Assembly (NCBI RefSeq): GCF_026914185.1
Contig: NC_070562.1
Coordinates: 2,852,001-2,916,000, forward strand
Reading direction: 5' to 3'
Source of the DNA: Puccinia triticina
Taxonomy: Eukaryota > Basidiomycota > Pucciniomycetes > Pucciniales > Pucciniaceae
Length of the DNA stretch: 64,000 nt
Part shown: positions 1 through 64,000 of the stretch, piece by piece
How the letters are laid out: each line of letters opens with the position of its first letter
Position numbering within the stretch: position 1 is the first letter of the stretch
Position numbers and translations under genes: made by a program
The notes under the pieces: model-generated
The model's input: only the letters and a program-made list of their open reading frames with translations
Databases searched by the model: none
Told to the model about the DNA's origin: nothing

Positions 1-1661
1 GGGGTCCCTCGCCATCACACGAGACGTCGCAGCCAGGTATGGAAACCTCGCCTGCGCAGAATCCAAATGACTTGGCATCACCTGTTGGTAATAATCCCAA
101 GTCGCCTGGTTCGAAAGGGCCTGGAAAACGGAACCCATCCGCGGGAGGTGCCACCAAGCGCCCGGCACGCAAGCCCTCCGCACAAACCGGTCGATCAGCC
201 AAACCCTCTCACCAAATTATGGCCACCGTCAAAGCTGAAATTGCTGCTGCTAAAGCTAGGGAAGAAGCGGAAAAAATGGAACATAACCAGGGTGGCAAAC
301 CCAACACTCCCTCCGCCCCGCCCCATGAGTCTAGTGGAAACCAACCCAGAGACGCGGCCAAGTCGTCTGTTCCTGAAAATGCTACCCCGCAGATTAATGC
401 ATTTCCCTTAGGTACATTAGCACCTGCGACATCGTCAGTACCCCCCACGTCCAAACCTCAACCAGAACCGACACAGAGCGAGAAACCTCCCCACATGCAA
501 GTGGAAGGCCTTCTGAAAGAGCTCAGCGACTCCATGTCTAGCGGTGCGCAAGGAAGCACGAGCACGAATACATTGGACGACGATGGTTGGCGCGGATTCA
601 TGGCAGATCTGAAGCTCCCAATTGCCGGTGATGATGGCGAAGGTAGTCGACCTCGAGAGGATGAACTGCTCGGCTCGTGGCTATTCGATGAACCCCTTGG
701 GATCTCGAAGGACAGTCCTCGCTTGGGCGATGGTGGTGGGTTCGATATGATGTATATGGGCCCAGCCATGGCAAAATTTATTGAATCCCATTCGGCATCT
801 GAGCCAAATGGAGCAAAGGGTGATCAGAGTAAAACGGAAGGTGGGGCAGCGGAGAAGGGGAAAAGTGGATCGCAAGAAGGATTGGGACGCACTATGTGGA
901 AAACGGAATCAATGAGCGACTTTTTGTTAGACACCAACCAATCAGTCTTTGGGGCTCAAGAAGAATCATCTCCGACGGCTACGGGTGAAGGTCGGACAGC
1001 AAATGGCTCTAACGGGAGGTTGACGAACGGAGCGGCTACGGAGACGCCCGAGTTTTCGCCGAGTAAGCTATCCAGCGATTCAACCCCCGAGTCTGTTTGC
1101 TCAACTGAGGGACACTCTGGTAATCCTAAACGTCTGATGAGCACTCATTCCACCTGCAACAACACCCCACAAGTCACCAGCAAATCGGTTGGATCGAATG
1201 ACGGACCGTGCTATTCAAATGTGGACGAAGAGGACGCGCTGTTGATGTACATGATGGGGTTTGATGACGAGAGTACGATCGGCATGCCTGCTAGCTCTGC
1301 CAACGGATCCGAGAACGACAAGAAGCATAACGGGATCAATCAGTTCAGAATGCGGGAGGGCAGTGGTGGGTTCACTGGACTGGACAGTCGGAGCGTCTTG
1401 AGTGACGAGTTTTGGTCGAGACCGTTTGTGACGAGCACAAGTTCTCGAGAACCTAAAGAATCTACCAACACCGCCAAAGCCGATGGGACAGCCACCCAAT
1501 TCTTGCCCTCGGCCGCTACTCCTGTGAGTAATCCCTCGGCGAACGATCTCCGGGCGCTCAATCCTCAAGCCCCCTCCGAGCCGGCCAGCGTGCTGGATTC
1601 TGTCGTCGGCGGTGTCGGGATTCCGCCCGCAGAGAATCAGGAGGCAGTGACGGTCAAATGA
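1..1661 (+). CDS. C-terminal part of an unrecognised disordered protein (truncated at window edge)
   Basis: The frame is open from base 3 and runs to a TGA at 1659-1661. The first in-window ATG is at 39, but there is no stop between it and the edge, and the upstream codons are also Ser/Pro rich, so this is probably the last exon of a longer gene. The visible ~550 residues are Ser/Thr/Pro/Gly/Asn rich with no membrane segment or folded domain I know. Short hydrophobic-acidic islands stand out (WRGFMADLKLP near residue 187, DALLMYMMGFDD near residue 400), of the kind seen in transcription-factor activation regions. A regulatory protein is a guess from composition only; I do not recognise a family. 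Confidence 0.6.
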   Translation, partial: GPSPSHETSQPGMETSPAQNPNDLASPVGNNPKSPGSKGPGKRNPSAGGATKRPARKPSAQTGRSAKPSHQIMATVKAEIAAAKAREEAEKMEHNQGGKPNTPSAPPHESSGNQPRDAAKSSVPENATPQINAFPLGTLAPATSSVPPTSKPQPEPTQSEKPPHMQVEGLLKELSDSMSSGAQGSTSTNTLDDDGWRGFMADLKLPIAGDDGEGSRPREDELLGSWLFDEPLGISKDSPRLGDGGGFDMMYMGPAMAKFIESHSASEPNGAKGDQSKTEGGAAEKGKSGSQEGLGRTMWKTESMSDFLLDTNQSVFGAQEESSPTATGEGRTANGSNGRLTNGAATETPEFSPSKLSSDSTPESVCSTEGHSGNPKRLMSTHSTCNNTPQVTSKSVGSNDGPCYSNVDEEDALLMYMMGFDDESTIGMPASSANGSENDKKHNGINQFRMREGSGGFTGLDSRSVLSDEFWSRPFVTSTSSREPKESTNTAKADGTATQFLPSAATPVSNPSANDLRALNPQAPSEPASVLDSVVGGVGIPPAENQEAVTVK

Positions 1662-2327
1662 TCGCAGCTCTCGAATCATTAACCAGTCGTAAAAATTTAC
1701 ACCCATACATACATATATATATATCCATTCAGATCATCGTTTTTCTTTTCCTTTTCTTTACTCTTTTTCGCATTGATTAGACCGAACATTGAGAAGCTTG
1801 TGCTGTGTGTGTGAGTGTCTGGCATCTGATGTATGAAAAAAGTATCATAATCTATCTATATATACATATATAAACATCACCATAAATACGTGTATACAAA
1901 GCCGCGTATATCTTTAACTTGTTTTTTTTTTTGCTCTGTCTTTGCTCTTTTATCTACATAGCCACTGAAGGAATTTTGTTTACTCTTCTGCTTCGTCTCT
2001 TTCTTATCACCAGTCTTCTATTTTTTTGTTATCTTCCTTATCATATCTTCTCACTATTGTTTTTTTTTTTTTTTTGAAATACATCTCAAACACCAACTCA
2101 ACGTGTGCTCTCCATTTCCCTGGCATCATTTTCAACCTTCTTTCTTGCTCATTGATATATATATTCAGCTTTTGTTAATTAATGAATTCTTTTTGAGGTA
2201 TGAGTAGACCTTTGATAAATAGCAACATCGCAATCTATTTTATTTTTACCTCTAGAGGATTTTTCAGAGGGGATGATCAGTAAGTGGCCACTGTGAGAAT
2301 GACAGTGTCCATGGGGAAAAGACATCA
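1662..2327. other. AT-rich 3' flank with T-tracts
   Basis: Downstream of the TGA at 1661 the sequence holds TATA-type dinucleotide runs (about 1700-1880), several long T tracts (about 1922, 2060-2075) and pyrimidine-rich stretches. This suits a 3'UTR and polyadenylation region. I see no coding potential. The transposon district starts at about 2328. Confidence 0.5.
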
Positions 2328-2751
2328 TTTTCATAGGGAGTTGAAAAATCGACTCCCAAAAATTAATAAATCGACTACCAAATGTTGCAGACGTCCCAAA
2401 GACCACAATTTGATGTCCGTCTCGGGTCTCCAGGACCCAAAATTGGTCTGGAAATTTTTTGGGAGTCGGAAAATTAATTCCGCTATCCAGAATGGGAGTC
2501 GGGATTTTAATTTCACAAAAAATGCCAAAAAAGTAAAGAAAAAAATTATTCCTCCTCACTGGGCGCCCAAAGCCCCCCAAAATTTTACAGCAGTCAGAAA
2601 GTGCTCCTAAGAGCACAGCACACCCCAGGAAAGTCATGTGCAACTGGGGGTCTGATTTGGTGGATTTCCTACTAAAGATATCCGCCAGAACCTTAGCTAC
2701 ATATCAGTGCTGAAAATTCCAACAATTTTGGATCATCAAGTTGAATACTCT

Positions 2752-3414
2752 GTACCCAAATAGTTAGCTGCAAGGCAGTAACCCACCATCAGAAATAATT
2801 TTGAGGCAGCTGGGGACTTTGGTCATATCTACTACTAATTGCCTCTGCCACAGTTGATTGTGCCTCCACCACATTTATTAGTCCCTCTGCCACAGTTATT
2901 AGTCCCTCCACCACAGTTATCAGTCCCTCTGCCACAGTTATTAGTACCTCCGGCACAGTTATTAGTACCTCTGCCGCAGTTATTAGTCCCTCAACCACAG
3001 TTATTAGTCCCTCTGCCACAGGTTTTAGTCCCTCCACAGTTAATAGTCCATCCACCACAGTTAATAGGTGCAGGGACTAATAACTGTGGTGGAGGGACTA
3101 ATAACTGTGGTGGAGGGACTGATAACTGTGGCGGAGGGACTGATAACTGTGGCGGAGGGACTGATAACTGTGGCGGAGGGACTGATAACTGTGGCAGAGG
3201 GACTAATAACTGTGGCGGATGGACTAATAACTGTGGTGGAGGGACTAATAACTGTGGCGGAGGGACTAATAACTGTGGCGGAGGGACTAATAACTGTGGC
3301 AAGGGATAATAACTGTGGCGGAGGCAATTAGTAGTAGATATGACAAAAAGCCCCAGCTGCCTCAACATTATATCTGTTGATGGGTTAATGCATTTCAGCT
3401 AACTATTTGGGTAC
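2752..3414. repeat. Giant palindrome built from 21-bp minisatellite units
   Basis: The outer ends are a perfect 19-bp inverted repeat (2752-2770 and 3396-3414, GTACCCAAATAGTTAGCTG). Inside, about 10 copies of a 21-bp unit (core CCACAGTTATTAGTCCCTC) run from 2840 to 3061. Around position 3066 the orientation flips and about 12 copies of the complement run to about 3327. Because 21 is a multiple of three, all six frames show artificial 7-residue repeat ORFs, which I do not regard as genes. The whole could fold into one ~330-bp-arm hairpin. Confidence 0.85.
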
Positions 3415-4443
3415 AGACAAGGCTGAAACCGCTGCACAAACCGCTGCACTAAAATTAGTGCAGCGCAGCGGAAATGGGCCTGCACTTTTTTATAGCAATT
3501 TTCCGCTACCGCTTCAGCTTTTTGAAAATGGAGGGAAAATTCCTTTTTTAGCAGACCACAAAAGCGCCTCAGAAGCGCAAAATCGCTGCATGGTAGCGTA
3601 GCGCAGCGGCACTTCGCTAAAAAAGCGGGATTTGCAGCGGCAGATCCCGCTTTTATAATCTGGGTTCCCCCTTTTTATGCTTTTCCGCTTTTAGCACTTT
3701 ATGAGTGCAGCATAGCTAATATTACTACATGTTAGTGGCGATAGACAAAAAATAAACTAAAAAAGAAACTAAAAAAGTGACCTATACCCCCTGAGTCTTG
3801 GTTAATTCTTTTGGCTGTTTAGTCTTCTTGATGTTGGATGGAGAAGATAACTTGGGATTTTTTCGGCAGTGTCCAGAACAGCCTGACAATCTTCAAACAC
3901 ACCACCCATCTTGACCCCGCCGCGTAACCACAAGTGGCTGCTGATAGCACGATCAATTGATTGTATTGTAAGTCTGGGGGAAATCTGCGATTGGGATGAG
4001 ACCAAGCAGTCGGTGACTGCAGGAGCAAAACAATTGGCACATTCAGTCCCACAAGCGCAGCTTGTGCTGCGCTTGTGGGACTGATCCGGAGGCGGAGCAA
4101 GGAAAGCGGGGGCCAAGACTTCGCTTTTTGAGCTGAATTAACTGCGCAGCGCCAAAAGTGCGGAAGAAGTATCAGCTAAAAAGCGATGCAGCGCGCAAAA
4201 GCACCCCAGTAGCGGATGAGAGCGCACACCGCTATTGCTGCGCTTCCCCGCAGCGAAAGCGCCACTTTTTTGGCTGCGCTTACGCTATGTCATCCAGGGA
4301 AATAGTGGTGTTTTGCTGCAGAAAGCGGTAGCGCAGCGCGGTGACGCTACCGCTTCAGCTTTTTGGGCTGGGGGGTTAGCGGCGCCCGCTGCGCTGCGCT
4401 AAAATTGCCGCTTTCTACAGCGTAGCGCATATTTTCAGTCTTG
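3415..4443. other. GC-rich dyad-dense block inside the 2.7-kb element
   Basis: This stretch is full of short self-complementary motifs of the type GCGCAGCGG / CCGCTGCGC and GCGGTAGCG. Its ends are weakly inverted (GTACAGACAAGGCTGAA at 3411 against the complement of TTTTCAGTCTTGGTAC near 4432-4447), suggesting a separately inserted small element. Two overlapping minus-strand ORFs of about 100 codons (3802-4116) show no family I recognise and are probably chance. Confidence 0.45.
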
Positions 4444-5038
4444 GTACAGAGTATTTAAATTATTCGCAATTTGGTGCACTTTGCAGCACCGTAGCTAAGG
4501 TTCTGGCGGATATCCTTAGTAGGAAATTCACCAAATTAGACCCCCAGTTTCACATGAATTTCCTGGGGTGTTCTACTTCCAAGAAGCTCATAAGGTTTCA
4601 GAGGTCTTTCTGCATACTGTAAGATTTTGGGAGGCTTTGGGGCACTGTAGCTAATGCTTTCATAGATTTCCTTAGTAGGAAATCCCCCAAATTATGCCCA
4701 CAGTAGCACACCCATTCCCTGCGGTTTGCTAATGCTGTGCAGTTCACCATGTGCTCTTAAGAGCCCTTTCTGACTGCTGTAAAATTTTGGGGTGCATTGG
4801 GCACCCCAGTGAGGAGGTATAATTTTTTCTTTATTTTTTGGCATTTTTTGTGAAATTAAAATTCTGACTCCCATTCTGGACAGCGGAATGAATTTTCTGA
4901 CTCCCAAAAAATTCCCGGACCAATTTTGGGTCCTGGCGACCCAAGGCAGACATCAAATTGCGGTCTTTGGGAAGTCCGCAACATTTGGGAGTTGATTTAT
5001 TAATTTTTGGGAGTCAATTTTTCAACTCCCTCTTCATA

Positions 5039-7330
5039 TTCTCAAATTTTTTTGTAAAGGTACAATGTTCATTTTGTTTTCATCACTGGTGATTGTATCT
5101 CATTTTAAATGTATAATATTCCGATCTGAGGCTAGGTTTTTATTTTCCACTCTTTGCTTGCACTTGCATTTCTTGAAGTGAAAACCTGCAAAACAACACA
5201 CAGCAAGAAAAAGTCAAGCAACTGCTAGCAGTTGACATGCAGTTTACTGCTGTGGAACTGCTGTTCTACATAGCTCCACCCAAACACACATAAGCTTTTT
5301 CTGCACAGTCACTTTGCATTGAAGCTTGGTCAAAAGTAAGACTTGACAAAGGCTTGTGTAACACCACAAGCTTGCTTGAAGTTCTTGCATGTCAACTCAC
5401 CAGGGGAGACTTTGACACACTTCCAGAGAGTGCCAGAGTCTAATTCCATGTTATTCTGGGTCTGATGTGAGTCAGATGTGGATTAGGAAATGATTGATCA
5501 ATTTTTCAGAAGTCAACAGGAAGTGTGTCAGAAGTGATGTGTAATTGTCACAGGACCTTGTGCGACACCAGGGGAGATATTTTCCCACTCCCCAGGGAGT
5601 GCCCTACCGTAACTTTTTTCCATGACTGTGCTGGAGGCCTTATGTGGAAATCAGTTGTAAATCATCCTGAAATAAACCATAACTTGCCAAGAAATCATCC
5701 AGAACTCACCTAGAATTCATCCAGAACTCATTTAGAATATAGGCCTTTCTTGGCTCCATGACCAGGGTTTCCTTTTCATGGAGATGTGAAAGGCCCAGCC
5801 TGTGATATTGTCCCCCTCATGAACTCGCGTACATCAGGGGGACAATTGGTGTCTCAACGCAAAGGTTTTACTTTTCATGTGGCCGTGAAAGGCCCATCCT
5901 GTGATATTTCCACATCAACGTATGTGCATACATCAGGGTGACTATTAGCAAAATGCAAAAAAGTTCACTTGCATGTGCACATGTGAATTTTGAAAAGCAA
6001 AAAACAAGCAAAATTCACCAGATCATTTTTGTGAGGAGGCAAGGATGTCTGGCCAAACTGGAGTGGCACCGCAGTCCAACCTTGACTTAACTCAGACTTT
6101 CACCCTGTTAAAAAGGTTTTTTGCCATTTTTTTCCAGCCAAATTCAAATCAATTCCTGCATTTCCAAGAAAATGGGTTTCACTAATTTTACTGCAACATT
6201 ACCACATTCCAAAATTCTAACCCCAATAGTACCAAGTTGAATTTTACTTTAATTTTGTACATGAGGGCATATTATGTGAATTACAAGAAACCCATTTTTT
6301 CAGAGGAATTACATTTGAGAATGTCAATTTTTCTTTGCTATCCTTCAACATCAGTAAACAGGAGCAATTGATGAGTTGGATTTGGATGAAATATCATTTC
6401 ATCATATTTTTTCCTACACTTGTACCTAGAAAACAAGAGAATTCTACACAACATTGTATTGAGTCCCAAATCAATTCTGACTGACTTTTCAATCACTTCT
6501 CCATCCACTTTACAATTCATTTAGGGATGAGTTACTAATCCACATCAGGCCCACATCCGACTGAAACTCACATAAAATTCAGCTCTGGCACTCCCTGGGG
6601 AGTGGGAAAATATCTCCCCTGGTTCAATGTTGTATAGAACCAATTAATTTTCTAAGGATAACTTAATTACAACCTATAATGAAATGATAGTAACTCAATG
6701 CCCAGTTATTAATCATTTATGGCAAATTTCTGTTGATAAATTTCTCTATGTCAAAGGGGTTTCTCACAACGTAAATGTGACTCGCGGGGGCTTTAATGGC
6801 TTCCAGCCCAGTTTGCACTTATAATAGAGCTTTGAAAGGCCCCTCCAGTGATCTGTAACCCTCATTTACATGCGTAAACAAAGGTGACATGTGGAAAAAA
6901 GCTGACATGCATGTGCATGGAGAAATTGAAAAAAAAAAACACAAGAAAAACTCACAAGCTTATATTTGTTAAGAAGCCAGGATGCCTAGCTGAAATCTGG
7001 TACCACACACCTCCAAGCTTGACTTGACTCATATTTACACCCTACTTTCATCCTTTTTTCTCTCAATTCTAGATGATATCGTCCTTCTATAGGGAAATAT
7101 GCCAATTCAGATGGGCCTTTCACATCATTCTAACAGGGGTGTAAATGTTGTTGATATGTGGGAGGCCCAACCTGTGATTGGTAACCACCTTGTGCGCGCC
7201 CAAATGAGGGTTACATTAGAAAAGTGAAAAAAATGACCACCTTCATGCACATGTAAATAATATGAATTTAACACCAAGGATTCATCTAAATTAACAAAAA
7301 GTTCAGATTGAATTATGACTAGCATCCCCA
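5039..7330. repeat. AT-rich repeat district with four diverged copies of a ~250-bp unit
   Basis: A motif GAAAGGCCCANCCTGTGAT recurs in direct orientation near 5788, 5885, 6834 (diverged) and 7166. Each time it is followed by a CATNNGCGTNNAN-type segment, a CATGCACATGTGNA-type segment and an A-rich tail. An exact 37-bp inverted pair, 5567-5603 and 6587-6623 (ACCAGGGGAGATATTTTCCC...), brackets two of these copies. A relative of that end motif occurs at 5399-5440 and far away at 25183-25235. I see no protein-coding gene here; this looks like old nested non-autonomous elements. Confidence 0.55.
5567..6623. mobile_element. Candidate MITE-like element bounded by an exact 37-bp inverted repeat
   Basis: The ends 5567-5603 and 6587-6623 are exact complements over 37 bases. 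No clear target-site duplication is visible at either flank, so the true limits may lie outside. The interior is non-coding and AT rich. The similar motif at 5399-5440 suggests nested relatives. Confidence 0.5.
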
Positions 7331-7939
7331 AGGCGGTTACGGGTTGGCAAGGAGTGGTCTGGCAAGAGGTGTGGTGTGGTGCTGCTGGTGGGTATATAAG
7401 GGAAGGGAAGTGGAACGATGGATCCGCAGGGGATTTGGTTTTGTCTGCTCCCTCCCTGGGAGGCCCCTAACTGCTTGGTTAGGCCCCCCTGGCTAGTTTA
7501 ACAACCGGCCCTCTTTTGCTTGTTGCTGGGGCACAGCTGGAGGGTCATCCATAGGGCCTGCGGGCCTTTGGGGATATTCAACGTGCCAAGTAAGATATTG
7601 GGGCATTGTTTGCCCCATTTTGTGAGAAAAAAAACACCCCAAAACTTAGATCTGCAGGTCTGGAATTCTGTGGATTTAAGAAAGTGGGATTTGGTTGTGG
7701 CCATTTTTTCTTAGTGTTTTCAACTGTGTTCCAGTTGGGTTCCAGTTGACTTCTGCATGACTTGTGGATGATTTATGCATTAGTCCAGGATAGTTTCAGA
7801 TCATTTGTGGATTAGTTCCAGAATTTTTCATTACTTCTTACACTACTTTCATCAAAGGCATCCAGCACAGTTACACAAAAAGGATACAGTATGTCAGTCT
7901 CTGGAGAGTGTGTCCAAATATCCCCTGGGGTATATATTA
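7331..7939. other. Non-coding stretch with a TATA-box-like motif
   Basis: GGGTATATAAGGG at about 7391 sits in a GT-rich context followed by dyads (GGAGGCCCCTAACTGCTTGGTTAGGCCCCCC at 7459-7489, quoted by position). It could be a promoter or part of an LTR, but I found no second copy in the window. The short ORFs are not convincing. Confidence 0.3.
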
Positions 7940-9007
7940 GGGGGTTTCAAAATTGATCCAGGAAGCGTTCCAGGTCGGAGTTTCCAGGAAAAATGAGCGA
8001 CCTGGAACGCTTCCTGCGGACCTGATCTCCTTCTTCCTATGCCCTTCCAGGACATCCAGGAAAACAGGAAATCAGGAAATTAAAAGAGGACAAAAGAGGA
8101 TAAATCCCACCTTTCTTCTCAAACCCCGGACCCCCGCCTTTTTTTTTGACACCCCTACATCATCTTTCCCACCACCTCACACTAACTTTGAGCGAATTTT
8201 TGTCCACCGCCCGCCATGCTAGAAAATACCTCCCACTCAACAGTAATATCAAGCAGTCAAGACTCAACCCAGAGGAGTCCCTCCCGGTCGACAGCCATAT
8301 AAGGCAGTTGGCCGGGAGCAGTACCTCCCGGTCGACAACCACATACATACAAGAGTTGACCGGGAGGAACCGGGAGGAGTCCCTCCCGGTTGACAGCCAT
8401 ATCAAGCAGTCATCCGGGAGGGACTGGAGCAGTAGTACAGTACCTCCCGGTTGACAGCCATATAAGGCAGTCTACCGGGAGCAGTATCTCAAGGTTGACA
8501 GCCATACAAGGCAGTCGAACAGGAGCAGTACCTCCCGGCCGACAACCACATACATACAAGAGTTGACCAGGAGGAGTCCCTCCTGGCCAACAGCCATATC
8601 AAGCAGTCATCCGGGAGGGACTTCTCCCGGTCAACTGCCTTATATGGCTGTCGACAGGGAAAGTCCCTCCCGGTCGACAGCAATTAGAGTAGTCGGAATT
8701 GATGCAGTTTGAGCTAATTTGAAACTGCTGATGAAAAAAAAAATGTACAAGAAAGTCCGATGAGGTCAGATCAACTTGTGGTTGCGTGGGGGGGAAGGAG
8801 ATGGTCCTTCGGGGACCCCAAAGGCATGGGACAAAACATGTTAAAACAGATAATCATTTCCAGGTCTTGTTCTCCTGGGTTCAAATGCAGGAAGTTCCTC
8901 TTTCTGGGGGTCTCAATGTAGAACCTCCAGGAATTATTTTTTGGCTGTGTTTTGGTTTTCCTGGAGTTTGGACCTGGAACGCTTCCTGGATCAATTTTGA
9001 AGCCCCC
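7940..9007. mobile_element. 1068-bp non-autonomous Tc1/mariner-like element (TA target site)
   Basis: The 37-bp terminal inverted repeats 7940-7976 and 8971-9007 differ at one position (GGGGGTTTCAAAATTGATCC..., the right end having C for T at the sixth base). Both ends are flanked by TA (7938-7939, 9008-9009), as in Tc1/mariner insertions. A third inverted copy of the inner end (GACCTGGAACGCTTCCTG) lies at 7999-8016. There is no transposase; the interior holds the dyad array at 8255-8690. Confidence 0.8.
8255..8690. repeat. Dyad minisatellite array (CCTCCCGGTCGACAGCC type)
   Basis: About ten diverged units of roughly 45 bp contain TCCCTCCCGGTCGACAGC, then CATATAAGGCAGT or CATACATACAAGAG, then GTTGACCGGGAGG. 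The first and last parts of each unit are complementary, so each unit is an imperfect hairpin. Orientation alternates in the last units (8620-8690). The array fills the centre of the TA-flanked element. Confidence 0.75.
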
Positions 9008-9224
9008 TATTTGATGAGCCTTGGAAAAACAACTCCCAAATTTTGGGAAAACAACTCCCATTTCCGCATTTACATTGCTGGGACCAATTCTCTACCAGCT
9101 CCAGATGTTGGCCTTGCCCTATTTTTGGGCTATGGCTTTTTTTGGGGAGTTGTTTCCTAGAGGGTTTTTTTTTGAGTTGTTGCTACTAAATTTTGTTGCT
9201 TATCTACCACACTCATAACTTTTT

Positions 9225-10671
9225 GGGTCAGCCTAAATGCACTCCAAAAAAATCCCAAAAGCACTCCAAAAGTGAGTGTATGGAGTGTGCACTCCAATGA
9301 TTGTTGGAGTACAGACTAGAGTACTCCAAGTCAATTGGAGTGCAGAACCGGGGACTCAAGACTCTTTGGAGTGCACCACAAAGAACTCCAGTGGCCAGGA
9401 AATGTAATGAGTGCCCATGAGTCTCACTCCATCAGATTGGATTGCATTCCCCCAGCACTCCATTCCTGATATTTCTCCTCCTCAAAAGGGGAGTGCAGTA
9501 CTGTGCACTCCAGCCAGAGCTTGAGTGCCTACAACTTCAACCGGGCTATGTACAAACACACCCCACTTGATCCTCCTGATATCCATGACCGGTACAGACC
9601 GGCATTGAGCGGATTAACATCTCCTCTCAATGACCGGTCTGTACCGGACCGCCGGTCATTGAGGGAAATCACACCTCTTGATGACTGGTCTGTGCCGGTC
9701 ATTGAGGGGAGTAACATCTCCTCTCGATGACCGGTCTGTGCCGGTCACCGAGGGGACTCACACGTCTCGATGACCGGCGCGGACCGGTGACACCTCCCGA
9801 TGACCGGCACAGACCGGTCATCGAGGGGACTCACACCTCAATGATCGGTCACACCGGTCATCGAGGCTAATAACACCTCCTCTCGATGACCGGTGATGAC
9901 CGGTCATCGAGAGGGCTCACACCTCTCGATGATTGGTCAGTCCGGTCATCGAGGGTAATAACACCTCTCAATGACCGGTCATCACCGGTCATCGAGGTGA
10001 GTCACATCCCTCGATGACCGGTCAGACCGGTCATCGAGGGGAATAACACCTCCTCTGGATGACCGGTGTGTACCAGTCATCGAGGGTAGGTGCTACTCTC
10101 AATGACCAGTCGGTCTGACCGGTCATCAAGAGGAGGTGCTACTCCCCTCGGTGACCGGCACAGACCGGTCATCGAGGGGACTCACACCTCTCGATGACCG
10201 GTGATGACCGGTCATCGAGAGGTGTGAGTCCTCTCGATGACCGGTGGTGACCGGTCATCGAGAGGTGTGAGTCCTCTGGATGACCGGTCGTGTGAGTCCC
10301 CTCAATGACCGGTCCAGACCGGTCATCGAGAGGTGTGATTGCTGTGGGCACTCCAAAAAAAAGGAGACTTGGAGTGCACCCCAATGCACTCCATTTTGTA
10401 TTTGCTAGCTGGAGTGCAAAGCCAAAATCCTTCACTGAAAAGGTGGAGTGCTTGGGCTTGCACTCCATTTTTTTTGGAGTGCATCTAGCTGCACTCCCCT
10501 ATTTTGGTCAATTTTGGAGTACCCAGTTGTGTACTCCAATAAACATGGAGTGCCCATCTTGTTTTGGGAGTACAAAATCAAGGCACTCCAATTTTTTTGG
10601 AGTGCTGGCCCCCCAAAGCCAAAAATGTGGAGTGCATGAAGTAAAAGTTTGGAGTGCATTTAGGCTGACCC
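9225..10671. mobile_element. 1447-bp non-autonomous Mutator-like element with 9-bp target duplication
   Basis: The inverted ends 9225-9248 and 10648-10671 match exactly over 24 bases (GGGTCAGCCTAAATGCACTC...). They are flanked by a perfect 9-bp direct repeat TAACTTTTT (9216-9224 and 10672-10680). A 9-bp duplication is typical of Mutator-like (MULE) transposition. Subterminal regions on both sides are studded with ACTCCAAA / TTTGGAGTG motifs, candidate transposase-binding sites. The centre is the TCGATGACCGGT array. There is no transposase. Confidence 0.82.
9585..10335. repeat. Dyad minisatellite array, TCGATGACCGGT core
   Basis: Some sixteen units of about 40-50 bp run across the centre of the MULE-like element. 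Each is TCGATGACCGGT - short spacer - ACCGGTCATCGA followed by GAGGGGACTCACACC-type linkers. Units are inverted repeats with CCGG at the stem tip; spacers and linkers vary more than stems. The stem is shared with the arrays at 27755-28335 and 34133-34735. Confidence 0.85.
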
Positions 10672-10680
10672 TAACTTTTT

Positions 10681-11700
10681 TTCCTGCGCACTGCATGCAT
10701 AAAAATTTCAGATCACAGAGAAGTATGCATAAAATGAAACCTCTGGAATTTTTGGCAATAGTGTGCCATCAGAACGTGAGATATGAGGGGTGCGCAGCGG
10801 GATTAGTAGCAAAATGACTGCTGACTGTATAACTTTTTTGTTACAGACCCAAACAGTTTGAAACTTCCAGGAATCCCTTAATGATGACTATTATCTGTGA
10901 TATCCAACAATTGGAAATAGTGTGTTGTCATAACATGAGATATAAGGCATTGTAACTCCACATAATCACATTATTACCTTTCATGCACTGTCACTGTGCA
11001 TTTAACCTTGGTTCACTAAAAGAAAAAATCAAGCAACTGCCAGGAACTGAGGCAGCTGAGGACCCTGTCAAGCCTCTTTCAAACCAGCTCATGTAAATAT
11101 GAGCCAAAATGCACCTTTTCTATGGGTAAAATTGGGGTTTTGTGCTTGGAACCCCATTTTTGATATCATTTAAAAGAGTATTTACACAAATTTAATCTTC
11201 ACCCCCTCCATGAAAAGTATGATTTTCAGGCATTCAATGTTTTTTACAACTTTTTTTGGCCTGCTTATTATGTTTTTTTCTGATCTGAAGCAATTTTGCT
11301 ATAAACTCTGAACAACTACATGAGTACGCGGCACGCCAGTTCAAAAAAAAAACTCCCAAATTGCTACCAAATTGATTATTGCAATTATTCATCAGCATCA
11401 TTTTGGAAAAAAAATATGTATTGCTCCAGTTACATGAGCCGGTTCAGCAGAGGCTTGCCTGGGTCCTGGCAATCAAGCAGCCCAGGCACGCCAAAACAAG
11501 TCATATCAGGACAAAAACTGATGGTTTTCAAAAATGATTATAAAAATAATGAGCAGTGATAAAAAACACTACATAACACCACAACAGCAAGAAGAAGCAG
11601 GCCCTCATTATCTGTGAAGCAAATTGGCTGGATGTGAACAGGAAAGCAGCTGCAGGGAGAGAAAGGCAAAATAGAGGGTTTTCAGCCCAAGTTAAAAAAC
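10681..11700. other. Non-coding repeat-like region
   Basis: Two diverged direct copies of a ~40-bp segment (about 10749-10788 and 10908-10947, core AATAGTGTG...GTGAGATAT) lie side by side. The stretch 10995-11050 (AAATCAAGCAACTGCCAG) resembles 5205-5235 and 18665-18690, so an old dispersed repeat is likely. No gene is visible. Confidence 0.4.
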
Positions 11701-11703
11701 TCA

Positions 11704-12062
11704 TCATGCAGGAATTTTGACATAAGGACCTCCACTGGCAGGGACAGCTCTGCTGCTTGCTTCCACTTCAGGCCTAGTCAAGCTTGAGGTTGTCAGTCTG
11801 TTGGGTTGGGCTGACATTGCAAATTTTCCCCAAGCGGCCTGAAGCCAGTCGGTTTGGGCAGCCCATTGGCGGGCCCGTCCAATTGTCACCCCCAAATGTT
11901 AGAATGTGGGATCCAGAAGTATCCGCACATATCCACAGGTTTGGGAACCTCGGATCTTAGATATCTGGTGTGGTCCGAGATATCTGGTGTGATCCGCGGT
12001 CCTCTACCAGATATCCCGGATTATCTACCGGATGTCCCACACGGGATACTGGCTAAGGGTTG
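11704..12062 (-). mobile_element. Possible LTR-retrotransposon end with gag-like start (fragment)
   Basis: On the minus strand a segment ending CATTCTAACA (11897-11906), complementary to a TGTTAGAATG start, is followed by a GGGGGTGACAATTGG stretch and then a short ORF (11895-11704, 63 codons, containing TRPEVEASSRAVPASGG). LTR end, primer-site-like gap and N-terminal gag ORF would be consistent with a copia-type fragment. I cannot match the primer site to a tRNA with confidence, and the other end of the LTR is unclear. Confidence 0.3.
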
Positions 12063-12144
12063 AATTAAATACATTGTTTGTAATCCAAGTAGGTAATCGA
12101 TGAGAGAAAAGGGCAGGGAGGAGAAGGAATGGGTTCGAGGATGA

Positions 12145-13422
12145 TTACCAGCCGAAGACAAGATCTAAAGCGCGATTGATGTAGGAGCTATTGGCCCCGT
12201 CTTTGGCCGGATCTTCGGCCTGGTTCTGAAAGATTGACGGATTGGGTTTACTAGCGTTGCTGATCATGCCGAGGAGGCCATTGTCGTTGGATTGTGCCGG
12301 GGTTGCGAAGGCTTCTGTGGAGTCGTAGGTCTTGAGCGAGCGACTGACGATCATGCTACCAGACCGAGGCAGCCCAGCAGCCGAGGTGCCCAGCTTACGC
12401 TGCTCGGAGCCTGCCCGGCTGTCCAGTGTATCAGTTGGGTTGTAGGAGCTATCGGCGAACTTGCAGCCAATCATGATGATCCCGCCGAGGATCTCGCCGT
12501 TCTTCCTAACCGCCCGCTGGGCCGCCATGCTGTGCTTGTAACTCACCGTCGCCCAGTTGCCCCCCTCCGTCGAAAGCTCTGGCGGGCAGACGAGCTCGCC
12601 GATCGAGCTGAAGTGGTCCATCACAAACGATTGCTGAGAGGGCGTGAATCCAAAGACATGAACCTTGTAGCCAGTCGACGAGCTCGTCTGTGGGGCCTGG
12701 TCGGCATGAGAGGACTGGTGGGTGGCTTGGTTGGATAGGTGTGTTGTCAATGAGGAGGCTAGTGAACGGTGGCCAGAAAGATCCTAGTGGGAAGTGTGGA
12801 ATGTCAGTGGGTGATACTTCTCGAATGCCTTTGTCAACAGAGAAACTCACGTGTCGAGAAGATTTCGAGTTGGACGGTTCACCATCCAGTAGGCTTTCTT
12901 TTGGTGGAGCGTCATCTTCCATCGCGTGACTCATTCGTTTAGATTTAATCGAGTTGGACATCTTGCTCGTGGATCCAAACAGGCCAGAGTTACGAGAAGA
13001 CTTGAGAGGGGTTGAGCTGTTAAGTTTTTGCGAAAAAAAGGACAGATGCACGGGATCAGTGGGATGACTAAATACAGCCGCAGCAAGGTGGATGGTCAAG
13101 TGGTGGCATACTCTTTGAAGGCAAACAATCCGCCACCCGAGCCACGATACGGACTTTTGGAAGCCGATCCTGGGCCGGTACCAGTACGCATCCTATTGGG
13201 GTTGATAGGACTGGAGACCCAGTCGTCCTGATCGGGCATGTTGTTCCTCTGGCTGATAGCATTCATGCTCTGGGTGTGGTCCATGTGGTGATGTCCCGTG
13301 CTGGTCGTCGAGATATAACCTGCCGAGTATTGTCTGGGGCCATCCGAGCCGACGGACGGATTGAGGTTGAGTGGCGAGCCGCCCATGGAGCCTCCGAAGT
13401 TGGGTGATTGTGGGAAGGGCAT
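12145..13422 (-). CDS. NUP53: Nucleoporin of the Nup53/Nup35 (MPPN, RRM-Nup35) family
   Basis: Three exons on the minus strand (13422-13112, 13016-12851, 12783-12145) with GT/AG introns give 371 residues in a closed frame. The N-terminal ~200 residues are Ser/Gly/Asn rich. A Nup35-type RRM follows, from TGYKVHVFGFTP through GNWATVSYKHSMAAQRAVRKNG to GGIIMIGCKFAD. The last residues, INRALDLVFGW, match the amphipathic C-terminal helix by which Nup53 binds the nuclear-envelope membrane. The protein is a linker nucleoporin of the inner ring of the nuclear pore. The start is the first ATG of the frame; the gene is divergent from the PLC-like gene. The family call is firm; the symbol follows the yeast name. 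Confidence 0.88.
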
Positions 13423-13882
13423 GGATGGATAATGCGGCCAAGGTGTTTGTCAAGAAGAGCGTGGTGGTCGTGGGCGACTGAAGTGGCCGTATTGAAAATT
13501 GCGAAGCGTGTTCCCTCTGGGCCGCGCCCCCCGGATCCCCGCGACCCGACAAGTAGCCTCGAACACCGGGGGTATGTATTTGTTTAATTTCTCAGGACAT
13601 ACATGTATCAGTACATAAATGAAGAAAAAAAAGCAGGATCCCCAGCGGGAGCTTGTTGAGCTGATCTGGGGCAAAAAAGAACAAAAGTTTATCATGGAAA
13701 GAGGCAGGCACAAAGGGGAAAGTGAAAAGAGGGGTGAAAACCCATTATCCGTGTGCCAATGACGGAGGCTCGCTTCGCACCCCCCGGGGGCCCGCAGTTT
13801 CGAGGGACTTTACTATCGAAGATTCCCCGATCAGCGTAATACATATGTAAGCGCTCAAGCTTATCACGGGCCCCCCTCCCCC
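13423..13882. promoter_or_regulatory. Intergenic region between divergent NUP53 and the next plus-strand genes
   Basis: About 460 bp between the NUP53 start and the ORF at 13883. It is GC-mixed, with C/G-rich dyads (CCCCCCGGGGGCCC near 13780) and no clear TATA box. It probably holds both promoters. Confidence 0.35.
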
Positions 13883-14452
13883 GTGGGAGAGGCTAGGGTC
13901 CCCGCGGCTCGGCCGCCTAGCAAAGAGAGCCAGCAGTCGGTTGCTCAAGCTCTCCGGCTTCATCCCAACGTGCAAAAAACCGTCTTGTCAGTCTCGTTGA
14001 CCATTGGTGCTCTCGGACTGTCGCTCTTACTCTTCAAGCAGAAGGAAAGCACGACTACTAGCGATTCGAAGGACATGCTCACCAGCTCATCCTCAGCCGA
14101 CTCCACCCCCAGCCAGTCAACAACAGCCTCCCTCAGGTCATCATCAGCAGCAGCAGCACCAAAAAAGAAACCCATCAGACACTCCCAGTCCATCCTCAAC
14201 CTCGCCTCAGCCACCCTCCATCTCACCAGCCCATTCACCCCAGACCACTCCGCCATCAGACTCAAGATCGACAACCAGACCGCACCAGCCGACCAGCACC
14301 AGCACCGGGCAGCCATCAGGATCGCACAATGGCCAACCAAACTCAAGAACACCCTCCACATCAAACATTCCGCCTACCGGCTATCCTCATACCGTCAGTC
14401 GGCCCCAGCAGAACTACTAGAGACACCCATGCTGACTTTCCTCATAAATTAA
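13883..14452 (+). CDS. Hypothetical ORF with one membrane segment, possibly 5' exon(s) of the PLC-like gene
   Basis: The frame opens at ATG 13883 and encodes about 60 residues ending in a hydrophobic segment (TVLSVSLTIGALGLSLLLF) followed by KQK, then Ser/Thr/Ala-rich low-complexity sequence. A different frame overlapping 14004-14420 is also Pro/Ser/Gln rich, so the real reading frame after about 14100 is uncertain. It lies directly before and on the same strand as the PLC-like gene, so it may supply an N-terminal membrane anchor through an intron I could not place. No family recognised. Confidence 0.35.
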   Translation: MGEARVPAARPPSKESQQSVAQALRLHPNVQKTVLSVSLTIGALGLSLLLFKQKESTTTSDSKDMLTSSSSADSTPSQSTTASLRSSSAAAAPKKKPIRHSQSILNLASATLHLTSPFTPDHSAIRLKIDNQTAPADQHQHRAAIRIAQWPTKLKNTLHIKHSAYRLSSYRQSAPAELLETPMLTFLIN

Positions 14453-14496
14453 CAACAGGCGGAACATGCTTCAACCCAAACTCAATACCCCCCGTC

Positions 14497-17400
14497 ATGA
14501 AACAGTTCACCGACAGCTTGCTGACCATCGCCGAGATCGACCAGCCCAGCGGACTCTTTGAAAGCTCGCGATCGGCCAAGTCCCGCCTCGGCTGGGTCTA
14601 CTTCGACCTCATCAAGCCCAACGGATACCTCCTCCATCTCCAGGCGTTCATCAAGCTCTCGCGGAGCGGCACGATCACCTCCGGCCTGCTTGGCCGCTTC
14701 GACCTCGACTCGAGTCGGGAGCGCCCGATGCCCTCCGGCCAGATCGGCACCGTCGAGATCCTCCCCTCCCTCAACCTCGTCCTCTTCAGACTCACCCATG
14801 CCGATATCCAACACGAGGAAAACACCGTCGACGACACCCCGCTCAGACCCCCGCTCGGTCTGCCCACCAAACGGCTCTCTACCTTCTCATACGTCTCCCA
14901 TCCTCAAACTGTCCTCTCCTTCCGGGTCGGTAAAGACGCCCGATACCATGAACACCAGCGCTCCTCTGTCTCCTCAACAACTCATTTGCCTAAATTCATC
15001 CGATCTGATCATACCCTAGGCGGACTCAGCTCGCTCCATGCGCTCCTCTACATCCAACACGCTAACACCATCGATCCTATCCTCCATCGTCCGTCCCTCT
15101 CCTTCCCTCATCCTCCCCTCTATTCAATAGAAGAAAAAAAACACTTATATGTCCCTCCTACTCCCCCCTAGGCTCGGCTTCAATCAATCCACTGAGGTGA
15201 GGCTAGTTACGTTTTATATCTACCACGAATGCTGAAGCATCTCTAATTTTACTCTTTTAACAAACAAAAAAAAAAAAACAGTGGACTAGTGTCAGTACTT
15301 CAACTCTAATCGAAGACGTAAGAGCGATATCCAAACTAACTTTGGGCACTGAATCACAGGACCGAGGGAGATAAGACCCAGCGATTAGCGTCAACAGCCG
15401 ATACCAAATCTGTCTTTTTACCCCATCTAGACCTCTCCATCTCCTACGGCTTCCACGATTCTAGGATGGGCAAACGTCATTCGGTTCGTTCTCTCCCCTC
15501 TCTTCCAGTCGAAAAGATCCCAGAAAACGTCCGGATTGATCTGTCGATCCTCTGCTTTTATAGATGTATGCTTATGCCACGCCGAATTACAGCTCTTGGT
15601 TGGGCGATTTGATCGATCATGATAAACGGTAAACATGTCTTTTCCTTCTCTTGAAGAGCAAGCGCATCGAATTGATACCAATGAACAATACTGCCTAGAT
15701 GGCTGGATGTACGTTTCTCTAAGCTGGTCTTACAAGGCTCACACGATGCGGGCATGTTTACCAGCTTACATCCTGGGTCAGTCACAATCTTTCATTTCTT
15801 TATTTGTTTTCTCAGGAGGCTAAATCGGATAAAGTGCACTCAACCATCATCTACGCAGGTTTGTCAAGATGATCACGAAGATGAAGTTGGATTCAGACAT
15901 GTAAGTCTGTGAGAGACTTTCAAGTTAAGGTGTAAAAGCTTAGAGATGCAATGTTCCCCACACAGTGGAAACTTTTTGATCGATCATGGAATCTCATTTG
16001 TCCACATCCTAACCAAGCTGCTCAAGACCTTCAACATCGACCTCGAGCTGGCCATCTGCAACATAGCAAATACCCAGAAAGATGTGATCTTCGACCAACT
16101 CCGTCACGGTACCCGGTAGGTCACAGCCTTCCTCCTCTTACGTCCACCGCGCGCGCTCTCTCTTTCTCTTTCACGCCCGGTTCGGTGTTCACACGTCCTC
16201 CTTTCTTCCGCAGATTCTTCGATTTCAGGTTTGTTTTCTAGGGGCTTAGGTTCTTCTGTGTCTCTTCGGCTCATCTGTTGTGTTGTTGTCGTTGGAAAAT
16301 GAATCATTTAAAAGTCTGTTTTCTATAGACCAGGGTATTGTTTCCACGACTGTCTGAACGGGGAACGAGGTCGGATCCATCACCAACATGCGTAAGTTGT
16401 CTTTCGTCATAAAAACAATCCATTCTCTTCTTCAATTTGTTAATAAGTGAATCTTGTGGGTAGGTGTGTGCCGGGATATGAATATGTTAAAGCTCTCGAG
16501 GAAACCTTCTCGTTCTTGGTTTCCCATCCTAAGGAAATCGTCGTCTTTGAGGTATGTATGCCAATTTTTCTGGGGAATTCGTGGCGGACGAAAAAGCTTT
16601 TCTTATGTTTTTTTTTCTTCCTTGATCAACAGCTGAAAAGTGACGGTAAGCAAAAACCGCTCAAAGGGATCTCCCAAATCACCCAAAAACAAAAACAAAA
16701 ACAAAAACGCATAAACTGAGACGAGAAAAGAAATGCCAACAGGATTTATTTCGAGTAAGACGACATGGCGGAAGGACTCGATCCCATTCCACTCGATGAT
16801 CCCGACGAAGGCGGCGCTAGCCTCGGCGCTAGATGAGGCGAAGCAGAACCTGCAGGCCGAGCTGCCCCAAGTCCATGCGATCCGGGTCGGCGGGCCCGCG
16901 GACCTTGATCGGCCGATCGGAGACCTCCTTAAAGAGCAGGTCCGGTTCATCATCATCCATCGAATGGGCCAGCCTCCCGAACAAGGCTGGGATTGGGAAC
17001 GCGATGACTCTTATGGTTTGCGCTCTTCGTCCTGAGTTCTCTCTCTCTCTTTCCCCCTGCATTCACATGAATTTTTATTTATTTTTCACTCTTTCGAAAT
17101 CAGATCATACTTTATACGATACCGGTCAGCTACGTTTTTTGTACATTGCATTAGCTATTTTTGGGGAAGATGTGCTCATACCGCTTCTTCTTCGGTGCTG
17201 GGCATTTGCACCTTGAAAGATCGGCCGGATGAGATTATCCAAGCTTTGGATCTCGCGCATGCTCGCAACTCGGTCCCTCTCAAGACTGAGACCGACAAAC
17301 CACACGTGGGCACAATTTATCAACTCCAAGTTCAGTTTTTTTCCCCTTGTTTTTGTTTGATGGACATATACTGATGTAAAGGGGAAAAAAACAATTGTGG

Positions 17401-18064
17401 TCTTGCGCGTGCATGTCGCTGTTCTTCCGGATGGGTTTCGGCTGTCAGGCTACTCCGACGAAGAGTTAAGCTTCCCCTCCTTACTCCGAGAGAAGAATAA
17501 ATGAGCTGACAAAGGATGATTTGATGATGCGTGTTGTACATGTACAGGCATAGCAGACGACATTCTCACCTCGCTCACATATTCCAAAGCGTCCTCTTTG
17601 CTTGTATATACCAAAGCTAATCTGGACCCGTTCACTTATAGCTGGGTCAAAGGCAGACATTTCATCGAACCTGGTAACTCTTTCTTTTCAGAATATATTT
17701 TTGGTCTCGAATCGGATGCATGTACCTGTTGATTTGCGCGGTCTCACTATTTTTTCTTTTTTTTTCGGTGGCATTGGCAGGCTTGGTTGTTTTGGTCAGT
17801 CCCGTCTCTCCACTTGCCTTCCCATTTTGCTCACATCGGTAGGCACCACCAATCCTCATCGACACTGACATTGATTTTTTTGGGGGGAATCAGCTGAACG
17901 ATTTTGTGGACTCAGGTTGAGTCTTCTCAATCTTACTTTACTTTTCATTTACCAGTCAAAATTGAAACGGAAGACTGAACTATGGTGTGGTCTTTTTTCC
18001 AGTGCTGACTGAACATGCGATCGAAAAATCTAAGATCAGGGCCGGCCTGTTCTCGTCCCTCTAA
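14497..18064 (+). CDS. PLC-like phosphodiesterase with a PI-PLC X-type domain, 19 exons
   Basis: Exons: 14497-15088, 15172-15196, 15360-15483, 15564-15628, 15699-15776, 15859-15900, 15966-16115, 16214-16228, 16329-16391, 16464-16551, 16633-16645, 16743-17015, 17104-17124, 17220-17329, 17449-17464, 17548-17673, 17781-17794, 17894-17915, 18003-18064; all phases agree (632 residues). The catalytic-type domain has GSHDAGMF (first His), QLRHGTRFFDFR and GYCFHDC (second His), then VRFIIIHRMG and FIEPGLVVLLNDFVD. There is no Y domain, EF-hand or C2 domain as in animal PLCs; fungal relatives are single-X-domain proteins whose substrate is mostly unknown. The N-terminal ~200 residues match nothing I know. 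The start is uncertain: ATG 14329 is also in frame, and 13883 may belong to it. Confidence 0.8.
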
Positions 18065-18829
18065 CTCTAACATCTCCTCTTTTTTCTTGGATATGTGTAA
18101 AGGGTCCTGGTGAGGCGGATTTATGGGTTGGGTTAACGGACGGACGGATGGATGGACAGTGGAGGAGTATCCCAAGGACAGAGAACAGTACATATTGCTT
18201 TGATTACCCTCTCTTGCATATAACACGTGTACACACAGTATATCACAAGTGTCATCATAGCCCAAAATTTTCTTCCTTTATCTTGTCCACTTCTTTTGAT
18301 GGGTTCCTGGCAGGGCACTCCATCCCGATTAAAAATATATCACAACGATAGTACATAGTTTCTGTTTATAGATGCAACAATTTTCAAATGGCAATAGGTA
18401 CATCTTAGATAGTGCATATAAACAGACGGACTTGTAAATTTGTAAATGTGGTTGCTTGTTTATACATCTATACATAGAGCCAGAGGATCAGCGCTTTCTA
18501 AGAATTGGCAAGTTTTGGACATTGTATCTTTTTCTCTCTTGGACGTAACTCAGTCTGTTGAACTGCTTTTCCTTTCTTTCCTTTAGACAGAGACTGTTGT
18601 CTGGCATATCTGTCTTCTGACTGGGTATGGAGAACTTTACAGCTCCCTGTGTTCACTGTGAAAAAAACTCAAGAAACTGCTGCCAGTTGACATGCAATAT
18701 TACAGAGGTGCCACAGTGGTTGGTGGTCCTGTGCTCTCAATCTCAGTGTCATCAGCCTACTGCAATACCAAAAGGTTGACAGACAAAATCCCTATTTGGG
18801 GCCAGGCTAAATGGACCTCAAAGATCTGA
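18065..18829. other. 3' flank of PLC-like gene and non-coding sequence
   Basis: AT-rich sequence with several TATATA-like patches and no ORF I would call a gene. A stretch at about 18660-18700 (CTGCTGCCAGTTGACATGCA) resembles 5210-5240, marking the start of repeat-derived DNA. Confidence 0.4.
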
Positions 18830-19095
18830 TAGATGCACTGCAAAAAAAAGGATTGGTCCACAGTTCAATCCAATTTTTCTGGGAGTGGATTGCCGCCCAC
18901 TCCATAAGGTTTGGTGTCAACCGTAGTTTACTCCACAAATGCTTTGAAGTCAATTGTAGTTTACTCTAAAGACAGTGGAGTGGTAGTTTACAACTCCAGA
19001 AACATTGGAGTGAACGGTAATTTACAGCTCCAAAAACATGGAAGTGAACTTTAGTCTACAAGTCCAAAAACATTGGGGTGAACTGGAGCTTTCTT
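18830..19095. mobile_element. Fragment related to the MULE-like ACTCC-rich element
   Basis: The start GGCCAGGCTAAATGGACCTC resembles the end of the 9225-10671 element (GGGTCAGCCTAAATGCACTC). It is followed by many ACTCC / GGAGTG motifs (TTTACTCCACAAATG, CATTGGAGTGAAC and others). No second end is visible before the DIRS sequence begins, so it looks truncated. Confidence 0.4.
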
Positions 19096-19538
19096 GTTAT
19101 GTTACCGGGAGCGTAGCAGGAGGTGGGTGGAGTCCATGGAACCGTCCCCTCCCTGTACACGCCAAGCCACAAGCACGTAGTGCAGCCATTTACTTGTACC
19201 GGCAGCGGAGATAGCGGGGTACAGGGACCTGGGGAGGTCGCCTGCATCCCCTCAGAACTCTCAGGGTCTGTGACTCCTTGAGCCCGCTCTTTCCTCTCTG
19301 AGCCTCCCATTCCCTTGCTCCCTTTTTCCTCAGATCCTAAGATCCCTCAGCGCTCCCCAAGTCCCTTCTACCCCTCTTGGATCAAAGCCTTTTTGTGTTT
19401 AAGATTTACCTCATTGATAAACAACCTCTCACCTCAACCAGACAACCCATAACTTAAACATCTGCTCACCACGTCATCACTCTCCAACATCCCAACTCCT
19501 CCCTATACCCACCCAACCCAAACCTTGGAAGTTGCAAA

Positions 19539-19867
19539 ATGTCAGGATTAAAAATCCAGGACACAACAAACTCTGTGAAAGCCACTGCCCAACAAACCGC
19601 CCCTGTGGCGGGTGAGGAAAGCCAAACGGCACATCAACCCCAGACCCAAGCACCAGACATAGAAGGGAGCCAACCAGCCTCTTTGTTGTAAGCCCCAGGT
19701 CCGAACCCTAAACCACCCAAGGCAACAAAGCCGGCCAAGAAAGACCTAACCCGGGCCACGGCAAAGAACCCCACAAGGTTTCCAAGAGTAGATTCCCCCC
19801 AGGATGAACCCGCAAAAGGCCCCCTCAGAGACCCAGAGATCGCCAAGATCCTCAGCCCTGCATGTGG
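19539..19867 (+). pseudogene. gag-like ORF of the DIRS element, part 1
   Basis: ATG 19539 (MSGLKIQDTTNSVKA...) starts a Pro/Lys/Thr-rich, gag-like coding stretch with one internal stop (near 19690). It runs into the left target copy GCATGTGG (19860-19867) of the hAT insertion. The same frame continues at 22585 after the insert. There is no zinc knuckle. Confidence 0.5.
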
Positions 19868-22576
19868 CAGCGATGGGTAGTTACGTTACGCTACATTACT
19901 GGGGCAAATTTGGTAGTGTAACAATATTTGTTACTACAGCAACCCGTTACAGTACTTAGTAACAGCAAAATATTAGGGCTGTAGATAACGTAACTTTGCT
20001 TTTATCAGCCGTCAGAAATCTTAAGATAACACAACGCCTGGTAACAAGTCATAACGTGCGGTAACGCATGATAATGTTTTTGACCATGGCCAAAACACCT
20101 TTGAAGCGGTGCAGTCCCATATTCAACTGCGCACTTGCAGTGCCTAAGCAGACTGATTGGACAGGCAAGATTTTTCACCCTGGTCTACAAACAGCCAAGG
20201 CAACAGCATTCCAGCCTCAACGATTTTCAAGTCCAACATGAATCCGCCAAGCCAACCAGCCGAACCGCTCTCTGACATCCGTGACGAAAATGCGGCAAGC
20301 AAAGGTAACACCTCTGATCAGTCCATTTTTCAACCACACCAATCAACACAAGCCTCGTCAGTCCTTGGAGCATCAAATGCTGCGTCAAAAAGAGCAGGCG
20401 CCCCCTCATCTGATTCAGCTCAGTCCACTGCGGTGTCCAAAATTCCAAAGCGCAAACAGAAGAAATCACGCAGACAGTCCTCGCCTCAGCCTGCCACAGA
20501 GAAATTGACTCAAAAGCGTGTGAAGTCTAAGGCAAGTGTGGCCATTACACAAGCACAGGTGGGTAAATAAGTTGCATACACACTTATAAGTTTAATCCAA
20601 CTGATCACTCTATTTTTTGGGGGGTGGGGATCTCCAGGCAGGTGTGGATGGGTACGATTACAACCAGGATTCCGATGGGTCAATCAAAATCCAGCCAAGA
20701 GAAAACAAGAAGCCCAAAGAGACTGTGTACGACAAGGTCGTTGATTATTTTCACGATCCAGTGTGGAAGCAGGGGGACCCGCCAAATACAACCTTAAATT
20801 ACAAATGCAAGTGGTTTGGCTAGAACACTTGGGGCCATATATCATCACTCGGAAATCTGAAGAGCCACCGAGATGGATCTGCTCAATTGGAAAAGAAGAG
20901 TCGTGGTTGCCCCAAACGAGACGAAGCAAAGAAGGCGGGGGCAAAACTACCCCCCACAGTTGGCGAGCGCAATCTTCAACAAGCCCAGGGTGGTGGCGAC
21001 TCAAAGCAAGCCACCATCAACGGATTTCTTGAAGTTAAGACGGTTTTTTCCAACCGTGTACTCAATCAACTCATTATGTTGTGGCAGATTTGACAGGCGC
21101 TGGCGTGGTCCCGCATTGAAGACAGCATTCTTCAAGCAGCTTTTCAATATTCAAATCCCAAGGCTTGTCTCTATGGTCGAAGGTGGGCAGCCGATGAATC
21201 TAAAAAACTGTACTTGATGCTGAAGACCAATGTTTTTGATGAGTTGAAGGTTTGTTTCCGCATTCCTATTTAACTTTTGTTGTAAATCCTTTTGAATACT
21301 GACTTGTGTCTGAATTATTCCACATCTCTACCCTATAAGAATCTTGACACTAAATTCACACTTATCCACGATGTATGGACCACAAAAGGGAACCGCTTTG
21401 CTTTCATCGGTGCCGCCGTGGCTTATATTGATTCAAACTGGGAATACACTGTACGCCACCTGACCTTGAAGATGATCCCCTGGAAACATCTTGGTCATCT
21501 CTTAGCACGCCCCATCGCTACCCTCCTCAATAAACACAACCTTTATTCCAAAATGCTCGCACAAACTACCGACTCTGGATCAAACAATAACACAATGGCA
21601 AGGGAAATGTATGCATTACTCAAGGATGATTACACTCCAGATTCTTGGAATCCAGCTACTATGCACGTCAAGTGCTTCTGTCACAAGCTTGCGTTGATTG
21701 TCAACGCAGGCCTGGCATCTTTGTCTCTCAAGACATTGCCACCGGGCAAAGCTAAGGAGTCTGTACTCGGTTTCTTTCCAGTACTTGGTAAGCTAGTCAA
21801 GGAAGAAGAGGAAAATTGTGCCAAAACACCTCTCACGCAACTGATATCCAAGAATCCAAAGGCCTTCACGCATACCTGTGACGACAATGAGGGATCTGAA
21901 AGCGATTACGGTAACGCAGACGATGAGCTGTCAGATGATGATTTATCCCCTGGGAGAAAGAATGTTGAACAGAATGTCGAGAATCAACCTACGTCATCGC
22001 ATACAAAGACTACCCAGCTTCAAAGTCTCACCCAGAAACTTGATGTTGTGATTAAACAAATAACTCATGAAGTGGTGGAAAAACAACTCAAAAATGTATC
22101 CAATTCTTTCTCGGATGGCTTGTTCATATCTTGGATGTTTGGGAAGCTCATGTGCAGTGGAGAGATTATTCTCCGCTGCTTCCAATGTGTGTAGCAGTAA
22201 CCGGGGTAGATTGCTCCCTTACACCTTGTCTTGCAGCGTCAGCAGCCTCATGTGGCTACGCGAAGCGGTGCCTCTTACAGGTGAATTTGAGGTAGTGGGA
22301 AAAAATTTGGCAGCCTTGGTTCCCTCAGCACAAAAAAAATAGTTCTTTAATTTTCTTGTTACAAGTAGCCAGTAACGGCTGGTATCAGTAGTAACGTAAC
22401 AATTGAAAACCAGCTATTTCTGTTTCTTAAATAACGTAACAATGATATTTCCATGTGATCCAAAAGAAAATGAGAACGTACCAAGCCACTGTTACCAGTA
22501 ACGGTAACGGTAACGGTGAAAATTTGTTATGTTTTTGTTACGGTACCTGTTACCAGTACCGTAACCACCCATCGTT
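19868..22576 (+). mobile_element. hAT DNA transposon, 2.7 kb, inserted in the DIRS gag
   Basis: The ends are inverted (CAGCGATGGGTAGTTACG at 19868; the complement of AACGATGGGTGGTTACG at 22576). They are flanked by the perfect 8-bp duplication GCATGTGG (19860-19867, 22577-22584), diagnostic for hAT. Subterminal sequence on both sides is rich in GTTAC / GTAAC motifs, typical transposase-binding repeats. It carries one degenerate transposase gene. Confidence 0.88.
20157..22342 (+). pseudogene. hAT transposase (BED finger, RNase H-like core, hAT dimerisation end), broken
   Basis: A Ser/Lys-rich N-terminus (20157-20570) is followed after an intron-like gap by VYDKVVDYFHDP and a BED-like segment YKCKWFG...LKSHRDG that contains a stop near 20821. 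The core from 21331 has FTLIHDVWTTKGNRFAFIG, then QTTDSGSNNNTM and HVKCFCHKLALIVNAGL. In another frame (22067-22342) comes the hAT dimerisation end SSCAVERLFSAASNV...SSLMWLREAVP. The stretch between the NAGL motif and the C-terminus is much shorter than in full hAT transposases, so a deletion plus frameshift has removed part of the core. It cannot be active. Confidence 0.85.
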
Positions 22577-22584
22577 GCATGTGG

Positions 22585-23507
22585 TAAGCCCAGAGAGAGA
22601 ACAGATCCAAAAAAACAGGGAAAAAGAGAGAAAATTGACTCAGTCCATCTCCCAGAATCAACCACAACCGGAGAAGAGCCCGTGACCATTGTAGTCAATG
22701 AAACGTCAGATGCAGAGACCAACTGAGAGGCCAGGACAATCCTGATGGCCAAATTTGTCAAAGCCAAGAAGGCGGGGGACAACACAAAAGTAGAGCGGTA
22801 CATGAAGATGTAAGAGTCCGTTCTGGCTGACCAGAAGCCAAGAAGCCAAAATACAGCAGTACCAAACAACAGCCCCATCATCTTCAAAACATAGTTCATC
22901 CCCCAGAAGAGACCAGCAGCCACCGGAGAGACAACACAAGTTTGAAATGTCAAATTCATTGTGGGCAGGCTCCAGCTCCCACAACAACAGCGGTTTTCCC
23001 CCTACTTCCATAAACTCCTTCTTGAATGCAAGGGCCCACTTCCCCTCACCATCTTCAACAGAGAATAGCAAGAGAAGGTCTTGGCAAAACACTCAAAGGA
23101 TCACCCAAAGGTAGAAGAGACAGCCTCCAAGAAAGGACTCCAATACGATGGTTTCCTGGTCCCAGACAAGTTCTCCCAGAACTTCTCCGACTGGACCCTA
23201 AACCACCGCTTCTTTCACCTGACCATGCGGGACAGGTACCACGACCCAGTCCTTGCGGATTGGATCTTAGCCCATAAGGAGCACTGCAACAGGCTCCACA
23301 GGAAGCACAGATTCTTGGTTGCCCTCTGGTAACAACACCTTCATGTTTTGGGTAGAGGAAAATGGGGAAGAATCTTTCTCAGACATCTCCCAGTTCAAGC
23401 AAGAGACGGTATACAAGGCGATCTCCACCTGCCAAGATTTCAACAAGATAGGCCTCACCAAAAACCCCTATGCAATAGGTGACGGCAAGGTGGGAGGTGA
23501 TCCAATG
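22585..23507 (+). pseudogene. gag-like ORF of the DIRS element, part 2
   Basis: The frame continues from part 1 across the hAT insert and later shifts to the frame of 23081-23332 (FLVPDKFSQNFSDWTLNHRF) and 23342-23508 (FMFWVEENGEESFSDISQFK). Such aromatic/charged blocks suit a DIRS gag. Several stops and at least one frame change are present. It ends at the target copy ATCCAATG (23500-23507). Confidence 0.5.
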
Positions 23508-24470
23508 TAGAGATAGTCATTTGGGACCCGGGTACCGCACCGCTTTTTGGCCAATTTCAGGTACCTAGTACTGCACCCGGCACCGCCTGGGAGGTACCAC
23601 GGGTACCGCTCTGGCGGGTACCACGGGTACCACCCGTGATATTTTTTGGTGTGGCAGTGTCCTGCTGTCCTGCTTGCTCCATCCAGTTTGTTGCCGTCCT
23701 TTGCGACAAGCTGGAGGGCAAACAGGCCACTGTTCGCCAGGAGGGACTCCTCCCGGCAAGCACTGGCTCTCCTCTTTGACCAGAGGAATCCCTCCGGTTG
23801 AGGAGGAATACACACCTCTGACCGGAGGAATTGATCCATCCGATTGGAGGCATGTACACCTCTTTGACCCGAGGAATGGCTCCAGTCAAAGAGGCAAGTC
23901 CACCCAGCAAGCTGGATATGCATCCAGCTCACCCGGTGGACATCCCTCGCCAAGCTGGATACATAATATGTATCCAGCTTGCCAAGATGGCTCATCCCTC
24001 ACCAAGATGGATACACAATATCCAGCTCAGCTAGGGAGGTCTCACGGCAAGCTGGACACATCCAGCTCCCTTGGAAGATTCCTCTTGGCGAGCTGGATAC
24101 ATATGTATCCCGCTTGGCGAGGGGACTCCTCTCCAGCTCATCAAGAGGTTCTTTGGCGTCCGCGAGCTGGATACAATATATGTATCCAGCTTTGCGGGAG
24201 GAATCCCCTTGGCGAGCTGGATACGCCGAGAGGAATCCTCCCAGCTTGCTGGGAGGCCTTCGCCGAGCTGGATCTACCAAGTCCAGGCTTTCAATCCCCC
24301 GGGGGGTGGGAGGTACTTGGAGGCGGTACCCGGGTACCGCACCGCTTTCCGGCCAAAACCAGGTACCTAGTACTGCACCCGGCACCGCTGCGCGGGTGCA
24401 AGGCGGGTGCAAGGGGGTACCCGCCAAGCGGTACTAGGTACCCGCCGCGGGTACCGAATGAATATCTCTA
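23508..24470. mobile_element. 963-bp hAT-like MITE with 8-bp target duplication
   Basis: The left end is TAGAGATAGTCATTTGGGAC; the right end is the complement of TAGAGATATTCATTCGGTAC. The perfect duplication ATCCAATG flanks it (23500-23507, 24471-24478). TAGAG fits the hAT terminal consensus YARNG. Subterminal inverted blocks GGTACCGCACCGCTTT / GGTACCTAGTACTGCACC occur on both sides. Skipping it with one duplication joins two gag segments in frame. The centre is the array at 23700-24320. Confidence 0.85.
23700..24320. repeat. Dyad minisatellite array (AGCTGGATACATATGTATCC type)
   Basis: Units of about 40-55 bp mix two dyads. One is GAGGAAT..CCTCCGGTTGAGGAGGAATAC..CCTCTGACCGGAGG (positions 23745-23850). 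The other is GGCGAGCTGGATACATATG paired with TATCCAGCTTGCCAAG (23915-24290). Linkers are GGGAGGAATCCCC or GAGGGACTCCTC types, like those of the arrays at 8255-8690 and 60280-60830. It fills the hAT-like MITE. Confidence 0.7.
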
Positions 24471-24705
24471 ATCCAATGAAAGGGATCAGACCTTCCAAAC
24501 CAAACAGAGCCAACCAACCCGCACAACCCAACCCCCCAAAGAACAAGCCCAACCACAAAGGCCCCTCAGAAGACCCTTCACCAGCAAACCAAGGTCACAC
24601 CAATCACGCAACCCAACCAAGGCCAAGGCCCGCCGGGAAGTGGCTACAAGGGGAACAACTTTAACCCCAACCACACAGGGGGCAGCGTGCACAACCGCAA
24701 CCGCA
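24471..24705 (+). pseudogene. gag-like ORF of the DIRS element, part 3
   Basis: After the MITE the frame continues as KGIRPSKPNRANQPAQPNPP..., a Pro/Asn/Lys-rich basic tail typical of a nucleic-acid-binding gag C-terminus. The tail ends near 24705 (frame shifted; HNRNRNQ then stop). Confidence 0.45.
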
Positions 24706-24854
24706 ACCAGTAAATACCCATTCTCTTCTCATTATCTTTGGTCCCCCCAAAAAAACCTATATTCACGCCCTGTTGCCCTCCCGGACACCTTTGGATCCTC
24801 ACCATAACCACCCCTTTTGAGCTCATGGAAGACTCAGCACCCTCTTGTCCCATG

Positions 24855-24940
24855 CCCCCCCCCCCCCACCCCCCCCCAACCCCCCAAAAAACCCTGTCAG
24901 CTCTTTCTTTGCCCCCCCCCCCCCCCCCCCCCCCCCTCCT
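24855..24940. repeat. Poly-C tracts
   Basis: Long C runs (about 13 and 8 C at 24855-24878, then about 25 C at 24912-24936) are interrupted by CAACCCCCCAAAAAACCCTG. They are simple-sequence DNA inside the DIRS region and possible i-motif/G-quadruplex material. The exact lengths may be unreliable. Confidence 0.85.
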
Positions 24941-25910
24941 CTGCTACCCCTTGTAAACGGCCCTTATGTCACTAAGACAAGAGATGCATAAGAGACTTTT
25001 CTAACCTGTGCCACCCCTGTGTAACCCAGTAGGGACAGGACTCCCGAGTGCCCGAGTGACTAGGAATCTTTGAGACCTCATGAGGCCAATAAGACAGTGC
25101 TAGCCCACCCAAAGTGGCCAACGCAAGTAACCTGTGAGATGAACATTGAGGAGTGGCGGGAAGCTCTACTCAGAGCCAGTTTCACCAGGGGGGAATGTGT
25201 TGCACTCTCTAGAGAGTGCCAAGCCATAATTCTGTATGCAATGGGGTCTGATGTGATTCAAATGTCAACTTCAACTCTTTTTCACTTTCTTACAAATACA
25301 AGGGTAACTGTAGGTCAAGTTGTTTTGGAATGATCTGTAACTCAATTCCAACACATGAACATCTCTTGGCTGAAGTTTGTTACGTTCATCATGATAACAA
25401 CTGTGGAATTGAGCTTCAACGCACACAAGTGTTTCCAAAAATGTACCTATCCGTATTCTAAAATACATCCTCATCCAAGTGAGGGGGAATAATTTTCATT
25501 GCAGATCTTTTCAGTGAAAAAACCCATAACATCATACCATGCAACATAATTCTGAAATGTTGCAACTTTGGAGGACCAGTCAACTGGCTGATGAATCCTT
25601 GCAGCATATTTCTTCCATGCAGATTCCCTATATTAAACTGGAAAGAAAGTGGTTTGCCATCAACTTTCTATTCTTCAAGTATCAATCAGTGTCAGAGCAA
25701 GGAAAACCTGTGTAACATGCAATTTTCCTCCCATAAATATGAAATGTGAAAATACTGGAGTCAATTTCACCTACCATTTTTTACAAGGGATGAACCAGAA
25801 AACAATGTTGAATTGTGAATTTTGAAGAGTTGTCAATTTGGGAATATACACCTTGCCTAATACATGACTACACACTGTACAATTTTTGTAAAGTGAAATA
25901 CAAATCAAAA
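24941..25910. other. AT-rich non-coding insert between gag and RT parts
   Basis: Contains a CACCAGGGGGGAATGTGTTG...CACTCTCTAGAGAGTGCC segment (25183-25235) resembling 5399-5440, hence a dispersed element end. The gag-RT connecting part of the DIRS element is missing or replaced here. No gene seen. Confidence 0.4.
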
Positions 25911-27122
25911 TGACGACATGGGACAAATTTGAGGCAACATCAAAATTCTTCCGTAGTCAAGCCCAACTGCTCCTCCTTGCAATCTTCAATTGGGAGAAAG
26001 CATACCGCCAGATCCCAACAACCAAGGATCAATGGTGCTACCTCATGGTCAAGGATTTCAACGGTGGAATCCTAATTGACACATGAATTGCCTTTGGCGG
26101 GGTAGCGGGATGCAGATTTTTTGGCAGACCGGCAGACGCGTGGAAGGAGCTCATGCAGAAAGAGTGTGACCTCATCAACATTTTCCAATGGTTCAATGAC
26201 AATTTATTCATCAAGACCGCCCAATCAATGGTGGAAATGGATCATATAGTTGCACAATCAGAGCAGCTAGGTGTCAAAACAAACACAAGAAGATTCTCCC
26301 CCTTCAAAGAGGAGCAGAAGTACATTGGCTTTTTCTGGAATGCCACAAATAAGACCGTCTGGCTCCCAGACAATAAGAAGTATCAGAGGGTACAACAAAG
26401 GAAAGCGTTCCTCATCCCCAAAACCAAGTTCACCTTCACACAGGTCAAACAGCTGGCAGGTTGACTAAATCATGTCTCATACATCCTCCCACAGTTACAA
26501 TGCTATCTCAAAAGCCTGTACCAATGGATGAATGGTTGGATCCACCAGAGGATGGACCGCACGCTCCCGGAACTTGGAAGACACCAAAGTTGACCTCAAT
26601 TACTGGCTATTGACGCTCCTCCAATATAAGGAGACCAGGATGATCCAAAACCCTGACCCAATCAAAATTGGGTGGGTGGGCAACACCTCCACCAACTTTG
26701 GAATCAGAATCCTTGTTGGTAAGAGGTGGGCCCAATTTCAACTGGCCCAAGGCTGGGACAAATGACCAAAACCAAAAAGGGACATAGCATGGCTGGAGAC
26801 GGTTGCAATTTGCCTCGGCCTCCTCCTCCTCAAAGAACTAGGAATCCGGCTGGGGAAAACACTGATAGTATGGACAGACAACACCACCACCAAGAAAGTG
26901 ATCTGACAGCGGAAATCCAAACACCCAGCTGTCAACAAGGAATGAAAGATCATCCAAAAGATGCTGGTTGACATGGAGATAGATATGTTTTCCCAACACG
27001 TCACATCAGAGGAAAACCGGGCTGACGCTCTGTCACATGGAGACAGATCCAGACACAGAAAACAGTTGCAGGTGGCAGTGGTAGTTCCGTGGGACCTGGA
27101 GCCAAGACTGTTTCAAGTGTAG
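25911..27122 (+). pseudogene. DIRS reverse transcriptase and RNase H domains, degraded
   Basis: The RT reads FNWEKAYRQIPTTKDQW, then FGGVAGCRFFGRPADAW, WFNDNLFIKTAQS and EEQKYIGFFWNATNKTVWLP. The RNase H region has IGWVGNTSTNFGI, WTDNTTTKKV and HVTSEENRADALSHGDRS. At least five in-frame stops interrupt it. The motif A aspartate is Asn (FNWEKAY) and motif C reads FNDN in place of xxDD, so the polymerase centre is lost. The DIRS assignment rests on the tyrosine recombinase downstream. Confidence 0.75.
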
Positions 27123-27244
27123 ATTTCATCCCGGGCTTGCCCGCATGTTTCATCCTATCCATATTTTTCCCTCTTGTTGCTCCCCCATCATCCATGCAAT
27201 AAAATCCCCCTCTTTCCGTGCCACACTCTCAAAAAGATAACTAT

Positions 27245-27602
27245 CAGAGAGCAAGCCCACCTCCAAGCATGTCATCCGCGGGGAAGCTAGCGGGTCTGAC
27301 AACCCTTTCCAGAAGAGGATCTCCCTCCAGAGAACTCACAACTCAAGGAAAACATTTCCTCCTTGGCTATCAGTGGAACACCCTGGCATGCTACAACTCC
27401 ACAATCAAGAAGTATCTCAAATTCACTGAGAGTACCAACTGGATCCCATTCCAGCTCCCTCTGTTAGCCAAAGATATATACAGCTTCTGCTGGCAGGCTG
27501 GCAGGACCTTTGACTGCCAAGCCACCCACAAGCTATCTTCTGTTACCTTAACAAAGTACCTGGCAGGGATCCAGATGTGAAACACAATGCACAACACACC
27601 TT
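27245..27602 (+). pseudogene. DIRS tyrosine recombinase, N-terminal part
   Basis: From ATG 27245 the frame carries GKHFLLGYQWNTLACYNSTIKKYLKFTE and QATHKLSSVTLTKYLAGIQ, matching the N-terminal SAM-like DNA-binding part of YR-element recombinases (motifs quoted in pieces; the first spans 27346-27430). A TGA follows (27578-27580), then the Harbinger-like insert. The frame resumes at 28623. Confidence 0.7.
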
Positions 27603-27603
27603 A

Positions 27604-28619
27604 GAGCATCTCCAACGGTCCGGGGGGCAGTTGGCCTGCGTTCCCCGGCCCGCGAGCACATGTCACAGCAGTCGCAGCTCAGCTCCAATTATGGACTGGC
27701 AGTTCAAGCCGCAATCTGACAGACAGATCACTCCTCCAGCACCACCCACCACCCTTGTTCCGGTCATCAATAGGAGTATGGCATACTCCCCTCAATGACC
27801 GGAACGTTCTGGTCATCGTGAGGCATGTACATCGATGACCAGAACATTCTGGTCATTGGGACGCAGTATCTCGATGACCGGAGCAAACGAAGGAAAAACT
27901 CCTCTCAATAACCCAAGCGGACCAGTTATTGAGAGGGGTCATCTTATATTATACTCCTCTTCAATGACCGGAGAGAACCGTCCAGTCATTGAGCGGAGTT
28001 GTTTACTCCTCTCAATGACTGGAGAGGAAGGACCACACAGGTATATTGATGACCGGAGCAAACCCGGTCATCAAGAGGAGGAAACACTCCTCTCAATTAC
28101 CCAAGCGGCCCAGTCATCAAGGGGAGTTATCTTAAATTGTACTCTTCTCGATGACAGGAACGGGCCCGGTCATTGAGGATGTACAAGTGTTTACTCCTCT
28201 CAATGAACGGAGAGAACCGGTCATTGAGGTGATTGTTTACCCCTCTTGATTACTGGCTGAGAGAACCAGTAATCAAGAGGAGTACATATTTGCTCCGCTC
28301 AGTGACCGGAACAGACCCGGTTATCGAGAGGAGTCTTGACGTTGATCCAATGCAGACATTTTTTTTCTGTCTTGGGGAGCTTCAAGTAGGAGTTGGGGTG
28401 TGCTGTGGACCATCTTTGCTGATGAAGTCGAGTGGATGAAGGTGTGTGGTCAATTGCGGCTGGGAGGCGACCCGCAGAAGTCAGCAGGTGATCGCGGGTT
28501 TGACTGCCCCCGGCAGTGTTCCCAGGGTCATTCTGCGGGTCCGTTAGCGCGCAAGAAAGGAACCCGGGCAGCCAAAGTTTGCCCCCGAACGCCCAGTTGC
28601 GGCTCCGTTAGAGATGCTC
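27604..28619. mobile_element. 1016-bp PIF/Harbinger-like MITE with TTA target duplication
   Basis: The ends GAGCATCTCCAACGG (27604-27618) and CCGTTAGAGATGCTC (28605-28619) are inverted with one mismatch, flanked by TTA on both sides (27601-27603, 28620-28622). GAGCATCTCCAAC is a familiar PIF/Harbinger MITE end. Skipping the element and one TTA joins the two recombinase parts in frame. The centre is a TCGATGACCGG-type array. Confidence 0.85.
27755..28335. repeat. Dyad minisatellite array, variant of the TCGATGACCGGT family
   Basis: About twelve units of 40-50 bp contain CTCAATGACCGGA, a short spacer with GAAC or GAGA, then CCGGTCATTGAG, joined by GGGGAGTTNTTTACTCCTC-like linkers. The stem is the same as in the arrays at 9585-10335 and 34133-34735, with more A-rich spacers. 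It lies inside the TTA-flanked MITE. Confidence 0.8.
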
Positions 28620-28622
28620 TTA

Positions 28623-29335
28623 CCGGCACAAGACAAAGAACAAGGTCACCACTCTTTTAAGGTCCTCTGCTTACATGAACACAGACCAGTCCTCAAGGCC
28701 CAAGAAAAGTGCAGTCCTCATCCAACAATTGGTGATGCTCACCTCTGCTTGGATAAAGGGGACCAAGTTCCAAAAGGCACTCCTAGAATTATGCCTTGTG
28801 GCGTTAATGGGTCTGGCCCGTCTTGGAGAGCTTACCTACAACAACAGATTGGGACCCCTCCGCCAGTCAGTGTCTGTCCTAGTAAGCAATGTTCAGATCA
28901 AGGAGGTTGGCGTCAAGAGGAGAGCAACCATAGCCATTTGCAGAGCCAAAAAAGCCGGCCCTGGCGTAACCCAAGAACTCCACCTCTCATCAGTGAAACT
29001 TATGATCTGCCCAATCCTGGCACTCAAAAGACATATCTGGAATGCTGCCAGCCAAGACACCTCGTTGTTTGGGTACTGGGAGGCGGGATCAAGAGTCCAC
29101 ATCACTGTGTCTACCACATGCCAAGCCTTGACTCAATTCTGGAACAACGACGGCTGCACCAGTATCTCCAGACACTCCTTCAGGGTGGGAGGAACTTCTT
29201 TCTTCAGTACGTAAGGAGGACCTTTGCTGGCTTGGATGGTGGGAATCGGACTGCTTCAAACTGTACATCAGAAAATACACCAACAAAGAAAGCTCTGACA
29301 CCAGCAGTTTTCTCAAAGAGCTCCAGAAGTGCTGA
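28623..29335 (+). pseudogene. DIRS tyrosine recombinase, catalytic part
   Basis: The frame continues as YRHKTKNKVTTLLRSSAY... and carries LVALMGLARLGELTYN (first catalytic Arg), KRHIWNAASQD and SRHSFRVGGTSFF (His-x-x-Arg). A one-base shift near 29210 then leads to WWESDCFKLYIRKYTNKE with the expected catalytic Tyr (in KLYIRKY), ending at TGA 29333-29335. R, H-x-x-R and Y are all still recognisable, unlike the RT centre. Confidence 0.78.
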
Positions 29336-30320
29336 TCAGCTAGCCCCCTCCATTCCTCCTGGGAGTAATGCAGCTGTATCCCCCCCTTTTTTTCTTTCCC
29401 ACCTGTTTGGGCAGGAGCAGAATCTGCTTAGGCACATGGCTCTGAGCTCTCCCAAGCCAGAGTGATGGGTCTAGTGCCTTTGCCCTCACACCCTCCGGGT
29501 ACTTTCTGCTCTGGGAGGATCTGGTCCACTGCCTTCTCATCCCTCAGGAACTTCTCCCTGTCAAGTCCCCCCTCCCGGGGGACTTCAACAAAGAGAAGCA
29601 CCACAAGAGCGCAGCACAAAGGATTGGGGACTAATCCTCCCCCGACCCACACACAAGAGTCTGGGGAAGTCACTTACTGACTTCCAGGACTCTCACCAGT
29701 GAGCAGACGGCTGTGCCAGCACATCTACACCACGGGTTCATTTTTTGAGATGCAGTGTGCTGGCTCAACTGTGGAGTCTGAAAAAGGGTGGACTTGAGTC
29801 TGCTTGACCTGTCTGCCCTTTATCTGACAGTGGAGGTTGGTCAAGGGCAGCAATGAGTCATGTGTACGTTGGTCTGACCCATCTGACCCAAGTGTAATGC
29901 CAACCCTGCTGACCATTACATTGGCATTGCACTTGGGTTGACCGGGGTAATCCAACTTACCCAACCAACATGAGGTGGCCTCAGTAGGCAGGCCAACAAC
30001 CTCATCTGGTTGGGCCAGCCTGAGGGACTTGTTGGCTTGACCAGTTGGTCAAGTGCAAGTCCACCACGACTTGCCAGCCGGCCAGGGCTTACCCAGCTGA
30101 GGAAGCCAACGTCAAGCCAACCAAAAAAAAAAATCAAATAGGTTCTCTGTGCCTGTTTCCATGTAAGGAAAAAGGCTAAATAGGAGAGAAATCACAAAAA
30201 AAATAAAAACAAAAGTGAGGTCTTGAGAAGAATGAGAGTGTCTGCTTTGCTCATAATACTCAGTAAACCCTGGATTCAAGAGATATAATGCATATCACTG
30301 TGTTCTACTTTTAAAAAGTC
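29336..30320. other. Non-coding flank of the DIRS element with hairpins
   Basis: Imperfect inverted repeats occur at 29887-29940 (AAGTGTAATGCCAA against TTGGCATTGCACTTGG) and 30020-30115 (GTTGGCTTGAC against GTCAAGCCAAC). They suggest a further small foldback element. No gene is visible. Confidence 0.4.
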
Positions 30321-30325
30321 TGCCA

Positions 30326-30410
30326 TGGTCTAGTGGTCATCATTGATGTCTGGACTCAAGTGCTGATCAAGATGAGCTGGTCATCATGGGTTCAAGCCCC
30401 AGGGAAAAAG
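30326..30410 (+). other. tRNA-like sequence with pol III boxes A and B (possible SINE head)
   Basis: TGGTCTAGTGG (about 30332-30342) fits box A and GGTTCAAGCCC (about 30391-30401) fits box B, about 50 bp apart. The T-stem is almost intact, but the would-be acceptor stem (TCTGCCA against GGAAAAA) does not pair. A degenerate tRNA or tRNA-derived SINE head is more likely than a working tRNA gene. Confidence 0.4.
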
Positions 30411-32316
30411 TACTTTTTGCAAGTTGCCCTCAGGTCTCTTGACCCAATCCTGACTGCGGCACCTACGGCAGACCAACATTGGATGCAGGGCTGACAGCAG
30501 TGCACCAACGTCAAACCGGTGTGGGGAGTTTGCTTGACCGTGGGCTGACAGAGTGGTTTGACACCAACCCTACGCTGGCAGTCAAGCCAACTGCGGGTGC
30601 CATCTTTTCCCGCCCAAATATCTGACGGGACGCGGAAGGGTTGGCCCAACCCCAATTTTTGTGTTGAGACACAGTCAACTACACTCTGTGGTGTAGACTA
30701 AGAGAGAGCGTTGTAAAGCTCAAAAGTGTTTCTGAGAACCTTTTGCTGAGTGCAGAAAGGGATGTATGAGGAAACCTCTGCCTTTCCTGGTTCACTAGAC
30801 ACTAAAACAAGCCCACCAATCTCAGATTGGCAGGTTTAATTTAGTGATATTAGAGTGTTATCAAAAAGATAACTGTTGTTATAAAGTGGGTGCAATGAAG
30901 TTGCTAAAATGTGTTATGAGTGAGGAGTCTGGACTTCAACCAGGTGATAGTTGGTCAAAGAGGACCCCTCAGAGGTTTGTGTTATGTAATGTGAGTGTTG
31001 TGTAGATTTGTTATTTTGTGTGTAAGTGTTTTGTAATGTGTGTAAAACCAAAATATAGGGTGACTGATATATTGTGGAGTGAGCAGTTGTGTACTTTGTT
31101 ATAGGGGAAACTGAGTGCAGGTAGTCTGCTGGGGGGCAAAGTTACAACAGGGGAGGAGAGCCTCCTTTTATAGACAACAGTGAGGGATTTTAGCTCCAGA
31201 GGAGCTCCACATGAGAGATTTTAGCTAGGTACATGAGGGTTTTTGGCTAGTACACATGCTGAATGGGTGAATGTGATTGGTCAGGACAGTACAGGTGATT
31301 ATGGGTTATGACATGCAGGCTGAATCAGGAGGTGTGATTGGTCAGGACAGAATGTTAGTGTAGTCATGCTGTAACCAGGTCACCTGCTGTCATTATGCAA
31401 CAAAAATCCACTAGCGCATGCAGCTAGTGCATGCAGCTATCACATGCATTTAGCACCTGCATGTGTACACTGTATGTATGTAAGTAATGATGCAGCTATG
31501 TGTAAATATGTATGTAGCTATTTATGTAACCGGGTATGTAACTAAGTGTTGTAAATGTGGATTGTGTAACTGTTTGGGGTTGTAAGGGGTATTGTGAGTG
31601 TATAAGAGTATGTAACTTCTGAGTGTTCTGTAAGGCAAGACTAGGGGTGAATTTGTCCCTAGAGACTGAATTTTGAGGAATATTAAGTGATTGATAAGAG
31701 GAAAAGGGAGATTAAGAGTAAAACTAATAGAAATAAGAAAGAAAAGCAGAAAATTTTGATTTTGGTATATGGGATACCATAAAGCATACCACAGTGTTAG
31801 CGTCAACCAAGGCGCAGCAGTGCGTTGAGCCACACGCAACCGGCAAGGGACCACATGCCGGAAACCCCCTGCCAGACCTCCCTGCGGCATGTAGGTAGGA
31901 ATGGAGGGTCCGGTTAGGACAGACAACAGATTCTAGCCACTTTGGTGGTTGATCTTACTTGCACTGCAACTGCTGCTGGGGGCCCAAGCGTTTGTACAAC
32001 AAACAGATTGGTTTGACTGCATCAAATTTGGTCTACATGGATTGAAAGGCCAAGGTGAGCATGATAAGTTGTATGAGAATTTGGGTTGAACTTGTGAAGT
32101 CCCTCTTCTGCGGGGGGGCAGGCAGCCCACAGAGGAGAATGGTGTGGACCTCCTCATCCAATTTTCAAAGGAAAATATTGAAAATTGGACCAGCAGGAAT
32201 TTTTGCAAGATCACAAAAATCTGAAAATCTGACTCTTCAAGATTGAACTGAAGTTGATTCTTGGCTTCTCAATCAGCATTCCTCCTTCATAAAAGTCCTC
32301 CAAAATTTTTCTATTC
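30411..32316. other. Repeat-like non-coding region, possibly remains of an LTR element
   Basis: T/G-rich sequence with near-identical short direct repeats (TGTGATTGGTCAGGACAG at about 31271 and 31338) and a CATGCAGCTAGTGCATGCAG patch at 31415-31445. No ORF with a recognisable domain and no clear pair of LTRs were found. Confidence 0.35.
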
Positions 32317-32734
32317 ATTGTCTTTACCAAAAAGCTTGGACCTTTTCCGCCTTGACTTGGTATTTGTTTAAGACATACTGTCTTTTTTTTGCTGGGTTTT
32401 ATCCTGACATCTGTCAGACAAGGCCAAAGCCAAAAATCACCCCCAGAGCCACCATTCTCCAGTACATGATCTCGGAGTACAGCTAGTGAGAATCTGAGTT
32501 CATATTTGGAACCAGGGCAACTTGTAGACCCTATAGCCCACCCATAACAATTATCACCCACTCCCCTCTGCCCCAACGGATGGGCCAACCAACAACCCAG
32601 CCGCTTTCTGATCTGAGAGGGAGCATGGCAGCTGTGGGATGTCCAAGGCAGAAACTGATTTCAAATAGCTAGAGGACTAGTGATATATCCATACAAAAAG
32701 CGGACAGAGGTCCAAGCTTTTTGTTAAAGACAAT
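32317..32734. mobile_element. 418-bp MITE, family with the copy at 53686-54113
   Basis: Inverted ends of 27 bp (32317-32343 and 32708-32734, ATTGTCTTTACCAAAAAGCT...) with one mismatch. The interior motifs CATCTGTCAGA, GAGTTCATANTTGGAACCAG and GGCTGTGGGAT recur in the same order at 53686-54113. No target duplication is clear. Non-coding. Confidence 0.7.
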
Positions 32735-33279
32735 ACCATCCTGGGATGACAGTCTTGTCCTCTATTGATTACATAAGGAATGGTTTGTTTTAAAGAAAAA
32801 AAAAAAAGTCATGTTGGACTAAAATTGGCTTGTAAAAAATCCTACACATACAATTTTTGAAAAATTCAAAATCCTTCTTGATGGGGATGAAGACCCCCAT
32901 CTTGGGCACACCCTGCCCAACACTATTATCCACTGGGTGGTTGTGTGTATTTTACATGATTTTTACAAACAAAAAGGACCTCAGAAGCCCAACCGTGAGA
33001 CGCGAGCATGCGCGTTTTAGACACAAGGCTCTCCCGCACTTCGTGCGGTCGACGGAGAGGCTGTACAAGCTCGCATTTGGGTGAGTGCATACCTTTCCTG
33101 CTCTGCAGTTGAGACAGGCCTTGTTCCGGTGCTTGCGGTTGGTGGTCATGCTGGTCCGCGGAGAAGGCCGACTCGCGAGCAGAGGCCGGCCCGGTGGTCG
33201 GGTTCAGGTGCGGGGGATTAGCAGTTTACAGTGTCCTCAGGCGAGGGCCGAGCATTCTTGGAAAACTTTCGGTATTGCA
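32735..33279. other. Upstream region of MED31
   Basis: The first part is AT rich with an A12 tract (about 32796). The last ~280 bp are GC rich, with GGAGAGGCTGTACAAGCTCGC (33055-33075) resembling 63610-63632. The promoter of MED31 must lie here; I see no TATA box. Confidence 0.4.
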
Positions 33280-33897
33280 ATGGCCAGCAACACGAATAAC
33301 CCGACTGACAGTAACGGCCTCCAAAAAGACAAGCAGGCCAATCAAGTGCGGTTCGAGGAAGACTTGGAAGTTGAGTATCCTCTCCTTTCGAGTTCAAACA
33401 GGGACAGCACAATCAGAAACTGATGACAATGCTGCGCGCTGCTTTGTAGTTTGTGCAATCCCTCGCCAACCCCCATTTCGTCCAAGAGTTAACATTAAAT
33501 GGGGCCCTTCGCTCTGAGACAATGATCAAGTGAGTCCCCCATCTCCACCATTCACTTTTTAATCTGCCGACAAGTATACTCCTCAAAAATTTTATCCTGT
33601 GGTTATCACATTGACCTGTGTATGACCTTGAGAAGTTATTTGGAATATCTCAAATACTTCCATCAGCCGGATTATGCCAGATTCGTCCGATACCCAAACG
33701 CATTGAAGATTCTTGATCTCCTCAACAGCTCGGAGCAGTTCCGAACGATGATCGAAACCCAGGAACATGCCCAACTGTTGACTGACAAGTTTATCCAAAA
33801 CTGGATCTCACTCAGCGGCCGCTTGAATAAGATCGGTCCTGCGGTTGTCAAAGAAGTGACTGGGGAGACCCCAGGAGAACATTTTCCTCAGCTCTAA
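33280..33897 (+). CDS. MED31: Mediator complex subunit 31 (SOH1)
   Basis: Exons 33280-33369, 33450-33529 and 33633-33897, with GT/AG introns, give 144 residues. The conserved MED31 core is complete: RFEEDLEFVQSLANPHFVQ, then SYLEYLKYFHQPDYARFVRY, then PNALKILDLLNSSEQFRTMI. MED31 is a small, highly conserved middle-module subunit of Mediator, linking activators to RNA polymerase II in the nucleus. The start gives a short Asn/Thr-rich N-terminus, as in fungal homologs. The third-exon acceptor (TTGAG|AAG at 33632) is inferred from the frame. The gene is an island between repeat districts. Confidence 0.92.
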
Positions 33898-33952
33898 ATT
33901 ATTAGCCTCTGATTGATCCTTTTTCTCCCACTTTCTTCGCCTTTTTGACATT

Positions 33953-34838
33953 GGAGGACTTCCCTTCGATTTACACAGCTGTGCAAAGTCAGATCTGACA
34001 CATGTAAAGTCAGATCTGACTCACCTTGTAATTTTTAGCTTTAGAAGCTTTTCCGCAGGCTTGAGATGCCAGAATACCTGCCAGATTTACAACCCCAGGT
34101 ATTCCAGCAACTCGGGCCTCATCCCTCATTGTTAAACCGGTCATCGAGAGTACACAGCCCTCTCGATGACCGGTATAGACCGGTCATCGAGAGGACACAG
34201 CCCACTCGATGACCGGCCTGTACCTTGAGAGGACACATCCCTCTCGATGGCCGGTACAGACCGGTCATCGAGAGTACAGACCCCTCTCGATCGCCGGTAC
34301 GGACCGGTCATTGAGAGGGTACAGTGTCCTCTCGATGCCCGGTACAGATGTGTCCTCTGTACCAGTCATCGAGAGGACACATGCCTCTCGATGACCGGTG
34401 GGTAGGACATCAAGAGGACACAACGCGGGTCATCGAGAGGACTCAAGCCTCTCGATGGCCGGTACAGATGTACCCCCTCGATGACCGGCACAGATCTGCC
34501 AGAGGGTGGTGCCCTCTCTCTCGATGGCCGGTCTGTACCGGCCATCGAGAGGGATGTGTCCTCTCGAGGTACAGGCCGATCATCGAGTGGGCTATGTCCT
34601 CGCGATGACCGGTCTATACCGGCCATCGAGAGGGTGTACTCTCGATGGCCGGTCTCGACCGGGCATCTAGAGGGTTGCGTCGACCCTCTCGATGACCGGT
34701 CTGTACCAGCCATCGAGAGGGATGTTCTGGTTTGATCTAGCCGCTGAAAAGTGCGTGTAAAACCAGGGTGTAAAAATCTGGCTTTACAAGTGCCAAATCT
34801 AACTTTACACGGCCGTGTAAATCGAAGGGAAGTCCTCC
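33953..34838. mobile_element. 886-bp MITE with dyad array, downstream of MED31
   Basis: Perfect 24-bp inverted ends (33953-33976 and 34815-34838, GGAGGACTTCCCTTCGATTT...). ATT occurs on both flanks (33950-33952, 34839-34841), a possible 3-bp duplication. Subterminal AAGTCAGATCTGAC repeats lie at 33988-34025. It starts only 55 bp after the MED31 stop codon and may provide its 3' end. The centre is the 34133-34735 array. Confidence 0.8.
34133..34735. repeat. Dyad minisatellite array, TCGATGACCGGT core
   Basis: About fourteen units of ~45 bp: CTCTCGATGACCGGT - ACAG - ACCGGTCATCGAGAGG, joined by ACACAGCCC or GTACAGTGTCC linkers. The stems are longer and better preserved than in the other two arrays of this family. 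Confidence 0.85.
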
Positions 34839-34841
34839 ATT

Positions 34842-35742
34842 GAACAAACCCAACAGGTTCATGCAATATTAAGGCACTCAGTCCAAGTCCCAACGAGAAC
34901 TCTGCGTACTCATAGATCGAGGTGTGGCATAGTTTACACGGTGACTGCAATAATGAGTTGAATATACTTTTGCTAGCAGTCAATGTATTTCTGAATAGGA
35001 CAATCGCAATAAGGAAAAGAAATGAGGTAACAAGCGCAAGCTATGGATGACGAGGAGCACTAGATTACATTTGTGTTGTGTGTGATTAATTCAAGTACAA
35101 AGTTGATAAGATGAGGCTGCAGCACCATTTCATGTGGCCTGCTGTCGTTACGAGTCTTGCAGCTGACCTGCACAAGGAACAAAGATCAAGTTGTTGGTTA
35201 GCAGATCGTCGATCGTCAAGGAACTGTAAGAAAGGGGGTCGTTTGCGAATGGTAATGGTCAGGGACTACGCTATAGCGTATATATATTAATTGAGCGAGC
35301 CCAGGGATGTTTTCAGCGAGTGAACGCTTGACTGGTGCCAGTATATCATTCATCATTCCGATTCCAATTCGAACGAGAGGAGGGAAGAAGAGTGAGTTGA
35401 AACACTGACCTGCTACGTACTACTTCTTTCGACGGCGTCGTTGTGGGCTATCTGCGCCACCAACCTCTGACCGTGCTTTTTATAGGTGTGGAATACATCG
35501 GTAAGCTTGTGGGTACGTTTCTGCGCAAACGCAGCATCGCAGCAAACCTTCCGAAACGACCGCTCTGCCGCGCAGGTCATGATGCTCCGGGAAAAGAAAT
35601 GCCATATCAGCCAAATTATTGAAAAATCGTTCTGGCGGGCCACCCAAAGTTAAACCCTCATCGTCAAAATAACAAAGCAGGAATGGTCTCATACTGGGCC
35701 CAGGATGATCTTCCTGAGGTCCTCAGTCTCAGATAGAATAGA
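34842..35742 (-). other. Uncertain region; possible minus-strand gene remnant at 35413-35692
   Basis: Two overlapping minus-strand frames look protein-like (GGPPERFFNNLADMAFLFPE and, in another frame, KLTDVFHTYKKHGQRLVAQI), with neither continuing alone. A possible exon end lies at 35412 and possible exons further down to 35140. This could be an intron-containing small gene or a decayed one. I do not recognise the family. Confidence 0.25.
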
Positions 35743-36042
35743 GGACTTCCCTTCGCCCAAATGGCTAGATTTAGCAGGAGGCGCTAAACCTTGTTTGCTG
35801 GTGAAAACTGTTAGAATGCGGGGTGGACAAACTCACACAATAGTCCTTGAGCACAAGTTCCTCAAGGAGGGCCGCTACAAATCTGATATGCTTCTGCTTC
35901 CATGTCACATTTTTCCCAACACAATGGAGGACTTCCCATTGGCTCTTACTGGCTGGTGAAAATTGATTGATGTGGAGTTTTCACCAGCAAACAAGTTTTA
36001 GCGGCCTCCTCTAAATCAAGCCTTTTGGGTGACGGGAAGTCC
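35743..36042. mobile_element. 300-bp MITE with ~65-bp inverted ends (GGACTTCCC family)
   Basis: The ends 35743-35807 and about 35976-36042 are inverted copies (GGACTTCCCTTCGCCCAAAT..., complement GGACTTCCCGTCACCCAAAA...). An internal GGAGGACTTCCC (about 35923) marks a nested relative. It shares its terminal motif with the 33953-34838 element but has no array. Non-coding. Confidence 0.75.
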
Positions 36043-36904
36043 CACATTGGGCCTTGACCAGCAAATTTTTAATTACAATCAACTGCATTTGACATCATTT
36101 TTTGCCAAAAGTCCAATTCCCATGGCCATTTTAAGGCATTATAAGCTTCCTATTTTATCAATCAGCAACATCATTTCTAGTGGGGGACATAAAACACCCA
36201 ACCGGGCTAATTGATAGATGTTGATGATTGCTTGTCTTTTAGAGAATTGGCCTATTCTATTGTGGGGCTCCACTTCTGTTTTTGAGATTACTAATATTTA
36301 AGCTAAGAGGAGCATGTGAGTGTTGAGTGTTTCACAAAGTAAAATCACTGATTCAAGCTCTAATATGTATGGATGAAAAAAAACTTAGGTTGGGTATCTT
36401 GGCTAAACTGTTACTTTTCTAGCCAAATTTGGGTGGTCAAATGAAGCCTGAGGTGCATCCAGATCAATGCTGACCTGGATTGTACACAAACAATAAAATT
36501 GTTGACCAGGGTTTCGTTGAGACTTGGATTATGATTTTGAGGGTCTCTTGCGACCTCAGGATATTTTTTTATTCTTGGAGCAAAGCAGTTCTACATACTA
36601 GACACCACAACAAGTAGGACAGTCCAGTCACTAGACCGTCAGTTGATCTATCTCTCTTCCTAATGAAATAATAATAATCACTTTACATGCATTCCTTTCA
36701 GTCTACTCAATCGGAAAATGTGCGGATTAGAATCATTGTAAAGTTTGCCATGTGTATCAAGAAAATATATAGGAAACATCAAGATTTAGATGTAAATGCG
36801 TGTGGAAGGGGATTGTTCAATCTAATGTCCAGGGCTTTCGCCGTTGGTAGAGATAATGATTGAAATGCGTTTGTCGAAGAAAAGAAAAACTATATTCAAG
36901 ATCC
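36043..36904. other. Intergenic region downstream of EFL1
   Basis: AT-rich, no coding potential seen. Holds the EFL1 3' end (minus strand) beyond 36904. Confidence 0.5.
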
Positions 36905-39900
36905 TTATCGCTTCATAGTTCTCTGTTTTTCTGCATGTTGAACAATTTTCTTCTCAACAAACATTCCCTACAGAAAGATATTCCATTGTTAGTGTTTGAA
37001 AAATAGGTGATATGAGGCAAAGACTCTTTGATGTTTTTCTTTGACTTATTGAAAATATGACATCAAAGTGATGAAAGAAAGAAAAAGGTAATTTACTTTA
37101 CGCTTTCTAACTTGATCCATATACTTTCTGGCTAAGTTTTCTTTATCAGCAATCGAGCCAAAGTCTTCTAATTCTTCCTCAGTTTTAGGGATCCAGAATG
37201 GATCCTGATCAAACAAGATTTCAAATCCGTCAAAGATCAGTTGAGGTAGAGCGATCCCCGATGTTTTCTTCATCAATTCATCATTGAAACCGAAGGATTC
37301 GATGATCGGCAATTTCGCCCCAATCGTATAGAACGTCGTCCCATCTTTGATCTCTTCGGATTTGATGATCCCTTTTCTTCGGGCGATTACTCCATACACT
37401 TTTCCTAACACTTCGGCTAGAAATCATCATCATCATCAAGCAATTCAATATTGGCGGTGATCTGATTGACTAGGAGCGCAACTATTTTCGCTCAGTTTTA
37501 CTTACTGGTTGCTTGAATCTCACAAGTATACATTGCCAACATTAATCGAGGGGACCAATCAAGGAAGGCACTTCTGAAAGCTTCCTGTGCCGATGAAATC
37601 AATTCTCCCGTAAGTTGCGACCATTTCGAGCGAACTGCATGTCCCAGGCCACGATGACAAAGATAATCATCCAAATCAGTATGTAGCAAGACCCAAAGAT
37701 CGAGCATGCAAGATAGCTGAGGATAACTGACTGGTTTCCACCGATGCCGGTAGATCATTACTATCAATGTCTAATGCCTCGATTGAGAAACACATTCCTG
37801 ACATCGGCTCAGCGCATAAAGGTCCTTTGAAGGTAGCCAGTTGGAAGGCGGTTTCGATGGAATCATCAAAGTCCCTGATCGATATCAACTGGGTTGAATC
37901 ACTCTCGATTGTGTGATCTGACTTGGACCCTTCCTCCAGGTCTTTTACCACCGGCCGAGAATTGGATTTGTCAGGCTTTCTTAACCTGCACAAAGGAATG
38001 ACATGGTGGTTGCCCGAAATTCAGTTTGAAGCTTCCAGGATTTTCAGAATCCTTGAATTAACTCACGATCGTATTGATCCGGGAAGTTTGTCTAATAGCA
38101 GATTTGGGCCACTCCTTTTGGGCCCAAAGGCCCAAATCGAATCTACCAATTTTGTGACATCGATCTCGTTTCCAGGCGCATTCGTAGAACTTTTGCAAAC
38201 GTCTTCCAGACCGGCCCAAAAGGCAGAATCATAATCATTCGAAGCTTGTCCAATATCGGCGTTCTGCTCATCCTGAGCCTCGTTCATCAAAGCTTCTGAA
38301 TCCTTGTTGTTTGAGGAAAGTTCAGCACCCGCCGAGTCGGACATACTGGTCATTGGATTAAGCTTGCGCTCCTGACGCAAGGAAATCTTTCTCATCATGT
38401 CGGGATGCTTGGCTAAATAATTCGTGATCGTTTCAGGCAAGGGGATAGCGCGAACAGTAAACGAAATCAAGCCGCCCAATACAGAGCCACTGATCGTGCC
38501 TCGAGGTTGGTCTTTAGTCTTAGGGGGTGGCATGTCTTAATATTGGCAAGCGGTGAAATCCACGCCTCAAAAAGATCAGTATTTTGTTTATTCTGCGATT
38601 TGATGAGACACTTAGAGCTTACCAACGCCACGAACAGCAGTCTCACGAAACGGTACGATCGGTTTGGAAGCTTGAATCCGGATTTTTGCAAACCTTTCCC
38701 TCAGATCTCTTAAGCATCGCTGATCCCCTCAAAAGAAGGAAAAAAATAGTCAGCCTTGCGTGACTCAAACTTGCCCCCACGGCTCTTAGAAAAAAGACTT
38801 ACCTCTAGATGCAGTTCACCCGCGGTTAAGATAACATGCTCACCGGTGTCTTGAATCAGAGTTTCGACACAGGGATCAGACTGATTCAGCAGTTTTAATC
38901 CTTCTACTAGTTTAGGCATGTCTGAAGGTTGTTTGGGTTCGAGTGAAACACGGACGATCGGTGCGGACTGCAAGCAAAAATTTCCATTAGGACCATCCAA
39001 GAAAAATGCGATGTGTGCCCAGGATACCAGGATTTCAGAGCGCTTACCGTAAGTTGGACCCCGGCCAAGTTGATTAGCTCAGACAATTGAATATTCGCCT
39101 CATCGTCATTTCCCTTGGAAGCCGGTGGTCCACACAGCGTCGCGTTCCTCAGAACCTTACCAGCAAGACCACCGATACCAAACACGTGTCCAGCTCTGAC
39201 TTCTGATGTCTCGACCAAAGACCTTCCCATGATGATGTAAAGGTTTTCGATGGTTACTGACTTGAAATGAGCAGCGCTAGCTTCTGTAGAATTTTTCGAA
39301 TTGTACTTGGGTAGGACGCATGTTAATTTCTGGTTGACTTTGACTGTACCGGAGTATATTCGAGCAAATCCTATCAGAGCTTCTCCTTCTTCAGGGGGAG
39401 GTTCCTCCGCCACATTTGCCGGTTCTTCTGGCTGAGTCAATTCTCCATCAGGAGGAGGAGTAGGGCTTGTCGATGGCAATTCAGAACGTGGTTCAGGAAC
39501 GGGAGCAGCCTCATCGACGATTTTTGCTGAAGCTGTGATGTCCAGGGGGACAGCGTCATGAGCAGCTTGGGTGCGAACCCGAGCAGCTCTGCCCATTTCC
39601 CTCATTTCTTCAGCGGTGAGCTGTTTCCGCTGAAACTGGGGCAATTCGCTGATTGGTACGGCAAACATCTTACTGACATAAATGACAATATGGCTGGAAT
39701 CGTCTGATTTGCCTGCGTAGAGGTCGCGTTCGATGTTGCTGTGAGGGAGAGCTTGGGTCAAGTCCGGAAGGTAAGGATATAGCATTTTCGGGAGCCGTGT
39801 AGATTGAGAGGTGATCGGATCAGGAACTTTGGCAACGATCGTGCGAAAGGTGGTGTTTGATATCGGAAGCCACTGCGAACAAATCGCGAGCAACAGATTT

Positions 39901-41172
39901 TTGGAGTCCTTCGACCTGAGATCTTGAAGTCTAATCTTCAGACCCAGACTCTGGATAATCTTTTCAGTTTTCATAGCATCCCTGGGAAAAAAAACAAAAG
40001 TGTCAGTACCTAAGTCTCTGGCGTAAATATTCAAATATGGATGGTTGAGACTGACGGATTGAGGACGACAGAATCGTAAACCGCCCATAGGTTATCAAGT
40101 ACGAACTGAACAAACATTGGTTTGAGTGTACCTTTTTGGCTGGCTTGCTTCTTGTTTAAAACCTTTTTGGACTTGGGATCGAAAAAGAAATCGCCCCATA
40201 GACACTTTTCAAGTTTGGCTTGCTCGATACCGAGTTTTTTTGACCACATGGCGGCAAAGCTAGCGATATTGAAAGACCAATTGTCGATTGCAGATGAGAA
40301 GATCACGTCGCCCTTGGTTGGATCGAAGTAGATATCCTTATCGTCGGTCTCTGTGAATTGTTTATCGGGGATTGAGCTGGATTGCAGTTCTGATTTTTCA
40401 GCCGCCTCTCTCCACCTGAGATCTTGTTCCATCCGATCGGTAAAAAAGAATGATCCCATGATTGCATTCACCTGTTCGACTAATCTAACTAGATGATAGT
40501 AGGCCTCAGTAGGTGATAACCTTAGTTCGACAATCAGACGATCAACTTTGTTAATTACGAGAATAGGTTTTAGTTGTTCGTTCCAAACCTGCCGAAGTAC
40601 CGAGATGGTCTGGGAGAATCAAGTAAAAGATGAGGAATTAGGAACTGGAGGAGACTTTTTCAGCTTGATGCAAATAATTTGAACGATGTCATACTTGCGT
40701 GCAAACTCCTTCGACCACGTCAACCAAGACCAAAGCGCCATCACACAAACGACTAGCAGTTGAAACTTCGGTTGTGAAATCGACATGACCGGGTGTATCG
40801 ATGAGATTGATCCTGAATTGTTCCAGTTGTTCTACGCCATCGCCATCCAACCGAAGAGTGGCATATGAAAGAGAGACGGCACTTGATTTCATCGTAATCC
40901 CACGTTCCTGTTCGTCCGGTCGCGAGTCCAAGTAACGCAGCTTGCCGGCCATCTTGGGGGTAATTATGTTATTCGCAGCCAGGAGAGAGTCTGCATAGCT
41001 GGACTTGCCATGGTCCACATGAGCTAACTGGAAGCAAAAAGAAACGTAAAATCAGCTGTTGTTATATACCTTAGGATTGGAGGTCATCACAGATAGTAGG
41101 TATGAACGAACTCACGATGCAGACGTTCCTGATCCGATGATGAGGGATGGCCGAGGCTGAAGTTGACGCCAT
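36905..41172 (-). CDS. EFL1: Elongation factor-like GTPase 1 (EFL1/Ria1), 60S ribosome maturation
   Basis: Eleven exons on the minus strand: 41172-41116, 41027-40695, 40609-40056, 39981-39048, 38967-38803, 38719-38623, 38535-38067, 37985-37732, 37634-37506, 37416-37097, 36967-36905, giving 1124 residues (family ~1100). Motifs in order: [12 protein letters not shown] (P-loop), [33 protein letters not shown], the EF2-like GELHLE, and a C-terminus [29 protein letters not shown] typical of EFL1 rather than eEF2. EFL1 with SBDS releases eIF6/Tif6 from late pre-60S particles in the cytoplasm. A Pro/Glu-rich insert (around residues 500-540) separates domains. The last exon codes only 20 residues. 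The eighth intron (37731-37635) was chosen because it restores the family alignment. Confidence 0.93.
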
Positions 41173-41796
41173 CGTTGGTGGTTGCTCGAGAGAATAATTC
41201 CCTTCGGAGAAAACCCAAGGAACTCCCAGGGCAAAGATAAAAGTGCATTACATGTATGCATATACAAAATTATCCCATTCGAAACTGCATTCATTTCTAG
41301 AACACGAAAATGAGATGCTCTTTTTCGTTAAGATCAAATTCAAAAAGTTCATTCATGGGTCACTTGAGTCTTGGCCAACCAAAATGAAGCTGTCAAGTTT
41401 GGAGGGGTTAAACTCTCCTTCCAAGATCAACAGTGATCATAATCAGTTTGGTTACTAAATAGCTACAGCATCAAAAAACAAATTCATACCATCCCGAAAC
41501 ATTCATATACAGTGACTGTCTGGTAAGATCATCTCTCCAGCATATACACAGCTTTGTCATACTTGTAGAAAAAAACGTAATTCTTCTGTTTTTTAATCAT
41601 GGAGAAACATTCAATACATTCAATCATAAATTCACAGGCAAGGCGATCTAAGTACAAGGAAGTAGTATTTGAGAAAAAGATGCATATAAAGCAGCATGGA
41701 ATACTCCGAAAAGGCCAGGCTAAAAGTGTTCAGTGAGAATCAGCGCAGGGTTTTGTTTTTTTGCTGAGGGAGTCTGTTTCTTTGCTTCTCTTGGTT
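41173..41796. other. Intergenic region between EFL1 and ARPC3
   Basis: About 620 bp: EFL1 promoter next to its start codon and ARPC3 3' flank. AT-rich from 41240. No additional gene seen. Confidence 0.5.
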
Positions 41797-42761
41797 TTAA
41801 GACAAGCTTTTCCCCATGAATTTCCTCCTACGAAATCGTGGTAGAACAGAAGTAATGTTTGATGGTGGTTGGTACGGGAGTTTTCATTAGAGAGATGTTC
41901 CGAGGTACGATGTGTTCAGAAAAAAAGAAAGGTCAACAGGTCAGTAAATAAAGCATCTGTTTCCCATTTAGTTTGTCAGTTGTGCTTACTTCTGGAAACA
42001 CATCCACCATTTACTAGGTTTTCCATCGGGCGTATTGTAAACTTTTTCGATCAATCGGATCGAACATTCTTGCCTGATCTGAGTGAGATATTGTTTCAGA
42101 AGATCTACAGGTCGTTTGATCACGACAGAGTCAGAACGATGGATGTGGTGAGTGATACGTTTTGAAATCGAATAGAAAAAGCTACTACAAGAGGATGACA
42201 GGGAAAGTGACTAACCAGCCTCGAATTTATCCTTAGGAGGGGCATAGATACCGTTCATAGGGAAGCCTGGTTCGCCGGGTAAGTAAAAGTTATCCAAGCT
42301 GTAGGTCAAGAGTTGTTTGCTAGCCTCGTTCTTATTATTCTGGTGAGGTTTGAGTTGGCTGATCCGATTGAGACAGTCTGAGATGAAGAGGATCAAGTAG
42401 ATCAACACTCGGTCTGCGAATCCCTTGATCTCGAAGTTCCTGAATAAACAGTTCGATTTGAATAGGTCTAGGGCTTCGTCCACGATATCCATGTCGCTCG
42501 GGTTGGCTGTGGGTAGACGTAGAACAACTGATCGATCAATATTTCTTCCCTTTATCATTAGTGGTTTCATGAAACTGACCTAGAGGTGGTGCTGGTCCAC
42601 GAATCTTGGAACGAACAGGTAGGATGACCATGTTGGCGACTGGTCGATAATCCCTTGCATCGTTATAAGTCGAATGGTAGGCCTGGAAATCCCAATCGCA
42701 GGGGTCTGGTTCAGTACCCCCAGGCTTGAAAGGTTGGAGTCAGCGCTCAACTCACGGGCAT
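41797..42761 (-). CDS. ARPC3: Arp2/3 complex subunit 3 (p21-Arc)
   Basis: Five exons on the minus strand: 42761-42756, 42682-42580, 42506-42216, 42104-41990, 41827-41797, giving 181 residues (family ~175-180). The first coding exon is only ATGCCC, which supplies the MP of the conserved MPAYHS start. Then come MVILPVRSKIRGPAPP, DMDIVDEALDLFKSN, EIKGFADRVLIYLILFISDC, LPGEPGFPMNGIYAPP, KPSKWWMCFQK and RKFMGKSL. The subunit belongs to the Arp2/3 actin-nucleating complex that branches filaments at endocytic patches. Without the 6-nt and 31-nt end exons the conserved termini would be missing. The gene is divergent from the PP2C gene. Confidence 0.92.
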
Positions 42762-43214
42762 TGTGGGTCGAGTTGGGATATGTGTACGATGTTGAGGTGG
42801 AGGTGGAGGCTGATGACGCGGTTGAGCGGACAGCAGGCAAAATGTCCAACACCCCGAGACTGTACAATCACCCGACAACCTCACTTCTCAAGGACATCGA
42901 ACTGGAAAAAAGCACTCTACATACATAACTGACATCAGAGTTATTGTTTTTTGCCGTAAGTAGATCAAGCTGTATTCATGTTTTGTAGCCCGAGTGTCAT
43001 TTCATTTTTTTACAAAATATGCTCCAAATTTATGTGAATATTTCGGCAGAGCCTCAGATGTGATGAAGGGTGTTTTGCCAGGATGGGAAAGACAGGGAAA
43101 TGTTCCAATTTTTATAAGGATCTTGAGAAGGATTGGCGGCGTCATCAAGATGGGTGTAGTATTTGTAGCACTTGACATATTGACTTTGGAGGGAGACACC
43201 ACCCAGTCAACACG
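42762..43214. promoter_or_regulatory. Shared upstream region of ARPC3 and the PP2C gene
   Basis: About 450 bp between two divergent start codons, AT-rich in 42930-43060. A bidirectional promoter is likely. No TATA box stands out. Confidence 0.4.
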
Positions 43215-44803
43215 ATGCTGTGCCCGCTGCCGTTTGCTCGTCGCTGGGCCATTCTCTCCAAACGAACCACTCTCAGCCTTCCTAGCTCAACAATACGCAG
43301 ACAAGCATCATCACACGAGGCCTACAAACCACGACTGACGCAGACCTACGAGATCCCGAGGATCGGGAAGATCAAGCTCTCGCTGGAATCCGATTCGACC
43401 CTTGGAATAGCCCAGTCACGCGGCGAAAGACCCTACCAGGAGGACTACTTCACTGTCGCTAGTCTGCATCTCAACCATTCAGAACTCACTAAGACTGCCA
43501 AGAAGGCTGAGCACTACCAAAAACTCATCGCCAATAATCAAGCAAAATATCGCACCCGGAGAAGGGTCGAGGATCATCAGGAAGAGAGAGGCGGCGGAGC
43601 AGCAAGTGACCAAAAAAACGCCAAGGAGTTTCAGAGTCTGTTCGTAGGCGTCATCGATGGTCATGGCGGAACTGACTCGGCCGAATACTTGTCCAAGAAC
43701 CTCTCGAGAATCATCGAGGAATCTCAGCCGAGCGATATCCCCAAGGTGATCAGAAAGTACCGATCGATCGGAGGATATTTCAGAAGGTTCAGGGGAGGAT
43801 TTTTAGAGGAGATCGCGCAGGAAGTCTATGACCCCCCTCCGACACCAGACGATGGTAAGACTGCACGCAAGGAAGGAGCACAAGATGAGAAAAAACAGCC
43901 ACCGGTCATGGGGGTCGACGAACGACTGTCGCTCAGCTTCTTATTGGCCGACCAACAGCTAATCACCAGCTTCCCAAAATCGGGCGCAGTGACGACGACG
44001 GTGATCTTGACACCTTTACCGGTCGAGAGTGAGGATTCCAAATCGACCATATATCCGTACTTCAGTTCCCCACTCCTTTCCCTCATCGTCGGCCATCTCG
44101 GCGATACTGCCGGACTGCTCTGTTCGGCCATCGACGGCAAAGTCGTGCCCTTGACCGAAAATCATCATCCCGACTCACGAGTCGAATCCGAGAGGTTACG
44201 CAGGATCGGGACCGGTTTGATCACCGATAGCTTCGGCGAATCTCGCTGGGGCGGCAGTCTCGCTAATTCTCGCGGCCTGGGCGACGCTAGCTTCAAATCC
44301 TTGGGCGTCACTGGCGAACCGGACATTGTCAACCGAATCATCAATGGTCAATCCTTCAGCTCTCTCTTGTATTCCAAGAAAAAACAAACTCAAACTATGT
44401 CTGGTAAAAAAAACAGGCGAAGATTGGGAATTTTTGGTCCTAGTTTCCGATGGGATCTCGAACGTGATCACGAATCAAGAAATTATCGACCTATGCAAAC
44501 GAACTAAAACACCGACTGAAGCAGCAAAAAAGGTGGTCGAGTTTGCCGAAACTCTAGGAGGGTCAGTCCTTTTCCTTCCCCTATCCAATTAACAACACAA
44601 GCAGACTAACTCTGAGGTGTTCATTTGCTTGTTGTTGTGTCTACATACTTCCAAAACAAAGGAGAGATAATATGACGGCGATCGTGATTCCTTTGTTAGG
44701 TTGGGGTAATAAACATACTAAAGATTTCACTCTCGAGAGGAGAGAGTTCAGGATGAAACAAATCAGCTCAGCCACCGGCTCTGGCCGTCAGAAAAGGATG
44801 TAG
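43215..44803 (+). CDS. PP2C-family protein phosphatase, probably mitochondrial; +1 shift at an A8 run
   Basis: Exon 1 43215-44561 and exon 2 44662-44803. The N-terminus (MLCPLPFARRWAILSKRTTL...) is Arg/Ser rich without acids, like a mitochondrial presequence. PP2C motifs: GERPYQEDYF, VGVIDGHGGTDSAEYL, VTTTVILTP, NSRGLGDASFKSLGVTGEPD, then in the +1 frame LVLVSDGISNVITNQEIIDLC and RDNMTAIVIPLLGWG. The two frames meet at GGTAAAAAAAACAGG (44403-44417): with seven instead of eight A the frame is continuous; as given, it runs into a stop at 44505-44507 and loses the SDG and DN metal-binding residues. Closest in style to the Ptc6-type mitochondrial PP2Cs, but the subfamily is an inference. Confidence 0.82.
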
Positions 44804-45350
44804 ATAATTCTCAACCCCCTAATTCCTCGATTATCTTCTTCTGCTGCTTCTTTCTTCTTGCTTCTGAGGTGTTGTATTAAAACTTTTCACTCAGCATGCC
44901 ACATACTTCATTCCATACATAGATAGACCATTGTTACACATTACCTTTTTTTCCCCTTTCATCACCGTTGCATCCCACAACCACCTCTAAATGCACATTT
45001 GATTGTATTACTGTTTTCAACTTGGCAACTATCATTATCATTATTTCTCATAAAGTCCCAGAGATGCAGAGTCGGTGGTGAATACCAACATCTCATTGTT
45101 GCCATCTTGTGCTTTATTCATCAATATGGTTTTCACACATTGCCACGGTTGTTGTTATATATTATATTCTCCTGAATGAAACCCGAAATTAATGATCAAC
45201 AGATATTTTTCACATCCACTTAGAAGCACATCGGGGAAAAAAAAGGTATTGAGGTGTTGGGGATATAAACAATTCATAAGTACTACTCTGAAATGAAGCA
45301 TAAGGAAAGAAGTAGCCAACACAAACAAATAGGACAGTTTAGTATACAGA
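44804..45350. terminator. Intergenic region between convergent PP2C and SMC2 genes
   Basis: About 550 bp, AT rich, between two stop codons facing each other; it must contain both polyadenylation regions. No gene seen. Confidence 0.45.
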
Positions 45351-48300
45351 TCAACGATTGTTTTTGTTCGTGCGACTTGACGAGTTTGCTCGATCATCGT
45401 TATAGAGATTCGACGTCGACCTGGAAACAGTCCGTTCAACGACCGATGTCCCATCCCTGCAAAATGTGAATCCCTCATCAGTGATCATATCTGGAGGGGG
45501 CTTCATTTTAAATGAGAGGATTACCTAAATCGGGTCCGGAACAAGACGTTCGCATTGGTAAAGAGGCCTTCTTTGAGCGAGACTACAATGAATTGACTAC
45601 CTTTAAAGCTGAAGTAAAGACAATTTAGGTTTTGTCTTCAGCACGTATCCACGACATGCGATATGAACCTATCTGACTAAGAAGCAGAAACTGACCGATG
45701 TTTAAACAGCAAGCCTAAATTTTGTGTATGTTGTAGATCCAGCGCGGCGTCCACCTCTGTATACGACAAACAGCGTATAAGTTAAGGTGAAAATACAGGA
45801 GATCTTAGCATGTAATGACGTACCGTCAAGGACATATATCGGAGACGGATGGGTTTTCAAAAGGCTCATGATCAAGGACAATGCAATCAAGGATCTGAGA
45901 AGAGAGTGGAGAGACGGGTACCGTAAGACACATGCAGTCGATCCTTAATCCTTGAGATAGATAATTCGAAAAAAACGCGAACCTTTGACCACCACTCAGC
46001 TCCGTTAAACTCGATTTCCATGTAGAGCCCAGTCGGACACGAACTTCTAATCCTTGGGAAAGCGTCATACCCTCGGCTGGTTGCAGTTCACACCAATTTC
46101 CAGGTAAAAGGGTATCGAAAATGTGTCCGAATTCTCTGTTGATAAAATGATAATTTCGGAAGAAAAAAAGAAAATGGGGAAAAACATGGGTGAGAGGTCG
46201 AATAAAGGTTGTTTGATTTCTAACTGACCCATTGACCGTAACCCATGCCTTTGTGAGTGCTTCAAGCTTATATTCATCTAATCGGGCAATGGTTTCTTCA
46301 ATTTTCCCTTTATCCTTAATGACTGTTGAATGTTTTGCCGTGAGCTCTTTCTCTCGTTTTTCGACGCTGTAAAGAAGTGAGCAGTTGGCAAGTCGAACTT
46401 AGCAATCTGCAAGCCATTTGCTATAGCGGGTAAGTTATGGAAGGGGACATGCCTGTCAATCATATGCAGAACTTTGGGGTTCACTTTCTTGCGCATCTTG
46501 TGTTGATCGGCTTCTAACCTGTCCAACTCCGACCTTTTATCCTTCATCCGGTGTGCAGAAAAATCGAATTCAGTTCCAGGTTGACCGAACAACCTTAGAC
46601 GGATATCAACCATGAGTCAGTTCAAGCTTTTGATGACGATATGGATGCCGAGGGAGTCACTTTTTGGCCCCAGCGACCCATTCGTAGGTATTTTCTATTC
46701 GCTCTATAGCATCATGTGCACTCTTACGTTCACGCGAGAAAGAGTCGATTTTATGTCGCAGAGTCGAAACCGTCGAATCGACTTCGCCGATAGCTTCCAA
46801 TTTAGCCTGCTTAGCCTTTTCCATATCAGCCAATTCCCGTCGAAATCCATCCAGTCGTTTCGTTTCTTGCCTGTATTCCAAGTCAGCTTGAGCATGCTCT
46901 TCCTAGATTGGTCGAACAGAGGTAGTGATGATCAGGTGGTGAAATGCACATAATCAAGCAGGAAAACTGACTTGAGCTTTTTTCAGCTTGGCTTTCAAGC
47001 CTTCATGCTCCAATTTGGCAGCTTCGACTGCCTCGGCCGCCTCTTCCACTTCTTTCTTTGCGGAAGAAACATCACTGACCAATTGTTCTATTCCACAAAG
47101 GTTAGCTAGGGTTTACTTCAGATCTGGAATAGAAAATACGAACCGATTTCCATGTCGACTCCTTGAACCTCTCTCTGCATAGCTTTGACCGTACTTGAAG
47201 TTTTGCTCATGTTGGACTTTTTTTGAGTAATGTCGGCCTGTGCTAGAGTTTTTATCAGGATAATGAATGGCCAGGAATGTGGAGATTACTCGATACATTA
47301 CCTTGATCTGTTTCAGCTTGGAATCTTTGTTGTTTTTGAAATCGTCCATCTCTTTTTGTAAACGCTTACATTCAGCTTCGGCAGCATTTTGTTTTTGCTT
47401 GGAACTCGCAATCAAGTTGTTCAATTCCGCTAATGTATTCTTGATCGTAGCTACTTCTGAAATAATCTATTCAAAACAGTGCAAGCATTAACATGAGCGA
47501 ACGTGAAAACCACAAGTGATTTGAACTTAACTTACCCGAGTTGTGTTACTTTCTTTCACTCTCTCTTCCAGCAAGCTGACTTCATGTGACTTGAGGTCTA
47601 GATCTTTTTTCGCCTGGTTAAAGTTGACAATCTGAGATTTTGCCGCCTGCCATTCTTCTTCGATCTGTTGTAGGTTTGATTGGTGCTGTCGTAAAAGATT
47701 TTCGACCTTCTTCAGCTCTTGGACTTTGATCAAAATTCCTGATGTGGAGGGTTTAGAGCCGCCCGATAAAGTCCCAGCGGGATCGTAAATGTCCCCATCG
47801 AAAGTCACACTTTTCATGCGTACATTCTGATCGAAAGTAACTTGTTTAGCGGTCTGGGCATCAGGACAGATGAGAGTATTACCAAATACAAACTCCATGG
47901 CTTTCGACACATCAGCATCATACCCGATTAATTGAAGCGCTAGCTTGGCGGAATTGTTAGAAATCTTGGATGCCGAGGTTAATTGGCCAGCGGAAGCAAC
48001 GAAGGCGCGTATCTGATTAAGCGGAATCATCGTTACTTTACGTGTCAACCGACCATTATCCAGTAGTTGCGAGGCGGTAACATTATCTTCAACTACGACA
48101 TTGTACAGTCGACCACCAGCGCAGACTTCTAGAGCTGTGACTTGGTTCAGGCTGGATGGATCGAGGGTGATTAATTGGGCGACGAGTCCTTTGACTTTCG
48201 AGTGATCGAAATTTCTCACAGGGTCTGTGTAAGTGAAATCTAACTGGCTCAGCCGACTCTTGATGTGATTGACATCGGCCGTAAGCTTCGATACGCTTTC

Positions 48301-50127
48301 AGATTCTACGTCGCGCCGTTGCCGAAGAGTAGCTTCAGCACTTTCATCCCAATCAATTTTTTCAAGCGCCTGCTCCAACTGTTTCTTTTCCGCCTGGGCT
48401 TTCTGCAACTCAAAAGCGGCGCCTCCACCTTCCTTCTCGAGTTTCTTGGCTTTTGGTTCCTTCTCCTTGAGTTCTTTTGTTAAGTGACCAATCTTGACAC
48501 GAGCTTGCTCAGCTTCGGATGCGAGATCGGCTACCTGCTGTTTCGCGTTCGCTAGTTGGCCCATGTAGCCGCCTGCATTGGCCCCCTCGGAGTCATCATT
48601 CGTCAATCCGGTCACTAGAGTTTGTAGCAGCTCTTCATCCTTCTTTAGCTCAAGCGTCGAGTTGTCGAATTCTGCCTTCAATTGAGAAAATTGGCTGTTC
48701 AAATCGGAAGCCTGGGCCTTTTTGGCCTCTAGAACGGCTGAGAGATCATTTTCCGCCTTGATCAACTCCTTCACTTTGGTTTGTTCCTCTGACCAAGTCT
48801 TCTGACTAAGCTCGACTTGAGTATTCAACCGTGCAACATCAGTCGAAAGTCCAGTGAGCGTTTTTTCGAGCTTCTCAACTTTGCCACCTTTTTTGGACTC
48901 TTGTTCCATCTTCCGATTGATCCGAACAGATTCTTCGTCAATTGTACGGATTTCTTTGTTCAATCGATCTTGGTTTGCTTCAACCTCGTGGATTTCTTGG
49001 TTTTTCGCTTCGATCTGAGACATAATGTCTTGTAGCTTCCGGTTGGCTTGAAAGTGATCCCAGGCCAAACACAACCTCGTCAGGATTTCAAGTTGGGCTT
49101 CGTTTTGCTGGTAAGCAAGGTATGTTCGCTTTTCCTCCCTCAATCGATTTAGCTTGGGTTCAATTTCCTCGCGTAGCAGCTGCGTGGCAGAAAAATATTA
49201 TCAGATTGTGGGGTACTATAGCTGAGAAAAACAAGATAACAGCTAGACTCAACGTCCTGAATCTCCTCCATTTTTTTGTCTTTTTTCGCCATGGTCTTGA
49301 CGGCTTTCTCTTTCCGCTCTTCAAACATACTAGTCCCAGCAGCTTCTTCGATCATCCCTAAGATTTCCTGCGGCTTCATGTTGAGTACTTTCGTTATTTT
49401 TCCTAGTTGAAAGTGTCGTAACTGTTAGACTAAGGAACCTTTGAGAGAATCTTGGCAAAACCGACCTTGCATGATCAGAAAATTGGGGTTATTGATGTTG
49501 AGTTGTACGGATTGAAATAGATTTTGTACTGAGTTCTGGGTTGATCGATGACCATTGATAAGATACTTTGTTGCTCCACCCATCAATATCTGCAGAAAAA
49601 TAATATTCATAATTTCAGTTGAATTCAGAGAAAACGCGTTCAAGTATCTCGATCAAGTCACCTGTCGCGTGACCGTCACTTCAGCATACTGCTCAAATCC
49701 GAGTGGCGACTTCGTTTTATCTCGATTGTCAAACACCACAGTCACACTGGCCTTCGTCACGCCTGCCTGGCCTCGTTTGTAAATCAAGTCCTGAAGGTTG
49801 TTGGCTCTTACCGCAGACAAATTCGTGATGCCTAGCACAAAGCAAATCGCGTCCAAGATGTTCGATTTTCCAGACCCGTTCAAGCCGGTGACCGCATTAA
49901 AAGATGGGTCGAATCCACTGATGGTAGTTCTAAGTGATTGAAAGGAAGCCGTCAGATTTGAAGTCGAACAAACTGTGCCAAAATCTTGCTACTAACCGCA
50001 CCGGGTACGACCTTCCCATAGCAGGTGACAATTCGTGATCAGCTGAAGATGGTGTACTTGGATGAATCATGGGAAAAATGGGCTCCACATACTTGAAACC
50101 GTCTAGGATGAGTTCCACAATGTGCAT
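45351..50127 (-). CDS. SMC2: Structural maintenance of chromosomes protein 2 (condensin SMC2)
   Basis: Seventeen exons on the minus strand: 50127-50093, 50011-49997, 49929-49662, 49589-49466, 49402-49254, 49179-47536, 47466-47302, 47237-47144, 47087-46972, 46902-46661, 46593-46453, 46366-46229, 46135-45983, 45894-45824, 45756-45696, 45608-45525, 45456-45351; 1201 residues. It starts [14 protein letters not shown]. Walker A is GLNGSGKSN; the hinge has [20 protein letters not shown] and [20 protein letters not shown]; long coiled coils flank it. The signature is [18 protein letters not shown], Walker B YVLDEVDAALD, and [10 protein letters not shown] is near the end. The hinge and tail identify SMC2 rather than SMC1, 3 or 4. 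It pairs with SMC4 in condensin for mitotic chromosome compaction. Exon 2 is 15 nt; intron 11 starts with GC (46452). Confidence 0.95.
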
Positions 50128-50319
50128 CTTGTGTAATTATCTGAAGACCACTTATCTATACTGTTGGCACCAACGCGAACTTAACCAAGTCCCTCGAGAC
50201 CTCGGGCCCCCGCCCCCGGGGGGTAGGCTGAACTCGCGAAGCGAGCTTAAGTAAGCCTCTCGATCGGAGGGTCGGGCCCGACCCCGCGTCCCGAAGGGAC
50301 GCTCTCCGAAAGAGAGGCA
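50128..50319. other. SMC2 upstream region, GC-rich dyads
   Basis: Short self-complementary GC-rich pieces (CTCGCGAAGCGAG at 50232-50244, GGGTCGGGCCCGACCC at 50268-50283, CGTCCCGAAGGGACG at 50287-50301) follow the SMC2 start codon by only ~30-170 bp. They abut the foldback element, so the SMC2 promoter is compressed or repeat-derived. Confidence 0.4.
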
Positions 50320-50744
50320 ATCCAAAAAAGCTTGGGCCCCGTTTGGAGCCAATATAAATATAGGTGATATAATCATTTGTAAATTCAATAAAAAATACAA
50401 AACTCAACATAAAGAATCCAATTTTTTTTGTAGGAAGCCTACAGTACTGGTCTCATCAACTATGAAGTCAGATTTAACTGATTCAGCCATCTTCAGCACC
50501 ATAATACCATTATATTGCTTTGTTTTGGTCAAAATCAATATAATGGTACTACAGTACTGAATATGGCTGAATCAGTTGAATCTGACTTCATAATTGAAGA
50601 GACCAGTATTGTAGGTTGCCTAGAAAAAATATTTGGAGGCTTTTTGTTGAATTTTGTAGTTTTCATTGAATTAACCAATGATTATATCACCTATGTTTAT
50701 ATTGGCTCCAAACAAAGCCTTGGCTTCTTTGGATGGAATTTCCA
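50320..50744. mobile_element. ~425-bp foldback (near-perfect palindrome) element
   Basis: The arms 50320 to ~50520 and ~50535-50744 are inverted copies. Matching pieces are TTGGAGCCAATATAAA, AGGTGATATAATCATT, ACTGGTCTC, ATGAAGTCAGATT and ACTGATTCAGCCAT. The centre is near 50527 (CCATTATATTG against CAATATAATGG). There is no coding sequence. It lies about 190 bp upstream of the SMC2 start codon. Confidence 0.75.
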
Positions 50745-51453
50745 GCGAAAATTCAGGACCCAGGAAAGCCCTTATGGAACACAGTAACCAAAATTTATGA
50801 TTTTTTTTGTCAAAAACCAAAAAAACTACGCACCCCAGATGTATGAATGGTCAGTTTGGCCGGTAAAGGTACTCACCTCAATTGTATGAATTTTTTCTGA
50901 GGGCAAGGGGGGTAGTAACCAAAAATGTATGAGAATCAGGGGCTCAATCTAAGGTTGAAAGCCTTGTCTGTAATGATTTTTCATTCTGAATCAAGTCTAC
51001 AGTTCTAGGCTGGAGCGGTGCCAGGCGGTGCCACACCCACCTACCCTCCAGCTGCGGCTCCAGTACCACCACCACAAGTATATACAAAGTATATCAATCC
51101 ACCTCCCCCTGTGCCACCCAATCCATTCACAGCTTGCATCCCACTTTCTGTCCTTCTTATTGACCCTGCTCAAGTGACCCCATCCATCCCCCCCCGTCAA
51201 CAGTTACATCAGTCTGGTTTCCAGTTTTTTTCTTTTCTTGCACCCCCTCTCCACCCCCCCCCCCCCCCCTTGGCAGCAGCATCAATGCTGGCAAGAAAAA
51301 TGTAGACACAAAATTTGTATGAATTTTTAGACCAAGCTCTGAAACTACACACAAAACGTGTATGAATGAGCTCCAAAAATGTATGAATTTTTCAAAAATA
51401 TGGGAATTTAGGTTACTGTGTTCCATAGGGGCTTTTCTGGGTCCTGGAAATTC
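50735..51453. mobile_element. ~720-bp TIR element next to the foldback
   Basis: Inverted ends: 50755-50789 (AGGACCCAGGAAAGCCCTTA...) and 51411-51445, nearly exact, with GGAATTTCC just outside the left end and its complement outside the right. The interior has C-rich runs (51258-51275) and repeated ATGTATGAAT motifs. No transposase, and no target duplication I could fix. Confidence 0.6.
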
Positions 51454-53685
51454 TTTCTGGATTTGCCAACCTGTGTGTATCCAAAAATAAGGTTTGAAAG
51501 ATGGATATCCATCCCCGCAAGCACAGTTTCTATTGGCGGCGCCGTTTGGTAGTAAAAAAAAAATGCAGGCCACTGGGGGGACAGGCACCACAACACCCCG
51601 GTGTGTTCATTGGAATGGGAGTCTAGGGTGAAAATTGGTCAAGGATTCTGATTCTGGAATCAAAATCTGGGAAAACAAACCAGAAGTCTCTGATTGAGCT
51701 TGCCTGATTTTGATATAGGCATCCTGCATATATCAAAATGTCCAACCTTGTCACTGTATTGCATACAAGGTTGGAAAATCCCATAGGCATTTCCAGTGGA
51801 AATTCCCTCCAAAGCATTCAAGCTTTTTTGGAATGACTGGATTGTAAAGTTGGACCCGGGGCCTGAGGACAGCCAAAGTTTGGCAGGGAAAAGATAAAAA
51901 AATAAACTCAACACAAAATTAAAAATGAATAAAAAAACACACTTTAATGACATTTGGCACAGTTTTAGCTTCCCATCTTGGGCATCTGCTGGATTTTTTT
52001 GGATGAAATCTGGCCATAAATAGCCTGCTCAGTTCCTTTTTTTGCAAGGGCACTAGCAGTTTTGGCAAATTAGACATTGCTGACCCGCCGGATTCTGCTC
52101 TTGTTGGATAAGGTAGATTCCCAGGCCTCTTGAAGTATCAAATTGTATTTTTAATGAAATAAGTACATATTGTATTTTGAATGAAATAAGTACAAATTTG
52201 TGATTGGTGGTGTAAACTTATGCTATTTATGCAATAAGCACCAGATTGATCCAAGTGTTTATTTGGGGGGCCTGCGTTGGGCAGATTGCTTCAATGTCCA
52301 ATATTTATCCTTCCCCATAGTTTCCTAATGCTATGGAAATGTGGAGCTTTGAGGGCTGTGCATATAGCAAAAAACCACAAGCTTTTCAATAGTCTGGGAG
52401 GCATGACCAGAATTTGAGTGCTTGTGGGTGATTTGGGGGTTGTAATGCCCTCCCCAGCCAAATGGCTGGTTGCCCTCACGCGAGATTTAGGACATTATAT
52501 TGAAGTCCCTCATCCGGAGGCGCTTCACGCCTCCTCGGAAGGAAGGGACTTGTTTTAAGTTAGCCTCATGAGGGACTTGACATACCCTGAATCACCCCAA
52601 ACTGGCCTGGAAGATTTATTGCTTCAATGATTTGTTTTCATTGTTTTAGAGAAAGTGGTATATTTTAGTTTGAAGCATCCTTCAAGAAATTACTATGTAC
52701 ACACAGGATGAACTTCAAATTGTGTACACAAGCTGCCCAGTGCAGCTGTTGAGTCAAACACTGCCTGGAACTCCAGCAGTTAATTTTATGGATATTTTAT
52801 GGGTGGCAGGATTTTTGTCAACCACCCCAAATCTTGTAGGTTGAACCAGAAAAATCAGTCCTTCAACCAAAGCTATTTTATTCCACAATAAGTTATGGTG
52901 GCAAGGAATTATATTAAACTTTTGAAAATTTCTTCCACCAAAACTTGGAATCTAGCGCCCGCAAAATGGGATGATAGGCTGTAATTCCCTCCTGCCAGGG
53001 GCTGCCAGAGGTTTGCTTCACAAGATCACATGCCCCACAGAATTAGGGACTTTGTTAAGTTTGGTACCAATCATGAATTAATCAAGGGTGAGTGTCAGAG
53101 GTTATGCTGACTTGGCTTTGGAAAATTGTTGGTTTCTTTGTTCATGCACAACTGAGAGGTGTAGTTTGATGTGTCTTACGGGGTTCAACAAGAAGGAAGC
53201 CAGGAGCAATGGTGCAAAAAATCCAATACATGTATTGTATATGCATATACATTGTATTGGATTCCTCTACAAATACAGAATGAATTGGTTCATTTGCATT
53301 GTATTGCCCCCCAATACAAAAGATATTACATATGAGGGGGGCAATACAACATGCAAAAAATATGGTCTATTGTATTCAGTTCCCCATGTGCTCTTGAGAG
53401 GGGTTTCTGCCCTCTTTGCAATTTTGGCTTGGGTTCCGCAGTGATGAGTTATGATTTTTTTTAATTTTCACCAATGTTTCCAAAAATTACATATCCTTCT
53501 TTTTCAAATTTCAACTACCAAAATGCGCCCAGGTAAACGTTTGGTCCGCACAACCCAAGTGCAACGTTGGGGAGCGGTCCTTCCAAACCCAGGCGCAAAA
53601 TTTGGGAGTGGTCCTTCCAATGTAAACCACATTTGCTAGTTGGAAGTTGAATTTTAGGTAGTCAATTAATCAAGACCCTAAATAT
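51454..53685. other. Repeat-rich non-coding region
   Basis: No gene recognised. Visible structure: a near-palindrome CCAATACATGTATTGTATAT around 53222-53262; inverted TTGTATTGCCCCC / GGGGGGCAATACAA at 53297-53350; dyad CCGGAGGCGCTTCACGCCTCC at 52514-52534 between GAAGTCCCTC and GAAGGGACTT; tandem TGTATTTTNAATGAAATAAG at 52143-52195. Old small elements are the likely source. Confidence 0.4.
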
Positions 53686-54113
53686 ATTGTCTTTTCCAAC
53701 AAGCTTGGACAGAATCAAACAAATTTTTTTTTGAAAATCCTTTGCAAATCACATCTTTCATATTATATATTCCAAGTTTTGATTTGACAGATGTCAGATA
53801 CATTCCAAGGCTAAATTGAAACCCATAGCCATCATCCTTGAGAAGATGGTCTTGCAGTAGACTTCAGGAAAAACTGAGTTCATAGTTGGAACCAGAGCTG
53901 CTCATTGACCCTGGTGACCATGGCACATGTTAACAGAACACTGCCCTCTTCCCAATTGGAGGGGCAAGCCAAGCACCAGACTTTTCCTTAACCTGCAAGG
54001 GACAAGAGGGCTGTGGGATACTCTAGCCAAAAGTTAATCTAAAAATCAAAAATGAACACATACACCAAAAGAAAAAAAAATTGAAAAGGTCCAACCTTCC
54101 TGGAAAAGACAAC
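53686..54113. mobile_element. 428-bp MITE, same family as 32317-32734
   Basis: The ends ATTGTCTTTTCCAACAAGCT (53686) and the complement of GTTGTCTTTTCCAGGAAGGT (54113) are inverted with several mismatches. Interior blocks CAGATGTCAGA, GAGTTCATAGTTGGAACCAG and GGCTGTGGGATA align with the other copy. Non-coding. Confidence 0.65.
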
Positions 54114-54519
54114 AGTGTTAAGATAAAAATTACAATAAAAAATGAATACTCTTATTCCTTTGAATTCTTTCAGGTTTCCCCACACATACTTCTCTGAATT
54201 CAGACATAATAGGTCCAAACCCTTTTTGGAGTCTCACAGTGGCACTCTGCTTACTCAGCCTGGCAGAGTAGGTTCTTTGTTAAGTTAGCCTGATTCCTGA
54301 GTCCTGCAAGAAAACTGCTCTCAAGAATTCCATCCTTCAGGAGGGAATGTATCACTGGGATATGGCATGGAACAATAGTGTAACCACTTCACTGAGGAAA
54401 GTGCATCAAAGCGCAATGTGCAGCGGTTTTGGTGGTTGCTGATGGCCTTGGGTACCTGCAGGTGCAGGTGTTTAGTTTTGCTAGAAAAAGGGCGGGTACC
54501 TGGTGTTGCTCTAACAGTT
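54114..54519. other. Non-coding stretch
   Basis: No ORF or repeat pair stands out apart from the approach to the 21-bp tandem array. Confidence 0.4.
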
Positions 54520-54624
54520 GGACCCAATCAATGGGTCTTTGGACCCAATCAATGGGTCTTTGGACCCAATCAATGGGTCTTTGGACCCAATCAATGGGTC
54601 TTTAGACCCAATCAATGGGTCATA
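54520..54624. repeat. Five 21-bp tandem units, each a dyad
   Basis: The unit GGACCCAATCAATGGGTCTT(T) is repeated five times. GACCCA and TGGGTC inside each unit are complementary around ATCAA. Units are nearly identical, so the expansion is recent. The 54418-54633 ORF that crosses it is an artefact of the 3n period. Confidence 0.9.
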
Positions 54625-54918
54625 CAAGCATAATCTAAATACATATGTTAATAATGAAATACAACCCTAATCCATAACAGTTACATCATTTCTGGCACAG
54701 AAACCAATCAGCAGTTAGAAGCTGTAGCTATGTACTGTAAGGACTCAAGTTGGGAGTCCTTCACTGGCTTGATGAAGCTGGCACGAGAGACAAGGGAGCT
54801 GGCGCTGAGACAGATTCTACATAGTTCCCGGGACTGGATTTCTGGAGATAAAAAGGAAGAAAACACTACTAGCTGGGAGAGATTTGCTGTCAGGGATCTC
54901 TCTTCTAACTACAACTAA

Positions 54919-55021
54919 GAAGAGGCAGCTCCAACCGATGCGGTTGCGGGGGTCTGGCTAGCGCTAGCCTGGTCTCAGCTTGCTATGTTAGCCCGTGCTG
55001 AGATAACCGATGCGGATGCTC
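54919..55021. mobile_element. Small Harbinger-type MITE with TAA flanks
   Basis: Left end GAAGAGGCAGCTCCAACC and right end GATGCTC recall the GAGCATCTCCAAC ends of the 27604-28619 element. TAA flanks both sides (54916-54918, 55022-55024). The centre has the palindrome GGCTAGCGCTAGCC. Short and diverged. Confidence 0.45.
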
Positions 55022-55357
55022 TAAATTGTAGATACTCTGATCGGCATCATGGATTGCTGAGGAGCTTCTCAGTTTCTTATTTGAATTTGTGTGCATGCAA
55101 GGTAGGTGAGAGACAAGATTGGCGATGAATAATTGTACTATCAAACAAGAGCTCTGTATAATTTTAGTCATACTTAGGAAATGGGGGGTGAAGTGTGGGG
55201 AGATAACAAAGGTGTATCGATAACTTGATGGGACAAATATACTAAAAAGCTGAAAGTGGGTGGTGCGAATGTACATTTTGACAGATGTATATGCATGTGG
55301 TACTTGATCTTGCCCGTAAATTGAAATTTTGCATGTGGCATTTTGTTTTTGTCTTTC

Positions 55358-57501
55358 TCACAGTGATAGAGTGTAAAAGTTGTCTAACGGTTTGATCCCG
55401 GTATCGAAAGCGATTGAATCTTGTGCGAGCGAGTCGGGGAGTTTTGGTTTGATAGAATTGTTTCGATCGCCGACGTTACTTGGGAAACTCCAGGTATCCA
55501 AGCGGGTCGTTGAGGTATCTGTACTACAGTCGTCCGTCTCGCGGGTTTGATGCGACTGGGATGAAATTTTGAACGCTGAATCAAATATATTCTTCACGGT
55601 TTGACTTTCGGATGTCGAATTCGATCCCAAAAACGTCCTAGGCCAATCTGAACCGTCTTTTTCGGATAATGGGGATGATTTGGCTACAGAAGGGGTACTC
55701 CACACAGATAGATCTGATACTAATGCGTCACCGCGAACATGTGAATGATTTGCTTTGTAAAATGTGAAAGGTTCGTAATCTGAAGCTGCACCCTCGCGAC
55801 TTTCCTCTTCCAATAAACCATGAAGAAATCCATCGCAGCCTAAATGATATTCGTCTCTCTTTTTGACAACAGAGATGTTATCTGTTATGGCATTTTTGAA
55901 TCCAAAAGTAGAGGCCTCCAAGCTATCCATAGAGCTGGCTTGACTACTTGAGAGGAGAGCGCTCCCAGGAGATCCCGCTTGGTATCGCTGAGACGGAGGT
56001 ATGTGCTCGTGATGGAAGGCGGAAGGCGTAACGGAAGGGATTGTTGCCCGACGGCTAGTGTTGCCATCAGGGAAGCGAATGCCGTCAGCCGAACTAGTGG
56101 GACTCTCGACAGGTTGGGAAAACCTCCCAGTTGGAAACAATTCTCGCCAGGAGTTGCGCATGGTCCACGACGGGGGAGGGAGAGAAGCTGACCCAGAGCC
56201 TTGAGAAAGCGCTTTGGGGCGCGAATTAAAGGGCAGAGAAGACTCTAACGTGCGGGCGGGCGTTGGACGTTGTCGGAGTTCTTTCGGTGTTTCGTTCGCG
56301 GTAGCATAAACGCTTGGGAAACGAGGTTCTTCGGTTCGGATCGACAGTCCCGGGAGCTCATGTGAAGTGTTCTTGTAGGCCAGGTTGGCGGACGAGGGAG
56401 GCATTAGTACGCTTGTAAAGGCATTAATCGGGCAGGTGGGACTCTGGGCAACGGGCGTGATTAAGTCGGGGGAAAAATCAACTTGGTACAACTGATCTAA
56501 TGCGCTGGCTGGTGGTGGATTTGATTGCTCATACGGCTGGTCGACACTGCGGCCACATACGGTAGAGACAATCTGCTTGATTGCGGCAGGCTCCTGCCCT
56601 TGTACAATTTTCCAGACAGATTCAAACGAAATCCCAAGCGTCGACGATAGCTTTTTGACGTATTCAACTTTCTTGTCGCCCAGTGATCGGCCCCAGCTCA
56701 ACCTGATTCGTGATTTTTCATGAATAGGAAAGTCATTCATTTTGATGATAGCCTGTTTGGCGTCCTCCCGCCGAACGAATTTCACAAACCCGTAGCCTTT
56801 GTGGGGTGGAATCTTGACATATGCGATCTCCCCGAAGTTTTGAAAAAACGTCTGATCAAACGCGGGCTAGTTAGCCTCGTAAAAAGCCATGCATCACATT
56901 GGCAAAAAAACGAACTTGCCTTCAAACTTTCTTCGGTGATACAGGCTGGGAGGCCCGCAACAAACACTGTGGTACTCGAGGGATCGTCATTTGGCGAATT
57001 CTCTTGATAGCTCATTTGTGGCATGGCCGTGAAAGGTGTTGCGTTAAAAGGTGTCGCGACTGGTATTGCGAGTGGGTATGCATTGTGGGACGGAAATGTC
57101 GGATAATATGGAACTGAAGTTGCCGAGGTTGCAACGACCGGCGAAGGGAAAATGCCTGGGTGGTAAAAACGCGATTAGTGGCGCGCAAGAACTCAAGTAC
57201 GCTGGTACCGCTCACCATTAGAAGGCATGTTGTAGTTGGTAGGCAAGGAAGTTCTCTGTGCGAATGAAGGGCCGATGGCTGGAGGAAACGCTTGAGTTTG
57301 GGGATTGGAGATGAAGGTGTTAGATTGAGGAGCATGAACCCTGGCCAATGGGGATGAGTACGGATTTAGTATTGGGCCATGGGCGAGGTCCACGGGCGAA
57401 GAGCAGTAGGCAGCTTGGGAAGAAGAAGAGAATAATGCCTGCGGGGTGAGAACAGAGGGTGAACGCGTCTGGGAGGGCGAAGATGATAAATGTTGATCCA
57501 T
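55358..57501 (-). CDS. RNA-binding protein with one RRM, like RRM3 of Nam8/Ngr1/Csx1
   Basis: Exons 57501-57216, 57155-56920 and 56851-55358 give 671 residues. Around residues 155-235 lies an RRM with RNP2 VFVAGLP and RNP1 KGYGFVKFV, followed by IRLSWGRS; the TFFQNFGEIAYVKIPPHKG stretch and the LSWGR ending are characteristic of the third RRM of Nam8/Ngr1/Csx1 (TIA-1-like) proteins. The other two RRMs are absent: the N-terminus is Ser/Pro/Ala-rich and the ~430-residue C-terminus is disordered. Likely an mRNA-stability or splicing regulator. The second intron begins with GC (GCAAGT at 56919-56914), inferred because it gives LK-TFF in the RRM. Upstream exons carrying further RRMs cannot be excluded, but none is seen to 58.5 kb. 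Confidence 0.8.
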
Positions 57502-58865
57502 TGTAGGAGTATAGATCAGACACGCGAAAAACGGCGCCTGTTACTAGAGTTGTCGAACTTAAACTGAATGGGAAGTGTCCGGGGAAGTAGAGATAGTTGA
57601 GTCGGTCGAGGGTGACTGAAGTAGAAGGAGCTAGAGGCTGACTGGCTCTCGTAGTGTCATAGGGACGAAGCCTGATGAAGCGGCCCCATGGCTTACACAG
57701 AACAGTCTGCCAATCAACAGAAGAGTGGCACCCATTTCAGCGCGAGCTGCGATGAAAAAATTTTCGTGCCACAGTCAGAACGTAGGAAGTCGACATACTT
57801 GGGGAATCTTATCGAGGGCCGCTCTGAACCTTGAAAACCATTTGAAGCTGATTGGAAATTGATTGTAAGTAAATAAATAAATAAATGGTTCATGTATGTA
57901 GCATATATAAGCGAGTTTGCATCCATGCGCGAATAGAGACCGCCGGTGTTAGACCGGCTGTCAGCAGCCAGGGCCCGTGCAAAGCTCCTATTTGGATGCA
58001 GTGATGTGGTGTTATATTTGTTGCGATTTTCGGCCAGTGACTGCTGCTTCAGAAGTGAGTGACCCCCAAAAGTTAAACCCAACTCCATACATAAGTAGAA
58101 CTCCATCCAAACTGGATAAACAAACTTCCCTAGCTTAACTGTTTACACATGCAAACAAATGGTGGGGGTCCATGTATGCACGCAGACCTTCATAAGGTTC
58201 TGCCCTGTTCTGCCGTTTCCAAAGACTGTAAAGATGTGGATTTTGGATCAAGCTTTGCGCCTTTGACCATGTTGACGTTGTCCGCACAAGCCAGGGTCAG
58301 CCACCAGCCACCACGATATGTAGTGTACAGACTCCGCACAAACAATGCATATTTCCCATAAACGTTGTCGTTTCTTAAGCCTGATGATGCATACGCGACA
58401 TGCAGGGCCAGGCCAGAAAATGCGGCCTGTGTGTACCAACTGAGCACTTTGGACTTGTTTGAACGCGGCGCAAAAGTGTGCTTGATGGGTAAGGGTGAGT
58501 GATCGATGACTGAGCGCGTTAATGCTGCCGGTCTAACGAGCATGATGTATTTATGTGTCTCAGCTCAAGGGAGCTGAAGGTTAAAATCACTACGCGCCCC
58601 GAAGCTTTCACACCCACCTGCGGTAAGTCTTGGCTCATGTGTGCTCATTAAACCTTCAGGTATCTACCCGTTATTACGGGCAACGAAAACTGGAACCGAT
58701 TTCAGAGAATGAGATGGATGGATCATGACATGCCCGGGAAGGCCTGGGCCCACTAAAGAAAGGGATGAATCAGTGATGAATCCGCATGCTGCATAATTTG
58801 TCCTGAAATCTGAAACCATGTTCCGTTTGTGCGTAGACAACTAATTCGACAGTTGCCAATCCACG

Positions 58866-58907
<42 letters not shown>

Positions 58908-59240
58908 TATGTATCATCACACCACAAGAGGCCATCCCGGGTGTGTACTCAGAGACTCAAGCACAGTTTGAGTCGAATTTGGCACTTAAGAAGAAAGAAA
59001 ATCCAGCTTAGGCGAGAGAAGAACATTCATGGACAACTCAGCTCTAAGCCGTCTAAGCCGCCAACGTAAGCTTGTATGCACGATAACATATGACATCAGA
59101 GTAAATATGTAAGCAAAAATGCATACAATCTGTGATGTTAAGGTCTCTCCAACTTGGATTCATGTGAATTGTCTAGTTATGTATGAATATTTTTGCAGTA
59201 ATTGTGTGCATGTTTGATGAATGTAAGGGCGACGTAGCTG
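57502..59240. other. Upstream region of the RRM gene; no confident gene
   Basis: The 5' flank of the RRM gene includes (AAAT)n-like AT repeats near 57868. A minus-strand ORF 58543-58190 (117 codons, WYTQAAFSGLALHVAYASSG) has some protein-like character but no known family and an overlapping shadow ORF; I leave it uncalled. Confidence 0.35.
58866..58908. repeat. (CAT)n microsatellite
   Basis: About fourteen CAT/ATC triplets in a row. They create a poly-Asp or poly-Ser run in chance ORFs. Confidence 0.95.
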
Positions 59241-60279
59241 GATGAATCAAAGAAATCAAGAGGGCCAGTACTGGCCTGTAGCCCTTGGAACCCATGGGTT
59301 GCAACCAATCAGCAAAACAATATGCACTCGCGAAAATGGGTTGCAAACCAAAGTGGGCTTGAAACCCCTGGATGAGAGCGAAAGGCAAGAGACGGCGACC
59401 GGAGACGGCCCAATCAAGAAATCAAGACAACTTGCAGTCCTCCATGCGCCAGTCACAGTGGTACTCATAACTTCTAAAAAAACTCAGAAAATGCGCGAGG
59501 CTTCCCGTCAAACCGCCGTCCCTCGCAGAAAAAGTGTTAGTTTTCCTTGAGCCCTCGAGGCTCTAAACAGATTCTGCCTCGTCTCCAAATCTCGACGGGA
59601 CACGCTTCTCGCCAAATCTGCGAACCTCGCAGATGTCTGTGTATGTCTATCTAGACGCGAAAGCTTCAGATTTTTGATGCAAAATCTAGTTCTCAAGGCT
59701 TCAAATGCGTTCTGCATGGTCTCCAGATCTCCACGAGAAGTGAAGGACTTCCCGTCGGCATTTAGAGACCTCTAGATGCCTTCGTGACCCCAAATCAACA
59801 CGCCCAACAAAATCACCACCAGCTCAGTAATCAATCCCAGGAAGAATTAGCCGGTGTAAATTCAAATCTGGGAGGGTTGTACTTAGACGCGACGCGAAGT
59901 CATCCAGCCATCCTTACTCTCTTGACATAGACCCTGGTGGGCTGCTCTCGAGCCTTTGGCCTCTGGCTTGAGAAGCTTTGTCTGGCTGAGAAATTCTTGA
60001 AGCATGGATTCTTCTCCCTTGCCAAACTCGGGAAGGAGGACTTCTCGTCTTCCAAATTAGTTAGTTTGAAAGAAAGTGCACAACCTTATTTGCGTGAAAA
60101 TCGATTGACATCAATCTTTCACGAGCAAATAAAGTCAGGAGCACTATATTGTTGGTGGAAGTCAGAACGGGCAGGCTTGAGGTCGTCAAGTGATTCAGCC
60201 GTGCCGATCGGGAAAGCTTCGTACGGGTCAGTGAGCCTATACAGTCTCGTCGGGCCGGATGGATTTCTTCCGGCCAACT
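59241..60279. other. Non-coding repeat-like region
   Basis: Contains inverted GGGTTGCAA motifs (59300, 59337) and a GAAGGACTTCCCGTCGG segment (59738) resembling the ends of the 35743-36042 MITE. Short ORFs lack recognisable domains. Confidence 0.35.
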
Positions 60280-60830
60280 AGGTCATACTACCTGGGATTC
60301 TTCCGGGTTAACGAAGCTTTATACATAGTCTTGTCAACCGTCACGGATTCCTCCCGGTAAATGAGGTCGCAGGGTCTTGTAGACTGGGGGAAATGCCCCC
60401 TGGGCCTGGCATTTGGCGTTGTAAAGTCTCTTGGACCAGGAGAAATTTATCCCGGTGAGGTTGTTATACGGTCTTGTCGCACCGTCATGGGAGCAAGTTG
60501 CCCCCGGCGAGCGAGGTTCTCGTCGACCGGGAAAGATTCCTGCCGGTGGGCGAAGTTGTGCAGTCTCCTTGGTGGGGAGGCCTTGTTAGTCGGTAAGGTC
60601 GTACCCTGGATCCAGATTAACAAGAAAGTAAGTACAAGCTCGTTGACCGAGGCGATCAATGGCTCCCGATCAACAAGGCTAATAACCTCCTTGTCCGGGA
60701 TGAAATTTTCCCCGTCGACAAGACTGACAAGACTGTACACCATCAAAGTCCGGGATGCATTGCTCCTTGTCGACAAGATTCAACTCGTTGACCAGGAGGA
60801 ATGCCTGCCGGTCAACAAGCGCGAGACGAG
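60280..60830. repeat. Diverged dyad minisatellite array (CGACCGGGAAAGATTCC type)
   Basis: About ten diverged units of ~50 bp have GATTCCTCCCGGTAA-, CGACCGGGAAAGATTCCTGC- and GACCAGGAGGAATGCCTGCC-like cores alternating with GAGGTTGTTATACGGTCTTGT linkers. It resembles the 8255-8690 array in its CCGGGAGGAAT theme but is far more diverged. No bounding inverted repeats found. The plus ORF 60361-61221 across it is not credible as a gene. Confidence 0.55.
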
Positions 60831-61429
60831 GCGCCCCACCTCAGAAAGGACAGATAGTTCGGGCTCACTTCAACTTGTCTCGAACTCAGGGCAAGTCCCA
60901 ACTTCAATGGGTCCCGAGATTGCGTCCGGACGGGAGGGGGCCGAAGGTTGTCCATCCTGCCGTGCGCTCCGCTACATACTCCAGGGACTGATAGACTGGT
61001 ACATAAACTTCAGACTGATCCGTGAGCGGCATGGGTTTAAAGAGCTATGTATTAACATCTGTTCCTCCTGCGAGCGGTATAGTTTGGATTTTTCTTATGT
61101 GAAGCTCATTTGGTCAGGATGGGATCATCGGTTTGAATTGTTAAGGAGGCGATGGATTAGGTCCATAGCTGGAGTCCCAGTCTCAAGCACCACTATAAGA
61201 GCTCCAGACTCCAGTGTCTAGGGTGCACTTTCATCCCCCACACCATCAGTTTACCGCTTCCTCAAAATTTTTCTAAACAACCAAACTTGACCCCGGTGGT
61301 CCACTTATCTTATCATTCTAAATTCTAGACTCTAGCAAGTTTCTTCGAGTACGACGAGCAGTCCATACATCCTGTTCTGTTATTGCATCGTTTACGCCTC
61401 GGCCGTGTCAAAGCACTTCTAAGATCGAA

Positions 61430-63036
61430 ATGATTTCCAGAGTATTTCTTGCCTATATTTTGATTGCTCTTGGTGCCATCCCAGCTTCCTTGGTAGCCAA
61501 CCCGACCGCTGCCGCCGACGCCGAGGTTCCGGGAACCCCCGCCCACCCACCCACTGGAAATGCTACGTTAGCCCCGGCCGGCCAGACTGCAGCCCATCCC
61601 GCCACCCCAGCAAATTCTACGGCGAGTGCAAACATCTCGGCGGCTGCCGGCCACCCTCCGGCCAATGCCACCACAGGGCCAAGAAGTGGTAATGTCACTG
61701 ATACTGCCCAAAAGGACACTAAGGCAAACGAAACCTCTGCTGCTCCTCACGCCTCCCGACCTGATGCGGAATTGCCACCCACGACCATTTGCTTCCCCAA
61801 AAGCAAATCCCATGGAATTAAAAATCATCATTGCGATAAGTAAATGTGAACCATCCATATCGAAACATTATGACTTAAGGCTCATCCAAGCTCCTGTGAC
61901 AACTTGAATCCTCTTGCGTATAGGGCCCTGGATAAAGTAGTATTTGCGAAAAACCAAACACTCGACATATTTTCTAGTCTGGTTTTCGTCAATTATAAAA
62001 CATGCAACGTGAGTAGTTATAGCCTCTTTTTTCAGAACTAGTCCATGGCAACTGCTCATTATTATTCGAAAAAATTCGTACCCTCATAAACCAGATTCAC
62101 GTCCAAAAGCCTCAGAATGGAACTTTGTAAATTTTGAGATTTCATTTTCTCCGGAGTATTTATCATCACAGACTTAAAAATCTGGATACTCGCTCAATTT
62201 TGGGATCGTTAATATTATCCAGGAAAAAGTCCAATCTCAGCTTGATGGTTCATGACCTCACTGCTGACTGTCATTCCGTAGTTAGTTTTCGTGTCACCAT
62301 ATGCATCCTAGAGTCCAACTTCAAGGCATCATACTGACTTTTTCACATAGGGAGGAGTGCGTTCACAATCTTCGAAGGTCACCGTACGAATCGAGCGCGG
62401 TACCAAAGAAAACGTACAAGATGTTGACATCTCAGTTTGCAAGAAGCAGGAATGTCCACTGACCCAGAGTGATTGCTTGAGGTGAGCGTTGTGACGGTCT
62501 TACCCCCACTTTTGGGCTGAGCGTCTGGGACTGACGCGTGTTTCGACAGTGCTTTCTATCAACTCCCCACAAATGCTAATGGGGTCTTTATCAAAGGGAA
62601 GGCAAAGCAACCCTTTGCTCGTGCCACCAGCAGAAACTGCACTGTAAGTGTCTTCTTCAAGTTGCTAGTGTAACATCCTTCTGCCGAAACTGACTCGACA
62701 TCATCATACAAACTCTATAGGTCACCGCGTTGACTACCAATCTGTCTGCTTTCATGATGTAAGATTGCTCTCACCTGAAGTAAAAATCTCTGAAGAAATG
62801 TGATTTACTCGTTATCATTTACCGCAGGCCTCGACAATTTGTCTTGCCCACTATGAAGAAGCTCGTCAATGAATGCGGTCAACACGTAAGTCGTCCGCAT
62901 GAAACAAATGTGCTCCCTTGCTCATTAATGATGTTCTCTTTAGCCCAGCAAGATATACTTTAGCGGCGGAACCAAAGGGTACAACGGCGACATCTGGCTC
63001 TCTGCTCGTGCATCCAACAAGGACCTGTGCCACTAG
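61430..63036 (+). CDS. Secreted cysteine-containing protein, effector-like, 7 exons
   Basis: Exons 61430-61839, 61978-62008, 62351-62481, 62550-62643, 62721-62758, 62828-62885 and 62944-63036 join in phase to 284 residues. A signal peptide (MISRVFLAYILIALGAIPASLVA) is followed by ~100 residues rich in Ala, Pro, Thr and Asn with several N-x-T/S sequons (mucin-like). The C-terminal half holds nine cysteines: CFP, HHCDN, YKTCN, SVCKKQECPLTQSDC, SRNCT, NECGQ, DLCH. It ends GDIWLSARASNKDLCH. Secretion plus a Cys-rich tail and no known domain is the usual profile of rust candidate effectors or wall/apoplast proteins. The odd cysteine number and exact disulfides are open. A CTATAAGAG motif ~235 bp upstream (61193) may be the TATA box. 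Confidence 0.78.
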
Positions 63037-63273
63037 TTTTTCACGAATCTCACTGACTAGGTTCTGTCTCAAAGGAGTAAATGCATTTCCCAATATTTTT
63101 ATTCTTATCTCATTTCTTAGTTTCCATCCTAAACATTCATTGACGACAACACGACCAAATGTGTAATCCTAGCAGCTTGAATACCACGAACACCTATCTT
63201 GTTGATTGTAGTGCACTCATTCCAGCGAGTTCATCATTATCTGTATTGCCTACTCAAGGATGTGACCGAATAC
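63037..63273. other. 3' flank of the secreted-protein gene
   Basis: AT-rich with no ORF of note; probable 3'UTR, ending at the MITE insertion. Confidence 0.45.
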
Positions 63274-63275
63274 TA

Positions 63276-63468
63276 GGGGGGTTCACGTTGCAAAAAAAGC
63301 AATGCTGATTTCGTCTGCTCATGCACCTGTGAGTAAGGTTTATGCCTTGCAGATTGCTTCCAAAGGGGAGCTGCCCAGCCAAACCTTTTTGCTTTCTCAG
63401 GATTTTCAAAAGCTGCATCTGCTGGTTTTGGTGGCTGATTTGCGAAATCAGCCTTACGTGAACCCCCC
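63276..63468. mobile_element. 193-bp mariner-type MITE
   Basis: Perfect 13-bp inverted ends GGGGGGTTCACGT / ACGTGAACCCCCC with TA on both flanks (63274-63275, 63469-63470). Both the TA target and the G-run start are shared with the 7940-9007 element. Non-coding, 240 bp after the secreted-protein stop codon. Confidence 0.8.
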
Positions 63469-63470
63469 TA

Positions 63471-64000
63471 CTTTGTTGATTATGAGATTATGTTTATTCT
63501 TGCACACCTGTGACATCATGGATATATTTGCTGTGGTGGCCTTGTATCTGGGGAGAGCCTCGTTCCCCGAAAACACAAGCGTACCCTCCTCGTTCGCGCC
63601 TCCTCGGAGAGGCTTTGTCAAGCTCGCTCGTTCCCCACTATGTACACCACGGAGTTCTGTCCACGCTGGCCTGATGTGGAACGCGAGGTTACTGTTTTTG
63701 GGTCAAAATCCCAGAGGATCCAGGTCCGACATCGGGCTTTGGGGGCAAGCCTCTCTGTGAGACAGAGACACTGCGAGGCTGCCCTTCGGGCTCTCGCCGA
63801 GACTTGAGAGGCTTGTGGGCTCGCGGCGACCGCGGTCTCCCGCTGCAAGACGGGCCTTTTCCAGGCGGGGTCATGCAAGTCAGTCCGGCTTTTGCATTGT
63901 ACACCTTATAAGAAACGACTCACTGAGGGTTTTTCAGTTCTGGTTTTCAGGGACTCATAGCCCCACGTGTTGTGCATCTAACCATCTATCTATCTCTTCT
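63471..64000. other. GC-rich unexplained tail of the window
   Basis: GC-rich sequence with dyads (CTCCTCGGAGAGGC 63600-63613, CTCGCGGCGACCGCGG near 63820). GGAGAGGCTTTGTCAAGCTCGC resembles 33055-33075. Overlapping ORFs on both strands have no recognisable domain. Could be the edge of another repeat. Confidence 0.3.

What the first reader, a model, noticed from the sequence alone, without database searches (positions are those of the whole stretch)
9585..34735. The same dyad minisatellite sits inside three transposons with unrelated ends
The arrays at 9585-10335, 27755-28335 and 34133-34735 share the stem TCGATGACCGGT / ACCGGTCATCGA (A/G variants in the middle copy). Their host elements differ in terminal repeats and target duplications: 9-bp TAACTTTTT (MULE type), TTA with GAGCATCTCCAAC ends (Harbinger type) and ATT with GGAGGACTTCCC ends. 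Either one array hops between elements (gene conversion, template switching, a mobile satellite), or it has a function that different non-autonomous elements acquire, such as hairpin transcripts or a protein-binding platform. I know no described unit that explains this.
Basis: partly seen in the sequence, partly recalled or inferred. Interest (0 to 1): 0.85.

Follow-up and report, generated by a model that had tools for sequence, protein, structure and literature searches.

The report
Hairpin minisatellite shared by unrelated transposons
In a rust-fungus genome the same short hairpin repeat array sits inside several unrelated kinds of jumping genes, apparently picked up as passenger DNA and then multiplied with them, which makes it a good case for asking how unrelated transposons exchange internal sequence.

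Summary
Three arrays of one dyad half-unit (CTCTCGATGACCGGT, alternating orientation, period about 43 bp) lie inside elements whose ends do not align: E1 (family F1, 8-9 bp target duplications), E2 (TWA, Harbinger-type) and E3 (ATT). The window's own genome (122.8 Mb, rust fungus in or near Puccinia) has 286 exact hairpins (reversed-pattern control 0). In 20 sampled regions, 20 of 32 arrays lie between inverted-repeat ends of several families (F1, F1b, hAT-type, an 8-bp-duplication family G8, Harbinger-like, a CACTG-ended one). Eight lie inside one end of a dispersed family without inverted ends (X), 2 beside one F1 end, 2 unresolved. Two F1-ended copies with a MULE transposase domain lack the array in the 3.9-4.4 kb read but have F1-type ACTCC subterminal repeats, so the array looks like cargo. 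Arrays mostly follow element family, but the two groups of X arrays are each closer to F1 arrays than to each other. Best reading: rare transfer of array tracts between elements, then slippage and spread by transposition. A shared function is not excluded. Minisatellites in MITEs and foldback elements are known; one dyad array in this many transposon types is the unusual part.

The parts
9225..10671 (.). Element E1 (family F1): Mutator-type non-autonomous element, ends GGGTCAGCCTAAATGCACTCC
   Evidence: first 24 bases of both ends match, duplication TAACTTTTT; 247+254 copies of the end genome-wide with up to 2 mismatches, reversed control 0; MULE domain inside two other copies with this left end
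9216..9224 (.). Left target duplication TAACTTTTT of E1
10672..10680 (.). Right target duplication TAACTTTTT of E1
9225..9580 (.). F1-type subterminal GCACTCC/GGAGTGC dyad repeats (left)
   Evidence: 96-99% identical over 356 bp in 7 of the 9 other two-ended F1 copies (L019 aligns over 327 bp, L021 over 24 bp); same motif type in L046 and L047
9582..10333 (.). Dyad array 1, 33-34 half-units of CTCTCGATGACCGGT in alternating orientation
10345..10671 (.). F1-type ACTCC/GGAGT dyad repeats (right)
27604..28619 (.). Element E2: PIF/Harbinger-type MITE, ends GAGCATCTCCAACGG (right end one mismatch), duplication TTA
   Evidence: TWA precedes 90 of 132 exact copies of the end
27755..28335 (.). Dyad array 2, 23 half-units, CpG-decayed
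33953..34838 (.). Element E3: ends GGAGGACTTCCCTTCGATTTACAC, duplication ATT, superfamily not settled
   Evidence: two further copies at other sites with ATT on both sides, L040 and L044; ATT before 21 ends
34133..34735 (.). Dyad array 3, 26 half-units
23508..24470 (.). Element E4: hAT-type (TAGAGATA ends, duplication ATCCAATG). By eye its ends resemble those of L017:1687-2830, which does carry the array; E4 itself carries two other dyad arrays
   Evidence: its arrays show no clear match to arrays 1-3; the likeness of the ends was not tested

Best explanation
The array is foreign cargo carried by non-autonomous transposons. A palindromic minisatellite (half-unit CTCTCGATGACCGGT, inverted pairs that can form hairpins with stems up to about 16 bp) was acquired separately by several unrelated element families. 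Acquisition was most likely by copying of array tracts during repair or replication of breaks in palindrome-rich elements (template switching or gene conversion; inferred). Inside each family it then grew and shrank by slippage and spread by that family's own transposition, giving family-specific dialects. Shown: same array, unrelated ends, family dialects, variable array length, absence from the part read of two F1-ended copies with a MULE domain, and multi-unit tracts shared between F1 and X. Inferred: the copying mechanism, its direction, and that slippage changes the length.
For: Similarity runs through whole units, with parts of loop and spacer, not the stem alone. Ends and array borders of E1, E2 and E3 are unrelated. 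Further hosts: G8 with exact 8-bp duplications TATGAAAA, TTTTTTTT (low complexity) and TTCTTTTT; a hAT-type element with GTAGACAA; in L019 an element with ends GAGC(A/T)TCT(C/T)CACCC and TCA and one with CACTGCGGGC and TAA, duplications read by eye; family X without inverted ends, 48+42 copies of its one known end. Two F1-ended copies with a MULE domain, 93% alike over 2.1 kb, have ACTCC repeats but 0 half-units in the 4.4 and 3.9 kb read. A short copy with the hAT-type ends has none. Mean 9-mer cosine of arrays: F1-F1 0.85, E3-E3 0.81 and G8-G8 0.86 (one pair each), between families 0.15-0.61. X group 1 with group 2 0.46, with F1 0.58 and 0.63. Best tracts: F1-X 222 bp at 87%, 214 bits; X group 1-group 2 131 bits. 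Half-units in G8 copies (up to 3 mismatches): 8, at least 34, 44 and 67. A second dyad array (E4b) also matches X loci L034 and L035 and L026:1458-1642, E 3e-7 to 5e-4, reversed control 0.
Against: No transfer was caught with breakpoints, and its direction is unknown. The MULE-domain copies are only 67-68% like E1 over the first 295 bp, so they are relatives and not shown to be the direct parent; their right halves were not read. The likeness of X and F1 arrays could partly be slow divergence from one ancestral array. Other cross-family tracts are modest (at most 113 bits). 36 of 1061 neighbouring half-units break the alternation.
Confidence: 0.6

Rival explanations
1. The array has a function that helps non-autonomous elements whatever their transposase, for example a host-protein binding platform with two sites per 43 bp, or a subterminal enhancer of transposition. 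Elements that picked it up were amplified.
For: Recurrence in many families; regular spacing (start distances 19 and 24 bp are the commonest); alternation 1025 of 1061; arrays near both ends of long F1 copies L021, L026 and L030 and of the F1 copy interrupted by a Ty3/gypsy element.
Against: CpG decay in many arrays (E2 0.293 per CpG base; though E3 and G8 L020 show no CpG excess). Arms of one hairpin are no more alike than random arms in E1 and E3 and only weakly in E2 (p 0.045 before correction). hAT-type copy L043 lacks the array and E4 carries others. Two F1-ended copies with a MULE domain lack it in the part read.
Confidence: 0.2
2. The foldback arrays are transcribed into long double-stranded RNA; shared small RNAs then link the silencing of all array-bearing families.
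For: Some elements are close to their own reverse complement (G8 L020 0.94 against 0.61 shuffled, E3 0.79 against 0.60; one shuffle each). Folding energies are 1.7 to 2.6 times the mean of five shuffles.
Against: No expression or small-RNA data were available. E2 shows little long-range pairing (20 of 206 pairs span over 150 nt) and is weakly self-complementary (0.64 against 0.60).
Confidence: 0.1
3. One ancestral element held the array and its descendants acquired new ends (end replacement), rather than the array moving.
For: Arrays are homologous across families, and dialects mostly follow families.
Against: Flanks between array and ends are unrelated in E1, E2 and E3. F1 ends with ACTCC repeats also occur on MULE-domain copies without the array in the part read. 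TWA, ATT and 8-9 bp duplications imply different transposases.
Confidence: 0.06
4. The array is itself a mobile unit, or a nested element that inserted into the others.
For: Same array in many hosts.
Against: No shared border sequence in the 40 bp outside the arrays of E1, E2 and E3 at p 0.03 or less. Duplications at the array borders themselves were not searched for systematically.
Confidence: 0.04

Closest known systems
Tetris and its TIR-220 repeats, Drosophila virilis (PMC4079207; abstract and passages seen)
   Same: Non-autonomous foldback element with internal tandem repeats of variable number, 8-10 bp duplications, placed in Mutator by its authors.
   Different: Unit about 220 bp. Its ends are shared with DAIBAM and its repeats form satellite arrays; the passages seen do not report the repeat in elements of other superfamilies.
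SIRC repeats, Arabidopsis (PMC10342631; abstract and passages seen)
   Same: Short repeats tied to MITEs, with hidden copies in MITEs, LTR/Gypsy, MuDR and Helitron elements.
   [quoted passage not shown] about 57% have no palindrome; a class of many sequences, not one dyad array.
Minisatellites in rice transposons (Inukai 2004; not held, known only through a passage in PMC1940011)
   Different: I could not see whether one unit was shared between unrelated families; this may be the nearest precedent.
MITE-borne tandem repeats in Xenopus, bivalves and Lepidoptera (review PMC9659126, passages seen); minisatellite in a Porphyromonas MITE (PMC4596501, listing and start of abstract only)
   Same: Tandem repeats inside MITEs, spread with them.
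   Different: Where the passages seen name the carrier, it is one element family per repeat.

Membership tests
Mutator-like element (F1, window E1) | target duplication of about 8-11 bp (range recalled) | tested here: met
   exact 8-9 bp in 7 of 10 two-ended copies; L030 7 bp, L021 and L026 none; TATATTTT in the gypsy-interrupted copy
Mutator-like element (F1, window E1) | MULE transposase in an element with the same ends | tested here: met
   left ends only: PF10551 E 4.8e-22 in L046, whose left end is the exact F1 end, and a PF10551 match 1.87 kb inside the exact F1 end at C2:3443061; right ends not read
PIF/Harbinger (window E2) | TWA target duplication | tested here: met
   90 of 132 exact ends preceded by TWA
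PIF/Harbinger (window E2) | DDE_Tnp_4 transposase in an element with these ends | not tested
   family common in the genome, not linked to this end
hAT (L017:1687-2830, window E4) | 8-bp target duplication with a TAGNG-type end (end type recalled) | tested here: met
   GTAGACAA in L017 and ATCCAATG in E4; not met in a third copy, L043
hAT (L017:1687-2830, window E4) | hAT transposase in an element with these ends | not tested
   PF05699 is common in the genome, not linked to these ends
E3 and G8 superfamilies | assignment by transposase | not tested
   duplications shown (ATT; 8 bp); no coding copy read
Foldback element (G8, E3) | element nearly its own reverse complement | tested here: met
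   G8 0.94 and 0.88, E3 0.79 and 0.76 against about 0.60 shuffled; E1 0.71 and E2 0.64 are weaker
Helitron (family X) | TC start, CTRR end with hairpin, insertion between A and T (recalled) | tested here: inconclusive
   the known end reads A then TCCAAG in the copies seen; the other end was not found

The most novel reading that the evidence does not exclude
Dyad minisatellites act as a common currency among selfish elements in this genome: modules that unrelated transposons (MULE, Harbinger, hAT, others and a family without inverted ends) acquire and keep because they confer something, such as a host-factor platform or shared small-RNA control. At least two such modules may be traded (the CGATGACCGGT array and the E4b-type array).
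Probability: 0.2. Interest if true: 0.88.

Novelty: new variant of a known kind. Interest (0 to 1): 0.63.

Why it matters
In my understanding, transposon superfamilies are thought to exchange little internal sequence. Here one easily traced module marks exchanges between elements moved by different transposases, with hundreds of host-element ends in one genome. That makes it testable how non-autonomous elements gain their interiors, and whether palindromic minisatellites are mere passengers or do something for them.

Tried and rejected
Protein search with a translated stretch of the E3 array: 547 candidates, none at E<=10. The stem pattern gave 0 hits in viral contigs and one in a bacterial contig, L001, not examined further. 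An SMC frame searched in plasmids gave only distant SMC proteins. Papers searched for the unit's own letters: 47 hold one of six 10-12-mers; of the 20 listed, judged by title and start of abstract, none is about such a repeat. Rfam: no match in the window at gathering thresholds. Arm covariation as a test for hairpin selection: negative in E1 and E3, weak in E2. E4's arrays as a diverged fourth member: at best marginal (z up to 3.2 against shuffles). Likenesses that do not concern the three hosts but were seen: E1 5' end with E5 3' end, p 0.005, and E1 right flank with E4 left flank, p 0.01. The 2275-aa frame in the 11.5-kb F1 copy proved to be a nested Ty3/gypsy element, not a transposase. 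My first scan for inverted-repeat elements listed E1 but not E2, E3 or E4; redone differently. A count of arrays outside mobile elements in the whole genome was not possible. The sample is 20 regions on C1, C2 and the start of C3, in listing order, from loci with at least one exact hairpin; three further listed loci on C3 were not taken whole, and old or array-poor loci are under-sampled.
Full report
What is there. The window lies in an unnamed 122.8-Mb, 18-contig genome at C5:2852001-2916000. An SMC2-like frame is 92% identical, over 82% of its length, to a Puccinia sorghi protein, so the host is a rust fungus in or near Puccinia. The three arrays exist as described: of 74 near-matches to the 12-base stem in the window, 70 are in the arrays, against a shuffled mean of 3.3 for the whole window. 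The half-unit is CTCTCGATGACCGGT in alternating orientation. In the 38 arrays compared, 1025 of 1061 close neighbours alternate, with start distances mostly 19 and 24 bp, a full period near 43 bp. In the genome, 286 exact hairpins of two 12-base arms with 0-20 bases between them were found, reversed control 0.

The three hosts are different elements. E1 has 24 matching terminal bases and the 9-bp duplication TAACTTTTT; E2 has GAGCATCTCCAACGG-type ends (14 of 15 matching) with TTA; E3 has a 67-bp terminal repeat at 87% with ATT. Terminal 70 bp and array borders do not align between the three beyond shuffles, apart from one marginal pair. Genome-wide, F1 ends (E1) occur 247+254 times with up to 2 mismatches, E3 ends 49+53 times, and E2 ends 132 times exactly, 90 of them preceded by TWA. 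ATT precedes 21 E3 ends, and two further E3 copies at other sites, L040 and L044, have ATT on both sides. F1 is Mutator-like: two copies with the exact F1 left end have a MULE domain 1.8-1.9 kb inside on the same strand (positions). In one of them, L046, I confirmed the domain separately (E 4.8e-22). Their right ends were not read.

More hosts. Twenty regions of about 9 kb, taken in listing order from loci with an exact hairpin, hold 32 arrays of at least 4 half-units. From I class them as follows. 13 lie in nine F1 elements with both ends and 2 beside a single F1 end. 1 lies in a related family F1b (no duplication found), 1 in a hAT-type element with the exact 8-bp duplication GTAGACAA, and 2 in family G8. 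2 lie in Harbinger-like elements (one with TCA; one, L024, with a weak terminal match, E 0.002, and no clear duplication), and 1 in an element with CACTGCGGGC ends and TAA. 8 lie 0.4 to 3.9 kb inside the known end of family X, and 2 are unresolved (L031:466-742 at the edge of its region and L033:1246-2603, both between inverted repeats for which no duplication was found). Two of the eight X arrays (L022, L023) lie in a duplicated segment with identical right flanks, so they are not independent. G8 has exact 8-bp duplications in 3 of 3 copies seen on both sides, one of them all T. The known X end occurs 48+42 times; no two copies face each other within 20 kb (by eye in that list). Its other end is unknown, so that these arrays lie inside X is likely but not proven.

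The array is separate from F1's own repeats. F1 has subterminal ACTCC/GGAGT dyads. The two MULE-domain copies, 93% identical to each other over 2.1 kb, have such dyads but not one CGATGACCGGT half-unit in the 4.4 and 3.9 kb read. They are only 67-68% like E1 over the first 295 bp, so they are relatives, not the shown parent. On C1 and C2, 9 of 13 exact F1 end pairs contain at least one exact hairpin (counted by hand). Among hAT-type copies, L017 has the array and short L043, with the same end, has none. Window E4, whose ends look related by eye, has two other dyad arrays. Array size is labile: F1 copies whose left 356 bp are 96-99% like E1 hold arrays of very different length, and G8 copies hold 8, at least 34, 44 and 67 half-units.

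History of the arrays. By 9-mer content they mostly group by element family: F1-F1 0.85, G8-G8 0.86 and E3-E3 0.81 (one pair each), between-family means 0.15 to 0.61. Transfer is therefore not constant. X is the exception: X-X averages 0.60 and X-F1 0.61, because its two groups are less alike (0.46) than each is to F1 (0.58 and 0.63). The longest cross-family tracts are F1-X, the best 222 bp at 87%. I read this as transfer of multi-unit tracts between F1 and X, direction unknown. The middle window array looks different mainly because its CpG sites have decayed (0.293 transitions per CpG base, 0.043 per other base); the E3 window array and G8 L020 show no such excess. A second dyad array, that of E4 (E4b), also matches L034, L035 and L026:1458-1642, with no hit in the reversed control, so more than one module may be shared.

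How it probably works. Shown: one array type, unrelated ends, family dialects, lability, and absence from the part read of two F1-ended copies with a MULE domain. Inferred: non-autonomous elements acquire the array by copying from another element during repair or replication of palindrome-prone DNA, expand it by slippage, and spread it by transposition. Against a function in pairing, arms of one hairpin are no more alike than arms drawn at random in E1 and E3 (p 0.43 and 0.58), only slightly in E2 (p 0.045), and not at all for the alternative pairing. In favour of some function are the breadth of hosts, the regular spacing and the place near both ends of long F1 copies. Predicted folds are strong (E3 -598 against a mean of -305 kcal/mol in five shuffles), so a double-stranded RNA role remains possible but untested.

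Comparison with the known. Tandem repeats carried by MITEs and foldback elements are documented (PMC4079207, PMC9659126, PMC6947457; passages seen), and SIRC repeats in Arabidopsis have hidden copies in several element types (PMC10342631, passages seen). I found no description of one dyad array shared by MULE-, Harbinger- and hAT-type elements. This rests on ten searches of an open-access library whose listings were capped; the rice study of Inukai (2004) was not held. I therefore call it a new variant of a known kind.

Noticed in passing
window 2749-3417: Inverted-repeat element (93-bp ends, 89%) with a 21-bp repeat array in head-to-head orientation, inside a larger inverted repeat of about 2335-5031.
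   Followed up: partly
window 7938-9009: Element E5 with 55-bp ends at 89% and its own dyad array (CTCCCGGTCGACAGCC); no 8-10 bp duplication found.
   Followed up: partly
window 23900-24262; L034, L035; L026:1458-1642: A second dyad array type (CTGGATACATATGTATCCAG) in window E4 also matches these loci, reversed control 0: possibly another shared module.
   Followed up: partly
window 35743-36042: Inverted repeat (68 bp, 90%) with a shortened E3-like end (GGACTTCCCTTCG) and no CGATGACCGGT array; a further GGAGGACTTCCC lies inside it.
   Followed up: no
window 27604-34838; G000 C5:4910321 and C5:4917377: Window E3 has a 99.9% identical copy with nearly the same flanks about 2 Mb away on the same contig (L039), and an E2-type end with TTA lies about 7 kb before it: probably a segmental duplication.
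   Followed up: partly
G000 C3:4079398-4090940: An F1 element split by a Ty3/gypsy retrotransposon with one open 2275-aa frame.
   Followed up: partly
G000 C13:5461977-5472644: Four MULE domain hits spaced exactly 3462 bp apart: apparently a tandem array of a MULE-coding unit.
   Followed up: no
L022, L023, L027, L034, L035, L036: Family X: dispersed element with one constant end (ATCCAAGTTTATTAAAATCACAGAAACACGG) whose reverse strand reads AATAAA about 7 bases before that end; class unknown.
   Followed up: partly
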